A DNA stretch of 37,610 nucleotides, taken from contig NZ_AOII01000004.1 of the NCBI RefSeq assembly GCF_000337615.1, positions 1 to 37,610 of the forward strand, read 5' to 3'. The stretch comes from Natrinema pallidum DSM 3751. GTDB taxonomy: Archaea; Halobacteriota; Halobacteria; Halobacteriales; Natrialbaceae. Made by a program: the position numbers and the translations under genes. This document shows, piece by piece, positions 1 to 37,610 of the stretch. The notes beneath the pieces are model-generated. The model was not told the origin of the DNA, made no database searches, and saw nothing but the letters and a program-made list of their open reading frames with translations. The number at the start of each line of letters is the position of its first letter. The stretch's first letter is position 1.

Positions 1-2007
1 GAAGCAACGTCTTGCAGGGTCGCGGTTGTGCTGGACACACTTTCCGCACCCTGCTGCTTCGTACGTGACGCTTTCTATGACACGCTCGGTCTTGTAATCG
101 ACGATCGAGGTTTCGCTCTGGATCAAATCGACGTACCCGTGAGTTCCGATCGATGGCGATTCGAACCAGCGTTCTGTTAACTGCGAATCACACTTGATAC
201 CGAGTTCGGTAGCGAGTTCGTTTTCGTGGTCTCGATGATCGTAGGTGTTGTACCTTCCTTCCTCCGAGGGGTTTTCGTCCAGATACGCCGTGATCGCATC
301 AAGTCCGACCTTCAAATACGTTCGCTGAACGGCTTGCTTCGAGTTACTTAGGTATGGATTCAACCGCTCACACATCGCGTCAAGCACACGACCGCGCTGG
401 TCCTCTAGTATTGATGGATCGGAAACGTAGATCTCAGCGGCCTCGTGGAGAAGCGTTCCGCGAACCATGTGAATTGACGACGGCGATTGGACCAACCGAT
501 CGAAGTACGCATCTCGAGGCGAATTTGCGAGGGCTTTCAGTCGAGATTGACTAATCGTCTCTATGCGTTGGGGTGGTGTTGGTGGACAGTCCGGTTCAGG
601 AAATGGCGACGTTAAATCTGAGGTAGTGTGCCCGCCGTACCGTGTGTGTGGGAGATCACCGAATGAGTCAAACGGCTCGTCACGGAGTCGTCGCAGATAC
701 ACGCACGGAGTCACGTCGCTTCCGGCCTGCGTCTCTTGGACGAAATAGTACCGTTGGGTCCCGTTCTGGAGCAGTCGCTCGAATCGCTCGAGATCGCGTT
801 CTAAGTATGCTTCTCGGTCGATCCAAGGATAGTCCGGCGGGCTCTGTGCCCACTCCGGGCCCAGACCGACGTAGAAGACGACAGGTCGGTCAACGTATGC
901 TGTGGACGTCGCATCCGCTAAGAGAACTCCGTCAGTAGCACTCGAGTCCGTTGGAACAGTAAACGCATCGAGATAGTACCGGAAACGCGAAACGCGATCC
1001 TCTGTGACCTGCGCGTCCAGTATCCCGAGGTTCTGAAGCTCGCGTCGAAGTTCAGCTAACCCTGTGCTGCTGATCGACTCGTACACCGACACGACATCAC
1101 GGAACGTTCCTTCGTCGACGGCTTCCTGGAATTCAACGTAGCCCCCAAGTTGATCTGGCTCGAGCGAATCCACCCGTTGTTCTTCTACATCTCTGGGAAG
1201 GTCGATCCCAGCCGTCGCAAGCACTGGTCGGATTTCCGTGACCCGCTGATCGGATCCCGAAAATGTCGCTTCTAGCAGTCGGAAAAACGCCCGAACATCG
1301 TCATCATCCTCGAACCCAGGTCCACCGCGATAGGGAATTTCCCGTGCTTCAAGGGCAGACTCGATCAGAGCACTATACAGACTTCCCTCAGCAAGAACGA
1401 TCCCAAACCGATCCGCTGTGTCTGGATCGATCTGGTCGACGATTGCCGAGACGATTGCTGTCGCTGATGGGAAGATGTGTAGCTTAGGGAAGGGAACGTG
1501 AGTGTCGCCCAGCGACGAATGGGTCTCGTACCCATCAGGAGGGAGAAGTTTTCGGTCGAGTTCGGACAGACGAGCTTCGTCAATTACCGCAATCTCTTGC
1601 TCCGATGAGAGCGTCGTGCGCTCGATGGACCGATAGCTGCTCTCAAGTTCCCCCAGCATTGATACGACCAATCGGATAGCGGAGGGGTCGAACTCAGGAT
1701 ACTCGAGTATCTGTTCACGGTCGCCCGTCGCTGTCCAACAATCGATACACAGCTCGAGTGCTCTCACTGCTTGCTTCCACGAGAGATCCGTCTGTGCGAC
1801 GATTTCGAAAAAGAGCGGTCGGATGTCATCGGGAAACATCTCCTGGACGGCATAACTTCGCGGTGTAGCCGACAACCGACCGATTCGAGGGCTTTGCACT
1901 CGGTTATCAAGCGCGAGTGCGAGGGGTGCTTCGCCAGTAAGAGCAATATCGCAGTTCGCAACCCTCGAATAGAGCTGGTCGATTGACCGTGCTTCTCGTA
2001 ATGGCAC
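1..2007 (-). CDS. AddB/RecB-like PD-(D/E)XK nuclease, 3' end beyond window
   Basis: A reading frame of 669 codons stays open through base 1, so the C-terminus is missing. I start it at the GTG at 2007-2005. The first ~500 residues are acidic and contain no Walker motifs I recognise, as in the inactivated UvrD-like helicase part of AddB-type proteins. Near residues 516-527 is the RecB-type segment RGTLLHEAAEIY (His521). It is followed by GYVDL (Asp627) and VDYKT (Asp637, Lys639), giving the PD-(D/E)XK nuclease core. Cysteines close to the truncated end (GCGKC and a later Cys) could belong to an AddB/Cas4-type iron-sulfur cluster. Such proteins usually work with an AddA-like helicase-nuclease in double-strand break repair; the partner would lie to the left. 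The fold is seen from motifs; the repair role is inferred. Confidence 0.72.
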   Translation of the reverse strand, partial: MPLREARSIDQLYSRVANCDIALTGEAPLALALDNRVQSPRIGRLSATPRSYAVQEMFPDDIRPLFFEIVAQTDLSWKQAVRALELCIDCWTATGDREQILEYPEFDPSAIRLVVSMLGELESSYRSIERTTLSSEQEIAVIDEARLSELDRKLLPPDGYETHSSLGDTHVPFPKLHIFPSATAIVSAIVDQIDPDTADRFGIVLAEGSLYSALIESALEAREIPYRGGPGFEDDDDVRAFFRLLEATFSGSDQRVTEIRPVLATAGIDLPRDVEEQRVDSLEPDQLGGYVEFQEAVDEGTFRDVVSVYESISSTGLAELRRELQNLGILDAQVTEDRVSRFRYYLDAFTVPTDSSATDGVLLADATSTAYVDRPVVFYVGLGPEWAQSPPDYPWIDREAYLERDLERFERLLQNGTQRYYFVQETQAGSDVTPCVYLRRLRDEPFDSFGDLPHTRYGGHTTSDLTSPFPEPDCPPTPPQRIETISQSRLKALANSPRDAYFDRLVQSPSSIHMVRGTLLHEAAEIYVSDPSILEDQRGRVLDAMCERLNPYLSNSKQAVQRTYLKVGLDAITAYLDENPSEEGRYNTYDHRDHENELATELGIKCDSQLTERWFESPSIGTHGYVDLIQSETSIVDYKTERVIESVTYEAAGCGKCVQHNRDPARRCF

Positions 2008-2040
2008 AGTCAAAGAACTAACTCAGTTTACTTGAACTTA

Positions 2041-2061
2041 GCTAATTTTCTATATATTAGC
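2041..2061 (-). promoter_or_regulatory. TATA-containing palindrome GCTAAT-N9-ATTAGC
   Basis: A perfect 6+6 bp inverted repeat encloses an AT-rich spacer. On the minus strand the spacer reads as a TATA-like box (ATATAGAAA). It sits 34-54 bases upstream of the GTG start of the AddB-like gene, so it is well placed as promoter plus repressor operator. A nearly identical arrangement (GCTAAC-N9-GTTAGC) occurs at 7474-7494. Confidence 0.5.
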
Positions 2062-2159
2062 ACGAGGTATAGGGGGTTATCGACGCCGTTGAGAAGTTGC
2101 TTGCCGATGACTGTTAGCGAGTTTCTATATGTCTCTTCTTTTGGATTCCCCTGGGCCAA

Positions 2160-2170
2160 AAAATAGTTAC
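2160..2170 (+). promoter_or_regulatory. TATA-like box of the Doc/Fic-like gene
   Basis: An A-rich stretch (AAAATAGTTAC) lies about 30-40 bases upstream of the ATG at 2200. This spacing is expected for a leaderless or nearly leaderless haloarchaeal transcript. No ribosome site precedes the ATG. Confidence 0.4.
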
Positions 2171-2199
2171 TATGTTCCTCCGGTACGTTCCCGAGTGTA

Positions 2200-3042
2200 A
2201 TGACCGGTCTCGTCCACTACCATCACCCCGACGACGAGCAATATTCTCTCGCGTACGTTACGCTCGATCACGACGAGATCGACCCCGACGATGGGAAAGT
2301 CGAAACCTACCAACTCGAGGAAACAGTACACGTCCTCTACACCAACACCGGTGCGAGTGGAACAGTCGACGACATCACCGAGGATTTTGAAGCAATACTG
2401 GACGAAATGGACGAATCGGACCGGCTCGTGACGGTGCGAATTCTCCAGACGTTCGAAGGTGTCCTCGAAGCCACAGAACTCGAGGAGGGAGAAAAACTCG
2501 AGATCTACAAGCAGATCGACGTTGGTCGAATTCCAGCTGCACTCGATCACGTTGATTGGTCAAGATCGGTAGTCGAGGTCGCAGGGCAGTTGATGTCGTC
2601 ACTCATTTTGGCCCACCCGCTTCCAAACGCCAACCATCGAACCTCGATCGCATTCGCCGAGTGGTACCTCGAGAGTGTCGAGCCGTCGTTTTCGCTCCCG
2701 AAGTTGGCGACCGAGAGCTACGACTGGCAAGAGTGGGTCGACACGTATATCGCCGACTCGAAGCGACTGCTCACAGTACGGCGAAACATAACCCCGTTCA
2801 GGTTGCTCGATGAGTGGGGCTGTGAGATCGTGTTGCGAAAAGGTGGGATTGAAATCGAGCTCTCGGAGTACGATCTCGAGCTGCCACAGTCAGAAGCCCT
2901 GTCGACGTATGCGACTCATCATACCGAACTCTGTACCGAGTTCATGATTGAGTCGGTGACACGAGCCGGAGCGTCGCATCTGCGTTTTGAGAATGGGGTC
3001 GACAAACAGGAGTTCCTCGAGTATCTGGAAGCTAGCGAGTAA
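2200..3042 (+). CDS. Doc/Fic-family protein
   Basis: This 280-residue protein carries the motif HPLPNANHRTS at residues 139-149. It matches the Doc branch of the Fic/Doc superfamily (H-x-F-x-N/D-A-N-x-R-T) better than AMP-transferring Fic proteins, which have D/E-G-N-G-R. The catalytic His139, Asn145 and Arg147 are present; the usual Phe after His-Pro is Leu. Doc toxins phosphorylate translation factor EF-Tu, whereas Fic enzymes transfer AMP to target proteins. Which of these applies here cannot be read from the sequence. The N-terminal 120 residues are acidic and unassigned. No classical Phd-like antitoxin gene is adjacent. The next gene is a convergent 34-codon ORF. The superfamily call is fairly secure; toxin activity is inference. 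Confidence 0.68.
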   Translation: MTGLVHYHHPDDEQYSLAYVTLDHDEIDPDDGKVETYQLEETVHVLYTNTGASGTVDDITEDFEAILDEMDESDRLVTVRILQTFEGVLEATELEEGEKLEIYKQIDVGRIPAALDHVDWSRSVVEVAGQLMSSLILAHPLPNANHRTSIAFAEWYLESVEPSFSLPKLATESYDWQEWVDTYIADSKRLLTVRRNITPFRLLDEWGCEIVLRKGGIEIELSEYDLELPQSEALSTYATHHTELCTEFMIESVTRAGASHLRFENGVDKQEFLEYLEASE

Positions 3043-3052
3043 GACGTACGCG

Positions 3053-3157
3053 TTAGTCCCGCAGCTGGGCAACGGTCCGTCCGAGTTCCCGAGCACGCTC
3101 GCTCTCGGAGATGTCATACCGTTCTTCCAGCGACCGAAGTTGTTCTTCGAATTCCAT
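3053..3157 (-). CDS. 34-residue microprotein, convergent to the Doc-like gene
   Basis: A short ORF starts at ATG 3157 and ends with TAA at 3053-3055. It encodes a highly charged, predicted helical peptide (begins MEFEEQLRSLEERYD, ends GRTVAQLRD). A TATA-like box (CTATATATTTG on the minus strand, 3182-3192) is 25-35 bases upstream of the ATG, as for a leaderless gene. Codon choice and amino-acid composition resemble real haloarchaeal genes. The stop lies only 10 bases from the stop of the Doc-like gene, so the two transcripts converge. The function is unknown; a regulatory or antitoxin role is only a thought. Confidence 0.55.
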   Translation of the reverse strand: MEFEEQLRSLEERYDISESERARELGRTVAQLRD

Positions 3158-3181
3158 GGTGTACGGGAGTATGCTCCTCTG

Positions 3182-3192
3182 CAAATATATAG
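3182..3192 (-). promoter_or_regulatory. TATA box of the 34-residue microgene
   Basis: On the minus strand this reads CTATATATTTG. It is centred about 30 bases before the ATG at 3157, the normal position for a leaderless haloarchaeal start. It is the main support for the microgene being expressed. Confidence 0.5.
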
Positions 3193-3229
3193 TGCGTCAT
3201 GGAATAAGTAAGTTCTCGTGCTCAAGCGC

Positions 3230-4321
3230 TCACTCTGGGCTGGATGTCTCTGTATCAGATAGTCGGCTTTCTACTTCCTCACAGCGCTCGGCTACTATCG
3301 ACGCTCCCTCGAGAGGACCATCGGCGTTCAGTGCCGCTCGGTACAGTTCTGCAGTGCGTTCCATTTCCTCTCTCGTTAGTTCGTCTGGGTCCTCGAGCCA
3401 GTAGCTATCTGCGAGTTTCTTGTATGCCCAGGGATCCTCGGGATACTCCTCGATGAGTGACTCGAATTCCACCCTGCTGTCGGCGGTTCTGTCCAGTTCT
3501 GTGAGTGTGTCGGCGATGAAGTGACGAAAGTCGAGTAGGAACTCGTCAGATGCATCCGGGAACTGCTCGCAGACCTCCCGACAGAATTCGAGTCGGTGCT
3601 CGTGATACGCTGGATCATCTTCCGCTACGGTGGCAAGGTCACTGTCGAGCGATCGAATGAAAGCCTCGAGCGAGAGAAACGACGGTAATTCTCGGTCTGC
3701 TTCCTCGATAGTCGTGATTTCGTCGGGTGTTACGGCGACGATGTACTCCCAGGCAGTTAGCCACCGATCGCAAGCCTCAGCGCGATTTCCTTTCTCGCGG
3801 AGATCGCGTCCCTCCTGAACGAAGTCGTAGATCCGTTCTTTGTTCGGGGTGTCGGGTGCCCAGCGCTCCCAGAGTACTTCTGCCGCCATCCAGATGAAGT
3901 CCTGATCATAGCCCGTGACATCAACCTCGTATTCAGCTTCCCACTGCTCGGAAAGTGTCGTCGCCGAATTGAAATTTTCAATCCGACTCTGAAACATCGT
4001 CTCGCTCGTTTCGATGCCGTGATCGGCGAGTTTCTCGACAATTTCGTCCGTCGAGAGGGCTTCGACGTCGCTGAGTTCCCACGCATCAGCAGGGTGGGTC
4101 CCATTTGATGTGTCGGCTATTCGTTGCTCACGGTGAGCGGGTTGACTTGCTTCTTGGACCTCTTCGTTGCCACCCTCACCTAATCCGTGTTCGTCGACGT
4201 ATTGCTCGACACGCTTCCGGTCAATCCGGCTGAGTTCGTCACGTTCATGATCTTCGTATAGATGCTCACGGATCGCAGATTCCTCCTCAAAGGTTTGCTC
4301 GCAGTAGCGACACTCAACCAT
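3230..4321 (-). CDS. C2H2 zinc-finger protein with TPR-like helical region
   Basis: This 363-residue acidic protein starts at ATG 4321. Residues 4-25 form a C2H2 finger (Cys4, Cys7, His20, His25; begins CRYCEQTF). Residues ~35-90 are a low-complexity linker. The remaining ~270 residues are helical, and the end (residues ~255-350) shows tetratricopeptide-like pairing (YPEDPWAYKKLADSYW, then AELYRAALNADGP). Such proteins are usually binding platforms or regulators; no enzyme motif is visible. A T-rich box on the minus strand near 4347-4357 could be its promoter. The partner and cellular role are unknown. Confidence 0.7.
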   Translation of the reverse strand: MVECRYCEQTFEEESAIREHLYEDHERDELSRIDRKRVEQYVDEHGLGEGGNEEVQEASQPAHREQRIADTSNGTHPADAWELSDVEALSTDEIVEKLADHGIETSETMFQSRIENFNSATTLSEQWEAEYEVDVTGYDQDFIWMAAEVLWERWAPDTPNKERIYDFVQEGRDLREKGNRAEACDRWLTAWEYIVAVTPDEITTIEEADRELPSFLSLEAFIRSLDSDLATVAEDDPAYHEHRLEFCREVCEQFPDASDEFLLDFRHFIADTLTELDRTADSRVEFESLIEEYPEDPWAYKKLADSYWLEDPDELTREEMERTAELYRAALNADGPLEGASIVAERCEEVESRLSDTETSSPE

Positions 4322-4469
4322 TACTCGAGAACTACGTATGCGGGTAGAAAAACAACAGGTGTGAACAGGACATGCGCTCCGGAACGCCGAGGAAGTACGT
4401 AGCCTGCGATGTCGTCTTCACCGAGGTGTCTACTTCGCTAAAAAGCTGAAACGGCGCATTTGACCGATT

Positions 4470-4928
4470 TTACGGTGTGGCGGCTACCGTGTCATCAGTC
4501 GCTGGATCGAACGAGAGACTGATGACGAGTTCGTTGAACCAGACGACCGGGCGCTTGCTCTGGTCGTCTTCCTCGAAGAAGATGATTCCCAACTGGGCGA
4601 GTCGACTGAGTTCTTCGTGGACGTTCTTCACATCCCGGTCAACAACCTGTGCAATCTCGTTAATGCTGGATGGCTCTTCCTAGCGGATGGCTTCGATGAG
4701 ATCGAGGACGCGCGGCGTCAGCGTCTCCATGAGGTCGTCGTGGCTGGTGAACGAGAGCGTCGGCGGGGAATCCACCGCGTCGCCCCGCTCGAGTGCCTCA
4801 ATGCCGTCGGTGACATCATCGTGGAACTCACTGGACGACTTGACAGTCACGACGAGGGTTGATTCGGCCCGAAGCTGTTCGCACTCCATCGGGTGCAGCG
4901 GCGGCGTGGTATCGTTCATAGGTATCAC
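4470..4928 (-). pseudogene. Winged-helix DNA-binding regulator broken by an in-frame TAG
   Basis: Translation from ATG 4928 (or ATG 4916) gives 82 residues and stops at a TAG at 4680-4682. The same frame then continues without shift to a TAA at 4470-4472. It reads EEPSSINEIAQVVDRDVKNVH, a typical haloarchaeal winged-helix segment, then ends VVWFNELVISLSFDP. The whole would be ~152 residues. The TAG most simply derives from a CAG glutamine or similar codon just before the DNA-binding domain, so the regulator should be non-functional. Alternatives are a sequencing error or stop readthrough; pyrrolysine use is not expected in Halobacteria. The gene follows a truncated partner on the same strand. 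Confidence 0.72.
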
Positions 4929-4943
4929 CGTGGTGTGATGGCC

Positions 4944-5021
4944 TCACTTGACATCGAACTCGGAGAGCGTCTGCTCACCGTGAAGAGCAGTGAGGGTGTG
5001 GAGCTCGCCATCAGTGAGCAT
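4944..5021 (-). pseudogene. Truncated N-terminal stump of a small regulator gene
   Basis: ATG 5021 opens a 25-codon ORF beginning MLTDGELHTLTALHGEQTLSE. It resembles the first helices of haloarchaeal MarR/ArsR-type winged-helix proteins but stops (TGA 4944-4946) before any DNA-binding helix. A good TATA box (TATATA, 5044-5052) sits 23-31 bases upstream. The promoter thus survives and may still drive the downstream broken regulator. The family assignment from so short a stump is tentative. Confidence 0.45.
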
Positions 5022-5043
5022 ACTGTTGCATAATAGCTGATTG

Positions 5044-5052
5044 ATATATAAG
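5044..5052 (-). promoter_or_regulatory. TATA box upstream of the regulator stump
   Basis: The minus strand reads TTATATATC about 23-31 bases before ATG 5021, consistent with leaderless transcription of the 4944-5021 stump and the 4470-4928 pseudogene. Confidence 0.45.
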
Positions 5053-5346
5053 TGACTTCGCTATCTTGCAACAGCCGACTGGCCCAGTCAAGTCAGCGCA
5101 CAGTATTAACGTCGATCCGAGAATCTCCACAGTGCTCTCGAGAGGATTCCGGTGACAGCTGGCGTCTTCAGGGACACCCACAGGAGAGTCGTTCGGGTAA
5201 GACCGACAACGACCGATCAAATGACGTACTACAGACTAACGGTACACTGCATACAACCGCTCTTGTGCTGGATATTAGGTGGGCGGATAGAGTGAAACCC
5301 TTCTCAGGGGTTGTGGGTAGTCGGGAGACACCCGCAACTGTCGACG
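5053..5346. other. Non-coding stretch with a 9-bp inverted repeat at its right end
   Basis: I see no convincing gene in either direction here. At 5324-5332 and 5350-5358 there is a perfect inverted repeat (GGAGACACC / GGTGTCTCC, 17-base loop). It overlaps the final codons of the coiled-coil gene ending at 5347 and could act as an mRNA 3' structure for that gene. Confidence 0.4.
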
Positions 5347-6213
5347 TCAGGTGTCTCCGGAACCGACCATCTCACCGGGGATGTCGACATCGTCCATCAA
5401 CAAGACGCGTCGTTCCGTGTACTCGAGGCCGTTCTTGCGCTGTGTCCGCTTTTTGACTGCCAGCCTGCTCTTCGAGAGATCGAGTAACGCATCGATCGTT
5501 CGGGAAACCAATTTCTTCGCGTAGTCGTCGCTGATCCCCTTCTCCTGTCGTCGAATCCAGTGTTTCATGTCGCCAGCGGTGACGTACTCTCGAACGCTCG
5601 CACTCCCCTTCCGCCAAGGGTTGTCTCCAACCGACGGATCGGTCCGTGCCTTCCAGAGCTCTGCAGCAAGCCGTGACGGAAGCGCCGATGTCGTTGCCCG
5701 GAGCATATCCTCGTCCATCTTCGCGAGCTGCTGGAGTGGAAGCAGATCCCCATACGAGAGGGAAACGTTACCACCACGTTCGAGTGGATCATCACTCTCG
5801 GGTAATCGGAAGTAACTCTCACCATCGTCTTTGTGGATGCGCTCGAGACAGCCATCCACAACGTCGATCTCGCCTTCGTCGACGTGATCCTCCAAGAGGT
5901 GTGCGCCTTTCTCGAGTTCTCGTGCTTGGAGCTCACCGACGCGGTCTTTGTTGGCGTTGAGTTTCTTCTCGTGGGCGTCCAGTCGAGCTTCGATCGGTGT
6001 CTGTGATTGTTCTAGGTCCTCGAGCCGTGCTTCAAGATCCTTGTTTTCGGTGTGGACCTCCTCGAGTTCGGCCTCGAGGTGACCTATGCGGTTGTCCTTT
6101 TGGGTGAGTTCGTTTTCAAGGGTTGTGACACGCTCGTGAAGGCGATCGACTTCGTCGGCAAGTGTTTGGAGTGTCTGTGCGTCAGGTTCGGGACAGTCTG
6201 TGTTCGCGCTCAT
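5347..6213 (-). CDS. Coiled-coil protein with helical DNA-binding-like C-terminus
   Basis: The 288-residue product begins at ATG 6213 (MSANTDCPEPD). Residues ~15-105 are a near-continuous coiled coil with heptad-like Leu and Glu/Lys/Arg. Residues ~165-260 contain compact helices with several basic patches (ELWKARTDPS, MKHWIRRQEKG, KKLVSRTIDALL) that look like a winged-helix or replication-initiator type module. Proteins of this architecture are common on haloarchaeal plasmids and proviruses. The domain view is by eye only; I cannot name the family. It lies downstream of the 203-aa and 101-aa genes on the same strand, after a 255-base gap, and may share their transcript. Confidence 0.65.
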   Translation of the reverse strand: MSANTDCPEPDAQTLQTLADEVDRLHERVTTLENELTQKDNRIGHLEAELEEVHTENKDLEARLEDLEQSQTPIEARLDAHEKKLNANKDRVGELQARELEKGAHLLEDHVDEGEIDVVDGCLERIHKDDGESYFRLPESDDPLERGGNVSLSYGDLLPLQQLAKMDEDMLRATTSALPSRLAAELWKARTDPSVGDNPWRKGSASVREYVTAGDMKHWIRRQEKGISDDYAKKLVSRTIDALLDLSKSRLAVKKRTQRKNGLEYTERRVLLMDDVDIPGEMVGSGDT

Positions 6214-6468
6214 TTAGTTCTGGATTCGGTGTCATTGTCGGGCGATTCGACTCGCGCTGCTGGTCGATGTCGGGAACGCTGGTGGAACAGTAGACTACCG
6301 ACTCGAGAGCCGTCTCGAGAAAGCGCAGTGGCCCTTCCCCCGAAAGACGTCTTCGTGTTCGAAGTCTGGTGTCGGTCTACCGGGGATTGGTGGCTCCGGC
6401 TCGAGTGGCGAAGTCTGGTCTACTACGCTGGATGGTCAACACGATCCCGAGGTGGTGTGCTGGCTCAG

Positions 6469-7080
6469 CTAGCCACTCTCGGGTTGGAGTCGACAGTCAT
6501 GGCTTGCCAACGTGGTAAGCGAATCGAACGGACACTGGCAGATATCGCAATAGTGTCTCTGCACGGTGAGGAACGTCTCACGTTCCGTGTGGCCGCCATC
6601 GGGAACGGCAGACTGTCTTTGTTGATCGCTGGGCCGTCCCTGGACGTGAAGATCGACTTCGGTAATCGGTTCACGACCAGTTTCTCTCCACTTGCTATTG
6701 CGGCGTTCGTGTTCGATCCGCCAGGCTTCGCCACCGGTATCGGGGACAACCATCACCCGTCGGCGACGGCCATTGATCGTCGTATACTCGAACACGAATT
6801 CGACGGTCGGTTCGGTGGACTGGTCACAGCCGCCGTCGGTTGCAAGACGTGGGTCGTCATCGGCATCGACGAGTAGAGTTCTGTCCTCGGTCTCGAGAGT
6901 CTGGGCTCGGGTATCGTCGTCGGCGATAATAATCTCTGAGCCGTCGGTTGCTTCGATGTCGCCCGGTTCGTAGCCGGCGACGGCGCGGGCCTCCGCTCGC
7001 AGGCGCATCTCGCGAGCGCCTTCGCGCTCGAGTTGCTCGGCACGCTTTGCGACAGCTTCGTGATCGTTGACGATCGTCAT
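6469..7080 (-). CDS. C2HC zinc-finger protein
   Basis: This 203-residue protein begins MTIVNDHEAVAKRAEQ. Its ATG (7080-7078) overlaps the stop of the preceding gene in an ATGA arrangement, so the two are translationally coupled. The N-terminal half is acidic and includes a short helix rich in Arg/Glu. The middle (VEFVFEYTTINGRRRRVMVV) is probably beta-strand. The last 30 residues hold a zinc knuckle, HYCDICQCPFDSLTTLASHDC, giving Cys-x2-Cys...His-x-Cys. The function is unknown; DNA or RNA binding is possible. The gene set resembles haloarchaeal plasmid or integrated-element cargo. Confidence 0.68.
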   Translation of the reverse strand: MTIVNDHEAVAKRAEQLEREGAREMRLRAEARAVAGYEPGDIEATDGSEIIIADDDTRAQTLETEDRTLLVDADDDPRLATDGGCDQSTEPTVEFVFEYTTINGRRRRVMVVPDTGGEAWRIEHERRNSKWRETGREPITEVDLHVQGRPSDQQRQSAVPDGGHTERETFLTVQRHYCDICQCPFDSLTTLASHDCRLQPESG

Positions 7081-7382
7081 TGGTCGCTCACCTCGACAGC
7101 GCCGACGATCGCGTCAGCCATCGTCTTGAACAGATACTGCACTTCGAAGCCACCGCGACGGTCGGTGATGTAGTCGATCCAGTCGTCGATCGTCTTCTCG
7201 ACGTCCTCGAGGTCGTAGCGGACGGTGCGCTCGCCGTTCTCGATAACGTGGACCGTCTCGTCGGTCGTCCGGTAGACGTGGTGTGCGCCCTCGTTGTCGA
7301 TGCCGACGGAGATATAGTCGGCACGTGGGTCGGTGGTCTGTGCTTCCGAAACCGTTTCGTGGGTTCGCGGTTGAACACTCAT
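7077..7382 (-). CDS. 101-residue haloarchaeal protein with structured leader
   Basis: I choose the ATG at 7382 (MSVQPRTHETVSEAQ) rather than the longer frame upstream, because the upstream bases form a folded RNA leader with a GGAG ribosome site 8-12 bases before this ATG. The protein is acidic. Its centre reads like paired beta-strands (HHVYRTTDETVHVIENGE), followed by an amphipathic helix (DVEKTIDDWIDYITDRRGG). I do not recognise a function. The gene ends by ATGA overlap with the zinc-finger gene and heads that operon. A TATA-containing palindrome at 7474-7494 would start transcription near 7458, just before the folded leader. Confidence 0.72.
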   Translation of the reverse strand: MSVQPRTHETVSEAQTTDPRADYISVGIDNEGAHHVYRTTDETVHVIENGERTVRYDLEDVEKTIDDWIDYITDRRGGFEVQYLFKTMADAIVGAVEVSDQ

Positions 7383-7455
7383 TGCTTCTCTCCAGAAGCA
7401 CAGGTCCGGTGCTCCAACACCGGGCCGAGAGTTTCTCCCGGCCACCCCGTGCTTC
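7383..7455 (-). ncRNA. Structured 5' leader: three-way junction with competing hairpin
   Basis: On the minus-strand RNA three stems form a closed junction. P1 pairs GAAGCACGGG (7455-7446) with CCUGUGCUUC (7404-7395). P2 is GGCCGGGAG-AAA-CUCUCGGCC (7443-7423). P3 is CCGGUG-UUGGAG-CACCGG (7423-7406). P1 and P2 each contain one G-U pair that would be an A-C mismatch if the plus strand were transcribed, which favours minus-strand RNA. The 3' arm of P1 can instead pair with AGAAGCA directly before the AUG (7383-7389 with 7394-7400), placing GGAG in a four-base loop. This is the layout of a translational switch. The pairing is seen directly; ligand, switching and any independent RNA role are inferred. 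Confidence 0.6.
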
Positions 7456-7473
7456 ACATTACTTAGTACATTT

Positions 7474-7494
7474 GCTAACCAGATAAAAGTTAGC
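7474..7494 (-). promoter_or_regulatory. Palindrome GCTAAC-N9-GTTAGC around a TATA-like box
   Basis: A perfect 6+6 bp inverted repeat has a 9-base spacer that reads TTTTATCTG on the minus strand, a plausible TATA box. Transcription would begin about 25 bases on, near 7458, at the foot of the structured leader. The half-site and spacing match the palindrome at 2041-2061, suggesting a shared DNA-binding regulator. Confidence 0.5.
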
Positions 7495-7566
7495 ATTTGT
7501 TCTAACATTAGCTTATTCAGTAACTATTAGGATATACGCTAAGTATTGCATGGGTAGAGGTAAGCA

Positions 7567-7575
7567 AATATTACA
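7567..7575 (+). promoter_or_regulatory. TATA-like box of the 70-residue gene
   Basis: AAATATTAC lies about 25-33 bases before ATG 7600, as expected for a leaderless haloarchaeal gene, and no ribosome site precedes that ATG. Confidence 0.45.
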
Positions 7576-7599
7576 ACCAGTACAGCCGAACGGGGTCGT

Positions 7600-7812
7600 A
7601 TGTCGAAGACCCGAGCGCTCCTCACAGAGACTGAGCGAGAGCAGATCGCCGGCGAGCACGGAGACCAGCGACGTTACCAAGCGACGTCTCGTGTCCGCCG
7701 GCGCATCGATGCGGAACTATCGAAGGATATCGAGGTCCTCGAGGAACACCACCCGGAGCTGCTCGAGGAACTTCGCGATGTCGTCTGCGAGGAGCGTGAT
7801 CACGATGAGTAA
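7600..7812 (+). CDS. Small conserved-looking haloarchaeal protein (70 aa)
   Basis: The product begins MSKTRALLTETEREQIAGEHG. It has a basic middle (RRYQATSRVRRRIDAEL) and an acidic helical end (LEEHHPELLEELRDVVCEE). Small proteins with this look occur widely on haloarchaeal plasmids and proviruses; I know no function for them. The start is fixed by a TATA-like box at 7567-7575. Its last codons overlap the start of a 28-residue ORF, suggesting a two-gene transcript. It is divergent from the 101-aa gene and shares its intergenic region. Confidence 0.72.
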   Translation: MSKTRALLTETEREQIAGEHGDQRRYQATSRVRRRIDAELSKDIEVLEEHHPELLEELRDVVCEERDHDE

Positions 7813-7891
7813 CCAGCAGCTCCTATCGGACCTCGAGGTTCGCGAACAGTCGCTCGCCCAGGTCCGTGACGCACTCGCCGCACTCCCCTAG
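7805..7891 (+). CDS. 28-residue microprotein overlapping the preceding gene
   Basis: ATG 7805 lies inside the end of the 70-aa gene (ATGAGTAA overlap), and the frame ends with TAG at 7889-7891. The peptide begins MSNQQLLSDLEVREQ and ends VRDALAALP. It is acidic and probably a single helix. Overlap of start and stop signals supports coupled translation. The short length keeps confidence moderate, and no function is known. Confidence 0.45.
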   Translation: MSNQQLLSDLEVREQSLAQVRDALAALP

Positions 7892-8015
7892 TCGCCGATC
7901 GGACATTGACATGTTCGGTACCGAGATTGGTCACCCTCAGCAGCAACTCTGAGACAATTCGTACACACGAACCCACCTTTTTCAAGTGAGGTCAACATCG
8001 AGACGTAGGCAGATC

Positions 8016-8027
8016 GTCTAATTAGAC
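8016..8027. repeat. 12-bp perfect palindrome GTCTAATTAGAC
   Basis: A self-complementary 12-mer lies in the intergenic region left of the AT-rich island. It could be a dimeric protein-binding site or chance. Confidence 0.35.
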
Positions 8028-8045
8028 ACAGACAGGTCGTTTACT

Positions 8046-8112
8046 TCGGAATCCCCAAATTGGCGACGTGCACACGACAAGTCACGGCTCGTGTGCATAT
8101 TTGGGAATCCGA
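8046..8112. repeat. 67-base interrupted hairpin at the left border of the AT-rich island
   Basis: Outer arms TCGGAATCCCCAAAT (8046-8060) and ATTTGGGAATCCGA (8099-8112) pair over 13 positions with one mismatch and one bulged base. Inner arms TGCACACGA (8069-8077) and TCGTGTGCA (8089-8097) pair perfectly. Between the stems are 8 and 1 unpaired bases. It could be a small RNA, a miniature mobile element or a recombination site. There is no flanking duplication that I can see. Base composition drops sharply in GC just to its right. Confidence 0.45.
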
Positions 8113-8174
8113 TTCTGACAACGTGCAACTCTAGGGGCTATAGTTTGATAGTAGGGAACACTACTGCACACTTA

Positions 8175-8576
8175 TCACACTCTATTATCATATACACCCA
8201 CAAATTTAGATAATATGAGATGAGTTCCAACAACAGCAATGAATCCAATAGTAGCAAAGAACAATATCTCATGAATAATACTCGACTGCTCGAATTGGAG
8301 TTGTAGCGCTATCGCACTTTTTACAAGAAGATACAGCCAAATGAGGGTTCCGACAATAAATGAGATAGTAAGGCCAAATCTAACTTCTGTGGCCTCGTTC
8401 ATCGGAATGCCATCAAGAGTATTATAAAGAAATGCAGAAACAACTGTTGCAATACAACAAAGCAGGAATGCATTTTTAATATTAGCCGTTCCGACAATAT
8501 ACATGTAGTTTACAGCAGGTAGGAAGAGGAATAATTTAGGTGTATTAAGAACAGTCTCTATATCACTGGCAGACAT
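8175..8576 (-). CDS. Small membrane protein with about four helices
   Basis: This 133-residue protein begins MSASDIETVLNTPKLFLFLP. Hydrophobic stretches at roughly residues 14-30, 35-52, 66-88 and 102-124 suggest four transmembrane helices with short loops. The coding DNA is AT-rich, unlike the GC-rich genes around it. It follows the 337-aa gene by 6 bases and is the last gene of a three-gene cassette (81 aa, 337 aa, membrane protein). No family is recognised. A soluble protein followed by a membrane effector is a familiar defence layout, but that is only an analogy. Confidence 0.6.
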   Translation of the reverse strand: MSASDIETVLNTPKLFLFLPAVNYMYIVGTANIKNAFLLCCIATVVSAFLYNTLDGIPMNEATEVRFGLTISFIVGTLIWLYLLVKSAIALQLQFEQSSIIHEILFFATIGFIAVVGTHLILSKFVGVYDNRV

Positions 8577-8582
8577 TTGTTT

Positions 8583-9596
8583 CTATTGTGCAAGTCCTTC
8601 AACAGATTCCGGATTAATCCGAAACACTAACTCTCGGTCAGTGTGTCTTTCGTCAATACTTATATCAGAGACATCTTTTCTTAAATTACTCATTACTTGC
8701 TTTGCTATTTGTTTGTTATTATAACCTTGTGCCCGCAAATCGATAAATGGGACGGAATAGGAATAGCTATCGTATTGTTTGATCTTTTTCCTCAGATTCA
8801 CGCTTGTTGGCCAATATTCGTCATATTTTCCAACATAGACTACAAACGGTTCATCATCAATAATATCGTTGTATAGTGCTTGTGTATAATCTATGCGATC
8901 GTAAGTCTCATCAATTTCAGATAAAATCCGTCTGAGAACTCCATCCTGATCATAATATCCAGAGCTACAGAAGTTCGCTACCGTTTTAGCTGAGCCATCG
9001 AATTTGTTATCAAGATCTTCTTTCCATTGATTTATAGCGTCCTCGGGAACAAATACATCTTCCAGTTCCCACGCAGTCCGAATACTCAAAGAGCGGCGAA
9101 GCAATTGGTGCTGTTGATCGGAAAGGTACTGTTCAAAGTGTTCAAGAATTTCCTTATTATTGGGATCTGCCTGAGCTCTTTCGACTACCTCAAGTTCAAG
9201 CTCTTGCTCATGAGAAAGAAGTCGGTCTTGTTCCTGATAAGTGGGCTCAATTTTCTTGACAATCTCTTCTTTGCCCTCTTCATTGAATGCGTCAAGATTC
9301 AACTCAACGACCTTTCCCTCATCTGTATTAATTTCTTGGAATGGTTGAATTTCAGATCCTTTCTCAACAATTTGGACTTCTTGGTCCGGGTCCTCGAGAA
9401 TATCTAAATTATATTCTGTACACTCTTGTCCAGACTCAGCACAGCCATAAACTCGTGATAACGTTGCAGAAACTCCGTTCCGGACAAATTCATATGCTTG
9501 GTCTTTAATTGAAAGAGTAGCTTCAGATCGAATAATTCCGACAGCAGTCGCTACGAGATCTTCCTCATCATCAGGTGTACTTTGATCGCCTGCCAC
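8583..9596 (-). CDS. 337-residue protein of unknown function in AT-rich cassette
   Basis: Translation starts at GTG 9596, 2 bases after the stop of the 81-aa gene, so the two are co-transcribed. Residues ~50-65 contain two Cys (YGCAESGQECTEYN). Residues ~120-175 are Glu/Gln-rich and helical. Residues ~240-300 have alternating hydrophobics (EPFVVYVGKYDEYWPTSVNL, then VPFIDLRAQGYNNKQIAKQV); the last phrase could be a helix-turn-helix. No catalytic motif is convincing. Codon choice is AT-rich (many ATA, AAT and TTA codons), which suggests transfer from outside the main chromosome. I do not recognise the family. Confidence 0.65.
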   Translation of the reverse strand: MAGDQSTPDDEEDLVATAVGIIRSEATLSIKDQAYEFVRNGVSATLSRVYGCAESGQECTEYNLDILEDPDQEVQIVEKGSEIQPFQEINTDEGKVVELNLDAFNEEGKEEIVKKIEPTYQEQDRLLSHEQELELEVVERAQADPNNKEILEHFEQYLSDQQHQLLRRSLSIRTAWELEDVFVPEDAINQWKEDLDNKFDGSAKTVANFCSSGYYDQDGVLRRILSEIDETYDRIDYTQALYNDIIDDEPFVVYVGKYDEYWPTSVNLRKKIKQYDSYSYSVPFIDLRAQGYNNKQIAKQVMSNLRKDVSDISIDERHTDRELVFRINPESVEGLAQ

Positions 9597-9598
9597 GG

Positions 9599-9844
9599 TT
9601 AGTCGTTTTGACGATGCTCTTCAACGTAGGCAGAGACTGAATTAAAATCCTTTTTAATAAAGACTCGTGAGCCAACACCGGCACCAGCGAATTCGTCCAG
9701 AGTCATCGGCTCGCTGCTGTCACTAGGTAGCTCTGGTTCCCTCGTCTCTTTATCTACTAAATACCCTTCTTCATTAACTTCCAGACCAAGTTCATTGGCA
9801 ACCGTCTCAGCTGCACTTGGCCCAAACGTGATCTTGGGAGACAT
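9599..9844 (-). CDS. 81-residue acidic haloarchaeal protein
   Basis: I start at ATG 9844 (MSPKITFGPSAAETVANELG). The longer in-frame extension upstream has a composition unlike a haloarchaeal protein. The pattern FGPSA..TVA-ELGL-VN-GYLVD, followed by a DEF segment (LDEFAGAGVG) and an acidic C-terminal helix, resembles a small haloarchaeal protein type I have seen without known function. It opens the AT-rich three-gene cassette, with 2 bases to the next start. A TATA-like run (AAAAATATG on the minus strand, near 9897-9905) is about 55 bases upstream, so a short leader is likely. Confidence 0.65.
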   Translation of the reverse strand: MSPKITFGPSAAETVANELGLEVNEEGYLVDKETREPELPSDSSEPMTLDEFAGAGVGSRVFIKKDFNSVSAYVEEHRQND

Positions 9845-10276
9845 CTGTAATTGACCTCGCTGGTATCTCGTTACTGTACCATACAAGACACCACATACAT
9901 ATTTTTGGTGGTTACCTTCCACAGGTGGAATATCAGATCTGTCTCTAATTACCTCTAGAGAAGTCTGCTTTGCTGCCGCGGAGTAGTGTGATGTGTTTTG
10001 ATGATATGGCCATAGCACGGCGCAGAGACAGAAGATTCGCTTGGGCGACCTTCCGTTACTTCGGTGGCACGGCGCGGCTATCATCACGGGATCATGCAGA
10101 TGACGATCTCGCCGGACTCGGTTTTATGATCTCCGTGTAAGCGCTTCCGCTAGTTCCGCTTGGCGCGGTCCTACTCATATTTACCACTGCTGGAACACCT
10201 CTATACCATCCGGTATCGGCCAGTTCGACTTATTTTCAGCGCGGCGCTCTGCGCGCCGCGCAATTGCCCTACCCGC
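9845..10276. other. Gene-poor stretch with one GC-rich hairpin
   Basis: No convincing gene is visible. A 44-codon plus-strand ORF at 10006-10140 is very Arg-rich and lacks a promoter, so I treat it as noise or a remnant. The only strong structure is the hairpin at 10239-10261. Confidence 0.5.
10239..10261. terminator. GC-rich hairpin just beyond the nucleotidyltransferase stop
   Basis: GCGCGGCGC (10239-10247) and GCGCCGCGC (10253-10261) pair perfectly over a 5-base loop, 15 bases after the stop of the minus-strand gene at 10277. No T-tract follows on the minus strand. It may be an mRNA 3' end structure or insulator; archaeal termination does not normally need hairpins. Confidence 0.4.
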
Positions 10277-10554
10277 TTAGGGGCAAAAATCCTTGAGGGT
10301 TAGATAAGGATCTTCGTTTAAAAATTCTTGTAACTGCTCAAGGTTCCCGATTTGGAGGTCAACTGGTCGGTTTCTATAATTATCTATATCATCTTCGGTG
10401 AGCTGGATGAGAATCCTTTCAGCATTTCTTTGCGTCTTGTAATGGCCATGTTCTGGATTACGTCCTTCCCCTTCGTTCCACAAATCATTACCTTGGAATA
10501 CATCTACATATCCCCACTTGCTTAACCGAAAAGCACAATCACCAAGTTTCGATA

Positions 10555-10562
10555 CATCCGGT
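10555..10562. repeat. Left target-site duplication CATCCGGT
   Basis: An 8-bp direct repeat, identical to 12140-12147, flanks the insertion sequence. Eight bases is the usual duplication length for IS66-family elements. Confidence 0.9.
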
Positions 10563-12139
10563 GTAGTTGGATAGCGTGACTATAATTCACTGCTCGGTGA
10601 TGCCTCTCACCCTGAGCTGAGTTCTTCTCCACCGAGGATAGACTGGAGCTGTTCGGGCGGATCTAGTCCTCGTCGTTTCCACGTGGCCAACATGGTCGTG
10701 ATCGTCTCGTGAATCTGGACCCCTTCGGCTGAGCGGAGGGTCCGGAACATCTTCCGCAGCACAACTTGCTCGCGCAGAGCGCGCTCTGCGCGATTATTCG
10801 TCGAATCGACGTCTGGCTCTGTAACGAACGTCAGCCAGTGCCCTAACCCGTTCCTGATCTTCTCGATCAGCTTCTTGACCTCCTGTGCCTCGTAGTCTTC
10901 CCTGATCAGGCCTTCCAGATGTAACGACGCCTCCGCCCGCTTTTGCTCGCGGGCGGAGGCGGACGGATCCTCCTCGTCGAACGCCGTTAAATCGTCGTGG
11001 AGAGCGTGTAACTCCTCAGACAACCTCTCTGCTTCCTCGTACCGTTCAGCAACGTACTCCGCCTCCCGCAACAGATGTGCCCAGCACCGCTGGAGCTTCG
11101 TGTGATAGCTCGGATACGCTGACCAACCGTCACAGCTGAGCGTTGAGTCCTCGGCGAAGTCCTCGCCGAGGACGTCCTCTAACACCTGGCTTCCACGACT
11201 CTCATCAACCCAGAACAGCACTTCTTCGTCAGTAACGAACGTCCACGCCCAGTGTTGCTCTCCGTCAACAGGAAAGCCCGTTTCATCGCAGTAGACGACG
11301 TCACTTTCCTGAATACGGGCTTTGACATCGTCATACGCGGGTCGCAGCCGGTCTGCGACCCGCTTGGTCAGGTTGTAGATCGTCCGATGAGAGATGGGTG
11401 TATCGAGCTCCCAGTCAAACAGCTCCGCCTGTTTACGGTTTGGAAGTCGCTGATGGAACCTACCGAGGGCGGTTTGGGCCATGATATTTGGCCCAAACCG
11501 CCCGGTTTCCGGGCAGTCAGGATGTTCAGCAACGACTTCGTTTCCACAGGAACAGCGGTGTTTGCCGAGTTCGTACTCGACGACAGTGGTTGGAATAGGG
11601 AGAGGTATGTCGATAATCGTCCGTGAGATGTAGCTGTCCGGGTTAGAGAGGATTTGCTCACAGTCTGGGCAATATCCCTGATCGACTCGAATAGTCTCCT
11701 CTGGTTCCGGAGGCGGTCGAGTTGTTCCTTCGTGACCTTCGTCACGTCCTGGAGAGGAGTCGCTGGCGGCGTCAGCGTCGCCGCCAGCGTCGTCCCCTTG
11801 GTCTTCGTTCTCTTCCTTGTCGCTGTCACCGTTGCCAGGTGATCCAGCCGCGCCACCCTGCTTACTGGGTGGTGTGTTTGGGTTTTCGTACCGCTTGAGG
11901 CGAGTCTCAAGTACCTCTATCTGCTGTTGCTTTACAGCGAGTTGACGACGGAGAAGGCGGTTCTCGAGCTTTTGGACTACGAGTTGCTGGCGGAGATGCG
12001 TACTGTTCTCGGTGCGGATCGCGGAATCTATCGATTCCGGCGATCCGCCAATCCCCAGCGACACACTTGGTTCACCATTGAGAGACCATTCATGAGACTG
12101 CTACGAAATCGGTCTGACGGCAAATCGCTATCCAACTAC
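10563..12139 (-). mobile_element. Complete IS66-family insertion sequence, 1577 bp
   Basis: The ends are 14-bp perfect inverted repeats: GTAGTTGGATAGCG at 10563-10576 and its complement at 12126-12139. They are flanked by identical 8-bp duplications CATCCGGT. One gene, an IS66-type transposase, fills the element on the minus strand. There are no TnpA/TnpB accessory ORFs, as is common for the single-gene haloarchaeal members. The exact duplications and intact transposase point to a recent insertion. The target is a nucleotidyltransferase gene. Confidence 0.93.
10607..12064 (-). CDS. IS66-family transposase
   Basis: This 485-residue protein is read from GTG 12064. Residues ~20-60 form a leucine-zipper-like coiled coil. 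Residues ~65-125 are a Gly/Asp/Glu-rich linker. Cys132, Cys135, Cys171 and Cys173 form a zinc-binding region. The catalytic DDE triad is visible as Asp260 (VVYCDETGFP), Asp312 (LSCDGWSAY) and Glu427 (NNRAERALR). After the second Asp comes CWAHLLREAE, typical of IS66 transposases. The length is normal for the family, and no frameshift is seen. It catalyses cut-and-paste or replicative movement of the surrounding element. Confidence 0.93.
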   Translation of the reverse strand: MSLGIGGSPESIDSAIRTENSTHLRQQLVVQKLENRLLRRQLAVKQQQIEVLETRLKRYENPNTPPSKQGGAAGSPGNGDSDKEENEDQGDDAGGDADAASDSSPGRDEGHEGTTRPPPEPEETIRVDQGYCPDCEQILSNPDSYISRTIIDIPLPIPTTVVEYELGKHRCSCGNEVVAEHPDCPETGRFGPNIMAQTALGRFHQRLPNRKQAELFDWELDTPISHRTIYNLTKRVADRLRPAYDDVKARIQESDVVYCDETGFPVDGEQHWAWTFVTDEEVLFWVDESRGSQVLEDVLGEDFAEDSTLSCDGWSAYPSYHTKLQRCWAHLLREAEYVAERYEEAERLSEELHALHDDLTAFDEEDPSASAREQKRAEASLHLEGLIREDYEAQEVKKLIEKIRNGLGHWLTFVTEPDVDSTNNRAERALREQVVLRKMFRTLRSAEGVQIHETITTMLATWKRRGLDPPEQLQSILGGEELSSG

Positions 12140-12147
12140 CATCCGGT
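12140..12147. repeat. Right target-site duplication CATCCGGT
   Basis: An exact copy of 10555-10562 immediately abuts the right inverted repeat of the insertion sequence. Confidence 0.9.
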
Positions 12148-12546
12148 ATAGTTCTCACTACACCTCTGTCCCAATCATCAACGACAATCCAAATATCTAT
12201 ATCGGATATACCATTCTGGTCAATGTCCTTGCTTGGATTAACAAAAGAGCCTAGAAGGACTATTTTTTGTACATTCTCCTTGAGCTGCGAGTCAATAATC
12301 TCTGTTTCGATTAATTTACAAAGATCAGACTCTGTAATTGCTGGATTATTCTCTTTGAATGCCTCACGAGGGTTCATAAATCGATATAGATGGGCAATCA
12401 TTGAATTGCTTACTACTAGATGGGAAGATTACAAATCATGCAATCCTTATTTCGTGTGCTTCAACTGGAGATCTGCGTGCGGAGGTGGGGGTGGGGCGCT
12501 GTAATTTTTTGGCGCTGTAGCCTTGGCGACACTCCCCAGCTGGGCG

Positions 12547-12717
12547 CTAGTCTATCCCATCGAAAGCATTCCTGAGATGCTCTCGCATAGCGTCACAGCG
12601 ACGGTCTTCGCTGCGGTAGTTTTTCTCGACGGCAGCCGCGCTCGCGCCCCCCTGACCCCCGATCACTCCGTCGATTCGTTCTGTGAGCTGTTTGATCGCC
12701 TTCAGGTACGTGTTGTA
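12547..12717 (-). pseudogene. C-terminal gene stump (about 56 codons, no start)
   Basis: Between TAG codons the minus strand reads a haloarchaea-like peptide, for example YNTYLKAIKQLTERIDGVIG, ending REHLRNAFDGID. No ATG or GTG precedes it in a sensible place. It looks like the tail of a larger acidic protein left after deletion. The parent family is not recognised. Confidence 0.4.
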
Positions 12718-12790
12718 CTAAAACCGTCGCCCCCTAGACTCTCGAGCGCGACAACCTCAACGCTCGAGCAGTGTCGGGAAATCACCGATC

Positions 12791-12922
12791 ATGACCGAAT
12801 CAACTGACGTCGTCGAGACACAGAGCGAAGACGGAACAGAACATAGCCAAGCCCAGGGACGTCGCTGGAGATCTGGACTGTGGCTATTTACGCCTGCTTG
12901 TTCACACATTATCTGGCAATAA
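12791..12922 (+). pseudogene. Short N-terminal-like stump (43 codons)
   Basis: ATG 12791 begins MTESTDVVETQSEDGTEHSQ, a typical acidic haloarchaeal N-terminus. The frame then loses coding character and ends at TAA 12920-12922. It is probably a truncated gene start; expression is uncertain. Confidence 0.3.
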
Positions 12923-12945
12923 ATCGCCACCAACGAAGAGGATCC

Positions 12946-14322
12946 TCAGCCATTGGTGTGACTATCCGAGAGAATTGTTTGCCGAACCACAACACCGACT
13001 GCCTCCCCGAGTCGAGGTGGAACAGCATTACCAATCAGGCGGTATGCGTTCGTCCGGCTCTCAGGGAACCAGTAGGTGTCCCTGAACGACTGTAGCCTGG
13101 CCGCCTCTCGGGGGGAGAGTGAACGTGCCTCCGTCGGGTGGATGAACATGTGGCCGTCTTTGCGCATATGGGCGAGGATCGTTGACGCTGGCTTCCCGGG
13201 ATTCTGCTTCTTGTACTTATCCGAAAATACGTCGTCGCGGTATGGCTGGAGTCTGGTACTCACCTGACCGATGTTCCACCCGACGCCATGACCCAGCAGC
13301 TTGTATATTGAGAGGTCGAGATGATTGTGCCAGCGTGCGTCATGGTTACGGAGCGGCTGATCTTCCCAGTCCTCGCCATCTGGGACGTTTCGGACCCATT
13401 CCTGATACGGCGAGACGGGAGGGAGCGTATACTCAGTTGCTTGGCTCGGTGGCATCTCCCCATCGGGGGAAATCGGCGGCAAGTCCATAATCGCGTCTGC
13501 GACGGTGAGGTAGGGAAGTCTGTACTCCCGATCAGGCTCAAAGGGGGGGAGGACAGAGGACAAACCAGTTTCGAACGTCTCTTGAGATTTATCAGTGCTG
13601 TCCTTCAGTTCGGGACGAATCTGCATTTGCTGGTCTTTCTCTCTGTCGGTCGGCTCTCGGTGGGTGTACCATCGGGTGAGCTCTGGCAGAGCCTTTCCTG
13701 TTCGCCGGCCGATGAAAAAGAGCCGTTCTCGATGCTGGGGAACGCCGAAATCCGCAGCGTCGACGAGGAACTTGTCTACAGTATAGCCAAGACCCTCCAT
13801 TTCCTCAATTATTATCTCTGTAACAGGAACTTCCTCACCAACCGGGGACTGTTCGACCCCTTGTTCTTCCCCGATCGGAAGAGACTCCTGGACCGTATCT
13901 GACTCGACGGTGACTGTGTCAGTCAACATCCCAGGGACGTTCTCCATGACGAACGCCCGTGGCTGGAAATGCTTGACGTACCGGAGAAAATCAAGATACA
14001 GAACGTTCCGATCGTCCTCATCGACGGAGCGATCCTCGAGAGAGCCGAGCTTTGAACGACCGATCGTAGAGAACGATGGGCAGGGTGGTCCCCCCGCAAC
14101 GAGATCAAGATTGCCCGGCTCGATATCGGGACCATCCTCGGCAGGTTCGGTCTCACGGATATCTGCCTGAATAGCGTAATCACCGTGGTTCTCACGGTGG
14201 GTTTCAACAGCAGACTCGTCATAGTCGACTGCCCAGCGTACATCATAGCCGGCCCGTCGGAGCCCTTCAGAGAGCCCCCCAGCGCCACAAAAGAGGTCGA
14301 TCGCAGATGGCCCCGAATCCAT
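12946..14322 (-). CDS. drmMII: C5-cytosine DNA methyltransferase, DrmMII-like
   Basis: This 458-residue enzyme begins at ATG 14322. All main C5-methyltransferase motifs are present: motif I DLFCGAGGLS (residues ~9-18), the catalytic loop GGPPCPSFS (motif IV), ENVPGML (VI), PQHRERLFFIG (VIII), LSPREAARLQSF (IX) and GNAVPPRLGEA (X). It transfers methyl groups from S-adenosylmethionine to cytosine C5. It is the last gene after drmD, 47 bases downstream on the same strand, so the two are probably co-transcribed. Cytosine methyltransferases mark class 2 DISARM (DrmMII), whereas this locus also has the class 1 genes drmD and drmMI. The symbol is therefore given by role and position, not proven orthology. 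Confidence 0.9.
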   Translation of the reverse strand: MDSGPSAIDLFCGAGGLSEGLRRAGYDVRWAVDYDESAVETHRENHGDYAIQADIRETEPAEDGPDIEPGNLDLVAGGPPCPSFSTIGRSKLGSLEDRSVDEDDRNVLYLDFLRYVKHFQPRAFVMENVPGMLTDTVTVESDTVQESLPIGEEQGVEQSPVGEEVPVTEIIIEEMEGLGYTVDKFLVDAADFGVPQHRERLFFIGRRTGKALPELTRWYTHREPTDREKDQQMQIRPELKDSTDKSQETFETGLSSVLPPFEPDREYRLPYLTVADAIMDLPPISPDGEMPPSQATEYTLPPVSPYQEWVRNVPDGEDWEDQPLRNHDARWHNHLDLSIYKLLGHGVGWNIGQVSTRLQPYRDDVFSDKYKKQNPGKPASTILAHMRKDGHMFIHPTEARSLSPREAARLQSFRDTYWFPESRTNAYRLIGNAVPPRLGEAVGVVVRQTILSDSHTNG

Positions 14323-14369
14323 TGTGCGAACGAAAGGGCGGGAATGGGGAAAGTCGTTTGGAACTGTGA

Positions 14370-17312
14370 TCAGCTCTTGAAGGCATCGACGACGACGGCC
14401 ATATTCACGAGGTCGGGTTCATCAGGAACGACCTGTTCTTCCCCATCAAGCCGGGCCATCTCTGCATTTTTCTTCTCTCGTAATTCAGCAAGCTCGCTGC
14501 GGTGCTTTGCGAGTACCGCGCTCATATCTTCGCCTGCACGGTCACGCTTTTCGAACTGCTCGATTCGTTCTTCGAGATCTTCAATCCGGTATTCGAAGTA
14601 GTTCTTAGCGTGCTCTCGACGAATGCGGACCTCTCGCTCTCGGTCTGCGCGTGCTTCTTGTGCAAGGTCGTCGATGAGATCCCAAGCCACATCGTCTGCT
14701 TTCGAGACGAGCTGTTCAGCCTGCGCAGTTACAGTGCCAAGTGAGGGATGCCCGTCGAGAGCTGATGGGGGCAGCCCACCCGTAATGTGGATATTCTCGG
14801 ACTTGGTCGTTCCATCAGGGGTGACGTAGACCTGTGCGAGCTTCTCAGTCACCGTATCACCGCTCCCCGAGAGATATCCAATCCGGTAGTGACAGAGGAG
14901 CCCAGGTGTCTTCAGTTCCTCTCCTCCGGTGAGAACGGCCGTCTGTCCACCAACTGCATCCGTATCCAGACAGTACGCCATCATTGCCCGGACCACGGGG
15001 TGGTCGAGTGTGATGAACTCCAGACTCTCGTCTGCAAGCGCGTTCTCCCGGTCGAAGGTTGCACCGTCATATCGACTCGCCACATTCTCACTGGTAATCC
15101 GGTCAGGAACAACAAGATCAAACACGTCATCACCGTCTTTGGCAGGGCCGGGACGAACGTTTTCGAGGCCACCGCCGAACTCTTGGCAGACGGTTCTGAC
15201 GAGATATTCGACATCTTCGTCACTCACCGTATCAGCAGCACTCTCTTCGACGATATCGAGGATATCTCGATCTTCCTTGCTTAGGTCAAACTTATCGCGG
15301 ATGAGGAGTTCCTCGTCGACGCGCCGGACGGTCTCTTCTTGATCCTCGGCGATGGCCTCAAGATCGTCGACGACAGCATCAGGGCTCTGGCCGGTCGCGA
15401 GTGCAGACATAATCTGCTCTTCGAGGTCGATGTCTTCGAGTACGAGCCCGAGGACGTCCGAGCTCATCCCGAGCGTTTCCTCGATCTCGTCGATTTTATC
15501 GAGAAGCCGCTCGAGGATGATGCTCTCACGTGTGTCCTTGAAGAACAGGTTCCGAATCTCGACAGTCTCCTCCTGCCCGTAGCGGTGGAGGCGCCCAATA
15601 CGCTGATCTATTCGAGTCGGATTCCATGGTAGGTCGTAGTTCACCATGATATGGGCAAACTGCAGGTTCAGCCCTTCTCGAGCGGCGTCAGTCGCCAGCA
15701 TCACGTTTGCCGGCCCTTCAAATTTCTTGAACTGCTGCTGGCGCTGAGACTGAGAGAGGTCGCCGTAGATTTCTGCGATATTCCTGTCCCCGAACACCCG
15801 TCCCTTGAGATACTCGAGCGTGTCTGTGTATTCAGTGAAGATGAGGATTTTCTCGTCAGGATCCTCCTCTAGAATCCCGTCGACGTACTTCTGCAATCGT
15901 TCTGCCTTCGAGTCTACTTGGATGGCTTTTGCCTGGTTGTAGAGGTCACGGACTATCGAGAGCTCTTCTTCGATCTTCTCCGGATCACTAGAGACAACGG
16001 CACCACCAAGCTCTTCTTCAACGTGTTCACGCTGTGACTCCGTGAGCATCTCGGGATCCTCCCGGTACTCATCGAGCAGGCTTTTCGTAACTGGGGAGAG
16101 ATCCCCCGGGTCAGCACCACCTGCCTTGATGGACTCCATCCGGTTCTGGAGGGACTGCTGAATCGCGTAGATTGAAGAGACGAGGCGCTTCTGGTAGAGA
16201 ACCATTGCGAACCCCGCAGCGTCGTTCTCTTCTCGGCTGGCGAGATTATAGTGCTCGGTGATGTACTCCGTGATGTCGTCGTAGAGCCGCCGTTCCTCTT
16301 CTGTAAACCCAACCGGGAGTGTCTGAATGTTCTTCTCGGGGAACATCGGCGATCCGTCGGCCTCGTACATCTCGTCCTTCAACCGACGGATCATCAGGTC
16401 TCGCAGTCCCTCTTTGTCGACGTCGTGCTCGTCGCGGAAGCGATAGGGGTCGAGTAGCGAGATCATGAAGTAGAACTGATCGCGCTTCCCGTTGTGCGGA
16501 GTCCCGGTGAGAAACAGCAGCCCGTCAGAGGTTTCAGAAACTGCCTCACCGACCCGGTAGCGGTCCGTCTTGTCGATCCCGCGTTTCCCCTCACGACGTG
16601 CCGTGAGGTGATGCGACTCGTCGAAGAGCGCGATGTCCCAGTCCTCTTGGACGTTCTTCAGGGCCGAGAGCACGTCCTCCTGCTTGGCGAAGTCGATGGA
16701 GGTGATAATGTGGTTCTCGTGCGACCAGACGTTCTCAGCGGGGTAGGCGTCTTTCTTGGCCTCGACGTAGTCGCGGTCGTAGATGACGTAGTTCGTGTCG
16801 AACTTCTCTCTGAGTTCTTCCTGCCACTGGGTTGTGAGCGGCGCCGGGGCAACAATGAGGACACGGTCAGCTTGGCCGCGGGCAGCGAGTTCCTCGATGA
16901 CGATCGCCGCTTCGATGGTCTTTCCGAGTCCGACCTCGTCGCCGATGAGATAGCGATGGTCGTAGGAGGTGAGGATCTCGTGAGCAGCCTTCACTTGGTG
17001 GGGGGCAATGTCGATTCGATTGTTCTCCAGCGCGACGAATCGATCCTGCCGATGAGCGAGATCTAGTTCGGCCGCTCGAGTACGAAGGTTGAATCGCTGC
17101 GGGTCGTCGAACTCACCCTTCTCGAGGAGGTCGTCACTGCTGTCTATCAGGTCAACTACTGCAGCAGGAAGCTTCTTCGAGTCATCGTCATCGGTCAGGA
17201 TGTGGAGGAGACACTGGCCCGATGGTCGATGATTGGCCTTAACGAGTTCGCCTTCACCGCCCGCAAAGCTGACACGGTCCCCAATATCAAACCCGCACGC
17301 GCAATCAGACAC
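14370..17312 (-). CDS. drmD: DISARM SNF2/RapA-like helicase DrmD
   Basis: This 980-residue SF2 helicase begins at ATG 17312. An N-terminal beta-rich part with CACGFDIGDRVSF is followed by APHQVKAAHEIL (Q-like motif), Walker A GDEVGLGKT (residues 124-132), the DESH box (231-234), and FLTGTPHNG (motif III). The second RecA domain contains ILIFTEYTDTLEYL, ATDAAREGLNLQ and DQRIGRLHRYGQ (motif VI). A C-terminal helical region of ~350 residues ends in a coiled coil (residues ~900-955). The architecture is that of the RapA/HepA-like DrmD of class 1 DISARM, thought to move along DNA using ATP. It lies 42 bases after the 171-aa gene and 47 bases before the cytosine methyltransferase. Confidence 0.9.
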   Translation of the reverse strand: MSDCACGFDIGDRVSFAGGEGELVKANHRPSGQCLLHILTDDDDSKKLPAAVVDLIDSSDDLLEKGEFDDPQRFNLRTRAAELDLAHRQDRFVALENNRIDIAPHQVKAAHEILTSYDHRYLIGDEVGLGKTIEAAIVIEELAARGQADRVLIVAPAPLTTQWQEELREKFDTNYVIYDRDYVEAKKDAYPAENVWSHENHIITSIDFAKQEDVLSALKNVQEDWDIALFDESHHLTARREGKRGIDKTDRYRVGEAVSETSDGLLFLTGTPHNGKRDQFYFMISLLDPYRFRDEHDVDKEGLRDLMIRRLKDEMYEADGSPMFPEKNIQTLPVGFTEEERRLYDDITEYITEHYNLASREENDAAGFAMVLYQKRLVSSIYAIQQSLQNRMESIKAGGADPGDLSPVTKSLLDEYREDPEMLTESQREHVEEELGGAVVSSDPEKIEEELSIVRDLYNQAKAIQVDSKAERLQKYVDGILEEDPDEKILIFTEYTDTLEYLKGRVFGDRNIAEIYGDLSQSQRQQQFKKFEGPANVMLATDAAREGLNLQFAHIMVNYDLPWNPTRIDQRIGRLHRYGQEETVEIRNLFFKDTRESIILERLLDKIDEIEETLGMSSDVLGLVLEDIDLEEQIMSALATGQSPDAVVDDLEAIAEDQEETVRRVDEELLIRDKFDLSKEDRDILDIVEESAADTVSDEDVEYLVRTVCQEFGGGLENVRPGPAKDGDDVFDLVVPDRITSENVASRYDGATFDRENALADESLEFITLDHPVVRAMMAYCLDTDAVGGQTAVLTGGEELKTPGLLCHYRIGYLSGSGDTVTEKLAQVYVTPDGTTKSENIHITGGLPPSALDGHPSLGTVTAQAEQLVSKADDVAWDLIDDLAQEARADREREVRIRREHAKNYFEYRIEDLEERIEQFEKRDRAGEDMSAVLAKHRSELAELREKKNAEMARLDGEEQVVPDEPDLVNMAVVVDAFKS

Positions 17313-17354
17313 TATCGATTTCAGATGTGGCGGCCAGACTTAACTTCTCGCAAA

Positions 17355-17870
17355 TTAGTTACCGTGCTCTCGAAGAGGACCGATCCGTGTTTTAATTTCT
17401 TCAACTTCAGACTCAGTCAACCGGTCATAGGCGTATGTATCAAGAGACCCATCCGGCTCTGCGATGATCAGATAATAGTTTGTGAATATGATGAAAAAGC
17501 GGTAATCGAGAGCATTGAAATAATCGAAGTACTGAGAAGAGATGTCCATCGAGGTTACAGAATTTCTCTCATGGTTAACATCATGCCTCTCACCCATCCA
17601 CGTGCTTGCAAGTATACGGATTGAGTCAGTCGTCCGTTGTCGGATCACGAAATCAGCGACAAACCGGTCAAGCTCTGAGGATTCCTTCGGCTCCAGATAC
17701 ACCCGGTGCTCAATTCGGTCAGAATCATAGCCTACTTTCTCGAGAAAAGTCGTGCAACCAGATTCGAGCTTTTCCACTCCCCTCTCCGCGCTTTCTACCG
17801 TGTAATCCGCAGACGGCTCGAAGGCATATTGTTCGAGGAATGCTGCGATATTCTGGGAATCTGAACTCAT
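17355..17870 (-). CDS. 171-residue protein of unknown function heading the drmD operon
   Basis: I choose ATG 17870 (MSSDSQNIAAFLEQ) because a TATA box lies 27-36 bases upstream and the longer frame crosses it. The gene is more AT-rich than drmD. The C-terminal half (QYFDYFNALDYRFFIIFTNY, then LIIAEPDGSLDTYAYDRL) is reminiscent of the strand 'lwvlTNG...w.ly' in HsdR_N-like nuclease domains. A central segment (DRFVADFVIRQ, then IRILAST) could correspond to a degraded D...xK core without the lysine. That likeness is weak. It ends 42 bases before drmD and shares its promoter, so it may be an accessory DISARM protein. I do not recognise the family. Confidence 0.65.
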   Translation of the reverse strand: MSSDSQNIAAFLEQYAFEPSADYTVESAERGVEKLESGCTTFLEKVGYDSDRIEHRVYLEPKESSELDRFVADFVIRQRTTDSIRILASTWMGERHDVNHERNSVTSMDISSQYFDYFNALDYRFFIIFTNYYLIIAEPDGSLDTYAYDRLTESEVEEIKTRIGPLREHGN

Positions 17871-17896
17871 TATTGAATATATGAATTCATGGATCC

Positions 17897-17906
17897 AAAT
17901 ATATTG
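17897..17906. promoter_or_regulatory. Shared TATA region between divergent genes
   Basis: AAATATATTG can serve as a TATA box in both directions. It is 27-36 bases before ATG 17870 on the minus strand. On the plus strand it predicts a start site near 17926, ahead of the HNH endonuclease gene. Polymerase assembly on one strand would compete with the other. Confidence 0.5.
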
Positions 17907-18000
17907 ACGGGTTGCTGAGATGGGAATGGACCTGACCCTAGTACCGCGATTGAACGGTCCATGCAAATGCATTTCAAATACTGGTGACCAGAGTGACGGT

Positions 18001-19044
18001 ATGCAGCGCGCGTTCCGCGTTGGCGAGGCCTATCGGGACACGGGAAGCTTCAGGAGCTCGGAGGACCAGTTTCTGCGGTGGATCCGCGGTCCACTGAGTA
18101 GCGGAATCAAAAACACAGGTGGAATCCGCGACCTCGGTGCGAATCACTCGGAGATACCCGCGGCGCTAATCCTCGTCTCCAACGATGCGGGCGTCTCACA
18201 GCACGACGACCCGTGGGAGGACACGCTTGCGGTCAACGCTGGCTACGTGAGCTACTGGGGAGATGCGAAGAAGGATCTCCGGTATGACGAGTCGGCACAG
18301 AACCGGAAAATCAAGGATGCGTTCGACAGGATGGCCTCGGGACGACGTGAGGAGGTACCCCCCGTACTGGTGTTCCGGAAGCCTGAGAGCGGCGTCGTCG
18401 AGTTCTGTGGGCTTTGCGTCCCGGATCACTTTGAGGTGCGCACCTATCAGGACGATTCGGGAGAACAGATACCGAACTACCGCTTTCACTTCTCGATTCT
18501 CAACACACAAGCCGTTCCAGTCTCGTGGCTCCACAAGCGTGCGCAGACGAGCGACGACGACCAGGCGCCCGAAGTCTGGAAGCAGTGGGTCAGGGAAGGA
18601 GAGGTCGCCCAGTGGCCGACTGGCGAACTCCTCGATACGAAAGGAGAGGTTCGGCGCTACGAAACGACCAAGACGATGGTGAGTAAAGCGTTTCGGGAAG
18701 AGACGTTCAAACGGTACGGGCATGCCTGCGCGATGACCGGTATCCGTGAGGAGTCGCTACTGGACTTGGCGCACATACTGCCACAGAGCCAGCACCCCGA
18801 CCTCGCAGAGCATGCGGAGAACGTGCTCGTTCTGAACTCGCTCCATCACCGAGCGTTCGACGCCGCGCTGTTCACGGTCGACAGTGAGTATCGGATTCGG
18901 ACAAGTCCATCTTTCGAGCCTGCACATCCGTTTCTGCGGGAGACGATCACCGAGAAAGAGGGCAATCCGATTGCGTTCCCACCGGGCGTTCAGGTGCGGC
19001 CGGGATTCCTCGAGGAGCTGAATGCCGGCCTGTCGTGGTTGTAG
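18001..19044 (+). CDS. HNH endonuclease, ScoMcrA-like modification-dependent type
   Basis: From ATG 18001 (MQRAFRVGEAYRDTGSF) the protein has 347 residues. In-frame ATGs at 17920 and 17926 would add ~25 residues of less typical composition. Residues ~1-180 resemble the N-terminal recognition domains of ScoMcrA-type enzymes: an xRVGEAYR start, a block around AALILVSNDAGVS, a 'W-D-Y-G-D' stretch, then PPVLVFRKPESG. The C-terminal part carries the HNH nuclease: CAMTGIREESLLDLAHILP, then NVLVLNSLHHRAFDAALFTVD. ScoMcrA-like enzymes cut DNA bearing modifications such as 5-methylcytosine or phosphorothioate. The gene faces drmMI convergently and is divergent from the drmD operon. The nuclease call is firm; dependence on a modification is inferred. 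Confidence 0.8.
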   Translation: MQRAFRVGEAYRDTGSFRSSEDQFLRWIRGPLSSGIKNTGGIRDLGANHSEIPAALILVSNDAGVSQHDDPWEDTLAVNAGYVSYWGDAKKDLRYDESAQNRKIKDAFDRMASGRREEVPPVLVFRKPESGVVEFCGLCVPDHFEVRTYQDDSGEQIPNYRFHFSILNTQAVPVSWLHKRAQTSDDDQAPEVWKQWVREGEVAQWPTGELLDTKGEVRRYETTKTMVSKAFREETFKRYGHACAMTGIREESLLDLAHILPQSQHPDLAEHAENVLVLNSLHHRAFDAALFTVDSEYRIRTSPSFEPAHPFLRETITEKEGNPIAFPPGVQVRPGFLEELNAGLSWL

Positions 19045-19062
19045 TGTTGCGGTATACGCAGG

Positions 19063-22000
19063 TCAGTCGTCGGCGACCGCTTCTTCCACAATCTCGATCT
19101 CCTCGTCAGTTAGGTCGTAGAGATCGTAAACGATCTCGTCGATGAGCTGGTCAGTCTTCTCGATCTTCGCGTCCAGTTCATCCGCACGCTCGCGGTTCAC
19201 AACGTAGCGCCGGAGATCGTCCCCGATGTCGTCTGTATCGGGCAGCGTCATCGCCTTCAGTCGGTCCACCAAGGAGTTCGTCTTGGTGGCAGTCTCCCGA
19301 AATCCAGCGAATCCCCCGGCCTTGTCGACTGCAACGGGAACAAACGCTTCGACCAGCGTAGCCTCCTCGTCGCTCAGGTTGGTCACGCTGAAGACCGTCT
19401 CGTAGTCGGTTTCCCTATACCCCCATTGGTCAGTCTCGTACTCGTCTTCATTCTCAGGCTTGTAGCGTGCGGTCGCCTCGACGATAACAGTGTCACCTTC
19501 AAGTACGGTACGGACATCACCGACTCTGAGGTTTTCATAGTCCTCACTCGTAGCATCGAGATACTCGGGGCTGGAAGGCTGGAAAATACCGATGTCGGGG
19601 AGGTTTAGACCTTCTTCATAAGTGCCGAGGTAGTCAAGGAGTTCAAGATTGATGGAATTACGGTCGTCCAAATGGGATTTTTGTTCCTCTGCAACTCTCA
19701 CGAGCAGATCATGGACAATCTCCGTATCGTCGCTAGTATACTCGAAGATAGCTGATAGCATCTTCTCTCGGTCCATCTCCCCGTCTAGCAGAGATTGGTA
19801 CTCAGAGAATAATGATTCAACGGTGCTGTTCCGTTCAGTCTCGGGTAGGTCGAATTGCACATCCCGAATCGGGAGTTTTTCGAAGTGCGCTACCCGCAAT
19901 TTCGGGAATAGTTCGTCATTCTCGCTATACTTTTCTCGGAACCAGAACACAGAGGCCTTCGACCCGAGTAGTGCGAGTGCATACAGAAGATCTATTTCTT
20001 GATCCCCCTGTAGAGCGATGTAGATTCCACGGTCGACAACAAACTCCTCACTAATCACGTCTACTTGGAATCGCTCACCGAGGATTTCTCGGAGGAGTAG
20101 ACGCTTCCCCTCGAAGAATCTCTTCTCGCGGGGTTCCGCGAGCCAAGGACCATAGCTAATCCAAGTATCTCCCTCCCACTGTATGCTGTACCGAGAGAGA
20201 TGTTTTCCCTTCAGTTCTGGTACGTACGTATCGTCCTCTTTTTTGTCCGCGTGATAGGCTCTATCATCGATAATCTCTTGATCCTGTTGGCTGTGGTGGT
20301 ACGGTCCTACTCCTCGAACAGTCTCGTACAGGGAACCGAGATTTCGCGAGCGGCTCTCTATCTGGTTTAATATTGGAGCGACTGTACTATGGGTATAAAC
20401 TACATATCCGTCTTCCTCTCTCAAAAGAGAACTGGAAAATTCGTCGTTAATCTCGACTTGAGCATCGTCATCCATCTCGCCACGGAGGAAGGGATCTTCA
20501 AACCCGTCTGAGCGCTCACCGATATAGATGAGATGTTCTGCACCAACTTCTGGGAACGCAGATTGGGGGCTATGGATAATCTTTCGGGGCTGATTCTCTA
20601 TTAACAAGAATTCCCTAATTTTGGGAGTTCGATAGTTCGCCAGCCAAGGATCAGGTACAATGAATCCAATCGGTGATCCCTTTGAGAGCATATCCATCCC
20701 TCTTTCGAGGAATAAGGTGTAGAGATCAACCTGATACTCGGCAGTTTTGAACTGTTCGTTGTAGTAGTCCGCTTCTGCAGGCTTCCCTTTCATTCGTCCT
20801 ACATTCACCCAAGGCGGATTCCCGATCACTGCATCGAACCCGGCATCCGCTTTCCGCTCTCCATCTTGGTCGTAGAACGCCATCGGGAATTCCAGTTCCC
20901 AGTGGAAGAAGTGGTCGTCTTCGGCCATCGCCTGCGCACTCTTGAACCAGTCTTGTTGCTCTATTTTCTCCCACGCATCGCTGTGGAGCGCACGTGCCAT
21001 TCGCTCGTCGGCGTCACCGGGTACGTCGAGTCCGAACGCGTTGGCGGTGTGGACGTTGGCCATCGCGAGGAGTTTCTTGTAGAGCGGGTCGGCGCGAACG
21101 TCGTCGTACACTGCCTCCATCTCCTTTGCGTCTTCTAGCGTCTCGTTGTCGATGTTGAGCAGGTCTTGGAAGCGATCGGTGACGTGCTCCATTGCCCGCT
21201 GGCGCGTGTGGTCGAACGACTGCTGGAGTGTTAGCTGGCCGTCCCCTGTGGCGTCATCGTCGCCATTGGTCAGCACGTCCTCAATGTCACTCCCGACGAG
21301 CGAGTTCCCAGTCTTGAGGTGGTGGTCGAGGAACGCGAGCGGCTGCTCCGCAGCGAGCGTCCGCAGCCAGAGAGAGACCTTCGCCAGCTCGGTCGCGAGC
21401 GGATTGACGTCGACACCGTAAATACAACGTTGTGCGACCTTCCGGCGCGCCCAATTGATATCTCGGAGTTCGCCCTCCTCCGTGGTTGGCGGTCGAATCT
21501 CAGCATCCTCGGCGTCGATAGCTTGACGGTCCTGCTCCTCTTGGGCGTCGATGATCTCCCGCGCGAGGTAGTCTACCGCGTTGACTGGGAAGTGACCACT
21601 CCCCATTGCGGGGTCCAACACAGTGAGGGCGAAGATCCGTTCGGCAAACTCGTCGGCAAACCCTCCTTCCCGGCTGTGAGTCGTATCCGCGCTCTGGGAC
21701 ATGAGGTCCGAGCGTATTTCGTCGACCAGTGGCCCGAGCGTCTCGTCGACGATGTACTCGACGACGTACTCGGGGGTGTAGTACGACCCTGTGGCCTTGC
21801 GCTCCCCATCGTCAGTTCGAAGATACACCTCGCCCACCTCGACGGTGATATCGTCGTCGTCTCCGGCAGGGGTGTACTCACCATCGTCGACGGTCAACGG
21901 TTCGTCGGCCACGTCGAGTTTGTACTCTAGCAGCCCCTCATAGATCGATCCGAGATTCCGCTCGTCGAGCGACGAATAGTCGACGAATACCTTCCCCTCG

Positions 22001-23226
22001 CCGTCAGAGGCCTCGTGGCGAGTGAGTAATTCAATGACTTCCGCGAGATAAGCGTCGCCGGCCTTGTAGTTTGAGAGGAACTGTGACTCGACACTATCGT
22101 CGTTGTCTGGACTCGTTCGGAACAAACCACCATTGTACGCGGGGATGTAGAGATCCTTTTTCGGAATGCCCTGTCCTTGGCTACCCTCGTCGATCAGGAC
22201 GAAGAGCTCCTCGAGCCGGTCCCAGAGATTCGTTTGCCAGGTCTGATAGTGTTGCTGGGTCGCGTCACGGTTCTCGACGACCGTCTGTTTCAGTTCGTTC
22301 AGACTGTAGCTCCCGCTGTAGATCTCGTTATCCGTAGGGAGCAGGTTCCGTCCCTCGCTTTCGGCGTAGAGGACAAAGATGAGCCGGTAGAGGTAGATGA
22401 GTGAACTATCGTGGATCAGATCTAGGTCATCTTCATCGAGGTCATCATTCGTGTCGAGGAATCCCTCTGCGAGTACGCGAATCGCCTCGTAGATGTTCTC
22501 TTGGAGGTCCTCACCAAGTTCCTCAGCGAAGACGCTCGACTCGTCATACACGTCGTCGAGGAAGCAGTCGCCGGTCTGGTCAGGGAGGAACGCTTCCTGA
22601 CGGAAGAACAAGTAGAACTCCTTGAACGCTTCAAAGTCACCCTCGCTGTCGGCGACATCGAGGAGTTCTGGCAGATCGATCTCGTAGTAGGAGTCCAGTC
22701 GGTGACTCGTCGGCCCGTAGTAGAGCCGCCACTTCTTGCCGTTCGTGAGGACCGCCCACTGGGTTGGTGTTTCCTGGAGATAGCGGTGGATCTGATAACT
22801 CGGGTTCTCGAAGTCACGTTTCTCTTCCCCACGTGTGTCGAGCTTTCGGCCCCATCGCTTTGCGTCGGCGACGGCGATCGACTCCTCGTAGAAATTCTCA
22901 CGGTCGAACGCAGCGTCGACCGCTTCCTCGCTCGGGAAGAAACCGTAGTCGGGCCGTCGAGCGTTTCGCATGACTGTCTCCTCAATCTCGAACGGGATAC
23001 CGAGGATGTCGAAAATTGGCCGAATAAAGTTCTTCTCTAACTGTGCCTCATTGTAGTCGTCGACGCGCTCCTGTTTCTCGGCCCAGAGGTCGTTGATCTC
23101 CTCGAAAGCCATTTCCACATCGTCGTCTGGAACGTCGTTCCAAGGCTCTGTCTCTCGGAGATGGTCTTCGAGATAGTGGTTCGAAAACAGGTCGCGGTTT
23201 GTCCGGTATGTGCTGGAGTCCGTCAT
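19063..23226 (-). CDS. drmMI: DISARM N6-adenine methyltransferase DrmMI with nuclease domain
   Basis: This 1387-residue protein begins at ATG 23226. Residues ~60-170 form an HsdR_N-like PD-(D/E)XK domain: RPDYGFF (Asp93), VADAK (Asp121, Lys123), the Q-x3-Y motif QIHRY (Gln145), and WAVLTNGKKWRLYY (157-170). The gamma-type N6-adenine methyltransferase core has motif I LDPAMGSGHF (537-546) and the catalytic NPPW (803-806). A target-recognition and helical C-terminus follows. The layout is close to Type IIG/Eco57I-like enzymes, to which DrmMI is related. It should protect host adenines. Whether the nuclease part cuts is not known. It lies 161 bases after drmC with its own AT-rich upstream region, so a separate promoter is possible. 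Confidence 0.88.
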   Translation of the reverse strand: MTDSSTYRTNRDLFSNHYLEDHLRETEPWNDVPDDDVEMAFEEINDLWAEKQERVDDYNEAQLEKNFIRPIFDILGIPFEIEETVMRNARRPDYGFFPSEEAVDAAFDRENFYEESIAVADAKRWGRKLDTRGEEKRDFENPSYQIHRYLQETPTQWAVLTNGKKWRLYYGPTSHRLDSYYEIDLPELLDVADSEGDFEAFKEFYLFFRQEAFLPDQTGDCFLDDVYDESSVFAEELGEDLQENIYEAIRVLAEGFLDTNDDLDEDDLDLIHDSSLIYLYRLIFVLYAESEGRNLLPTDNEIYSGSYSLNELKQTVVENRDATQQHYQTWQTNLWDRLEELFVLIDEGSQGQGIPKKDLYIPAYNGGLFRTSPDNDDSVESQFLSNYKAGDAYLAEVIELLTRHEASDGEGKVFVDYSSLDERNLGSIYEGLLEYKLDVADEPLTVDDGEYTPAGDDDDITVEVGEVYLRTDDGERKATGSYYTPEYVVEYIVDETLGPLVDEIRSDLMSQSADTTHSREGGFADEFAERIFALTVLDPAMGSGHFPVNAVDYLAREIIDAQEEQDRQAIDAEDAEIRPPTTEEGELRDINWARRKVAQRCIYGVDVNPLATELAKVSLWLRTLAAEQPLAFLDHHLKTGNSLVGSDIEDVLTNGDDDATGDGQLTLQQSFDHTRQRAMEHVTDRFQDLLNIDNETLEDAKEMEAVYDDVRADPLYKKLLAMANVHTANAFGLDVPGDADERMARALHSDAWEKIEQQDWFKSAQAMAEDDHFFHWELEFPMAFYDQDGERKADAGFDAVIGNPPWVNVGRMKGKPAEADYYNEQFKTAEYQVDLYTLFLERGMDMLSKGSPIGFIVPDPWLANYRTPKIREFLLIENQPRKIIHSPQSAFPEVGAEHLIYIGERSDGFEDPFLRGEMDDDAQVEINDEFSSSLLREEDGYVVYTHSTVAPILNQIESRSRNLGSLYETVRGVGPYHHSQQDQEIIDDRAYHADKKEDDTYVPELKGKHLSRYSIQWEGDTWISYGPWLAEPREKRFFEGKRLLLREILGERFQVDVISEEFVVDRGIYIALQGDQEIDLLYALALLGSKASVFWFREKYSENDELFPKLRVAHFEKLPIRDVQFDLPETERNSTVESLFSEYQSLLDGEMDREKMLSAIFEYTSDDTEIVHDLLVRVAEEQKSHLDDRNSINLELLDYLGTYEEGLNLPDIGIFQPSSPEYLDATSEDYENLRVGDVRTVLEGDTVIVEATARYKPENEDEYETDQWGYRETDYETVFSVTNLSDEEATLVEAFVPVAVDKAGGFAGFRETATKTNSLVDRLKAMTLPDTDDIGDDLRRYVVNRERADELDAKIEKTDQLIDEIVYDLYDLTDEEIEIVEEAVADD

Positions 23227-23387
23227 TTGGTGGCTAAAGGGATGGATACGACAGCGAAGCTATACTGTAGTCGCTATTTCCCTTACAGTTAATACTTTTC
23301 AACGGCCGTGAAACACGATGCCGTCCGGCGAATCGGATGGCGTGTTAACGTCGATATCGTGCGATGCTTGACGGAGAAAGTGGATCA

Positions 23388-24317
23388 TCAGATATCGACA
23401 CGGATCGCGCTCGCGGAGTCAAGAAGGCACGTACAGAGCTCTCGGAAGGGAGTGACCTTCGCACCCTCGAGAAGCACGCCAAGCTCGAGGTACCGATTGA
23501 ACCCATAATCGGTGACGTTAGCGCTCCCGATATACGCAGCTCGGGAGTCAAACAACATCACCTTCGCGTGGAGGGTAAACTGCGGGTTCTCCCCATCTTG
23601 TGTTCGCTCCTCCATCGGGGTGCTGTCATCCCAAACTGTGTAGTCGACGAGTGAGACGCGTGAAGCGACCCCCTGCTCCGCAACGCGGTCCATGAACGAC
23701 TGAATGACATGGTAATTGTGCGACTCTGTATCCGACAGATAGCGCGTGACGATCGTCAGGTCGACCCCCCGTTCGAGTGCATCAAGGAGCACGTCGGCCA
23801 GACGACCGAAGCCTTCCCCCTCGAAAAACGGGGAGAGTAGGATAATCTCGCTGTCACAGCGTTTGATCTGGCTGGCCAGCGTCGAGAGCAGTCCATCCAT
23901 CCCGAACGAGGCGGCAGTCGTGCCACTGAATGCGGGATCGTCAGGGAATGTTATCAGTGGCGTTACTGTTGTCGTCGGGACTCGCTCCTGATGGGCCGCC
24001 AGTATGCGAATTGACTCCTGGGCACGCTCGAGAACTTGGCGGGTTCGCGTGGCGTCGACGGTAAAGCGGGTTTCCACCAGATCGGTTTCGTAGGACTCTC
24101 GCTGGACAACATCACACTGCAGAAACTGGCGGAAGAGGTCGGTTGCAGCCTCCCGACTCAGTCTCGTATCGCGCGCGACAGCAGCAGGAGAAAGACGCTC
24201 GCCTCGGCCCGCAGCGACGAGGAGGAGGCCTTCCAGTTCATCCAGAAGTGTCTCATCGTGCTCCGCAATATCGGCGATCGCAAGCGTCCGATCAATGGCT
24301 AGATGTTGGCTGGACAT
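23388..24317 (-). CDS. drmC: DISARM phospholipase D-family protein DrmC
   Basis: This 309-residue protein has an N-terminal winged-helix-like region (residues ~20-80). A PLD domain follows, with a strand-turn near LLSPFFEGEGFGRLADVL and a single complete HKD motif, LHAKVMLFD followed by GSANVT. PLD-family nucleases with one HKD act as dimers. In the DISARM system of Bacillus, DrmC was reported as dispensable or weakly needed for protection. The start ATG 24317 is 24 bases beyond the drmB stop, so the gene is in the drmA-drmB-drmC transcription unit. Family and role are well supported. Confidence 0.88.
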   Translation of the reverse strand: MSSQHLAIDRTLAIADIAEHDETLLDELEGLLLVAAGRGERLSPAAVARDTRLSREAATDLFRQFLQCDVVQRESYETDLVETRFTVDATRTRQVLERAQESIRILAAHQERVPTTTVTPLITFPDDPAFSGTTAASFGMDGLLSTLASQIKRCDSEIILLSPFFEGEGFGRLADVLLDALERGVDLTIVTRYLSDTESHNYHVIQSFMDRVAEQGVASRVSLVDYTVWDDSTPMEERTQDGENPQFTLHAKVMLFDSRAAYIGSANVTDYGFNRYLELGVLLEGAKVTPFRELCTCLLDSASAIRVDI

Positions 24318-24341
24318 AGGTTGAAACGAGAGGCAGGAAAA

Positions 24342-26303
24342 CTACAGTCGCCAGAAACCCTCGATAGATCGGTCCGTGTTGGGTCGGCTCCCGAACAGAT
24401 AGTCCCGACAGAGGACCTGGTTGAAGTACGAACAGCTGATCTCGCTCACGTGGAGACAGGACAGACAGGCTCCGTCACGCTGTGAACAGACCGGGTCCAT
24501 CATGCACTCATTCCCGTGGGCTTTCGCCTGGCCCAGGAGATCGTCCAGTTGCTGTTCGACCATGGTGGTCATCCCGCCGATGTTGAACTCCTCCCGGTTA
24601 TTGGTATAGATCACCAGTGACAGCGCGCGCGGGAAGAGGAACTCGCTCAGATTCGTCCGGTCGAACCCGCTGATGGTGCTCGCTTGCTTCAGTAGGATGT
24701 GTGAGAGCGTGTGCAGCATCTCGAAGACGTACTTTGTCACCTGGCCCTCAACGGTGTCATCAGTAGTGGTCTCGAACCGACCGTACTGGTCGACGGGGTC
24801 GAGATGATTCAGCAGGAACGCCCACTGCTCGGCCTCCGAGAGCTCTTCGATAGCTGCTCGTGCTCGATCGATGTCGGCCTGCTCCGGGTTCTCTGGGAGT
24901 GTGGGAAGCGTGATGCTCCCTCGAACTGCGTCTTCGTCACTGGTACCAGGGATGTTGACGGCCAGCCAGAGTAACACCGCGGCTGGGTCGAGGTCGAACT
25001 GTGTCGCCTCGGTTTCTGAGGTGTCGACGAAGATCGGGGTCCCGTCGCCGCTGCTTGCGTTCTGGGAGAAGGCGTTCAGCCGAGCTTCATCCTCCTCACG
25101 GCTACCACGCGTGTACCCGTAGACGAACGTCTGAACAGGGAAATCCTCAATAACGCGAACGTCCCTGAACCCGAGACGCTCGATGTTGTTGGTGTAGGTC
25201 GAGATCTTGTCGGCCTTCTGTGGGAACCCCTCATTGCGGGCGTCGGCCTCCAGCTCGTCGATTGTGTGGGCGGTGAGTTCCTCGAGACTGAGCACGTACT
25301 GGAGGAGTTCGTCACCGGCGTTAGTCATCTCCTCGGCATTCTCGCCTGCGTCCAGGTCGATCAAATCTGTGATGACTTCACCGACGGTCTGGCTGTCGAT
25401 TTCGCCATGCTCACGGAGCCACTCTTCAGCCTCGGCCAGCGATTCGACCTCGGATTCGTTCTGGTAGACCTCGATCTTCCGGTCGTCATCTATTTCGGCA
25501 CCCTCGATCCCCTCATTCATGTCGACGGCCTGCAGCGGAGAATCAGAGAGTCCGAGGTGCTTGGCGAGTGCCTTACGTGAGCCGTCCTCGCTTCCGCGGA
25601 GGTGCCCAATCCCCGAGGTGTGCAGGTTCACAGTCGTCAGGTAGTGTGGGTAGTACGTCGAGCCCGCACGATGGACGGTGGTGTACATCTTGTCCTCGTC
25701 CGGGTCGTCTTCGTACGCCGGTGGGACATAGTCGCAGCCGCAGTTCTGGTAGTAGCTTACCCGAGTGTCCCACCCACAGATGTTACAGCGCCATTTGAAG
25801 TTCTGCGCGCGCTGACTGTCCTGAGTGTCAAGGACGATGTGCTGATCGCCGTGCTCGGGGCACTTTTGGGGGTACAGCCGCCTGATTTCCCCGCAGCTGT
25901 GGACGCTGGCGAACTGGTACTGCTTCAGATCACCGTTGCAGCCCGATCGCTGGCACTTCAGCGCTTGGTTTTTTCCGTTGAGATCATCCGCAGAGTAATA
26001 CCCATGGGCCTTCTGACAGCTCGTGCAGTAGAACGTCGTCGGGAAGGGGCGGGCACGCACCTCTTCGGGGGCGGCAAAGTCATAGTGCGACGGGTTGTTC
26101 GAGGTGAATCCCTGTTCATCGCCGTCCCAGTTCTTCGCCCTGGCGAACACGCGGTCGACGATGTAGTCCCGGTCCACTTGGCCGCTTGCGTCAGTAGTTT
26201 CGAGGCGGTTCACCTGCCAGATGCCGCGCTTGTCGCTGTAGTCGAACGTGTTCCCGGGAAGGAACTGATACAGGATCTGATGGCGGCTACGTTCCATACT
26301 CAT
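24342..26303 (-). CDS. drmB: DISARM protein DrmB (DUF1998)
   Basis: This 653-residue protein begins MSMERSRHQILYQF, 6 bases after the drmA stop. Residues ~92-205 hold several Cys pairs (FYCTSCQKAHG, ALKCQRSGCNGD, FKWRCNICGWD), consistent with zinc binding. The C-terminal DUF1998 region ends in a Cys cluster (CMMDPVCSQRDGACLSCLHV, then SCSYFNQVLCRDYLFG). DUF1998 proteins pair with MrfA/DrmA-like helicases. In DISARM, DrmA and DrmB form a DNA-binding complex. Direct adjacency and order drmA-drmB-drmC match known DISARM loci. Confidence 0.92.
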   Translation of the reverse strand: MSMERSRHQILYQFLPGNTFDYSDKRGIWQVNRLETTDASGQVDRDYIVDRVFARAKNWDGDEQGFTSNNPSHYDFAAPEEVRARPFPTTFYCTSCQKAHGYYSADDLNGKNQALKCQRSGCNGDLKQYQFASVHSCGEIRRLYPQKCPEHGDQHIVLDTQDSQRAQNFKWRCNICGWDTRVSYYQNCGCDYVPPAYEDDPDEDKMYTTVHRAGSTYYPHYLTTVNLHTSGIGHLRGSEDGSRKALAKHLGLSDSPLQAVDMNEGIEGAEIDDDRKIEVYQNESEVESLAEAEEWLREHGEIDSQTVGEVITDLIDLDAGENAEEMTNAGDELLQYVLSLEELTAHTIDELEADARNEGFPQKADKISTYTNNIERLGFRDVRVIEDFPVQTFVYGYTRGSREEDEARLNAFSQNASSGDGTPIFVDTSETEATQFDLDPAAVLLWLAVNIPGTSDEDAVRGSITLPTLPENPEQADIDRARAAIEELSEAEQWAFLLNHLDPVDQYGRFETTTDDTVEGQVTKYVFEMLHTLSHILLKQASTISGFDRTNLSEFLFPRALSLVIYTNNREEFNIGGMTTMVEQQLDDLLGQAKAHGNECMMDPVCSQRDGACLSCLHVSEISCSYFNQVLCRDYLFGSRPNTDRSIEGFWRL

Positions 26304-26309
26304 CGTTGA

Positions 26310-29300
26310 TCACCGGTTGTCCATGGTCTCGAAGATTTCTCGGTAGCGGTACTCAGACCGGATTGGGAGTTGCTCGTCGACGTCCCGAAGGCTGCGCATC
26401 GGCGAGCGCTTGATGCGGCCGCTCGTCCACTGGTCATCGTCGAGGCGGAGCTGCGAGAGAGCCTCTTTGGTAAGATCCTCGATATCGCCCCGGAACTCCT
26501 CGTGGTCGTCAGGGTCACCGAACATCCCCAGCATCTGCTGGCGGAGTTCGCCCTCGTCGACGGAGTCAGCGAACCCCTCGGCGTTATCACCGAAGTAGAG
26601 GTTCCCGCTGCCGTCACGGTACATATAGTGGTTGAGCAGCAGCCCCATGAACAGACCCGGATGGGTCTGTTTGACGCTGTTTTTCGCCCAGCGGTTGATC
26701 GGGACGGGCTCGACCAGCCGATCGAGGAAGGCGTGGTACTTCTCGAAGAAGTGGTAGTGACTCAGGTCACGCTCCCGGATGGGGTGTGCAACGTTAAACA
26801 CGAGGCCAGGGCGCGACCGACCTGCACGGGAACTTGCCTGGATGTATTCAGCAGTCCCGCGAGGCATCCCGAAGAACGTCATCATATTGAACCGGTCAAC
26901 GTCAACCCCATGGGCGATCATGTTCGTCGCCGTAATCGTATTGAGTCGACTCGCCAGCAGCCAGGCGAGTGCCTCGCGCGTATTTTCACTCGCACGGGCG
27001 CGCTCGACGTCGAACTGATCGCTGTCAATGACCTCGTTCTCCTCGTCGAGGCTAGCCTCGAGCGTGCTCCGAAGCGAGAGGACGGAGTCTGTCACGTCCT
27101 CCTCGACCACCCCTCGATCAATCAGGTGGTTGAGGATCTGTTCGTCGGCTTCCTCGTCCCAGGGGTTCTCCACGACGTCCAAGACCTCCATGATGGTCTC
27201 GAACCCGGTCCCACCGGTCATCCGCTCGGAGGCCAGCGGCGGTCGGCCGTCTTCTTGGAGATAGGTGTCGAGCTGGGAGACGATGGACTGATCCAGTCGG
27301 TCTCCGTCTTTCTTCGAAAGCAGATAGGTGATGCTGGTGCTGTAGTAGCTGAGCAGGGCCAGCACCTCGTCGATCGAGTCGGCCTCGAGCGGCGCTGTTG
27401 TGTCCGTCCCCTCGAGTGCAGCACCTGTCAGCACCTGAGTCGGGTCGTTCAGTGACCTGCGGAACAGGTTCTGTATCTCCCGGTGGTAGTAGAACAGGAG
27501 ATCGATGATGGAGTTGATGTGGGTTTTCCCGTGGGGTACCAGTCCGATGTAGTAGCGTTGGGTCTCTGCGCGCTCCTGTGCGTAGAAGTTCTCGCGCAGG
27601 TACGGGCCCGGAGAGGGGAAGCGCTCGGCTGGCCGCATGAACAGGTTATGCACCTGATCTTCGAATCCGGTGATGGTCGCTGTCGGCGCAATCACCTTCG
27701 TCTTCCCGGCCTCGACGAGCTCCTGTAGCTCAGCAACCCCGGTCTCGTAATGGCCGTCGAAGCTCCCCATGCTCTCTTCCAGCAAGTGGAGTTCGTCGGG
27801 GACCATTAGCGACGGCGCAGGGTCGTAGGGTTCGACCGGACGCGCCATGTCGGAGAAATCGTCCTGGTCGATCGGACAGCCGTACTTCTCGGTGCACTCA
27901 CCGAGGCTTGCGAACCCATGAATGGGGCACTCGAGCGTCATTTCGCCCGTAATGAGGTGAGCGAACTTCCGCTGATACCCGATGGCCGTGATCTTGTCGA
28001 TCGTACCTGCGAGAATGGTCGGCGCGTACCGGTAGAGCTCGTTGTCGACGACGTGGACCGGGAGTTCCTCCTCGGCGTACGTCTCACTGGTGTCTAGTGA
28101 GCGCGACTGCCACGGGCAGTCGAAGCTGCTCCCCGTACAACAGTGAGTCAGCCGATGGTCGTCCTCGGTGACCTGGACCTCAACATCCGCGCCGCAGGCC
28201 GGACAGCTGGGAACGACTTTCGCCTCACGCCGGAGACTCTCTCCAGATGGGCCCTGATACCGCTGATGGTTGTTGTTGTCGTACCCGGTGAGAGCGTTCG
28301 GCGTGTTCGCCTTGCCGACGAGATAGCCCATCGAGAACGGGCGGGAGGGGTAAGAGCCGATATCTGACTGTTCGCGGCGAACAAGGTCGGCGTACATCAC
28401 CGTCTCCGTCATCCGCTGGAACTGCTGGAGCGAGAGAAGCCGGAGCGGGAACTTCGTCCATGTGGTCACGCCGAAGTTCTTCCCACGGAGCCGGTCGAAA
28501 AACATACTCCAGACGGCGACCCCGAGGAACGCTTCGGTTTTCCCACCGCCCGTCGGGAACCAGAGCACGTCAACGACATCGAGGGGCGAATCGGCGTCCT
28601 CCGCGCGGTCCTCGGTCGACCCATCGCGCCAGTCGACCTCCGCCCACTCCTCGTACTCACGGCTAGCAACGTCGGGCACCTCCATGACGATGAACACCAA
28701 CTGGAAGAGGCGCCAGCCGGGGAACTCGTGCATCCGGTCCATCGCCTCATTCATCAGTTCGAACGCGCGGCCGACTGTTTCAGGGTGCTGACGGAGGCAC
28801 TCGATCCCTCGTTCGAAGCGCTCGATCTCGCGCTCGAACGCGTCACGGTCATCGTTGAAGTCGGCGAGATCGCCCGTCTCGGGGTCGTCGTCCCAGTCTT
28901 CACGCTCACGATACTGTTCGAGAGCGGCGTCGTACTCATCGCGGAGGTACTGCCGCATCTCGGCGGCGATTTCGTTGAGGGTATCCAGGCCGCCGTTTTC
29001 TAGGTCAGCGAGCACCTCGAACGCCGTGTTGGCGTCGCGATCTGCGGATTCGTAGACGAGCTGGCGGTACTCCGGGATGAACTGCGTCTCCAGGCGATTC
29101 GCCGTCGGTGCTGCATCAGGTGCGCGGCGGCCAGGCGGGATGCCGTCCTCGTCCACCTTCTGGTCGTCGCGTTCAGGGGCAGTAACTGTGCAGTTACGCC
29201 CGTGGCCCCAGAGGTCGCGGTTGTACCGGAAGTCCTCGGGGAGTGGGTCGAAGGTGAAGGGGACGAACTCGAGATCGCCTCTCGTCTCCAGTTTGAGCCC

Positions 29301-30125
29301 TACCTCGAACAGGGTCGGGTCCCGGATGGTGTAGATAGCGTCGTCGCGCGACTGGACTGCCTCGTTCGCAATTTCGAAGTCGACGATGGTACTGTCATCA
29401 CCGTTCTCCTCGTCAGCCATTACCTCGACGGTCAGGCTAGCGTGCCAGTCGGGGAGAGCAGGAGACCCCTCAGCAGCGCGTTCAGCGAGGTAGCCACGGA
29501 AGCTTACCTCGTCTTCTAGCGCGGCCGGCGGGACGGTGTCGTCATCGTCTGTCTCAGCGTAGAGGTCGTAGTTCTCCCGAGCATACTCACGGGCGTCAGC
29601 AAATGCCGTCTGGAACGCTTCCCGAGCACGCTCTTGGATGACATCCGGAGTAGTCCGCCTTGGCGTTTGGAGCACGGCTGACGGGATCTTGATCGGGGGC
29701 ACATCGAGCTCGATCCGTTCGAAAACCGGGAGCAAGCTGTCGCCCTCGTCGTCTTCGTCGCGGTCCCCCAGTGCGACGAAGGAGTCCCGGTTCACCATCT
29801 CGTCGTACGTGGGGTTAACGCGAACCCACACGCTCGCGTTGACCGAAAGGGTCAGCTCGTCGCCTTCGGTGCCGCCTCGTACGCGAACGGTGGCGCCGAG
29901 GCCGGTCGGCTGCATCTTCGACTGCAGGTCGTCGTCCGGATCGTCTAGCTGATCCTCGCTTTCAGGCGCCAGCGCGCCCGCGAAGAATCGATCGCTGGGG
30001 AAGTCCCGCTGGACACGCTCGTCGATGTCGCCACGAGCCTGTTTCAGCACCGTCTCGCGGAGGTGCCGGGCGATGCGTTCGTCATCAGCCGGGGGTTCAG
30101 TCCCGGCACTGCTTCCTATAGACAT
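26310..30125 (-). CDS. drmA: DISARM helicase DrmA
   Basis: I start at ATG 30125 (MSIGSSAGTEPPADDE), 5 bases after the upstream stop; a longer frame reads back into that gene but is a shadow. The 1271-residue protein has ~500 N-terminal residues unique to the family. It then has Walker A PTGGGKTEAF (residues 524-533), the DELH box (LMVPDELHLLEE), a zinc-like insert (CPACGADVEV, THCCTGSSFDC), TATITG (motif III), and a second domain with GVDVDRFNMM and QASSRAGRS (motif VI). This is the DrmA/MrfA-type SF2 helicase fold. DrmA binds unmethylated DNA ends and, with DrmB, carries out the core DISARM action. Confidence 0.93.
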   Translation of the reverse strand: MSIGSSAGTEPPADDERIARHLRETVLKQARGDIDERVQRDFPSDRFFAGALAPESEDQLDDPDDDLQSKMQPTGLGATVRVRGGTEGDELTLSVNASVWVRVNPTYDEMVNRDSFVALGDRDEDDEGDSLLPVFERIELDVPPIKIPSAVLQTPRRTTPDVIQERAREAFQTAFADAREYARENYDLYAETDDDDTVPPAALEDEVSFRGYLAERAAEGSPALPDWHASLTVEVMADEENGDDSTIVDFEIANEAVQSRDDAIYTIRDPTLFEVGLKLETRGDLEFVPFTFDPLPEDFRYNRDLWGHGRNCTVTAPERDDQKVDEDGIPPGRRAPDAAPTANRLETQFIPEYRQLVYESADRDANTAFEVLADLENGGLDTLNEIAAEMRQYLRDEYDAALEQYREREDWDDDPETGDLADFNDDRDAFEREIERFERGIECLRQHPETVGRAFELMNEAMDRMHEFPGWRLFQLVFIVMEVPDVASREYEEWAEVDWRDGSTEDRAEDADSPLDVVDVLWFPTGGGKTEAFLGVAVWSMFFDRLRGKNFGVTTWTKFPLRLLSLQQFQRMTETVMYADLVRREQSDIGSYPSRPFSMGYLVGKANTPNALTGYDNNNHQRYQGPSGESLRREAKVVPSCPACGADVEVQVTEDDHRLTHCCTGSSFDCPWQSRSLDTSETYAEEELPVHVVDNELYRYAPTILAGTIDKITAIGYQRKFAHLITGEMTLECPIHGFASLGECTEKYGCPIDQDDFSDMARPVEPYDPAPSLMVPDELHLLEESMGSFDGHYETGVAELQELVEAGKTKVIAPTATITGFEDQVHNLFMRPAERFPSPGPYLRENFYAQERAETQRYYIGLVPHGKTHINSIIDLLFYYHREIQNLFRRSLNDPTQVLTGAALEGTDTTAPLEADSIDEVLALLSYYSTSITYLLSKKDGDRLDQSIVSQLDTYLQEDGRPPLASERMTGGTGFETIMEVLDVVENPWDEEADEQILNHLIDRGVVEEDVTDSVLSLRSTLEASLDEENEVIDSDQFDVERARASENTREALAWLLASRLNTITATNMIAHGVDVDRFNMMTFFGMPRGTAEYIQASSRAGRSRPGLVFNVAHPIRERDLSHYHFFEKYHAFLDRLVEPVPINRWAKNSVKQTHPGLFMGLLLNHYMYRDGSGNLYFGDNAEGFADSVDEGELRQQMLGMFGDPDDHEEFRGDIEDLTKEALSQLRLDDDQWTSGRIKRSPMRSLRDVDEQLPIRSEYRYREIFETMDNR

Positions 30126-30130
30126 ACTGA

Positions 30131-31786
30131 TCACTCTGTAATCCGGTCGAGCTGGTCGTCTGAGATGATGGTAGGCATGATTGTGGGAGCGAGGGCGTTG
30201 ATGCTCCGGGATACAACCTCGGCTGTTATAAGGTCCGTGTCCTTGAGACTCGTGCCGTACTCGCCGACGTAGTCGCGGTACATGGTGATGGTGTAGAACA
30301 CCATCGCGAGTTCGTAGTGCTGCTCGACGAACTCTTTCCACGTGTCCTTGACGTTGCGCTCGACGATGAACGACCGGAGTGCGGCAGCGTCCATGTTGAT
30401 CGTGAGTGAGAGGCCACTGATGGTGCCATCCTGACTTGGGTCGAGGTGTATCAGCGTGTGTTCGTCGAAGTTCCTCGCATCGTCTGCGTTGAACTCCTCT
30501 GGGTTAATTGGCTCACCATCGTCGTTGGTTCGCCAGTTCTTTTCGTGAACGTACGCGATGTCGGGCATCTCGAAGCCCCAGTCGTCGGTGACACCGTCGT
30601 TGCCTGCCGTCCCTTCGCGGTCGCTCGCGCTGGCGCCGTCGTCACCGGACGTGTCGGTGGTGTCTCCCTCGCCGTCGCCGTCGCCGTCGCTCTCGCTCTC
30701 GGAAGGGGAGTGCGAATTGTCTGTCGCCTCGACGTACTCGAGTTGGCAGCGTGCGGTGAGTGAGGCAGTATCGACGTTCACGCCGCCGTCGGTGGCGACG
30801 TCGGCCTCCACACGTTCCGGATAGGCGTCCGCCGGGTCGTCGACCGATGAGCAGTCGCGCGGGTCCGGCCGGGTCAGCTCGACCGACAGGGCTGTCTCCT
30901 TTCCAGGATCGGCGTCTTCGGGCGGGTCCACGGTCAGCGTGAGCAGACCGTCCTGAAGCTCGATCGCGCGGAGCTGCTCGGGACACGAAACCTCGAGCGT
31001 GCCCGAGAGGACGTCCCGGGCGAGGTAGTCGTTCTGAGCGTCCGTGGCGAACCGGACTGTCGCCGATCCGTTGACGGGGGTCTCAACGGGCATGGGCTCG
31101 TCGGCCTCCCAGAGGACGTGCTCCTCGCTCCCGGGGTTATACTCCTCGATGGGGACGAGGAAGGTCGGGAGCTTCGGCGCGTGCGGCGCGTCGCCTCCGT
31201 TTTCGTCACCACCCGAGGTGTCAGTGTGGTCGGAAAGGTTGTCGTCGGCGGACTCAGGCGCGGACTCGTTCCCACCGTCACTCGGACGGATGCGGGGTGC
31301 GCGGATCCGTTCGCCGGTGGCCATGAAGTTCCCGACCTCCGGGTTCCGCTCGATGAACTCGGCGAACGTATCGGTGTCGGTCGCCGGTTCGGCGTTTCCA
31401 CGCTGGGCCCGTCGGCGTTCCTCTTCATCGGTGAGCAGGTCACTTCCTTCGAGGGCGTCTTCGAGGGCGTTGAGGAACTTGTTGGCCTGCGGAGAGTCCT
31501 TCAGCGTATCCCGCGACGGGCTGAACATGTTCACCATTCCGAGGTTCGCGAGATCGTCGAACTCGGCGATAACGACGGTGTCTGAGGCGACCTTCGAGTA
31601 CCCCAGCGACTTCAGGAAGTACTCACCCTTGCTCCCGTGGGTCTGGCCGTTGATGGTGAGCATCACGGCGTGGTCCTTCTGGACCCCTGTACGTCCAGTA
31701 GCGTCTTTGTGCGTCGAAGTACCGGACACGAACTTACTCTTCTCGTCGGCGGCGTCACCGAGGTCGTCGTCTTTGAACAGCAGCAC
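30131..31786 (-). CDS. C-terminal part of split GHKL ATPase gene
   Basis: The GTG at 31786 gives 551 residues, but coding character continues upstream in this frame to about 31909 (for example GFLQELEDGNEHLLEGREHL). The part therefore joins the preceding frame at a homopolymer. Residues ~40-90 (AVMLTINGQTHGSKGEYFLK, then VVIAEFDDLANLGMVNMFSP) resemble the transducer region that follows a GHKL ATPase domain. After an acidic linker comes an Ig-like beta domain (SGTLEVSCPEQLRAIEL). A second acidic linker and a helical C-terminus end 5 bases before drmA. If expressed alone it would lack the ATP site. Its role in DISARM is inferred from operon position only. Confidence 0.7.
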   Translation of the reverse strand: MLLFKDDDLGDAADEKSKFVSGTSTHKDATGRTGVQKDHAVMLTINGQTHGSKGEYFLKSLGYSKVASDTVVIAEFDDLANLGMVNMFSPSRDTLKDSPQANKFLNALEDALEGSDLLTDEEERRRAQRGNAEPATDTDTFAEFIERNPEVGNFMATGERIRAPRIRPSDGGNESAPESADDNLSDHTDTSGGDENGGDAPHAPKLPTFLVPIEEYNPGSEEHVLWEADEPMPVETPVNGSATVRFATDAQNDYLARDVLSGTLEVSCPEQLRAIELQDGLLTLTVDPPEDADPGKETALSVELTRPDPRDCSSVDDPADAYPERVEADVATDGGVNVDTASLTARCQLEYVEATDNSHSPSESESDGDGDGEGDTTDTSGDDGASASDREGTAGNDGVTDDWGFEMPDIAYVHEKNWRTNDDGEPINPEEFNADDARNFDEHTLIHLDPSQDGTISGLSLTINMDAAALRSFIVERNVKDTWKEFVEQHYELAMVFYTITMYRDYVGEYGTSLKDTDLITAEVVSRSINALAPTIMPTIISDDQLDRITE

Positions 31787-31859
31787 GGTGATGTCTCGCT
31801 CGCCCAGCGTTTCCGAGTCGGTATCGACGGTGAGATGCTCTCTTCCTTCGAGGAGGTGC

Positions 31860-32879
31860 TCATTCCCGTCCTCCAGTTCTTGCAGGAACCCTCGCGTGGA
31901 ACTTTGGGGGAACTTCGAGTGAGTTATACCGGAGGTCGGTCAGCTGGATGGGGTACGGTGAGTCGACGACTGACCGCTCGAACTTGTGCCGGAACCCTTC
32001 ATCGCCGCTTATCATCGTTCGCGATGCGTTCGTCTGGTAGTCGTACACCTTGACGAAGGCGCCGTGGCTCTGCGGATCGGGCGTTGTCGTGTTCTTCTCG
32101 AAGTCGTACTTCTCAGGGTAGTTCTCGCGGAATTTATCCGTGAGCGCCCCACCGAACGTCCCGTCGAAGATGGGGAACCCGCCGTTCACCGTAAGATACT
32201 CCACCTGACTCTTGCGAGGCTTGTCGTGTATTAACGTCCACGACCACTCGCCCGGCTCATGAACGGACGCACTTGCGATGAACTTGAACGCCCGCTCGTT
32301 ATACTCCTCTTCGATGTTTCCGGCGAACTGCATTACGGCGGTGCTCCCCATACCGTACTGCCCCTGCAGGAAGGCGTACTTCTGCTTCTTCAGTCCGGGT
32401 GCGTGCAGCCCGACGAAGTCGTCGAACTCCGAGCGGGCTTTCCCCTTGCCGTTGTCGCGGACCGTGAGGTTGAGCAAATTCCCCTCCTGCGGTGCGTAGC
32501 CGTCGGCGATTATCTCGAGTTCGGCGACGTCGAGGTCAACCCAGTCCGACTGTGCGGCTTCCTTCATCGAGGAAGCGCTCGGGTCGTCGCCGACCGCGCG
32601 GGCCTCCTCGTAGAAGCGAAGGGTGAGTGAGTCCTCCGCGTTCAGCGGCAGTTCCGAGAACGCCGCCATCGGAGAACTCGCCTGCGTGTAGACGTCGGAG
32701 TAGTTGTTCTCGTCGTTACCGAGGGGTACCCAGTTGATTTCGTACGCTTCCCCCAACTCAGAGAGGGCTTCCTCCAGTTCGTCGATGACCGCTCGGACCT
32801 CGTCAGGGCTATCTGCGGTGAGTAGCCGTTCGGCGTACGCCTTGGAGGTAGATCCTGAGAGCCGCACGGGCTCGGTCAT
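31860..32879 (-). CDS. N-terminal GHKL ATPase part, split by frameshift
   Basis: From ATG 32879 (MTEPVRLSGSTSKAYAERL) this frame gives 339 residues ending in an unrelated tail (VPPKFHARVPARTGGRE). A GHKL (gyrase/Hsp90/histidine kinase/MutL) ATPase is indicated by LTVRDNGKGK (the DxGxGK box, residues ~140-149) and FLQGQYGMGSTAVMQFAG (the GxGxGS-like lid), with an upstream Glu-rich helix. Loss of one C from the five-C run at 31910-31906 fuses it to the next frame, giving 915 residues. GHKL ATPases act as ATP-driven DNA clamps (MORC, MutL, GyrB). It heads the minus-strand unit leading into drmA. The ATPase call is good; a DISARM role is inference. Confidence 0.75.
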   Translation of the reverse strand: MTEPVRLSGSTSKAYAERLLTADSPDEVRAVIDELEEALSELGEAYEINWVPLGNDENNYSDVYTQASSPMAAFSELPLNAEDSLTLRFYEEARAVGDDPSASSMKEAAQSDWVDLDVAELEIIADGYAPQEGNLLNLTVRDNGKGKARSEFDDFVGLHAPGLKKQKYAFLQGQYGMGSTAVMQFAGNIEEEYNERAFKFIASASVHEPGEWSWTLIHDKPRKSQVEYLTVNGGFPIFDGTFGGALTDKFRENYPEKYDFEKNTTTPDPQSHGAFVKVYDYQTNASRTMISGDEGFRHKFERSVVDSPYPIQLTDLRYNSLEVPPKFHARVPARTGGRE

Positions 32880-32910
32880 GCGTTTCCACGCTCCACGGGA
32901 CAGAGGGCGG

Positions 32911-32922
32911 AACTATTGTTCG
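32911..32922 (-). promoter_or_regulatory. Possible TATA box and short palindrome upstream of the GHKL gene
   Basis: GAACAATAGTTC on the minus strand is a partly self-complementary AT-rich word 32-43 bases before ATG 32879. It is a reasonable distance for a promoter of the GHKL-drmA-drmB-drmC unit. Confidence 0.35.
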
Positions 32923-32988
32923 GACGGTGCTGCGTCGACGCAGTGGCGTTGTGTTGGCCAGTAGTGGTGCAGGCCATGCTTCCACAAA

Positions 32989-33024
32989 CAGACCCCTCCC
33001 TCATAAAAATTCGGGAGGGGTCTG
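32989..33024. repeat. 12-bp perfect inverted repeat with AT-rich centre
   Basis: CAGACCCCTCCC (32989-33000) and GGGAGGGGTCTG (33013-33024) are exact complements around a 12-base AT-rich loop that itself looks like a TATA box on the minus strand (TTTTTATGA). It fits an operator over a promoter for the DISARM unit, with start site near 32975. As RNA it would be a very stable hairpin. Confidence 0.55.
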
Positions 33025-33063
33025 GGTAGTGTTGTTCGCTAGTCGCGCTCGCGGGTGCGCAGC

Positions 33064-33094
33064 GCGCGCACGCTCCCACGCGCATCGTGCGCGC
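33064..33094. repeat. GC-rich inverted repeat
   Basis: GCGCGCACG (33064-33072) and CGTGCGCGC (33086-33094) pair perfectly around a 13-base loop. Much of the local sequence is alternating GC, so chance pairing is more likely than for the 32989-33024 repeat. Confidence 0.35.
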
Positions 33095-33517
33095 ACGTGC
33101 GTGCAGCATCGGGGTGAAGTCACAACCATGAGGAAAACGGATACTACCACAACTGGGGTGCGCGTGCGTACAGCGAAGAACGCGTCGAGAAGTGTGAGGT
33201 TGAACAATCTGGATGGGGCTTCATCGGTTGGAACAAGCGAACCGAGGAATCGGTAAACGATAGCATCTTGCTCATCAACGTGCCCCCATGGCTCTTCGGG
33301 AGTGACCAAGGTCCGTCCGAGGGCATCAGGGGCTCGGTCATCGGGTTCGAGGTTATATACTGGCCCCTTCAGTTATCTGGTCAAAATAGGCGGAAAACCT
33401 GTTCGTAAAGACAATCACTCCCACAAAGGTAGTGGCTGAACGGTCGTGGGAGGTGTCTGGAATAAGCAGTATCTGATTATCCTGGAGTTTATCCCTGGTG
33501 ACGAAATAACACTTGGT

Positions 33518-35758
33518 ATGACTGAATCGGTCACGTGCTGCGATTCGCCGATGGCGCTAGTGCGATCAGCGCCACCCACGGAGCGTGACGCCCATCGACA
33601 GTTACTCTTCGACAATATCGAATTCCTCATTGACACGCTGACGGCAGCCCATATGCGCAAACAGCGAATGATCCCGGTCGGCTGTCCCGGGTCGACGCCG
33701 GAGCGCTTGGCGCGGCAGCGCGGTAAAAATGGTGACGACTGCCGATACGCGATGCTGGACTCTGCTCACGGTGAAACGGCCGACACGCTCTGCCCCTGCA
33801 ATGACCCACTCTGCGGGAGCGATGATCCGCTGGATGCCGTAGCTGCGGTGGTCCTAGGACCTCCCGTCACTGCTCCAGCGGAACGCTTCTTCCAGCGACA
33901 ATCCAGACGAACCGTCAGGGAACTCCGGGAGCAACACGGAGACTGGGAAACACTCGCTTCAATGGACCACGATGAGCTGTCAGAGGTTCTCCAAGAAGCC
34001 TGCTCACTGAAGGGAATAAGCAAGGATCGGGTTTCTCGCCTCGAACAGCTTCTCGTGGCCGTTCAAGAGACCGACTATACGGACGGGGTGACGCTCCGCG
34101 ACTTCTCGAGGGTGCAGTACCAGAACTATGTAGACTTCCTCGCGAGTGTCCCCGGAATTGAACAAGATGACGGGTGGTGGCTCCTACAGACGGCCTTCGA
34201 TAAGCCTGTCTGGCCGGCTGACCCGTGCGTTGATGAGTTTCTGTGTGCACTCGGGTTACTCGATCCAGAGGAGCTGCATACGGCGGAGAGTCGTCGCCAC
34301 GCGCTCGAAGAGGAGTTGACCGACCGTTTGATCGCTCCGCTCTATCGGGCACTTGCCACACACGCAGTCACTGCAGGAACAGATGTTTGTGGCGAAGACT
34401 GCGAAATCCGGAAGTTCATGCTCACACACCGCCTGCGACAGCAACAGATAGAGCGGAATGGGCCAACCGCTGTCGACCTCTTCGCGGGGGCCGGTGGCCT
34501 TTCGTGTGGATTACGGCAGGCGGATTACGATATCAGGTGGGCGATCGATATTGATACGGACGCCGTGGCGACGTATCGCCTGAACCATCCCGAAATCCCA
34601 CACCGAAACGTCGTCTGTGGGGATGTCCGCGAGGTGGATCTCACGACGCGTATCCAAGAGGCTGTAAACGAGCCCGACCTGCTGGTCGGTGGCCCACCGT
34701 GTCAGTCGCTCTCCAATGCAGGGTACCGGTCGCGTCGAGGAGACGACGAGGACTACAGCATTCTCGATGACGACCGGACGACCCTCTACACGCAGTACGT
34801 GAAAGCTGTCGAGGAACTCCGGCCAAAGGCCATCGTGATGGAGAACGTCGAGGGGATGGTCAACGAGGTAGGAGATACTGACATTCGGGTCATTGACTGG
34901 GTGATAGAGGACCTCGAAATGCTTAGTGAAACAGGCCCGGGGTATGATGTCGAGTACAAGCTACAGGACATGACTGAACTCGGCATCCCACAAAAACGAG
35001 AACGGGTGCTTCTGATTGGGATCCGCGACGACCTCACAGAGAGTGCAACAGCAGATGATATGCTGAATGAACTCTCGATAGAAGGCAAAACACAGAGTAT
35101 CCAGCAGGGACTCTCCGGACTCCCCCGTCTTCGGCGAGGGGAGGGTGGAAGACTACTCCCGAGGACGGGACGTGGCTTTAGGAGCGACTACGTGCGTACT
35201 CATGATCTCGATTCTGGAACCAGCCTCTGTTTCAACCATCAGGCTCGAGATCACCCGATGGAGAAAGATCAGATTCTATTTGATAAGGCTCTGAGTCCTG
35301 GCGATACCGGATGGGACGTGAAGTATAATTCTGACGGAGAATATGCAGAATATGTCGAATATGACGTCGGGACTGCCGAAAATAAGCGGTTCGGAGATAA
35401 GTACCGTATGCTTGAATGGTCAGAGCCCTCCCCGACAATCGTGGCTCATCTAGCTAAAGATGCGAATAGCTACGTGCTGCCAGATTACTACAAGCATGCA
35501 CGTCCAAGCCCCGACCGCGCGGATCCAAAGCGAAATCGTGGTATTACCCCTCGCGAGGCGGCACGGTTACAGTCCTTCCCGGATGACTACATCTTCTTGG
35601 GACCCTTTACGAGCTGGTTCAAACAGATCGGGAACGCGGTACCACCGATTGCAGGGAAACGCATTGGTGAAGTGCTCGACTCTCTCGTTGAAGCTGGAGA
35701 GTTCCCTGCAGCCAGTACAGATGCATCAAACTCTGGTAAAGCGGTTTCTGACGACTGA
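33518..35758 (+). CDS. HhH-GPD domain fused to C5-cytosine DNA methyltransferase
   Basis: I start at ATG 33518 (MTESVTCCDSPMAL); a GTG at 33446 would add 24 residues. The protein has 746 residues. Residues ~110-320 read like endonuclease III. There is a helical start (DDPLDAVAAVVLGPPVTAP), a helix ahead of the hairpin (EACSLKGISKDRVSRLEQLL), the helix-hairpin-helix (DFLASVPGIEQDDGWWLLQTAF), and the Asp-containing turn (PVWPADPCVDEFLCALG). The catalytic Lys of Nth (PGVGRK) is replaced by Asp, and the FeS cysteines are lost, so a bifunctional lyase is unlikely. From residue ~320 all C5-methyltransferase motifs are present: DLFAGAGGLS, GGPPCQSLS, ENVEGM, QKRERVLL, TPREAARLQSF, IGNAVPP. It is divergent from the GHKL-drmABC unit. 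Confidence 0.82.
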   Translation: MTESVTCCDSPMALVRSAPPTERDAHRQLLFDNIEFLIDTLTAAHMRKQRMIPVGCPGSTPERLARQRGKNGDDCRYAMLDSAHGETADTLCPCNDPLCGSDDPLDAVAAVVLGPPVTAPAERFFQRQSRRTVRELREQHGDWETLASMDHDELSEVLQEACSLKGISKDRVSRLEQLLVAVQETDYTDGVTLRDFSRVQYQNYVDFLASVPGIEQDDGWWLLQTAFDKPVWPADPCVDEFLCALGLLDPEELHTAESRRHALEEELTDRLIAPLYRALATHAVTAGTDVCGEDCEIRKFMLTHRLRQQQIERNGPTAVDLFAGAGGLSCGLRQADYDIRWAIDIDTDAVATYRLNHPEIPHRNVVCGDVREVDLTTRIQEAVNEPDLLVGGPPCQSLSNAGYRSRRGDDEDYSILDDDRTTLYTQYVKAVEELRPKAIVMENVEGMVNEVGDTDIRVIDWVIEDLEMLSETGPGYDVEYKLQDMTELGIPQKRERVLLIGIRDDLTESATADDMLNELSIEGKTQSIQQGLSGLPRLRRGEGGRLLPRTGRGFRSDYVRTHDLDSGTSLCFNHQARDHPMEKDQILFDKALSPGDTGWDVKYNSDGEYAEYVEYDVGTAENKRFGDKYRMLEWSEPSPTIVAHLAKDANSYVLPDYYKHARPSPDRADPKRNRGITPREAARLQSFPDDYIFLGPFTSWFKQIGNAVPPIAGKRIGEVLDSLVEAGEFPAASTDASNSGKAVSDD

Positions 35759-35900
35759 ATCGGGTTGATTTCTCGGAGACTGTGAGCAGGGTACCACGTG
35801 GATCCGATGTGAGGAACGACCCCTTCGTTGTGTACTAGCGACTAGACGAGACCTGCAAGAGCGGCAAGAGCGGGAATCACAGTACGTCGATTTCTAAGGA

Positions 35901-36326
35901 TTACTTCCCTGTCGCTGGTTCGAAGTCGACGATAAAGGTCTCGTCGTCCTGTACTCGGAACAAGACTCCGAACTGATTGCCTTCCGGATCAGCTACCGGG
36001 TATAGGTGTTCCCCTGTATCAAGGGTGAGGACGGGTGGTCGATAACCGAATGAATCCCAGTCTCGGTACTCCATCGCTTCCACTGACATAGGAGCTAGAT
36101 TAGTGATCATGGAACCGGTGAGATCGTCCCACTGGTCAACCCCCTTTGTCTGGAAGATTCCAGGTCTGTTAGCCTCGGTATCATTAACAGGGATCAGTAG
36201 CGATCCATCACCAAGTTCGAGGACCACCGACTCACTAGGTACGTCAACTTCCCACTCTAATACTTCGTGCTCCCCTCCAGCCAGCTTTTGCACGTCCAAG
36301 ATTACCTGGCCCTCGATGTCGTCCAT
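35901..36326 (-). CDS. 141-residue protein with two similar halves, function unknown
   Basis: I choose ATG 36326 (MDDIEGQVILDVQKL) because a TATA-like GTTTATCC (36350-36357) lies 24-31 bases upstream. Two stretches resemble each other: VVLELGDGSLLIPVNDTEAN followed by PGIF, and PVLTLDTGEHLYPVADPEGN followed by GVLF. This suggests an internal duplication of a small beta unit. The protein is acidic with no signal peptide or membrane segment, and I recognise no family with known function. It lies between the methyltransferase gene (convergent) and the carotenoid-oxygenase remnant. Confidence 0.65.
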   Translation of the reverse strand: MDDIEGQVILDVQKLAGGEHEVLEWEVDVPSESVVLELGDGSLLIPVNDTEANRPGIFQTKGVDQWDDLTGSMITNLAPMSVEAMEYRDWDSFGYRPPVLTLDTGEHLYPVADPEGNQFGVLFRVQDDETFIVDFEPATGK

Positions 36327-36349
36327 ACCTCGTCCGAGGGATACCTCCC

Positions 36350-36357
36350 GGATAAAC
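36350..36357 (-). promoter_or_regulatory. TATA-like box of the two-repeat protein gene
   Basis: The minus strand reads GTTTATCC 24-31 bases before ATG 36326, supporting that start over the in-frame ATG at 36359. Confidence 0.4.
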
Positions 36358-36394
36358 ATTACCAGCACTTTGCAGCCAAGCGGAAGACAGAGAG

Positions 36395-36871
36395 AAGTGT
36401 ATCGAGCGCCTCGGGATCGAAGGCGACCCGGCGCGGGTCTCGGTGAGTGCGACGTGTTCGCTGTCAATGTGGGTGACATGAACGTTCGCATTGTCGGTCA
36501 GATAGAGGACTCCTAGAGCGGTTGTGGCCTCGAGGATGCGGCGCCAGCCACGCGTGTCAGTGCCGAACTGGCCGGTCAGCCGACCGACCATTGTGTCCGC
36601 GTTGGGCATCGGTACAGAGGAACCAGTTCGAGCAGCGGAGCAAACCGTCGTAGAAGGCGGAGCATCGCTAGAACCAATGATTGGCGCGGCGATCACTGAC
36701 CTCGAAGCCGGCGGGGCCGTTGCGGATCAGCGTCCCAGAGAGCCAGTCGGGCATAGAGCCCTCGACCGTCGGGTGGTGGTCGTGAACTTCGGTGGTCAGC
36801 AAGTGAAAGCCAGCGCTGGATACTGTAACAGCCACACATTCAGATGAAATAGCAATCAATCCTTCGTGCAC
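36395..36871 (-). pseudogene. Remnant of a carotenoid oxygenase (RPE65/CCD family)
   Basis: Pieces of one protein appear in different minus-strand frames in the right order. First is GFHLLTTEVHDHHPTVEGSM with PDWLSGTLIRNGPAGFEV and NHWF (frame of 36668-36871). Next come an LAMLR fragment and then GRLTGQFGTDTRG with LTDNANVHV and HVALTET (frame of 36244-36696). Last is RVAFDPEALDTL (about 36395-36430) in a third frame. These match the N-terminal third of haloarchaeal carotenoid-cleaving oxygenases, which make retinal-type products. Frames change at least twice, TAG codons occur, and everything after about 150 residues is lost. The gene is dead and was truncated by the events that placed the neighbouring gene. 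Confidence 0.8.
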
Positions 36872-37111
36872 GTTGATCCGGATTACGTGATTCGAGCTGT
36901 TTTACGAAACTAGTACATTCCCAATCGTGAACAGCTAGGTTAATATCAACCGTTCAAATGTTCTGCTGTCTTCATGAGAGAGTTCGACAACGTGCTTTTT
37001 CTCACCTATTTATGGAGATAAGCTCTCAGAGCTTTTGACTTTGGCAGGTCAAGGGTTGAAGCTACAGCAGAAAAATCCTTGCAGTTTGATCCCCCTTAAT
37101 ACTGACATTGA

Positions 37112-37555
37112 ATGGACAGCACTGACTCCGGCCAAGATATTCCACTGCCATTCGGTCGCACATCAACCACAGTTGATGAACTCCATACACTGATTAAGAT
37201 CGATAAAGCGGCAGCACTGCTTGAAGAGAACGGAGTCACCTCCGCTGAAAAGAGAATTGAGGAATTTCTTGAAGCTGTCCCATCTCTTCTGGCATGGCTC
37301 AGGAACGAGGGCCGAAACTTCCCCTGGCGAAATACAACCGATCCCTGGCGGGTGTACGTTTCTGAAATACTTCTTCAGCGAACACGAGCAGACGCAGTCA
37401 GCGAAGTCTACGATGATTTTTTCGATCGATTCCCTGAACCAGCAGCTATCCGTAAAGCTTCGGAGGAAGAGATCAGAGATTCCGTCTCGTCGCTCGGATT
37501 TGTAAATCACCGAACGCGTCATCCGTCTTTAGTTAGGCGCAAAACCGCACGATAG
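37112..37555 (+). CDS. Mig-type G/T mismatch DNA glycosylase, interrupted N-terminal part
   Basis: From ATG 37112 the frame has 147 residues. Residues ~60-135 match the start of the MutY/Nth superfamily and most closely the thymine-DNA glycosylase Mig of Methanothermobacter. The line includes NEGRNFPWRNTTDPWRVYVS, EILLQRTRADAVSEVYDDFF, and EEEIRDSVSSLGFVNHRTR. In the family this is followed by 'xxLkelA' and the helix-hairpin-helix with the catalytic site. Here homology stops after HRTR (about 37518) and an unrelated tail leads to TAG. A shift of frame does not restore the family, so an insertion or rearrangement lies at about 37518, with its body beyond the window. Mig enzymes remove T from G/T pairs arising by 5-methylcytosine deamination. 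The fragment itself should be inactive. Confidence 0.68.
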   Translation: MDSTDSGQDIPLPFGRTSTTVDELHTLIKIDKAAALLEENGVTSAEKRIEEFLEAVPSLLAWLRNEGRNFPWRNTTDPWRVYVSEILLQRTRADAVSEVYDDFFDRFPEPAAIRKASEEEIRDSVSSLGFVNHRTRHPSLVRRKTAR

Positions 37556-37610
37556 CGGCGGCTTATCGGAGTTACTTTTCGGAAGGAATGAGGAGGCGGA
37601 AGATGTGCAC
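37519..37610. other. Foreign sequence after the glycosylase break point
   Basis: From about 37519 the sequence no longer matches the glycosylase in any plus-strand frame. An ATG at 37589 opens MRRRKMC to the window end after a GGAAGGA ribosome-site-like word, and could be the start of an element-encoded gene. No repeat end can be defined from one side. Confidence 0.3.

Follow-up and report, generated by a model that had tools for sequence, protein, structure and literature searches.

A covarying leader RNA family of haloarchaea and their viruses, with an alternative hairpin at the start codon and a predicted antisense promoter in the first codons

The window analysed here is the whole stretch of 37,610 nt that corresponds to positions 1-37,610 of contig NZ_AOII01000004.1 of Natrinema pallidum DSM 3751 (GCF_000337615.1). 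The genes and RNA elements at the locus of interest are listed in Table 1. The AlphaFold model of the first protein encoded behind the leader is of low confidence (pLDDT 61.8), and its N-terminal 18 residues are disordered. A separate part of the window (12946-35758) carries a DISARM defence island with a BrxHII/DrmD-like helicase, DrmMI, DrmC, DrmB and DrmA, as well as two cytosine methyltransferases (one of them DrmMII-like) and an HNH/methyl-directed nuclease. Most haloarchaeal mRNAs lack a leader, and control of translation by structured leaders has been considered atypical for these organisms (PMC4983044). Our analysis confirmed that the three-way-junction leader RNA with a start-proximal alternative hairpin at 7457-7383 (minus strand) is real.

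Table 1. Features of the leader locus, in window coordinates.
Feature	Position	Strand	Basis
Divergent small regulator-like gene, 70 aa, PHROG 26393; homologues annotated as winged HTH in RefSeq	7600..7812	+	ORF and homology
Sense BRE/TATA-like promoter element (TGCTAACTTTTATCTG)	7480..7495	-	Score 11.3 with the PWM built on 101 loci
Structured leader RNA (predicted start through the last base ahead of the AUG)	7383..7457	-	Fold z -3.8; covariance model 93 bits; covariation
P1 5' arm (P1, 10 bp: 7455-7446 with 7404-7395)	7446..7455	-	Fold and alignment
P2 hairpin with A-rich loop (8 bp: 7442-7435 with 7431-7424)	7424..7442	-	Fold, alignment, significant covariation
P3 hairpin with conserved GGUG/CACC core and hexaloop closed by U-G or C-A (7 bp: 7423-7417 with 7412-7406)	7406..7423	-	Fold, alignment, significant covariation including the U-G/C-A pair
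P1 3' arm; distal half doubles as P4 5' arm	7395..7404	-	Fold, alignment, energy comparison
P4 hairpin with GGAG in loop, abutting the AUG (7 bp: 7400-7394 with 7389-7383)	7383..7400	-	94% of cells paired; covariation in 4/6 pairs
Antisense BRE/TATA-like element (CCGAAACCGTTTCGTG) in codons 8-13; predicted antisense start ~7384	7346..7361	+	Score 4.4, best antisense site of the CDS; position conserved in 80/101 loci
First gene, 101 aa, PHROG 32485-like, function not assigned	7077..7382	-	ORF and homology
Second operon gene, 203 aa, recurrent after the leader	6469..7080	-	ORF, neighbourhood comparison
Third gene, 288-aa coiled-coil protein, recurrent after the leader	5347..6213	-	ORF, neighbourhood comparison

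The minimum free energy of the leader was -41.4 kcal/mol, compared with a mean of -28.9 for shuffled sequences (z -3.8, reached by 0 of 200 shuffles). In the minus-strand fold, a single A (7405) separates P3 and P1, and the AUG (7382-7380) starts directly after P4. A sequence-only reading of this DNA had described P1, P2 and P3 as helices of 10, 9 and 6 bp; the length of P1 was correct, whereas P2 has 8 and P3 has 7 bp. The second, 7-bp partner that it had claimed for the P1 3' arm beside the AUG, with GGAG in the loop, is P4, and the TATA box said to start the RNA at P1 was recovered as a BRE/TATA-like site (7495-7480) that puts the predicted sense start at ~7457, the 5' end of P1. Its claim that G-U pairs occur only in this orientation is partly borne out: the upper part of P1 (P1-upper) and P2 contain 68 G-U versus 29 A-C cells across relatives, whereas P4 is almost purely Watson-Crick.

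A BLASTN search with positions 7370-7620 matched 43 of 199 related genomes, and many of these matches spanned only the leader and the first codons. In an alignment of 33 leaders, 90.5% of the cells were paired, as compared to 35-44% in slid controls, and two-sided changes occurred in 16 of the 25 pairs; P4 was paired in 88.4% of the cells and in 38-52% of those of the controls. The significance of covariation was judged against alignments simulated on the tree. Ten pairs were significant, all within P2, P3 and P4, including the U-G/C-A pair that closes the P3 loop, and four of the six pairs of P4 were among them. When the alignment was extended by the coding part, ten significant pairs in P2, P3 and P4 and one in P1-upper were obtained (E<0.05). 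The covariation of P1-upper thus ranges from borderline (E 0.07-0.32) to significant, with one pair at 0.017 when the longer alignment is used. P1-lower, the half that competes with P4, was paired in 86% of the cells, yet showed no significant covariation of its own. The proposed fold carries compensatory changes, and P2, P3 and P4 covary significantly against a phylogenetic null.

A covariance model built from P1-upper, P2, P3 and P4 matched 207 of 391 Halobacteria genomes, belonging to 69 of 86 genera, at E<=0.01, and ~145 of these 391 genomes at E<=1e-4. Among 148 genomes sampled across the phylum, matches at E<=1e-4 were restricted to haloarchaea of the order of the source organism. The genome of this organism contains two matches of 93 and 49.5 bits, well above the noise at 25 bits. 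The second copy (L209, C40:13611-13693) precedes a different protein and is divergent to a regulator of the same family as the one at 7600-7812. In 71 further members, 94% of the P4 cells were paired in an alignment fitted to the model. Searches of Rfam 15 with the window and ten relatives retrieved no family at the gathering threshold, and a lax search gave chance matches only; searches of PMC, which covers few subscription papers, found no description of the leader family. The leader is a new conserved RNA family absent from Rfam 15.

Members of the family were also found on plasmids, in IMG/VR contigs and in the isolated haloviruses Humcor1, HRTV-DL1, ChaoS9 and HJTV-4. In Humcor1 and HRTV-DL1 the leader ends at the annotated start codon. 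In ChaoS9 (L249 4793-4892), the annotated start of ChaoS9_315 falls within the leader, and by the leader model the true start would lie in frame, 33 codons further downstream. One viral contig (L126) carries two leaders, one of them ahead of a tyrosine integrase (Phage_integrase). The isolated viruses were found via the regulator genes; searches of viral contigs with the 101-aa protein, and of INPHARED with this protein or the leader DNA, gave no match.

In nearly all matches, the covariance model ends at the ATG of an ORF, and P4 ends 0-1 nt ahead of the ATG in 109 of 119 loci. At the other end, a BRE/TATA-like site lies ~30 nt upstream of P1, at a fixed distance across loci. P1 and the 5' arm of P4 have 3 nt or more in common in 110 of 112 loci. 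The states with P4 forced and with its 3' arm kept free differed by a median of 1.6 kcal/mol, and 97% of the loci were within 5; these energies refer to 37 C and to standard salt rather than molar KCl. Shine-Dalgarno (SD)-like 4-mers were present in 24% of the P4 loops and in 11% of shuffled loops. The data support a structured leader that acts in cis and has an alternative hairpin close to the start codon. The near-equal computed energies are compatible with a bistable switch at the start site and do not prove it. We keep the mutual exclusivity of P1 and P4 that the sequence-only reading had advanced as compatible rather than proven because P1-lower does not covary significantly; for the same reason P4 itself stands on firmer ground than a switch between P1 and P4.

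The first genes after the leader mostly encode unrelated small proteins of at least five families: a small GxDxEGxHH domain, SWIM zinc fingers, C2H2-like and CxxC mini-proteins, an integrase and a weak RAMP match. Many leader loci belong to one family, that with the GxDxEGxHH domain. With first proteins that mostly bear no relation to one another, the autoregulator cannot be any one of these products. We therefore rejected autogenous control by the 101-aa protein, and with it the autogenous protein-binding site that had been among the functions suggested for this leader. Another of these functions, a metabolite riboswitch, does not agree with first genes that form no coherent regulated set. 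The third, an RNA thermometer, is without support as well.

A small divergent gene, which comes from either of two families, lies ~100 bp upstream in 105 of 119 loci. One of these families has weak winged-helix matches, and the other is annotated as winged HTH by RefSeq. TTAGC/GCTAA repeats surround the promoters (7460-7600 in the window; upstream of the leader in L244), at 0.64 per 110 bp versus 0.06 in control windows, and are also carried by Humcor1. These repeats are likely operators of the divergent regulator. At locus L029, an insertion places the regulator gene and the leader ~1.07 kb further apart than in near-identical relatives.

Unrelated first proteins have nucleotides, beyond residues, in common at codon 3 and codons 8-13. 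A wobble U was present in 80% of the loci at codon 11 and in 66% at codon 3, versus ~10% at most other codons. When a BRE/TATA matrix trained solely on the sense promoters of 101 loci was applied to the opposite strand, it peaked at coding positions 37-38 (z 10.5). Within the first 200 nt, this site ranked first on the antisense strand in 80 of 101 loci, versus 3 of 240 control ORFs; in the other 21 loci it was not the best antisense site. A top-scoring site at this position occurs in every first-protein family, and is retained in 14 of 24 loci with N-terminal peptides that have no more than 4 of 14 residues in common. Synonymous resampling of the codons lowered the mean score of the site from 0.89 to -7.7 (sd 0.37). 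The antisense site scores below the sense site (median 1.8 versus 11.4), although the mapped promoters of phage phiH1 range from -8.6 to 9.5. From its position, this promoter would start the predicted antisense RNA at the AUG. Given predicted starts at 7457 (minus strand) and ~7384 (plus strand), the antisense RNA would span the leader and head toward the gene at 7600-7812. The wobble U of codon 3 (coding position 9; GCU/ACU, 66%) is not clearly accounted for by the antisense promoter. Pairing between the leader and the coding sequence was rejected as a cause of codon conservation because no significant covariation was found, and a hairpin in codons 9-13 (GAAACGGTTTC) was rejected as a general feature, being confined to ETVS-type N-termini.

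A similar arrangement exists in the Halobacterium phage phiH1, in which the mapped starts of the early lytic transcript T1 and of the antisense RNA T(ant) each lie exactly 38 nt past their own BRE/TATA window. T(ant) starts one base ahead of the AUG from a promoter at coding position 38, so that the antisense promoter lies within the first codons and its start at the AUG, as predicted here and mapped for T(ant). In both systems, too, the sense transcript begins with the 5' arm of the leader-closing helix, as judged here from promoter position alone and as mapped in phiH1. In addition, the extreme 5' end of the T1 leader pairs just ahead of the AUG region, and the early operon of phiH1 is divergent from a small HTH-like gene, imm. 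However, imm is not clearly homologous to the divergent regulators found here, and the phiH1 leader is 151 nt long with other internal helices, whereas the present one consists of 75 nt, with a three-way junction and P4, at hundreds of loci. The covariance model did not match the phiH1 region, which places the phiH1 leader outside this RNA family. T(ant) of phiH pairs with the T1 leader, exposing T1 to host RNases that remove the ribosome site (PMC4284463). In view of this mechanism, the 5'-end pairing of phiH1 and its adjacent immunity gene, we read the element of the window as a leader under phiH-type control.

The fold, P4, the AUG position, the positions of the sense and antisense promoters and the divergent regulator can be read from the DNA itself. 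The divergent regulators, the distribution on viruses and plasmids and the antisense promoter, all of which go beyond the sequence-only reading, point to control of the phiH1 T1/T(ant) type. In our judgement, the leader is probably the sense half of such a sense/antisense module and opens, at its 5' end, the early-operon mRNA of a haloarchaeal virus, provirus or plasmid. Sense transcription would begin at the P1 5' arm, so that the RNA would fold at once into P1-P2-P3. P4, borrowing the lower P1 3' arm, would form right before the AUG and block initiation, and the exchange between P1-lower and P4 would be close to energy-neutral; this block of the AUG and this exchange are the likely mechanism at the RNA level. 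A weaker promoter on the opposite strand, in codons 8-13, would launch at the AUG an antisense RNA, complementary to the leader over its entire length, in the direction of the divergent regulator gene. We infer, beyond antisense transcription and P1/P4 switching, cleavage of the duplex and a role in lysogeny: in a repressed or lysogenic element, the antisense RNA would pair with the leader and silence the first gene, and upon induction the sense RNA would outrun the antisense RNA.

Other explanations were weighed against this module. It appears unlikely that a trans-acting factor or ligand operates the switch, with a protein or small molecule stabilising the junction with full P1 and thus freeing the AUG, P4 otherwise closing the start and antisense RNA being unnecessary. 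The conserved P3 core and junction A, the significant covariation of P4, the near-balanced energies and the enrichment of SD-like 4-mers in P4 loops (24% versus 11% in shuffled loops) would suit such a switch, but the mostly unrelated downstream genes do not suit a metabolite, P1-lower is without significant covariation, and the antisense-strand BRE/TATA element in the codons would be left unexplained. We give still less credence to a constitutive leader, in which P1-P2-P3 and P4, without switching, shield the 5' end or position the ribosome on a leadered mRNA. P4 is nearly always there, is Watson-Crick paired and, in 109 of 119 loci, ends 0-1 nt ahead of the AUG, and leadered initiation in haloarchaea is poorly understood; however, a hairpin in contact with the AUG would be expected to hinder initiation rather than help it, and the arm of at least 3 nt common to P1 (110 of 112 loci) would be needless. 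An operator or cruciform recognised at the DNA level by the regulator or replication proteins, which the inverted repeats and the TTAGC/GCTAA repeats around the promoter might suggest, is disfavoured and highly improbable, given the preference for G-U over A-C in P1-upper and P2 (68 versus 29), the extension of the element from transcription start to AUG and its variable loops.

The sense/antisense module can be compared with further systems. In phage lambda, the PRE transcript comes from an opposing promoter in the early operon and reads toward the repressor gene, and the cIII mRNA has alternative folds at an early phage start codon; the analogy is one of logic only, as these systems are bacterial, with other regulators and RNA. 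The leader of ribosomal protein S15 in Halobacteria (PMC7247131) is likewise an archaeal mRNA leader with a proposed fold containing a multistem junction, but it is located before rpsO and imitates rRNA, whereas the window has no Rfam match. As of 2021, one archaeal riboswitch had been experimentally determined, the fluoride riboswitch of T. kodakarensis (PMC8241225). The present leader resembles riboswitches in its junction and competing hairpin at the start site, and differs in having no coherent metabolic gene set and no ligand, and in the presence of an antisense promoter.

We are evenly divided on a broader reading, in which the locus represents a portable lysis/lysogeny-type cassette found class-wide, composed of a bistable leader, face-to-face promoters starting at both leader ends and a divergent regulator. 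Such a cassette would write an antisense promoter into the first codons of any gene that follows, so that unrelated proteins would share N-terminal residues; the antisense promoter would thus account for the N-terminal codons common to unrelated first genes. Taken together, these data describe a covariation-supported leader family, without an Rfam 15 entry, across most sampled haloarchaeal genera and isolated viruses. The leader model corrects gene starts, as for ChaoS9_315, and exact sense and antisense starts are predicted for ~100 loci. A single observation from 1993, the antisense control of phiH T1, may in this way be extended to a general rule, open to testing, for the mobile elements of haloarchaea.

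What the first reader, a model, noticed from the sequence alone, without database searches (positions are those of the whole stretch)
12946..32879. Extended DISARM locus combining class 1 and class 2 methyltransferases
Seen: drmA, drmB, drmC, drmMI and drmD homologues plus a cytosine methyltransferase on one strand over 20 kb. Known: class 1 DISARM carries DrmD and the adenine methyltransferase DrmMI, while class 2 carries the cytosine methyltransferase DrmMII. Here both mark types appear to be used. The unit is also split: GHKL-drmA-drmB-drmC, then drmMI, then 171aa-drmD-methyltransferase. This suggests a double-marked DISARM in Halobacteria.
Basis: partly seen in the sequence, partly recalled or inferred. 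Interest (0 to 1): 0.75.

Follow-up and report, generated by a model that had tools for sequence, protein, structure and literature searches.

The report
Three-methyltransferase DISARM-like defence locus, Halobacteria
A salt-loving archaeon carries a virus-defence gene cluster of the DISARM type in which three different DNA-marking enzymes, a helicase and a modified-DNA-cutting enzyme travel together; the marking enzymes and helicase recur in all 17 close relatives found, so it is a real and unusual variant of a known defence system, probably built by joining the DISARM core to a free-living two-gene restriction module.

Summary
DrmA, DrmB, DrmC, an adenine methyltransferase (MI), an SNF2 helicase and a C5-cytosine methyltransferase (C5MT1) are there, and so are a second C5 methyltransferase (C5MT2, 33446-35758 +) and an AspBHI_N-HNH modification-dependent nuclease (17998-19044 +), both missed. 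In 17 of 17 loci of the close DrmA family (15 on one contig, 2 split between contigs) DrmABC, MI, SNF2, C5MT1 and C5MT2 occur together in shuffled gene orders, so C5MT1 is not a stray orphan. C5MT2, with an endonuclease-III-like N-terminal domain, occurs in 20 of 391 class genomes, 19 of them beside a drmA.

Three corrections. Serratia DISARM already pairs m6A with m5C (PMC9142583), so double marking is not new. 'DrmMI-DrmD' is better read as a haloarchaeal type IIG-SNF2 pair that also exists alone; MI keeps an invariant PD-(D/E)XK motif that two canonical cyanobacterial DrmMI lack. The window's GHKL gene is frameshifted.

Best reading: a class-1-like DISARM variant with one hypervariable adenine mark, two lineage-stable cytosine marks and accessory modified-DNA enzymes. 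New variant of a known kind.

The parts
12946..14322 (-). C5MT1: C5-cytosine DNA methyltransferase, 458 aa (DrmMII/type II-like)
   Evidence: PF00145 1.1e-59; PADLOC MTase_II 292 bits, DrmMII 266 bits; present in 17/17 close-family loci; PC and ENV motifs kept
14370..17312 (-). SNF2-family helicase, 980 aa (DrmD position; BrxHII/DrmD/HmaA superfamily)
   Evidence: PADLOC BrxHII 562.6, HmaA 418, DrmD 377.7 bits; NCBIfam DrmD 426 of cut-off 610; DISARM-linked copies form one clade apart from stand-alone copies
17355..17870 (-). orf171: 171-aa protein of unknown function, found only in the nearest relatives
   Evidence: homologues only in G084 and G054; no Pfam or PADLOC match
17998..19044 (+). 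AspHNH: AspBHI-type SRA-like modified-cytosine reader + HNH nuclease (type IV-like), nested on the opposite strand
   Evidence: PF18062 2.1e-38, PF13391 2e-10; AspBHI 4oc8 8.5e-14, LpnPI, MspJI; between MI and SNF2, opposite strand, in most close-family loci
19063..23226 (-). MI: type IIG-like adenine methyltransferase, 1387 aa (DrmMI position)
   Evidence: PADLOC DrmMI 320 bits, Type IIG 181 bits; Eco57I and TaqI_C Pfam domains; SAM and NPP[WY] motifs kept
22793..23037 (-). MI N-terminal PD-(D/E)XK motif region: E64, P92-D93, D121-x-K123, Q145
   Evidence: invariant in 13 aligned MI; PD and DxK invariant in the 24 of 25 MI that cover them, DISARM-linked or stand-alone; structure prediction failed (pLDDT 42), so motif-level evidence only
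19627..20679 (-). MI target-recognition region, hypervariable (residues about 850-1200)
   Evidence: identity 0.17-0.31 against about 0.8 in the N-terminal half
23388..24317 (-). drmC: phospholipase D-like nuclease
   Evidence: PF13091 7.4e-14; PADLOC DrmC 1.8e-14; HxK(x4)D motif kept in relatives
24342..26303 (-). drmB: DUF1998-type DISARM core protein
   Evidence: PADLOC DrmB 7.9e-53; NCBIfam DrmB family 5.5e-21
26310..30134 (-). drmA: DISARM core helicase, start corrected from relatives
   Evidence: PADLOC DrmA 2.9e-155; 1274-aa orthologues start here; Walker A and DEAH-like motifs kept
30131..32879 (-). GHKL (MORC/Hsp90-like) ATPase gene, frameshifted near 31920 in this genome
   Evidence: single 905-941 aa frame in G054, G084, G290, G314, G202; two frames here; PF13589 0.0015 in the G084 copy
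33446..35758 (+). C5MT2: HhH-GPD-like domain fused to a C5-cytosine methyltransferase (start more likely 33518)
   Evidence: PF00145 1.5e-59; present in 17/17 close-family loci; 19 of 20 genomes that carry it have it beside a drmA
33920..34267 (+). endonuclease III-like (HhH-GPD) stretch of C5MT2, catalytic residues not conserved
   Evidence: profile match to endonuclease III 8a5c E 7.9e-5, also 8a5f and 4unf

Best explanation
The locus is a class-1-like DISARM variant of Halobacteria that joins the DrmABC core to a type IIG-SNF2 pair and two C5-cytosine methyltransferases. Proposed working: MI, with a fast-changing recognition domain, places a strain-specific N6-adenine mark; C5MT1 and C5MT2, whose recognition parts stay similar across lineages, place more constant m5C marks. 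DNA lacking the marks is engaged by DrmAB (as in Serratia DISARM) and by the SNF2 helicase with MI, and is degraded by DrmC and possibly by the MI nuclease domain. The nested AspBHI-HNH enzyme would be a second layer against DNA carrying modified cytosines in other contexts, as type IV enzymes do in BREX islands. In many relatives a Mig.Mth-like T:G glycosylase beside C5MT2 would repair deaminated m5C. Shown here: gene content, conservation, domains, motifs, phylogeny. Inferred: every biochemical step, the division of labour and the antiviral function.
For: All 17 close-family loci (13 complete in sampled genomes, G054 and G336 split over two contigs, plasmids of Halarchaeum sp. CBA1220 and strain DL31) carry DrmABC+MI+SNF2+C5MT1+C5MT2 despite several different gene orders. 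DISARM-linked SNF2 of 15 loci form one clade (SH-aLRT 96) apart from 20 other SNF2, including a second copy inside one of these loci and the stand-alone copy of this genome (quick tree). C5MT2 sits with drmA in 19 of 20 genomes; genome-level co-occurrence P about 1e-17 (ignores relatedness). MI recognition region 0.17-0.31 identical against about 0.8 elsewhere, with no such trough in C5MT1 or C5MT2. GHKL and drmA overlap; drmA-drmB-drmC are packed. DrmAB is activated by unmethylated DNA and damped by m5C in Serratia (PMC9142583). BREX with type IV precedent: PMC8565348.
Against: MI-SNF2 also exists as a stand-alone pair in 12 of 12 sampled non-DISARM loci of the 52-56% SNF2 group and in Halobacterium salinarum R1, and C5MT2-C5MT1-GHKL exists without drmABC in G064, so the parts can work apart. 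MI of three DISARM loci (G137, G202, G319) nests with stand-alone MI. C5MT1 and C5MT2 trees do not give one DISARM clade. No methylome, expression or challenge data. In this genome GHKL is frameshifted and the glycosylase is truncated, so this copy may be partly decayed. How AspHNH spares m5C made by C5MT1 and C5MT2 is unexplained.
Confidence: 0.6

Rival explanations
1. A stacked defence island: a DISARM core with its own cytosine methyltransferase (C5MT2), next to an independent type IIG-SNF2 restriction pair, an orphan C5MT1 and an independent type IV nuclease; they share an address, not a mechanism.
For: MI-SNF2 pair free-living in 13 examined loci; MI swaps with stand-alone copies in 3 loci; C5MT2 also in DrmE-type DISARM without MI-SNF2; gene order shuffled and strands mixed.
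Against: 17 of 17 close-family loci keep the full set; the DISARM-linked SNF2 is a separate clade from free-living SNF2; G202 keeps all four marking/helicase genes although its DrmABC-GHKL half is of a different lineage.
Confidence: 0.3
2. A true class 1 DISARM with bona fide DrmD and DrmMI, merely divergent, plus extra cytosine methyltransferases; MI has no nuclease activity.
For: PADLOC DrmMI is the top family for MI and NCBIfam DrmD the top family for SNF2; canonical class 1 loci have the same drmD-drmMI-drmABC content.
Against: MI keeps invariant PD and DxK residues, while two canonical DrmMI have VQI/IQI in place of (D/E)xK; full-length similarity is to type IIG-like enzymes (316, 311 bits) more than to canonical DrmMI (147, 125 bits); SNF2 is 55% identical to stand-alone copies and 29-32% to canonical DrmD.
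Confidence: 0.25
3. In this particular genome the system is decaying and only the methyltransferases still act, as orphan or regulatory marks.
For: GHKL frameshift, truncated glycosylase and a transposase next door, IS66 element at 10607-12064.
Against: All core frames (drmA, drmB, drmC, MI, SNF2, both C5MT, AspHNH) are intact with catalytic motifs; GHKL is absent from other full loci, so not essential.
Confidence: 0.1

Closest known systems
DISARM class 1 (drmD-drmMI-drmABC; e.g. Planktothrix agardhii plasmid p1, Pseudanabaena galeata pPg_01)
   Same: DrmA, DrmB, DrmC, an SNF2 helicase and an Eco57I/MmeI-like adenine methyltransferase in one locus
   Different: two extra C5 methyltransferases, HNH reader-nuclease and GHKL; MI keeps the PD-(D/E)XK motif; helicase only 29-32% identical; all scores below NCBIfam cut-offs
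Serratia sp. class 1 DISARM with both m6A and m5C methyltransferases (PMC9142583)
   Same: adenine and cytosine marks within one DISARM operon
   Different: one C5 methyltransferase as described, not two; no HhH-GPD fusion, HNH or GHKL mentioned in the passages read
DISARM class 2 and haloarchaeal DrmE-like DISARM (G105, G211, G228, G316)
   Same: DrmABC core with a C5 methyltransferase; the four haloarchaeal loci carry a C5MT2 orthologue at 46-54%
   Different: they have a DrmE-like protein and lack MI and SNF2; the window has no DrmE
Stand-alone haloarchaeal type IIG-SNF2 pair (Halobacterium salinarum R1 PHS1, OE_RS11090-11095)
   Same: MI 47% and SNF2 55% identical, same order, overlapping genes
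   Different: no DrmABC and no C5 methyltransferases; often a TBP-like gene instead
MORC/paraMORC restriction systems (Iyer et al. 2008, PMC2292703)
   Same: GHKL ATPase with SNF2 helicase, HNH nuclease, PLD-fold nuclease and cytosine methylases in predicted operons
   Different: those loci are not described there with DrmA/DrmB; family placement of this GHKL was not tested
AspBHI/MspJI modification-dependent endonucleases
   Same: SRA-like N-terminal reader, 8.5e-14 to AspBHI
   Different: C-terminal HNH nuclease instead of the PD-(D/E)XK domain of that family

Membership tests
DISARM (core) | DrmA helicase | tested here: met
   PADLOC DrmA 2.9e-155, although NCBIfam 401 of cut-off 950
DISARM (core) | DrmB (DUF1998) | tested here: met
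   PADLOC DrmB 7.9e-53; NCBIfam 75 of cut-off 240
DISARM (core) | DrmC PLD nuclease | tested here: met
   PADLOC DrmC 1.8e-14, PF13091 7.4e-14
DISARM class 1 | SNF2 helicase DrmD | tested here: inconclusive
   NCBIfam best family is DrmD but 426 of 610; PADLOC ranks BrxHII (562.6) above DrmD (377.7); nearest relatives are stand-alone haloarchaeal SNF2
DISARM class 1 | adenine methyltransferase DrmMI | tested here: inconclusive
   PADLOC DrmMI top at 320 bits over the core, but full-length relatives are type IIG-like and the nuclease motif is kept
DISARM class 2 | C5 methyltransferase DrmMII | tested here: inconclusive
   C5MT1 and C5MT2 match DrmMII at 266 and 204 bits, generic MTase_II higher; C5MT2 is DISARM-linked in 19/20 genomes
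DISARM class 2 | DrmE | tested here: not met
   no DrmE match among the locus proteins; DrmE is seen in G005 and weakly in G231
Type IIG restriction-modification enzyme (for MI) | nuclease, methyltransferase and target-recognition domains in one chain | tested here: inconclusive
   PD and DxK residues invariant, Eco57I + TaqI_C domains; nuclease fold not confirmed
BREX type 5 | PglZ/BrxC with BrxHII | tested here: not met
   no PglZ- or BrxC-type domain among the locus proteins or other main window frames scanned; only the SNF2 resembles BrxHII
DISARM | protection against viruses with host DNA marked by methylation | not testable with these tools
   needs methylome and challenge experiments

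The most novel reading that the evidence does not exclude
A layered-mark DISARM assembled by fusing two defence modules: the DrmABC core recruited a free-living haloarchaeal type IIG-SNF2 pair whose nuclease is still active, and it tells self from foreign by a combined code of one rapidly changing m6A motif plus two constant m5C motifs, one written by a methyltransferase fused to a repurposed endonuclease-III-like domain found almost only with DISARM, with a modified-cytosine-reading nuclease checking DNA that carries m5C in the wrong context.
Probability: 0.25. Interest if true: 0.72.

Novelty: new variant of a known kind. Interest (0 to 1): 0.52.

Why it matters
It shows that the class-defining half of a DISARM-like system (adenine methyltransferase plus SNF2 helicase) has close relatives living as a separate two-gene module, which makes the modular origin of DISARM classes testable in genetically tractable haloarchaea. 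A cytosine methyltransferase fused to a glycosylase-like domain that is almost confined to DISARM loci, and a modified-cytosine nuclease kept beside two cytosine methyltransferases, raise a concrete question: how do these systems combine several marks without cutting their own DNA?

Tried and rejected
Structure of MI residues 1-460: AlphaFold2 with 13 sequences gave pLDDT 42, unusable; profile search of the PDB found nothing credible, so the nuclease claim rests on motifs. C5MT2 fold search: only the methyltransferase half filled the list; the N-terminal domain was not tested alone by fold, and the absence of glycosylases in that list is not evidence. Profile-profile comparison of that domain with the Mig-like family was uninformative; the HhH-GPD reading rests. 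Considered and rejected: GHKL as two genes or a conserved programmed frameshift (relatives have one frame); C5MT1 as an orphan; BREX type 5 (no PglZ or BrxC). The genome-contig scan found only close relatives. A literature search for an earlier description of a TBP-SNF2-restriction pair found nothing in the held library. The careful SNF2 tree did not finish; the quick tree is quoted.

Full report
WHERE IT IS. The window is the first 37,610 bases of a 44,552-base contig (G000:C4) of a haloarchaeon in the same genus as Natrinema gari: G054 is marked same genus, and its contig is N. gari JCM 14663.

OBSERVATION. The reading frames exist as described. PADLOC, Pfam and NCBIfam place DrmA, DrmB, DrmC, an Eco57I-type adenine methyltransferase (MI), an SNF2 helicase and a C5 methyltransferase (C5MT1). 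All four scored DISARM proteins are under NCBIfam's cut-offs, so this is a divergent DISARM. Two genes were missed: AspHNH (17998-19044 +), an AspBHI-type SRA-like reader joined to an HNH nuclease, and C5MT2 (33446-35758 +), a 770-aa protein with a second C5 methyltransferase. The GHKL gene is one 905-941 aa frame in five relatives and two frames here, broken near 31920. drmA starts about 30134 by comparison with relatives.

CONSERVATION. DrmA was searched in 125 family and 391 class genomes; 52 of the 391 have a match. The relatives with 56% identity or more were read out with their surroundings, and two named plasmids added. All 17 loci carry DrmABC, MI, SNF2, C5MT1 and C5MT2: 15 on one contig, G054 and G336 split over two contigs. 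Orders differ: C5MT1 sits next to SNF2, or beside C5MT2; C5MT2 lies on either side. AspHNH lies between MI and SNF2 on the opposite strand in most loci; in G290 and G319 this slot holds Nmad2/Nmad3-domain proteins instead. C5MT2 was found in 20 of 391 class genomes at E below 1e-100; 19 have it near a drmA, including four distant DISARM loci with a DrmE-like protein. C5MT1 relatives are in 29 of 391 genomes; copies with 58% identity or more are almost all in these loci, and about a dozen at 50-55% are elsewhere.

THE MI-SNF2 PAIR ALSO LIVES ALONE. SNF2 relatives with 52-56% identity occur in many haloarchaea outside DISARM. In all 12 such loci examined MI lies directly beside SNF2, with no DrmABC and no C5 methyltransferase of these two families in the fetched stretch; several add a small TBP-fold protein (PF00352). 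Halobacterium salinarum R1 plasmid PHS1 has the same trio, and this genome has its own stand-alone pair (G000:C46, L102). In a quick tree the 15 DISARM-linked SNF2 form one clade (SH-aLRT 96) apart from the others. For MI, 12 of 15 DISARM copies form one clade and three (G137, G202, G319) nest with stand-alone copies. So SNF2 looks like a stable DISARM partner, while MI is sometimes replaced. G202 has DrmABC-GHKL near the window's (DrmA and DrmB 80-81%) but MI, SNF2 and both C5MT at 46-61%, a sign of module exchange.

MI IS NOT A TYPICAL DrmMI. E64, P92-D93, D121-x-K123 and Q145 are invariant in 13 aligned copies, and the PD and DxK pairs in every one of the 24 of 25 copies that cover them. 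Two canonical DrmMI, from loci annotated as DISARM by NCBI, have VQI or IQI where (D/E)xK would be; bacterial type IIG-like relatives keep E-x-K. Full-length similarity to those relatives is 311-316 bits, against 125-147 bits for the core of canonical DrmMI. Only two canonical sequences were compared, and the fold of the domain could not be predicted. The MI recognition region (about 850-1200) is 0.17-0.31 identical to the window, the N-terminal half about 0.8; C5MT1 and C5MT2 show no such trough. The inference is one variable adenine mark and two steadier cytosine marks.

C5MT2 AND THE GLYCOSYLASE. The N-terminal domain of C5MT2 matches endonuclease III (E 7.9e-5). By the alignment, the catalytic lysine position is not lysine and the aspartate varies, so it is probably a DNA-binding remnant. 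A separate 260-280 aa gene beside C5MT2 in about half of the loci is best matched by Mig.Mth (1kea, 8.1e-47) and keeps the tyrosine and aspartate that I recall as its active site, plus four cysteines; it plausibly repairs T:G mismatches from deaminated m5C. In this genome it is truncated, outside the window. A Vsr gene next to a Roseomonas DISARM-like locus would be a functional parallel.

MECHANISM. In Serratia, DrmAB is switched on by unmethylated DNA with a 5' overhang and its ATPase falls on m5C DNA; that operon has both an m5C and an m6A methyltransferase (PMC9142583). I propose the same logic with three writers, an SNF2 motor, DrmC and perhaps MI as nucleases, and AspHNH as a guard against DNA with modified cytosines in other contexts, in the way type IV enzymes complement BREX (PMC8565348, seen as title and abstract). 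GHKL with SNF2, HNH and cytosine methylases recalls MORC-type restriction systems (PMC2292703). None of these steps was tested here.

VERDICT. Real, conserved, and a new variant of DISARM; double marking itself was known. The most useful new facts are the universal set of DrmABC, MI, SNF2 and two C5 methyltransferases, the near-exclusive DISARM link of C5MT2, and the free-living MI-SNF2 pair.

Noticed in passing
window 30131-32879: GHKL ATPase gene is frameshifted near 31920, while five relatives have a single frame.
   Followed up: yes
G000:C46:70377-77500 (L102), L103-L111, L116, L117, L124: Stand-alone MI-SNF2 pair, often with a TBP-fold protein (PF00352). An SNF2 ATPase next to a TBP-like protein recalls eukaryotic Mot1-TBP (own knowledge); function unknown.
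   Followed up: partly
G000:C4:39386-39754 and 39846-42932 (L069): Just outside the window: a truncated Mig.Mth-like glycosylase and a second SNF2 helicase (51%), with a DDE transposase between them and C5MT2.
   Followed up: partly
G064:C1:2136149-2142700 (L097, L098): C5MT2-C5MT1-GHKL cassette without any DrmA, DrmB or DrmC nearby.
   Followed up: no
L071:9352-11037 and L079:8718-9998: Nmad2/Nmad3-domain proteins in the MI-SNF2 slot that holds AspHNH in the window: apparently a slot for enzymes dealing with modified DNA.
   Followed up: no
window 17998-19044: A modified-cytosine reader-nuclease kept beside two C5 methyltransferases in most loci; how self-cutting is avoided is unexplained.
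   Followed up: partly
L125:11877-12260: vsr mismatch endonuclease gene next to a Roseomonas DISARM-like locus with a C5 methyltransferase, parallel to the Mig-like gene here.
   Followed up: no
window 8001-10087: AT-rich stretch (GC 0.39-0.44 against about 0.56 around it) with two frames lacking Pfam matches, next to an IS66 transposase at 10607-12064.
   Followed up: no
window 2200-3042: 280-aa protein with an HPxxxxNxR-like motif (HPLPNANHR), possibly Fic-related; no Pfam match.
   Followed up: no
window 12090-12401: 103-aa frame with a GSF-(x)n-DIDIW motif resembling a minimal nucleotidyltransferase, by eye only.
   Followed up: no

What the first reader, a model, noticed from the sequence alone, without database searches (positions are those of the whole stretch)
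30131..32879. GHKL ATPase leading directly into drmA: candidate new DISARM component
Seen: DNGKGK and GQYGMGS ATPase boxes in the N-terminal part, a transducer-like region, an Ig-like domain and acidic linkers, ending 5 bases before drmA. Known: canonical DISARM sets do not list a GHKL protein, while GHKL/MORC/MutL ATPases act as DNA clamps in other defence and repair systems. Inference: an ATP-driven clamp or sensor added upstream of DrmA.
Basis: partly seen in the sequence, partly recalled or inferred. Interest (0 to 1): 0.8.

Follow-up and report, generated by a model that had tools for sequence, protein, structure and literature searches.

The report
GHKL ATPase accessory of haloarchaeal DISARM
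Next to a known anti-virus gene set (DISARM) in a salt-loving archaeon lies the gene of a DNA-repair-like ATPase; related archaea carry the gene whole in exactly this place, so it looks like a real added part of the defence, but in this genome the gene is broken.

Summary
On the minus strand, 32879-30131 encodes a GHKL ATPase with N-, G1- and G2-boxes, an S5-type transducer, an acidic linker and an Ig-like domain, ending 5 bp before drmA of a type I DISARM set. It is not a 915-residue protein here: a 4-bp tandem duplication at about 31924-31917 breaks the frame. Intact copies of 905-911 residues stand 2-5 bp before drmA in seven other haloarchaeal loci, so with the window 8 of 8 close homologues have this position. 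Two more loci of the same drmA clade keep only a 3' stump. The link is therefore not chance, but it is confined to one drmA clade (6 of 52 DrmA-bearing genomes among 391). More distant members of the family often sit beside DNA methyltransferases, and sometimes beside a DruE-like helicase or PbeA/C/D genes. The family is paraMORC-like: it lacks the MORC motif and matches no PADLOC model. Most likely it is an accessory ATP-gated clamp that couples modification status or DNA structure to DrmAB. The mechanism is inferred and untested. Verdict: a new variant of a known kind.

The parts
31860..32879 (-). GHKL ATPase gene, 5' part: open frame of 339 codons, homologous to residues 1-318 of the intact relatives (ATP-binding domain and start of the transducer)
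   Evidence: 92% identity to Natrinema gari protein
32628..32657 (-). N-box (SELPLNAEDS; E76, N80, D83)
32439..32456 (-). G1 box DNGKGK
32343..32363 (-). G2 box GQYGMGS
31917..31924 (-). site of the frameshift: 4-bp tandem duplication relative to intact relatives
30131..31921 (-). GHKL ATPase gene, 3' part in the shifted frame: rest of the transducer with the NGQTHG motif, acidic linker, Ig-like domain, second acidic linker, C-terminal helices; stop 5 bp before drmA
   Evidence: models
30728..31180 (-). Ig-like beta-sandwich (by position from the N. gari model residues 567-717)
   Evidence: weak: best Z 7.3
26310..30125 (-). drmA (SF2 helicase, 1271 aa)
   Evidence: PADLOC DrmA 2.4e-155
24342..26303 (-). 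drmB (DUF1998/MZB, 653 aa)
   Evidence: PADLOC DrmB 7.9e-53
23388..24317 (-). drmC (PLD nuclease, 309 aa)
   Evidence: PADLOC DrmC 1.8e-14
19063..23226 (-). drmMI-like adenine methyltransferase with TaqI-type specificity domain, 1387 aa
   Evidence: PADLOC DrmMI 7.1e-96; Pfam Eco57I, TaqI_C
14370..17312 (-). drmD / BrxHII-like SNF2 helicase, 980 aa
   Evidence: PADLOC BrxHI/HII 3.9e-169, DrmD 3.7e-113
33446..35758 (+). divergent cytosine-5 DNA methyltransferase, 770 aa, near the GHKL gene or the drm genes in the related loci
   Evidence: Pfam PF00145 1.5e-59
12946..14322 (-). second cytosine-5 DNA methyltransferase, 458 aa
   Evidence: Pfam PF00145 1.1e-59
17920..19044 (+). AspBHI-like HNH endonuclease gene inside the DISARM cluster
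   Evidence: Pfam RE_AspBHI_N 2.1e-38 and HNH_2 2e-10
37112..37555 (+). 5' half of a HhH-GPD glycosylase gene, split by an insert of about 1.8 kb whose far side lies outside the window

Best explanation
It is an accessory gene of a haloarchaeal type I DISARM variant, disrupted in this strain. The gene encodes a paraMORC-like GHKL-S5 ATPase with a C-terminal Ig-like domain. Shown: conserved ATP-site motifs, a predicted GHKL + transducer fold, fixed position 2-5 bp before drmA in one drmA clade, purifying selection on the intact copies, and repeated loss with the drm core kept. Inferred: like MutL, MORC and topoisomerase VI-B it closes as an ATP-dependent dimer on DNA. It would act as a clamp or sensor that gathers information on DNA modification or structure and loads, licenses or holds DrmAB there. 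The faster-evolving Ig-like and linker half would contact the variable partner (DrmMI or the cytosine methyltransferase). The broader family would do the same job next to other modification systems. Likelihood of the identity part is about 0.95; of the clamp/licensing step for DrmAB about 0.4.
For: Position: 8 of 8 close homologues end 2-5 bp before drmA. One drmA clade of 9 rows, 100/100 support, holds all 7 GHKL loci given to that tree plus 2 with only a stump (the G456 locus L154 was found later and is not in the tree). The GHKL tree puts the 6 intact DISARM copies given to it in one clade, 100/100, and its deep members L028 and L027 branch off in the same order as in the drmA tree. Selection: dN/dS 0.115-0.137 over the gene, 0.069-0.090 in the ATPase half and 0.162-0.195 in the C-terminal half in 5 pairs; drmA 0.047-0.067. 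Motifs, fold. Family context: PF01555 methyltransferases in 16 of 70 neighbour ORFs taken from 36 non-DISARM loci, a TSPPY methyltransferase within two genes in 15 of 36; MvaI/BcnI restriction enzymes near two of them; a DruE-like helicase directly downstream in G162; PbeA, PbeC and PbeD downstream in G093. Literature: GHKL proteins with SF2 helicases and methylases in R-M operons were described and proposed to loop DNA (PMC2292703, sections read). VcSduA, a GHKL-nuclease protein, defends against phage (PMC12137116, passages).
Against: No direct evidence ties the protein to DrmA physically or functionally. It is missing from other DISARM loci (of the 17 drmA loci without a GHKL gene that were fetched, 16 show no credible match and one a stump). 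It is broken or deleted in 3 of 10 clade loci without loss of drmA or drmB, so DISARM may not need it. Its rate of change differs from that of drmA. Family members without a recognised partner exist (three Haladaptatus loci L098, L101, L102). Pfam HATPase scores stay below the curated cut-off (20.9 against 25 in the intact protein).
Confidence: 0.5

Rival explanations
1. The GHKL protein is the partner of the adjacent cytosine-5 methyltransferase (and glycosylase), a separate small restriction-modification-like module that happens to be nested in the DISARM cluster and does not touch DrmAB.
For: In G064 a 46%-identical GHKL gene is followed directly by two cytosine-5 methyltransferases homologous to the two of the window, with no drm gene found. 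Many family members outside DISARM pair with a methyltransferase. GHKL and the 33446-35758 methyltransferase diverge at similar rates.
Against: In the DISARM clade the GHKL gene is translationally close to drmA (2-5 bp) while the methyltransferase is divergent. The methyltransferase and glycosylase also occur in GHKL-less DISARM loci L070-L073, so they do not need GHKL.
Confidence: 0.2
2. It is a regulator or safety device of the cluster, an ATP-dependent remodeler that keeps DrmAB off self DNA or restrains it, rather than a sensor that helps attack.
For: It directly precedes drmA in the same direction and could be co-expressed with it; it is lost repeatedly with the core kept.
Against: If it prevented self-attack, its loss with drmA and drmB intact should be harmful; three loci tolerate it.
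Confidence: 0.2
3. The gene is a passenger: an inert or decaying hitch-hiker that one ancestor acquired upstream of drmA.
For: Frameshift here, deletion stumps in DL31 and G336; frameshifted family copies also in G230 and G148.
Against: dN/dS 0.115-0.137 among intact copies; intact in 7 loci of six genera with the ATP motifs kept.
Confidence: 0.1
4. The frameshift in the window is a sequencing or assembly error and the strain makes a normal protein.
For: Draft assembly of 115 contigs; dN/dS of both halves against relatives still low.
Against: The change is a 4-bp tandem duplication, not a homopolymer miscount; a neighbouring glycosylase gene is split by an insert; the large drm genes nearby are all open.
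Confidence: 0.15

Closest known systems
DISARM type I (DrmA, DrmB, DrmC, DrmD, DrmMI)
   Same: All five genes are matched in the window by PADLOC models.
   Different: Extra GHKL gene before drmA; two cytosine-5 methyltransferases and an AspBHI-like HNH gene in the cluster; drmD scores higher as BrxHII.
MORC / paraMORC GHKL ATPases of restriction-modification operons (Iyer et al. 2008, PMC2292703, sections 4-6 read)
   Same: GHKL + S5 ATPase next to SF2 helicases, nucleases and DNA methylases; sporadic, mobile.
   Different: No MORC signature motif in 35 of 35 proteins; the paper's paraMORC1-5 sequences were not at hand, so the subfamily is unassigned; partner helicase is DrmA, not one of the three helicase types named for MORCs there; C-terminus is Ig-like.
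VcSduA / paraMORC3-type Shedu (PMC12137116, passages)
   Same: N-terminal GHKL ATPase that works in phage defence.
   Different: VcSduA carries its own PD-(D/E)xK nuclease; no Pfam nuclease match in the C-terminal half here.
DrmE of class 2 DISARM
   Same: Occupies the slot directly before drmA in other haloarchaeal DISARM loci (L081, L083, L084).
   Different: No match to DrmE_N/DrmE_C or PADLOC DrmE.
Druantia (DruE) and Pbe systems
   Same: Distant members of the same GHKL family precede a DruE-like helicase (L031) and a PbeA-PbeC-PbeD run (L035; L143 by similar ORFs).
   Different: The Pbe paper gives PbeB as a 66-residue protein (PMC6459918, passages); no GHKL protein was seen in the passages read there or in PMC10853773 (0 occurrences of GHKL).
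Mza (MutL-like GHKL, PADLOC MzaB)
   Same: A GHKL protein in a defence system; a separate MORC-like GHKL gene in L105 matches MzaB.
   Different: The window family and its relatives match no PADLOC model at E up to 1 or 0.001.

Membership tests
DISARM type I | genes for DrmA, DrmB, DrmC, DrmD and DrmMI together, no drmE (definition as in PMC9252829, figure legend) | tested here: met
   drmD best match is BrxHII with DrmD at 3.7e-113; no DrmE hit among the window proteins scanned
DISARM type I | defence activity against viruses | not testable with these tools
   no experiment
GHKL ATPase superfamily | four ATP-site motifs (N, G1, G2, motif IV) | tested here: met
   position 176 of the G2 box is N in 25 of 35 family members and G in 10
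GHKL ATPase superfamily | curated Pfam score | tested here: not met
   HATPase_c_3 20.9 bits against cut-off 25 for the intact protein
GHKL ATPase superfamily | Bergerat + S5 transducer fold | tested here: met
   (predicted model only)
MORC | GhXhhpXXRhl motif in the S5 domain (PMC2292703) | tested here: not met
   0 of 35 proteins, regular expression
paraMORC1-5 | GHKL + S5 without the MORC motif, encoded with R-M genes | tested here: inconclusive
   features met but no reference paraMORC sequence was compared
paraMORC3 / Shedu | C-terminal PD-(D/E)xK nuclease | tested here: inconclusive
   no Pfam match in the C part; fold search of the C-terminal model gives Ig-like matches, the last helices barely tested
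DrmE | DrmE_N / DrmE_C domains | tested here: not met
MutL | sequence-level match to a MutL family model | tested here: not met
   no MutL model among Pfam or NCBIfam hits of the N part up to E 1; fold resemblance only

The most novel reading that the evidence does not exclude
One unnamed family of GHKL clamps is a portable 'modification-reading' ATPase that has been plugged separately into several DNA-modification defences: DISARM (before drmA), DruE-like helicase loci, Pbe loci and methyltransferase pairs. There it tells the helicase where unmodified or abnormal DNA lies, standing in the slot that DrmE fills in class 2 DISARM.
Probability: 0.25. Interest if true: 0.72.

Novelty: new variant of a known kind. 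Interest (0 to 1): 0.52.

Why it matters
How DISARM separates self from non-self, and what its non-core genes do, is open (the 2022 structure paper asks how DrmD and DrmE change specificity; PMC9142583 discussion). A GHKL ATPase fixed before drmA in one clade, and lost in sisters that keep the core, gives a natural with/without comparison. The same ATPase family next to several modification-based defences would make a MutL/MORC-type clamp a shared element of them and link archaeal defence to the eukaryotic silencing ATPases.

Tried and rejected
Chance neighbour: rejected by 8 of 8 close homologues beside drmA.

General DISARM component: rejected. 6 of 52 DrmA-bearing genomes of 391 have it next to drmA. 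Of the 46 others I fetched 17 loci: 16 show no credible GHKL match (one chance-level hit in L080, E 0.69) and one, L068, a 35-codon stump. The second stump, DL31, is a plasmid record outside the 46.

Viral carriage: a scan of viral contigs found 34 pattern matches and no relative.

PDB homologues by sequence: none (best E 0.27). PADLOC models: none.

Programmed frameshifting: considered because family copies in G230 and G148 are also frame-broken near residues 295-352; rejected as the main idea because most other copies are continuous and the window's break is a 4-bp duplication; left unexplained.

Print search for GHKL with DISARM: searches (open-licence PubMed Central only; the founding DISARM paper is not held) listed no paper that describes such a gene; it may be described in papers not held. 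The YprA-family paper has 0 occurrences of GHKL or MORC.

Results against my reading: an uncultured Cenarchaeum assembly (L105) has a distant family member about 0.9 kb from a DrmB gene and 2.7 kb from a DrmA gene of another lineage, on the opposite strand with a SIS-domain gene between. So not every distant member is far from drmA, and the arrangement there is not an operon.

Full report
What is there. The genes of the finding are on the minus strand: drmA 26310-30125, drmB 24342-26303, drmC 23388-24317, a drmMI-like methyltransferase 19063-23226 and a drmD/BrxHII-like helicase 14370-17312. These are the five genes that PADLOC requires for type I DISARM (PMC9252829, figure legend passage). 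The gene of interest occupies 32879-30131 on the minus strand and its stop codon lies 5 bases before the drmA start. It is split: 339 codons from 32879, then the homology continues in another frame to 30131. Against the intact Natrinema gari gene the window carries 4 extra bases at this point, visible as ACTC ACTC. So the '915-residue protein' is not made as one chain unless the assembly is wrong.

What the protein family is. An alignment of 35 relatives keeps E76/N80/D83, D142/G144/G146, G173/G178 and G273/K277, the classical GHKL ATP site. The AlphaFold2 model of the intact orthologue has mean pLDDT 77.6 and pTM 0.66. Its residues from about 55 to 492 align with Hsp90 (Z 19.0, rmsd 4.6, 305 residues), MORC3 (Z 17.0, 4.1, 298), topoisomerase VI-B (Z 15.0, 5.1, 303) and MutL (Z 14.8, 4.5, 290). 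The C-terminal 346 residues folded alone (pLDDT 81.7, pTM 0.49) give mostly Ig- or Fn3-like matches, best Z 7.3, so 'Ig-like' is a weak but consistent label. No protein of the Protein Data Bank matches by sequence, no PADLOC model matches, and Pfam HATPase_c_3 stays below its cut-off. The MORC signature given by Iyer and colleagues is absent from 35 of 35.

Where it occurs. By profile, 18 of 391 sampled genomes of the class hold the family; by DrmA, 52 of 391 hold a drmA; six have both side by side (G000, G054, G084, G202, G290, G314). A second sample, of the order (392 genomes, partly the same), added G456, also beside drmA, and the plasmid collection added Halarchaeum sp. CBA1220. All eight close homologues (60% identity or more) therefore lie 2-5 bp before drmA. 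Of the 19 family loci in the class sample, the 13 others are not beside drmA: nine were checked over about 20 kb; G023, G088 and G148 have no drmA match and in G233 it is on another contig.

History. The drmA tree of 25 rows puts the 7 GHKL loci given to it and 2 loci with only a stump into one clade with full support. Halophilic archaeon DL31 keeps 52 codons of the 3' end (83% identity) plus upstream flank, just before drmA; G336 keeps 35 codons (51%, E 0.005, weak). With the window that is 3 of 10 clade loci with a broken or deleted gene while drmA and drmB remain. The close outgroup (L069-L076) has drmMI or drmD next to drmA in most and no GHKL gene; more distant loci L077, L081, L083 and L084 have DrmE-domain proteins there. 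The place before drmA is thus a variable slot. Intact copies are under purifying selection, dN/dS 0.115-0.137, stronger in the ATPase half than in the C-terminal half; drmA is slower still. GHKL identity between loci (0.60-0.86) is lower than that of DrmA (0.79-0.94) and near that of drmC, drmMI and the cytosine methyltransferase.

Wider family. In 36 non-DISARM loci of named genomes a TSPPY methyltransferase stands within two genes in 15, and PF01555 is found in 16 of 70 neighbour ORFs scanned. Two haloarchaeal loci also carry MvaI/BcnI-type enzymes. G162 has a 1764-residue DruE-like helicase right after the GHKL gene. G093 has PbeA, PbeC and PbeD after it, and G023 shows ORFs of the same order and similar starts (not scanned against models). 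G064 has two cytosine-5 methyltransferases after it.

Mechanism. Iyer and colleagues proposed that MORC and paraMORC ATPases of R-M operons loop DNA between recognition and cleavage sites (PMC2292703, sections read). Bravo and colleagues report that DrmAB is autoinhibited and opened by 5' overhang DNA, with methylation limiting its ATPase (PMC9142583, introduction and discussion). I infer that the GHKL protein is an ATP-gated dimeric clamp that brings a second check, or a way on to DNA without ends, to DrmAB, with the variable half adapted to the local methyltransferase. That is inference from fold, position and family context. A separate module with the cytosine methyltransferase, a safety device and a passenger remain open (see rivals). 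A GHKL protein of another kind has been shown to act in phage defence (VcSduA, PMC12137116, passages).

Judgement. A real, conserved accessory in a DISARM subclade, without a model in the libraries searched, and broken in this very genome. New variant of a known kind; interest 0.52.

Noticed in passing
L035:3883-11149 (G093) and L143:5198-12777 (G023): A divergent GHKL gene is followed by PbeA, PbeC and PbeD in L035 (PADLOC 5e-206, 5e-224, 2e-34); L143 shows ORFs of matching order. Possibly an unreported Pbe component. Presence of dnd genes not checked.
   Followed up: partly
L031:3834-11507 (G162): A GHKL gene of the family directly upstream of a 1764-residue DruE-like helicase: a second link with a YprA-family helicase.
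   Followed up: partly
L105:3569-18867 (uncultured Cenarchaeum MAG): A distant family member close to DrmA and DrmB of another DISARM lineage, opposite strand, and a MORC/MzaB-like GHKL gene at 3569-5536.
   Followed up: partly
G230 (L033:3850-6113), G148 (L142:6063-8472), window 31917-31924: Three family copies have a frame break at roughly residues 295-352. Chance, error or selection for switching the gene off is not settled.
   Followed up: partly
window 19063-23226: DrmMI is conserved between loci (about 65-97% per 50-residue block) except residues about 800-1250 (17-49%), the expected specificity region: alleles with different target sequences.
   Followed up: partly
window 37112-37555 and on to contig C4 39386-39754: HhH-GPD glycosylase gene next to a cytosine-5 methyltransferase, split by an insert of about 1.8 kb; an unsplit homologue exists in Natronobeatus. 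It may be a T:G mismatch glycosylase (recalled) that protects against deamination of methylcytosine.
   Followed up: partly
window 17920-19044 (+): AspBHI-like (modified-cytosine-dependent type, recalled) HNH gene inside the DISARM cluster, also found in several of the related loci; odd beside two cytosine-5 methyltransferases.
   Followed up: no
window 10607-12064: IS66-family transposase near the downstream edge of the cluster.
   Followed up: no
L079:1875-5636 and L080:14353-18543: Proteins of 1253 and 1396 residues without clear Pfam match fill the slot before drmA in two haloarchaeal DISARM loci.
   Followed up: no

What the first reader, a model, noticed from the sequence alone, without database searches (positions are those of the whole stretch)
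33518..35758. Cytosine methyltransferase fused to an endonuclease III-fold domain lacking the catalytic lysine
Seen: the HhH-GPD pattern aligns through VPGIEQDD (Nth LPGVGRKT) and WPADPCV (Nth IAVDTH), so the Asp is kept but the Lys is lost, with no FeS cysteines. A glycosylase-fold module on the enzyme that makes 5-methylcytosine could flip or sense bases, repair G/T pairs as a monofunctional glycosylase, or guide the methyltransferase.
Basis: partly seen in the sequence, partly recalled or inferred. Interest (0 to 1): 0.78.

Follow-up and report, generated by a model that had tools for sequence, protein, structure and literature searches.

The report
DISARM cytosine methyltransferase with degenerate glycosylase-fold domain
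In salt-loving archaea, a DNA-marking enzyme of the DISARM anti-virus system carries a DNA-repair-enzyme fold that seems to have lost its cutting chemistry, probably reused as a DNA-handling part, while a separate repair enzyme is often encoded beside it.

Summary
The ORF at 33518-35758 is a complete C5-cytosine methyltransferase (residues ~316-746) preceded by a ~311-residue domain with the HhH-GPD fold. In the AlphaFold model of that domain all top-50 PDB matches are HhH-GPD proteins, led by Deinococcus endonuclease III (Z 14.8). Its profile matches haloarchaeal Nth at E 1.2e-12. The fusion is fixed: 20 of 391 haloarchaeal genomes carry it, all 20 fused. The domain is under purifying selection.

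It looks non-catalytic. The Lys position is among its most variable (rank 309/318). The wedge Gln, second hairpin Gly and Fe-S motif are gone, and the Asp is lost in 3 of 20. Different residues are fixed instead (WW, KPxWP, a cysteine segment).

The gene lies in a haloarchaeal DISARM locus (19 of 20 genomes have DrmA). Eleven of 20 also carry a Mig-type T:G mismatch glycosylase gene (nine intact, two broken, including this genome's). Repair of deaminated 5mC is therefore probably a separate enzyme's job.

Best reading: a self-marking DISARM C5 methyltransferase with an exapted Nth-like DNA-engagement module. New variant of a known kind; the module's function is inferred, not shown.

The parts
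33518..35758 (+). Fusion ORF: Nth-like HhH-GPD domain + C5-cytosine DNA methyltransferase (746 aa; alternative GTG start at 33446)
33575..34420 (+). HhH-GPD fold, residues ~20-301
   Evidence: AlphaFold model m730062249dd3; Foldseek E 4.1e-5 and VIA Z 14.8 to 8a5f; hhalign to haloarchaeal Nth E 1.2e-12
33683..33799 (+). Cysteine segment C56..C75..C92-x-C94 (possible zinc site; metal inferred only)
   Evidence: C56, C75, C94 invariant and C92 in 19/20
34148..34180 (+). Degenerate hairpin VPGIEQDDGWW: position 217 replaces the catalytic Lys; W220 W221 invariant
34202..34234 (+). KPVWPADPCVD: D235 at the catalytic Asp position (17/20); K229, P230, W232, P233 invariant
34463..35755 (+). C5-MTase domain with motifs DLFAGAGG, GGPPCQ, ENVEG, QKRER, REAARLQSFP, GNAVPP
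   Evidence: PF00145 E 1.5e-59; best PDB matches M.HhaI, M.HaeIII and DNMT1, Z 20-24; alignment
37112..37555 (+). 5' part of a Mig-type HhH-GPD mismatch glycosylase gene, interrupted here by a transposase insertion; the 3' part lies beyond the window (L050:1987-2355)
   Evidence: intact relatives' best PDB match is Mig.MthI 1kea, E 2.5e-47
26310..30341 (-). drmA-like helicase
   Evidence: PADLOC DrmA E 2.9e-155; NF038325 E 1.1e-119, below curated cut-off
24342..26303 (-). drmB-like (MZB/DUF1998-type)
   Evidence: PADLOC DrmB E 7.9e-53
23388..24317 (-). drmC-like PLD nuclease
   Evidence: PF13091 E 7.4e-14; PADLOC DrmC E 1.8e-14
19063..23226 (-). drmMI-like adenine methyltransferase
   Evidence: PADLOC DrmMI E 7.1e-96; Eco57I + TaqI_C
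14370..17312 (-). drmD-like SNF2 helicase
   Evidence: NF038317 E 3.8e-127, below curated cut-off
12946..14322 (-). Second, unfused C5-cytosine methyltransferase (458 aa) of the locus
   Evidence: PF00145 E 1.1e-59; homologues beside drmD or beside the fusion in at least 14 of 20 fusion genomes
17920..19044 (+). AspBHI-N (SRA-like reader) + HNH nuclease between drmD and drmMI
   Evidence: PF18062 E 2.1e-38 and PF13391; PDB AspBHI, LpnPI, MspJI

Best explanation
This is a DISARM-associated C5-cytosine methyltransferase that marks host DNA as self. Its N-terminal domain descends from an Nth-like (endonuclease III) HhH-GPD protein, has lost glycosylase chemistry and is kept as a non-catalytic module that engages DNA or a partner for the methyltransferase. 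Repair of T:G mismatches from deaminated 5mC is left to a separate Mig-type glycosylase encoded beside it in many genomes. Shown here: the fusion, the fold, the fixed domain pairing, the DISARM context, the degenerate active site and purifying selection. Inferred: methyltransferase activity, self-marking, absence of glycosylase activity, and the DNA- or partner-binding role.
For: Fold; Nth ancestry. Fixed architecture: N-domain orthologues and MTase-domain orthologues (E <= 1e-60) occur in the same 20 genomes, all fused. DISARM: 19 of 20 fusion genomes are among the 52 with strong DrmA, Fisher p 1.5e-17; drmA/B/C flank the fusion in class-1-like (drmD, drmMI) and class-2-like (weak drmE match) loci. 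Degenerate site: Lys position rank 309/318 in conservation, wedge-Gln position 282/318, second hairpin Gly 3/20, Fe-S motif 0/20, Asp 17/20. Replaced by new invariants WW, KPxWP, C56/C75/C94. N-domain dN/dS 0.09-0.23. Mig-type neighbours keep Glu, Tyr, Asp and four Cys; fusion-Mig association p 6.7e-11. In Serratia DISARM, DNA methylation lowers DrmAB ATPase activity (PMC9142583).
Against: No activity was measured. The Asp is kept in 17/20, more than drift alone would suggest. A crenarchaeal HhH-GPD protein with Ser at the Asp position is an active glycosylase that uses another acid (PMC11754123), so sequence cannot exclude catalysis. No coordinates were available, so whether the pocket is filled or the DNA face kept could not be checked. 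Genome G090 has the fusion without a detectable DrmA. Structural agreement is moderate (TM 0.43-0.47 by query for the best hits, rmsd 4-7 A).
Confidence: 0.6

Rival explanations
1. The N-domain is an active monofunctional glycosylase that repairs T:G in cis at sites its own methyltransferase methylates.
For: Asp235 kept in 17/20. Mig and MutY work without the Lys (established knowledge). HhH-GPD proteins can even lack the Asp (PMC11754123). Mig-like genes pair with C5 MTases as separate genes.
Against: The Lys/Tyr position is unconstrained, the Gln wedge and second hairpin Gly are lost, there is no Fe-S motif, and the Asp is lost in three intact homologues. A complete Mig-type enzyme is encoded separately at many of these loci. 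The domain is Nth-like, and its profile match to Mig is weak (E 0.027, E 1.2e-12).
Confidence: 0.15
2. The N-domain is a reader: its former lesion pocket senses 5mC, hemimethylated DNA, a flipped base or an abasic site and directs or restrains methylation.
For: Invariant aromatic and Pro residues (W220, W221, W232, P233) replace the catalytic neighbourhood. ROS1 bound to 5mC DNA is among the fold matches (Z 13.1). The locus holds two C5 MTases and an SRA-like HNH nuclease.
Against: No direct evidence of binding. The match to ROS1 is at the level of the common fold. The second hairpin Gly, part of the DNA-backbone motif, is not kept.
Confidence: 0.17
3. The N-domain is a protein-protein interface that docks the methyltransferase on DISARM components (DrmA/DrmB or accessory proteins).
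For: 19 of 20 fusion genomes have DrmA and the fusion is found with two different DISARM layouts. Conserved cysteine segment and a conserved C-terminal S/T-D-D tail.
Against: No complex was modelled. DISARM systems without this fusion exist in many haloarchaea (33 of 52 strong DrmA genomes).
Confidence: 0.15
4. A passive evolutionary remnant of a once active repair-methylation fusion, with no present role.
For: Catalytic residues are lost.
Against: Fused in 20/20, dN/dS 0.09-0.23, and 31 invariant residues including new ones.
Confidence: 0.05

Closest known systems
DrmMII, the C5-cytosine methyltransferase of DISARM
   Same: C5-MTase encoded with drmA/B/C; PADLOC DrmMII models match the MTase half (E about 1e-60); in G352 (and by similar layout G113, G257) it is the only C5-MTase seen near a drmE-like/drmA/B/C set
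   Different: The DrmMII models matched (422-491 positions) do not cover the ~311-residue N-domain; generic type II MTase models score higher; in class-1-like loci it is an extra MTase beside drmMI and a second C5-MTase
Mig.MthI (thymine-DNA glycosylase, 1kea) with its partner C5-MTase
   Same: HhH-GPD fold together with a C5-cytosine MTase; Mig-type genes sit beside this MTase in eight loci
   Different: There the glycosylase is a separate, catalytically complete protein; here the fused domain is Nth-like and lacks Tyr, Fe-S cysteines and wedge Gln
Endonuclease III (Deinococcus EndoIII-1, haloarchaeal Nth)
   Same: Same fold and domain order; sequence profile E 1.9e-5 (PDB) and 1.2e-12 (haloarchaeal Nth)
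   Different: No Lys, no Fe-S motif, no wedge Gln, cysteine-bearing insertion after the N-terminal helices, fused to a MTase
S. pombe Mag2 (4b21), an HhH-GPD homologue reported to sculpt DNA at abasic sites
   Same: A divergent HhH-GPD protein whose solved structures are titled for DNA binding rather than excision; Z about 11 to this domain
   Different: AlkA/Mag lineage, not fused to a methyltransferase; only a functional analogy
ROS1/DME 5mC glycosylases of plants (7yhp)
   Same: Nth-related fold linked to 5mC biology; Z 13.1
   Different: ROS1 removes 5mC with Lys, Asp and Fe-S; this domain does not have that set intact and sits on the writer

Membership tests
C5-cytosine DNA methyltransferase | Motifs I, IV (PCQ), VI (ENV), VIII (QxRxR), IX, X | tested here: met
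   All present and nearly all invariant across 20 homologues; PF00145 E 1.5e-59
C5-cytosine DNA methyltransferase | Methylates cytosine C5 in DNA | not testable with these tools
   Needs an assay or methylome
HhH-GPD superfamily (fold) | Six-helix barrel + HhH/Fe-S-side domain arrangement of Nth | tested here: met
   Top-50 PDB matches all HhH-GPD, Z up to 14.8, 215 aligned residues
Endonuclease III (Nth), active enzyme | Catalytic Lys in the hairpin | tested here: not met
   Ten residue types, never Lys, at position 217
Endonuclease III (Nth), active enzyme | Catalytic Asp | tested here: inconclusive
   Asp in 17/20 including this copy; Gly, Ser, Asn in three
Endonuclease III (Nth), active enzyme | Four-Cys Fe-S motif | tested here: not met
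   0 of 20
Mig/MutY-type monofunctional glycosylase (for the fused domain) | Tyr/Ser at the Lys position, Glu in the barrel, Asp, Fe-S | tested here: not met
   Position 217 unconstrained and no Fe-S motif; neighbours in A3 keep all
Mig-type mismatch glycosylase (for the neighbouring gene) | Glu, Tyr, Asp and four Cys aligned to Mig.MthI | tested here: met
   Eight intact neighbours; 1kea is best PDB match, E 2.5e-47. This genome's copy is interrupted
DISARM | drmA, drmB, drmC together | tested here: met
   PADLOC DrmA/B/C matches in order; NCBIfam matches are below curated cut-offs
DISARM | Class 1 genes drmD and drmMI | tested here: met
   NF038317 E 3.8e-127; PADLOC DrmMI E 7.1e-96
DISARM | Anti-virus protection | not testable with these tools
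   Needs plaque or conjugation assays in a haloarchaeal host

The most novel reading that the evidence does not exclude
The Nth-derived domain is a non-catalytic reader of repair intermediates or methylation state. It would couple base-excision repair of deaminated 5mC (by the Mig-type neighbour) to re-methylation of the repaired site, so that DISARM does not attack its own genome after repair.
Probability: 0.12. Interest if true: 0.82.

Novelty: new variant of a known kind. Interest (0 to 1): 0.57.

Why it matters
A glycosylase fold fused to the enzyme that writes 5-methylcytosine joins the two opposite sides of 5mC biology in one protein. Its near-restriction to haloarchaeal genomes with DISARM suggests that self-marking in DISARM can need more than a bare methyltransferase. 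The recurrent Mig-type gene beside it suggests that the cost of 5mC as a self mark (deamination) is paid by a dedicated repair enzyme. Both ideas are directly testable in laboratory haloarchaea.

Tried and rejected
Rejected: chance similarity (20 fused orthologues, purifying selection). Rejected: N-domain simply a fused copy of the Mig neighbour (hhalign E 0.027 to Mig against 1.2e-12 to Nth). Rejected: passenger in a random defence island (19/20 with DrmA; present in two DISARM layouts). Led nowhere: N-domain in phage records, no match; whole-protein fold search, which shows only the MTase half; genome-contig scan of 84,980 species, which gave only nine haloarchaeal loci, though it needs short conserved peptides and can miss divergent relatives; phylum-wide search with the N-domain profile, where only known fusions and weak hits to standalone haloarchaeal proteins of Nth type appeared; literature searches for a HhH-GPD/C5-MTase fusion or for such a fusion in DISARM, nothing found in the open-access library, which does not exclude subscription papers. 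Not done: a tree of HhH-GPD families, because divergence is too high for useful support.

Full report
1. What is there. The ORF 33518-35758 (+) encodes 746 aa. Residues ~316-746 are a complete C5-cytosine methyltransferase (PF00145 E 1.5e-59) with all catalytic motifs; the model of this half matches M.HhaI, M.HaeIII and DNMT1 at Z 20-24. Residues 1-311 have no Pfam match and only a weak NCBIfam hit to a monofunctional DNA glycosylase (E 0.0038).

2. The fold. Against haloarchaeal Nth proteins (A4) hhalign gives P 97.8%, E 1.2e-12 over 187 columns. The AlphaFold model of the domain (mean pLDDT 79.8) matches only HhH-GPD proteins in its top 50: Foldseek E 4.1e-5, Z 14.8 over 215 residues. TM-scores are moderate (0.43-0.47 by query for the best hits), as expected for a divergent member with an inserted cysteine segment.

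3. The active site. Position 217 (catalytic Lys of Nth, Tyr of Mig) holds ten different residues in 20 homologues and ranks 309 of 318 in conservation. Position 235 (catalytic Asp) is Asp in 17, and Gly, Ser or Asn in L043, L046 and L048. The wedge Gln position is unconstrained, the second hairpin Gly is present in 3 of 20, and the Fe-S motif is absent in all. The same features are kept in the Mig-type neighbours (A3) and the haloarchaeal Nth set. New invariants appear instead: W220 W221, K229 P230, W232 P233, R270, R277, C56, C75, C94. dN/dS of the N-domain is 0.09-0.23 for pairs with usable dS. This is the pattern of a fold kept for something other than the ancestral chemistry. It is not proof: a crenarchaeal HhH-GPD protein with Ser in place of the Asp is an active glycosylase through another acid (PMC11754123).

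4. Distribution. In 391 haloarchaeal genomes the N-domain and this MTase clade (E <= 1e-60) occur in the same 20 genomes, always fused. A scan of 84,980 prokaryote species found nine loci, all Halobacteria, among them Natrinema gari, Halorubrum ezzemoulense, Halorhabdus salina and Salinarchaeum laminariae. Three plasmid records carry it, annotated only as cytosine methyltransferase. Phages: none.

5. Context. The window carries drmD, drmMI, drmC, drmB and drmA homologues: a class-1-like DISARM, although NCBIfam scores are below curated cut-offs. 19 of 20 fusion genomes belong to the 52 genomes with strong DrmA (Fisher p 1.5e-17). In most loci drmA/B/C lie within 10 kb of the fusion. In G352 a weak drmE-family match precedes drmA/B/C and the fusion is the only C5-MTase found nearby; G113 and G257 have the same divergent drmA/B/C type. 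There the fusion takes the drmMII place. G090 is an exception: fusion, second C5-MTase and two accessory genes, but no DrmA detected. In Serratia DISARM, methylated DNA lowers DrmAB ATPase activity (PMC9142583), so a self-marking role for this MTase is a reasonable inference.

6. The glycosylase next door. Eight fusion loci have, divergently beside the fusion, a ~260-aa HhH-GPD protein with GPYT/SARA, VD(A/T/S)N and four Fe-S cysteines; its best PDB match is Mig.MthI (1kea, E 2.5e-47) ahead of MutY. A ninth genome has it ~15 kb away, and two have broken copies. In the window genome the gene begins at 37112 and is interrupted by a transposase insertion; its other half is at L050:1987-2355. In nine genomes without the fusion the same Mig-type gene is divergent to an unfused C5-MTase. 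So T:G repair at 5mC sites has its own enzyme in these loci, which makes a second glycosylase inside the methyltransferase less likely. In genomes where the Mig gene is absent or broken, this argument does not apply.

7. Mechanism and confidence. Most likely the N-domain helps the methyltransferase engage DNA or a partner, without base excision (0.6). The rivals are a reader role (0.17) and a DISARM docking role (0.15), both of which overlap with the best reading, an active glycosylase (0.15), and a remnant (0.05). None was tested biochemically.

8. Novelty. DISARM, its C5-methyltransferase and the Mig/C5-MTase pairing are known. A DISARM-linked C5-MTase with a degenerate Nth-like domain was not found in the open-access literature searched. 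I rate it a new variant of a known kind.

Noticed in passing
window 17920-19044 (+): AspBHI-type SRA-like reader domain (PF18062 E 2.1e-38) fused to an HNH nuclease, between drmD and drmMI and conserved near them in several related loci (L106, L107, L124, L125, L126, L128, L133, L139). A modification-dependent nuclease beside two C5 methyltransferases is a puzzle: perhaps it cuts 5mC only in a context the host does not make.
   Followed up: partly
window 37112-37555 and L050:1987-2355: Mig-type glycosylase gene split by a transposase insertion; a related strain (L122) also carries a disrupted copy.
   Followed up: yes
window 30131-31786 and 31860-32879 (-): Two accessory DISARM-locus genes, one unknown and one with a weak GHKL-ATPase match; they are kept together in several fusion loci and even in G090, which lacks detectable DrmA.
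   Followed up: partly
window 35747-35755 (fusion C-terminus): All 20 homologues end in Asp-Asp, usually Ser/Thr-Asp-Asp, after a variable linker; an unexplained conserved acidic tail.
   Followed up: no
L050:2447-5533: A second drmD-like SNF2 helicase (about 50% identical to the window's drmD) downstream of the broken Mig gene; several related loci also carry two or three drmD copies (L047, L124).
   Followed up: no
window 12946-14322 (-): Unfused C5-MTase whose relatives in other genomes form a divergent pair with the Mig-type gene, mostly without DISARM genes in the stretch fetched, and in some loci an apparent operon with the fusion; the two MTases might serve two strands of one asymmetric site.
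   Followed up: partly
window 10607-12064 (-): IS66-family transposase next to the DISARM genes (about 91% identical to an annotated IS66 copy in Natronobeatus plasmid NZ_CP101457.1).
   Followed up: no
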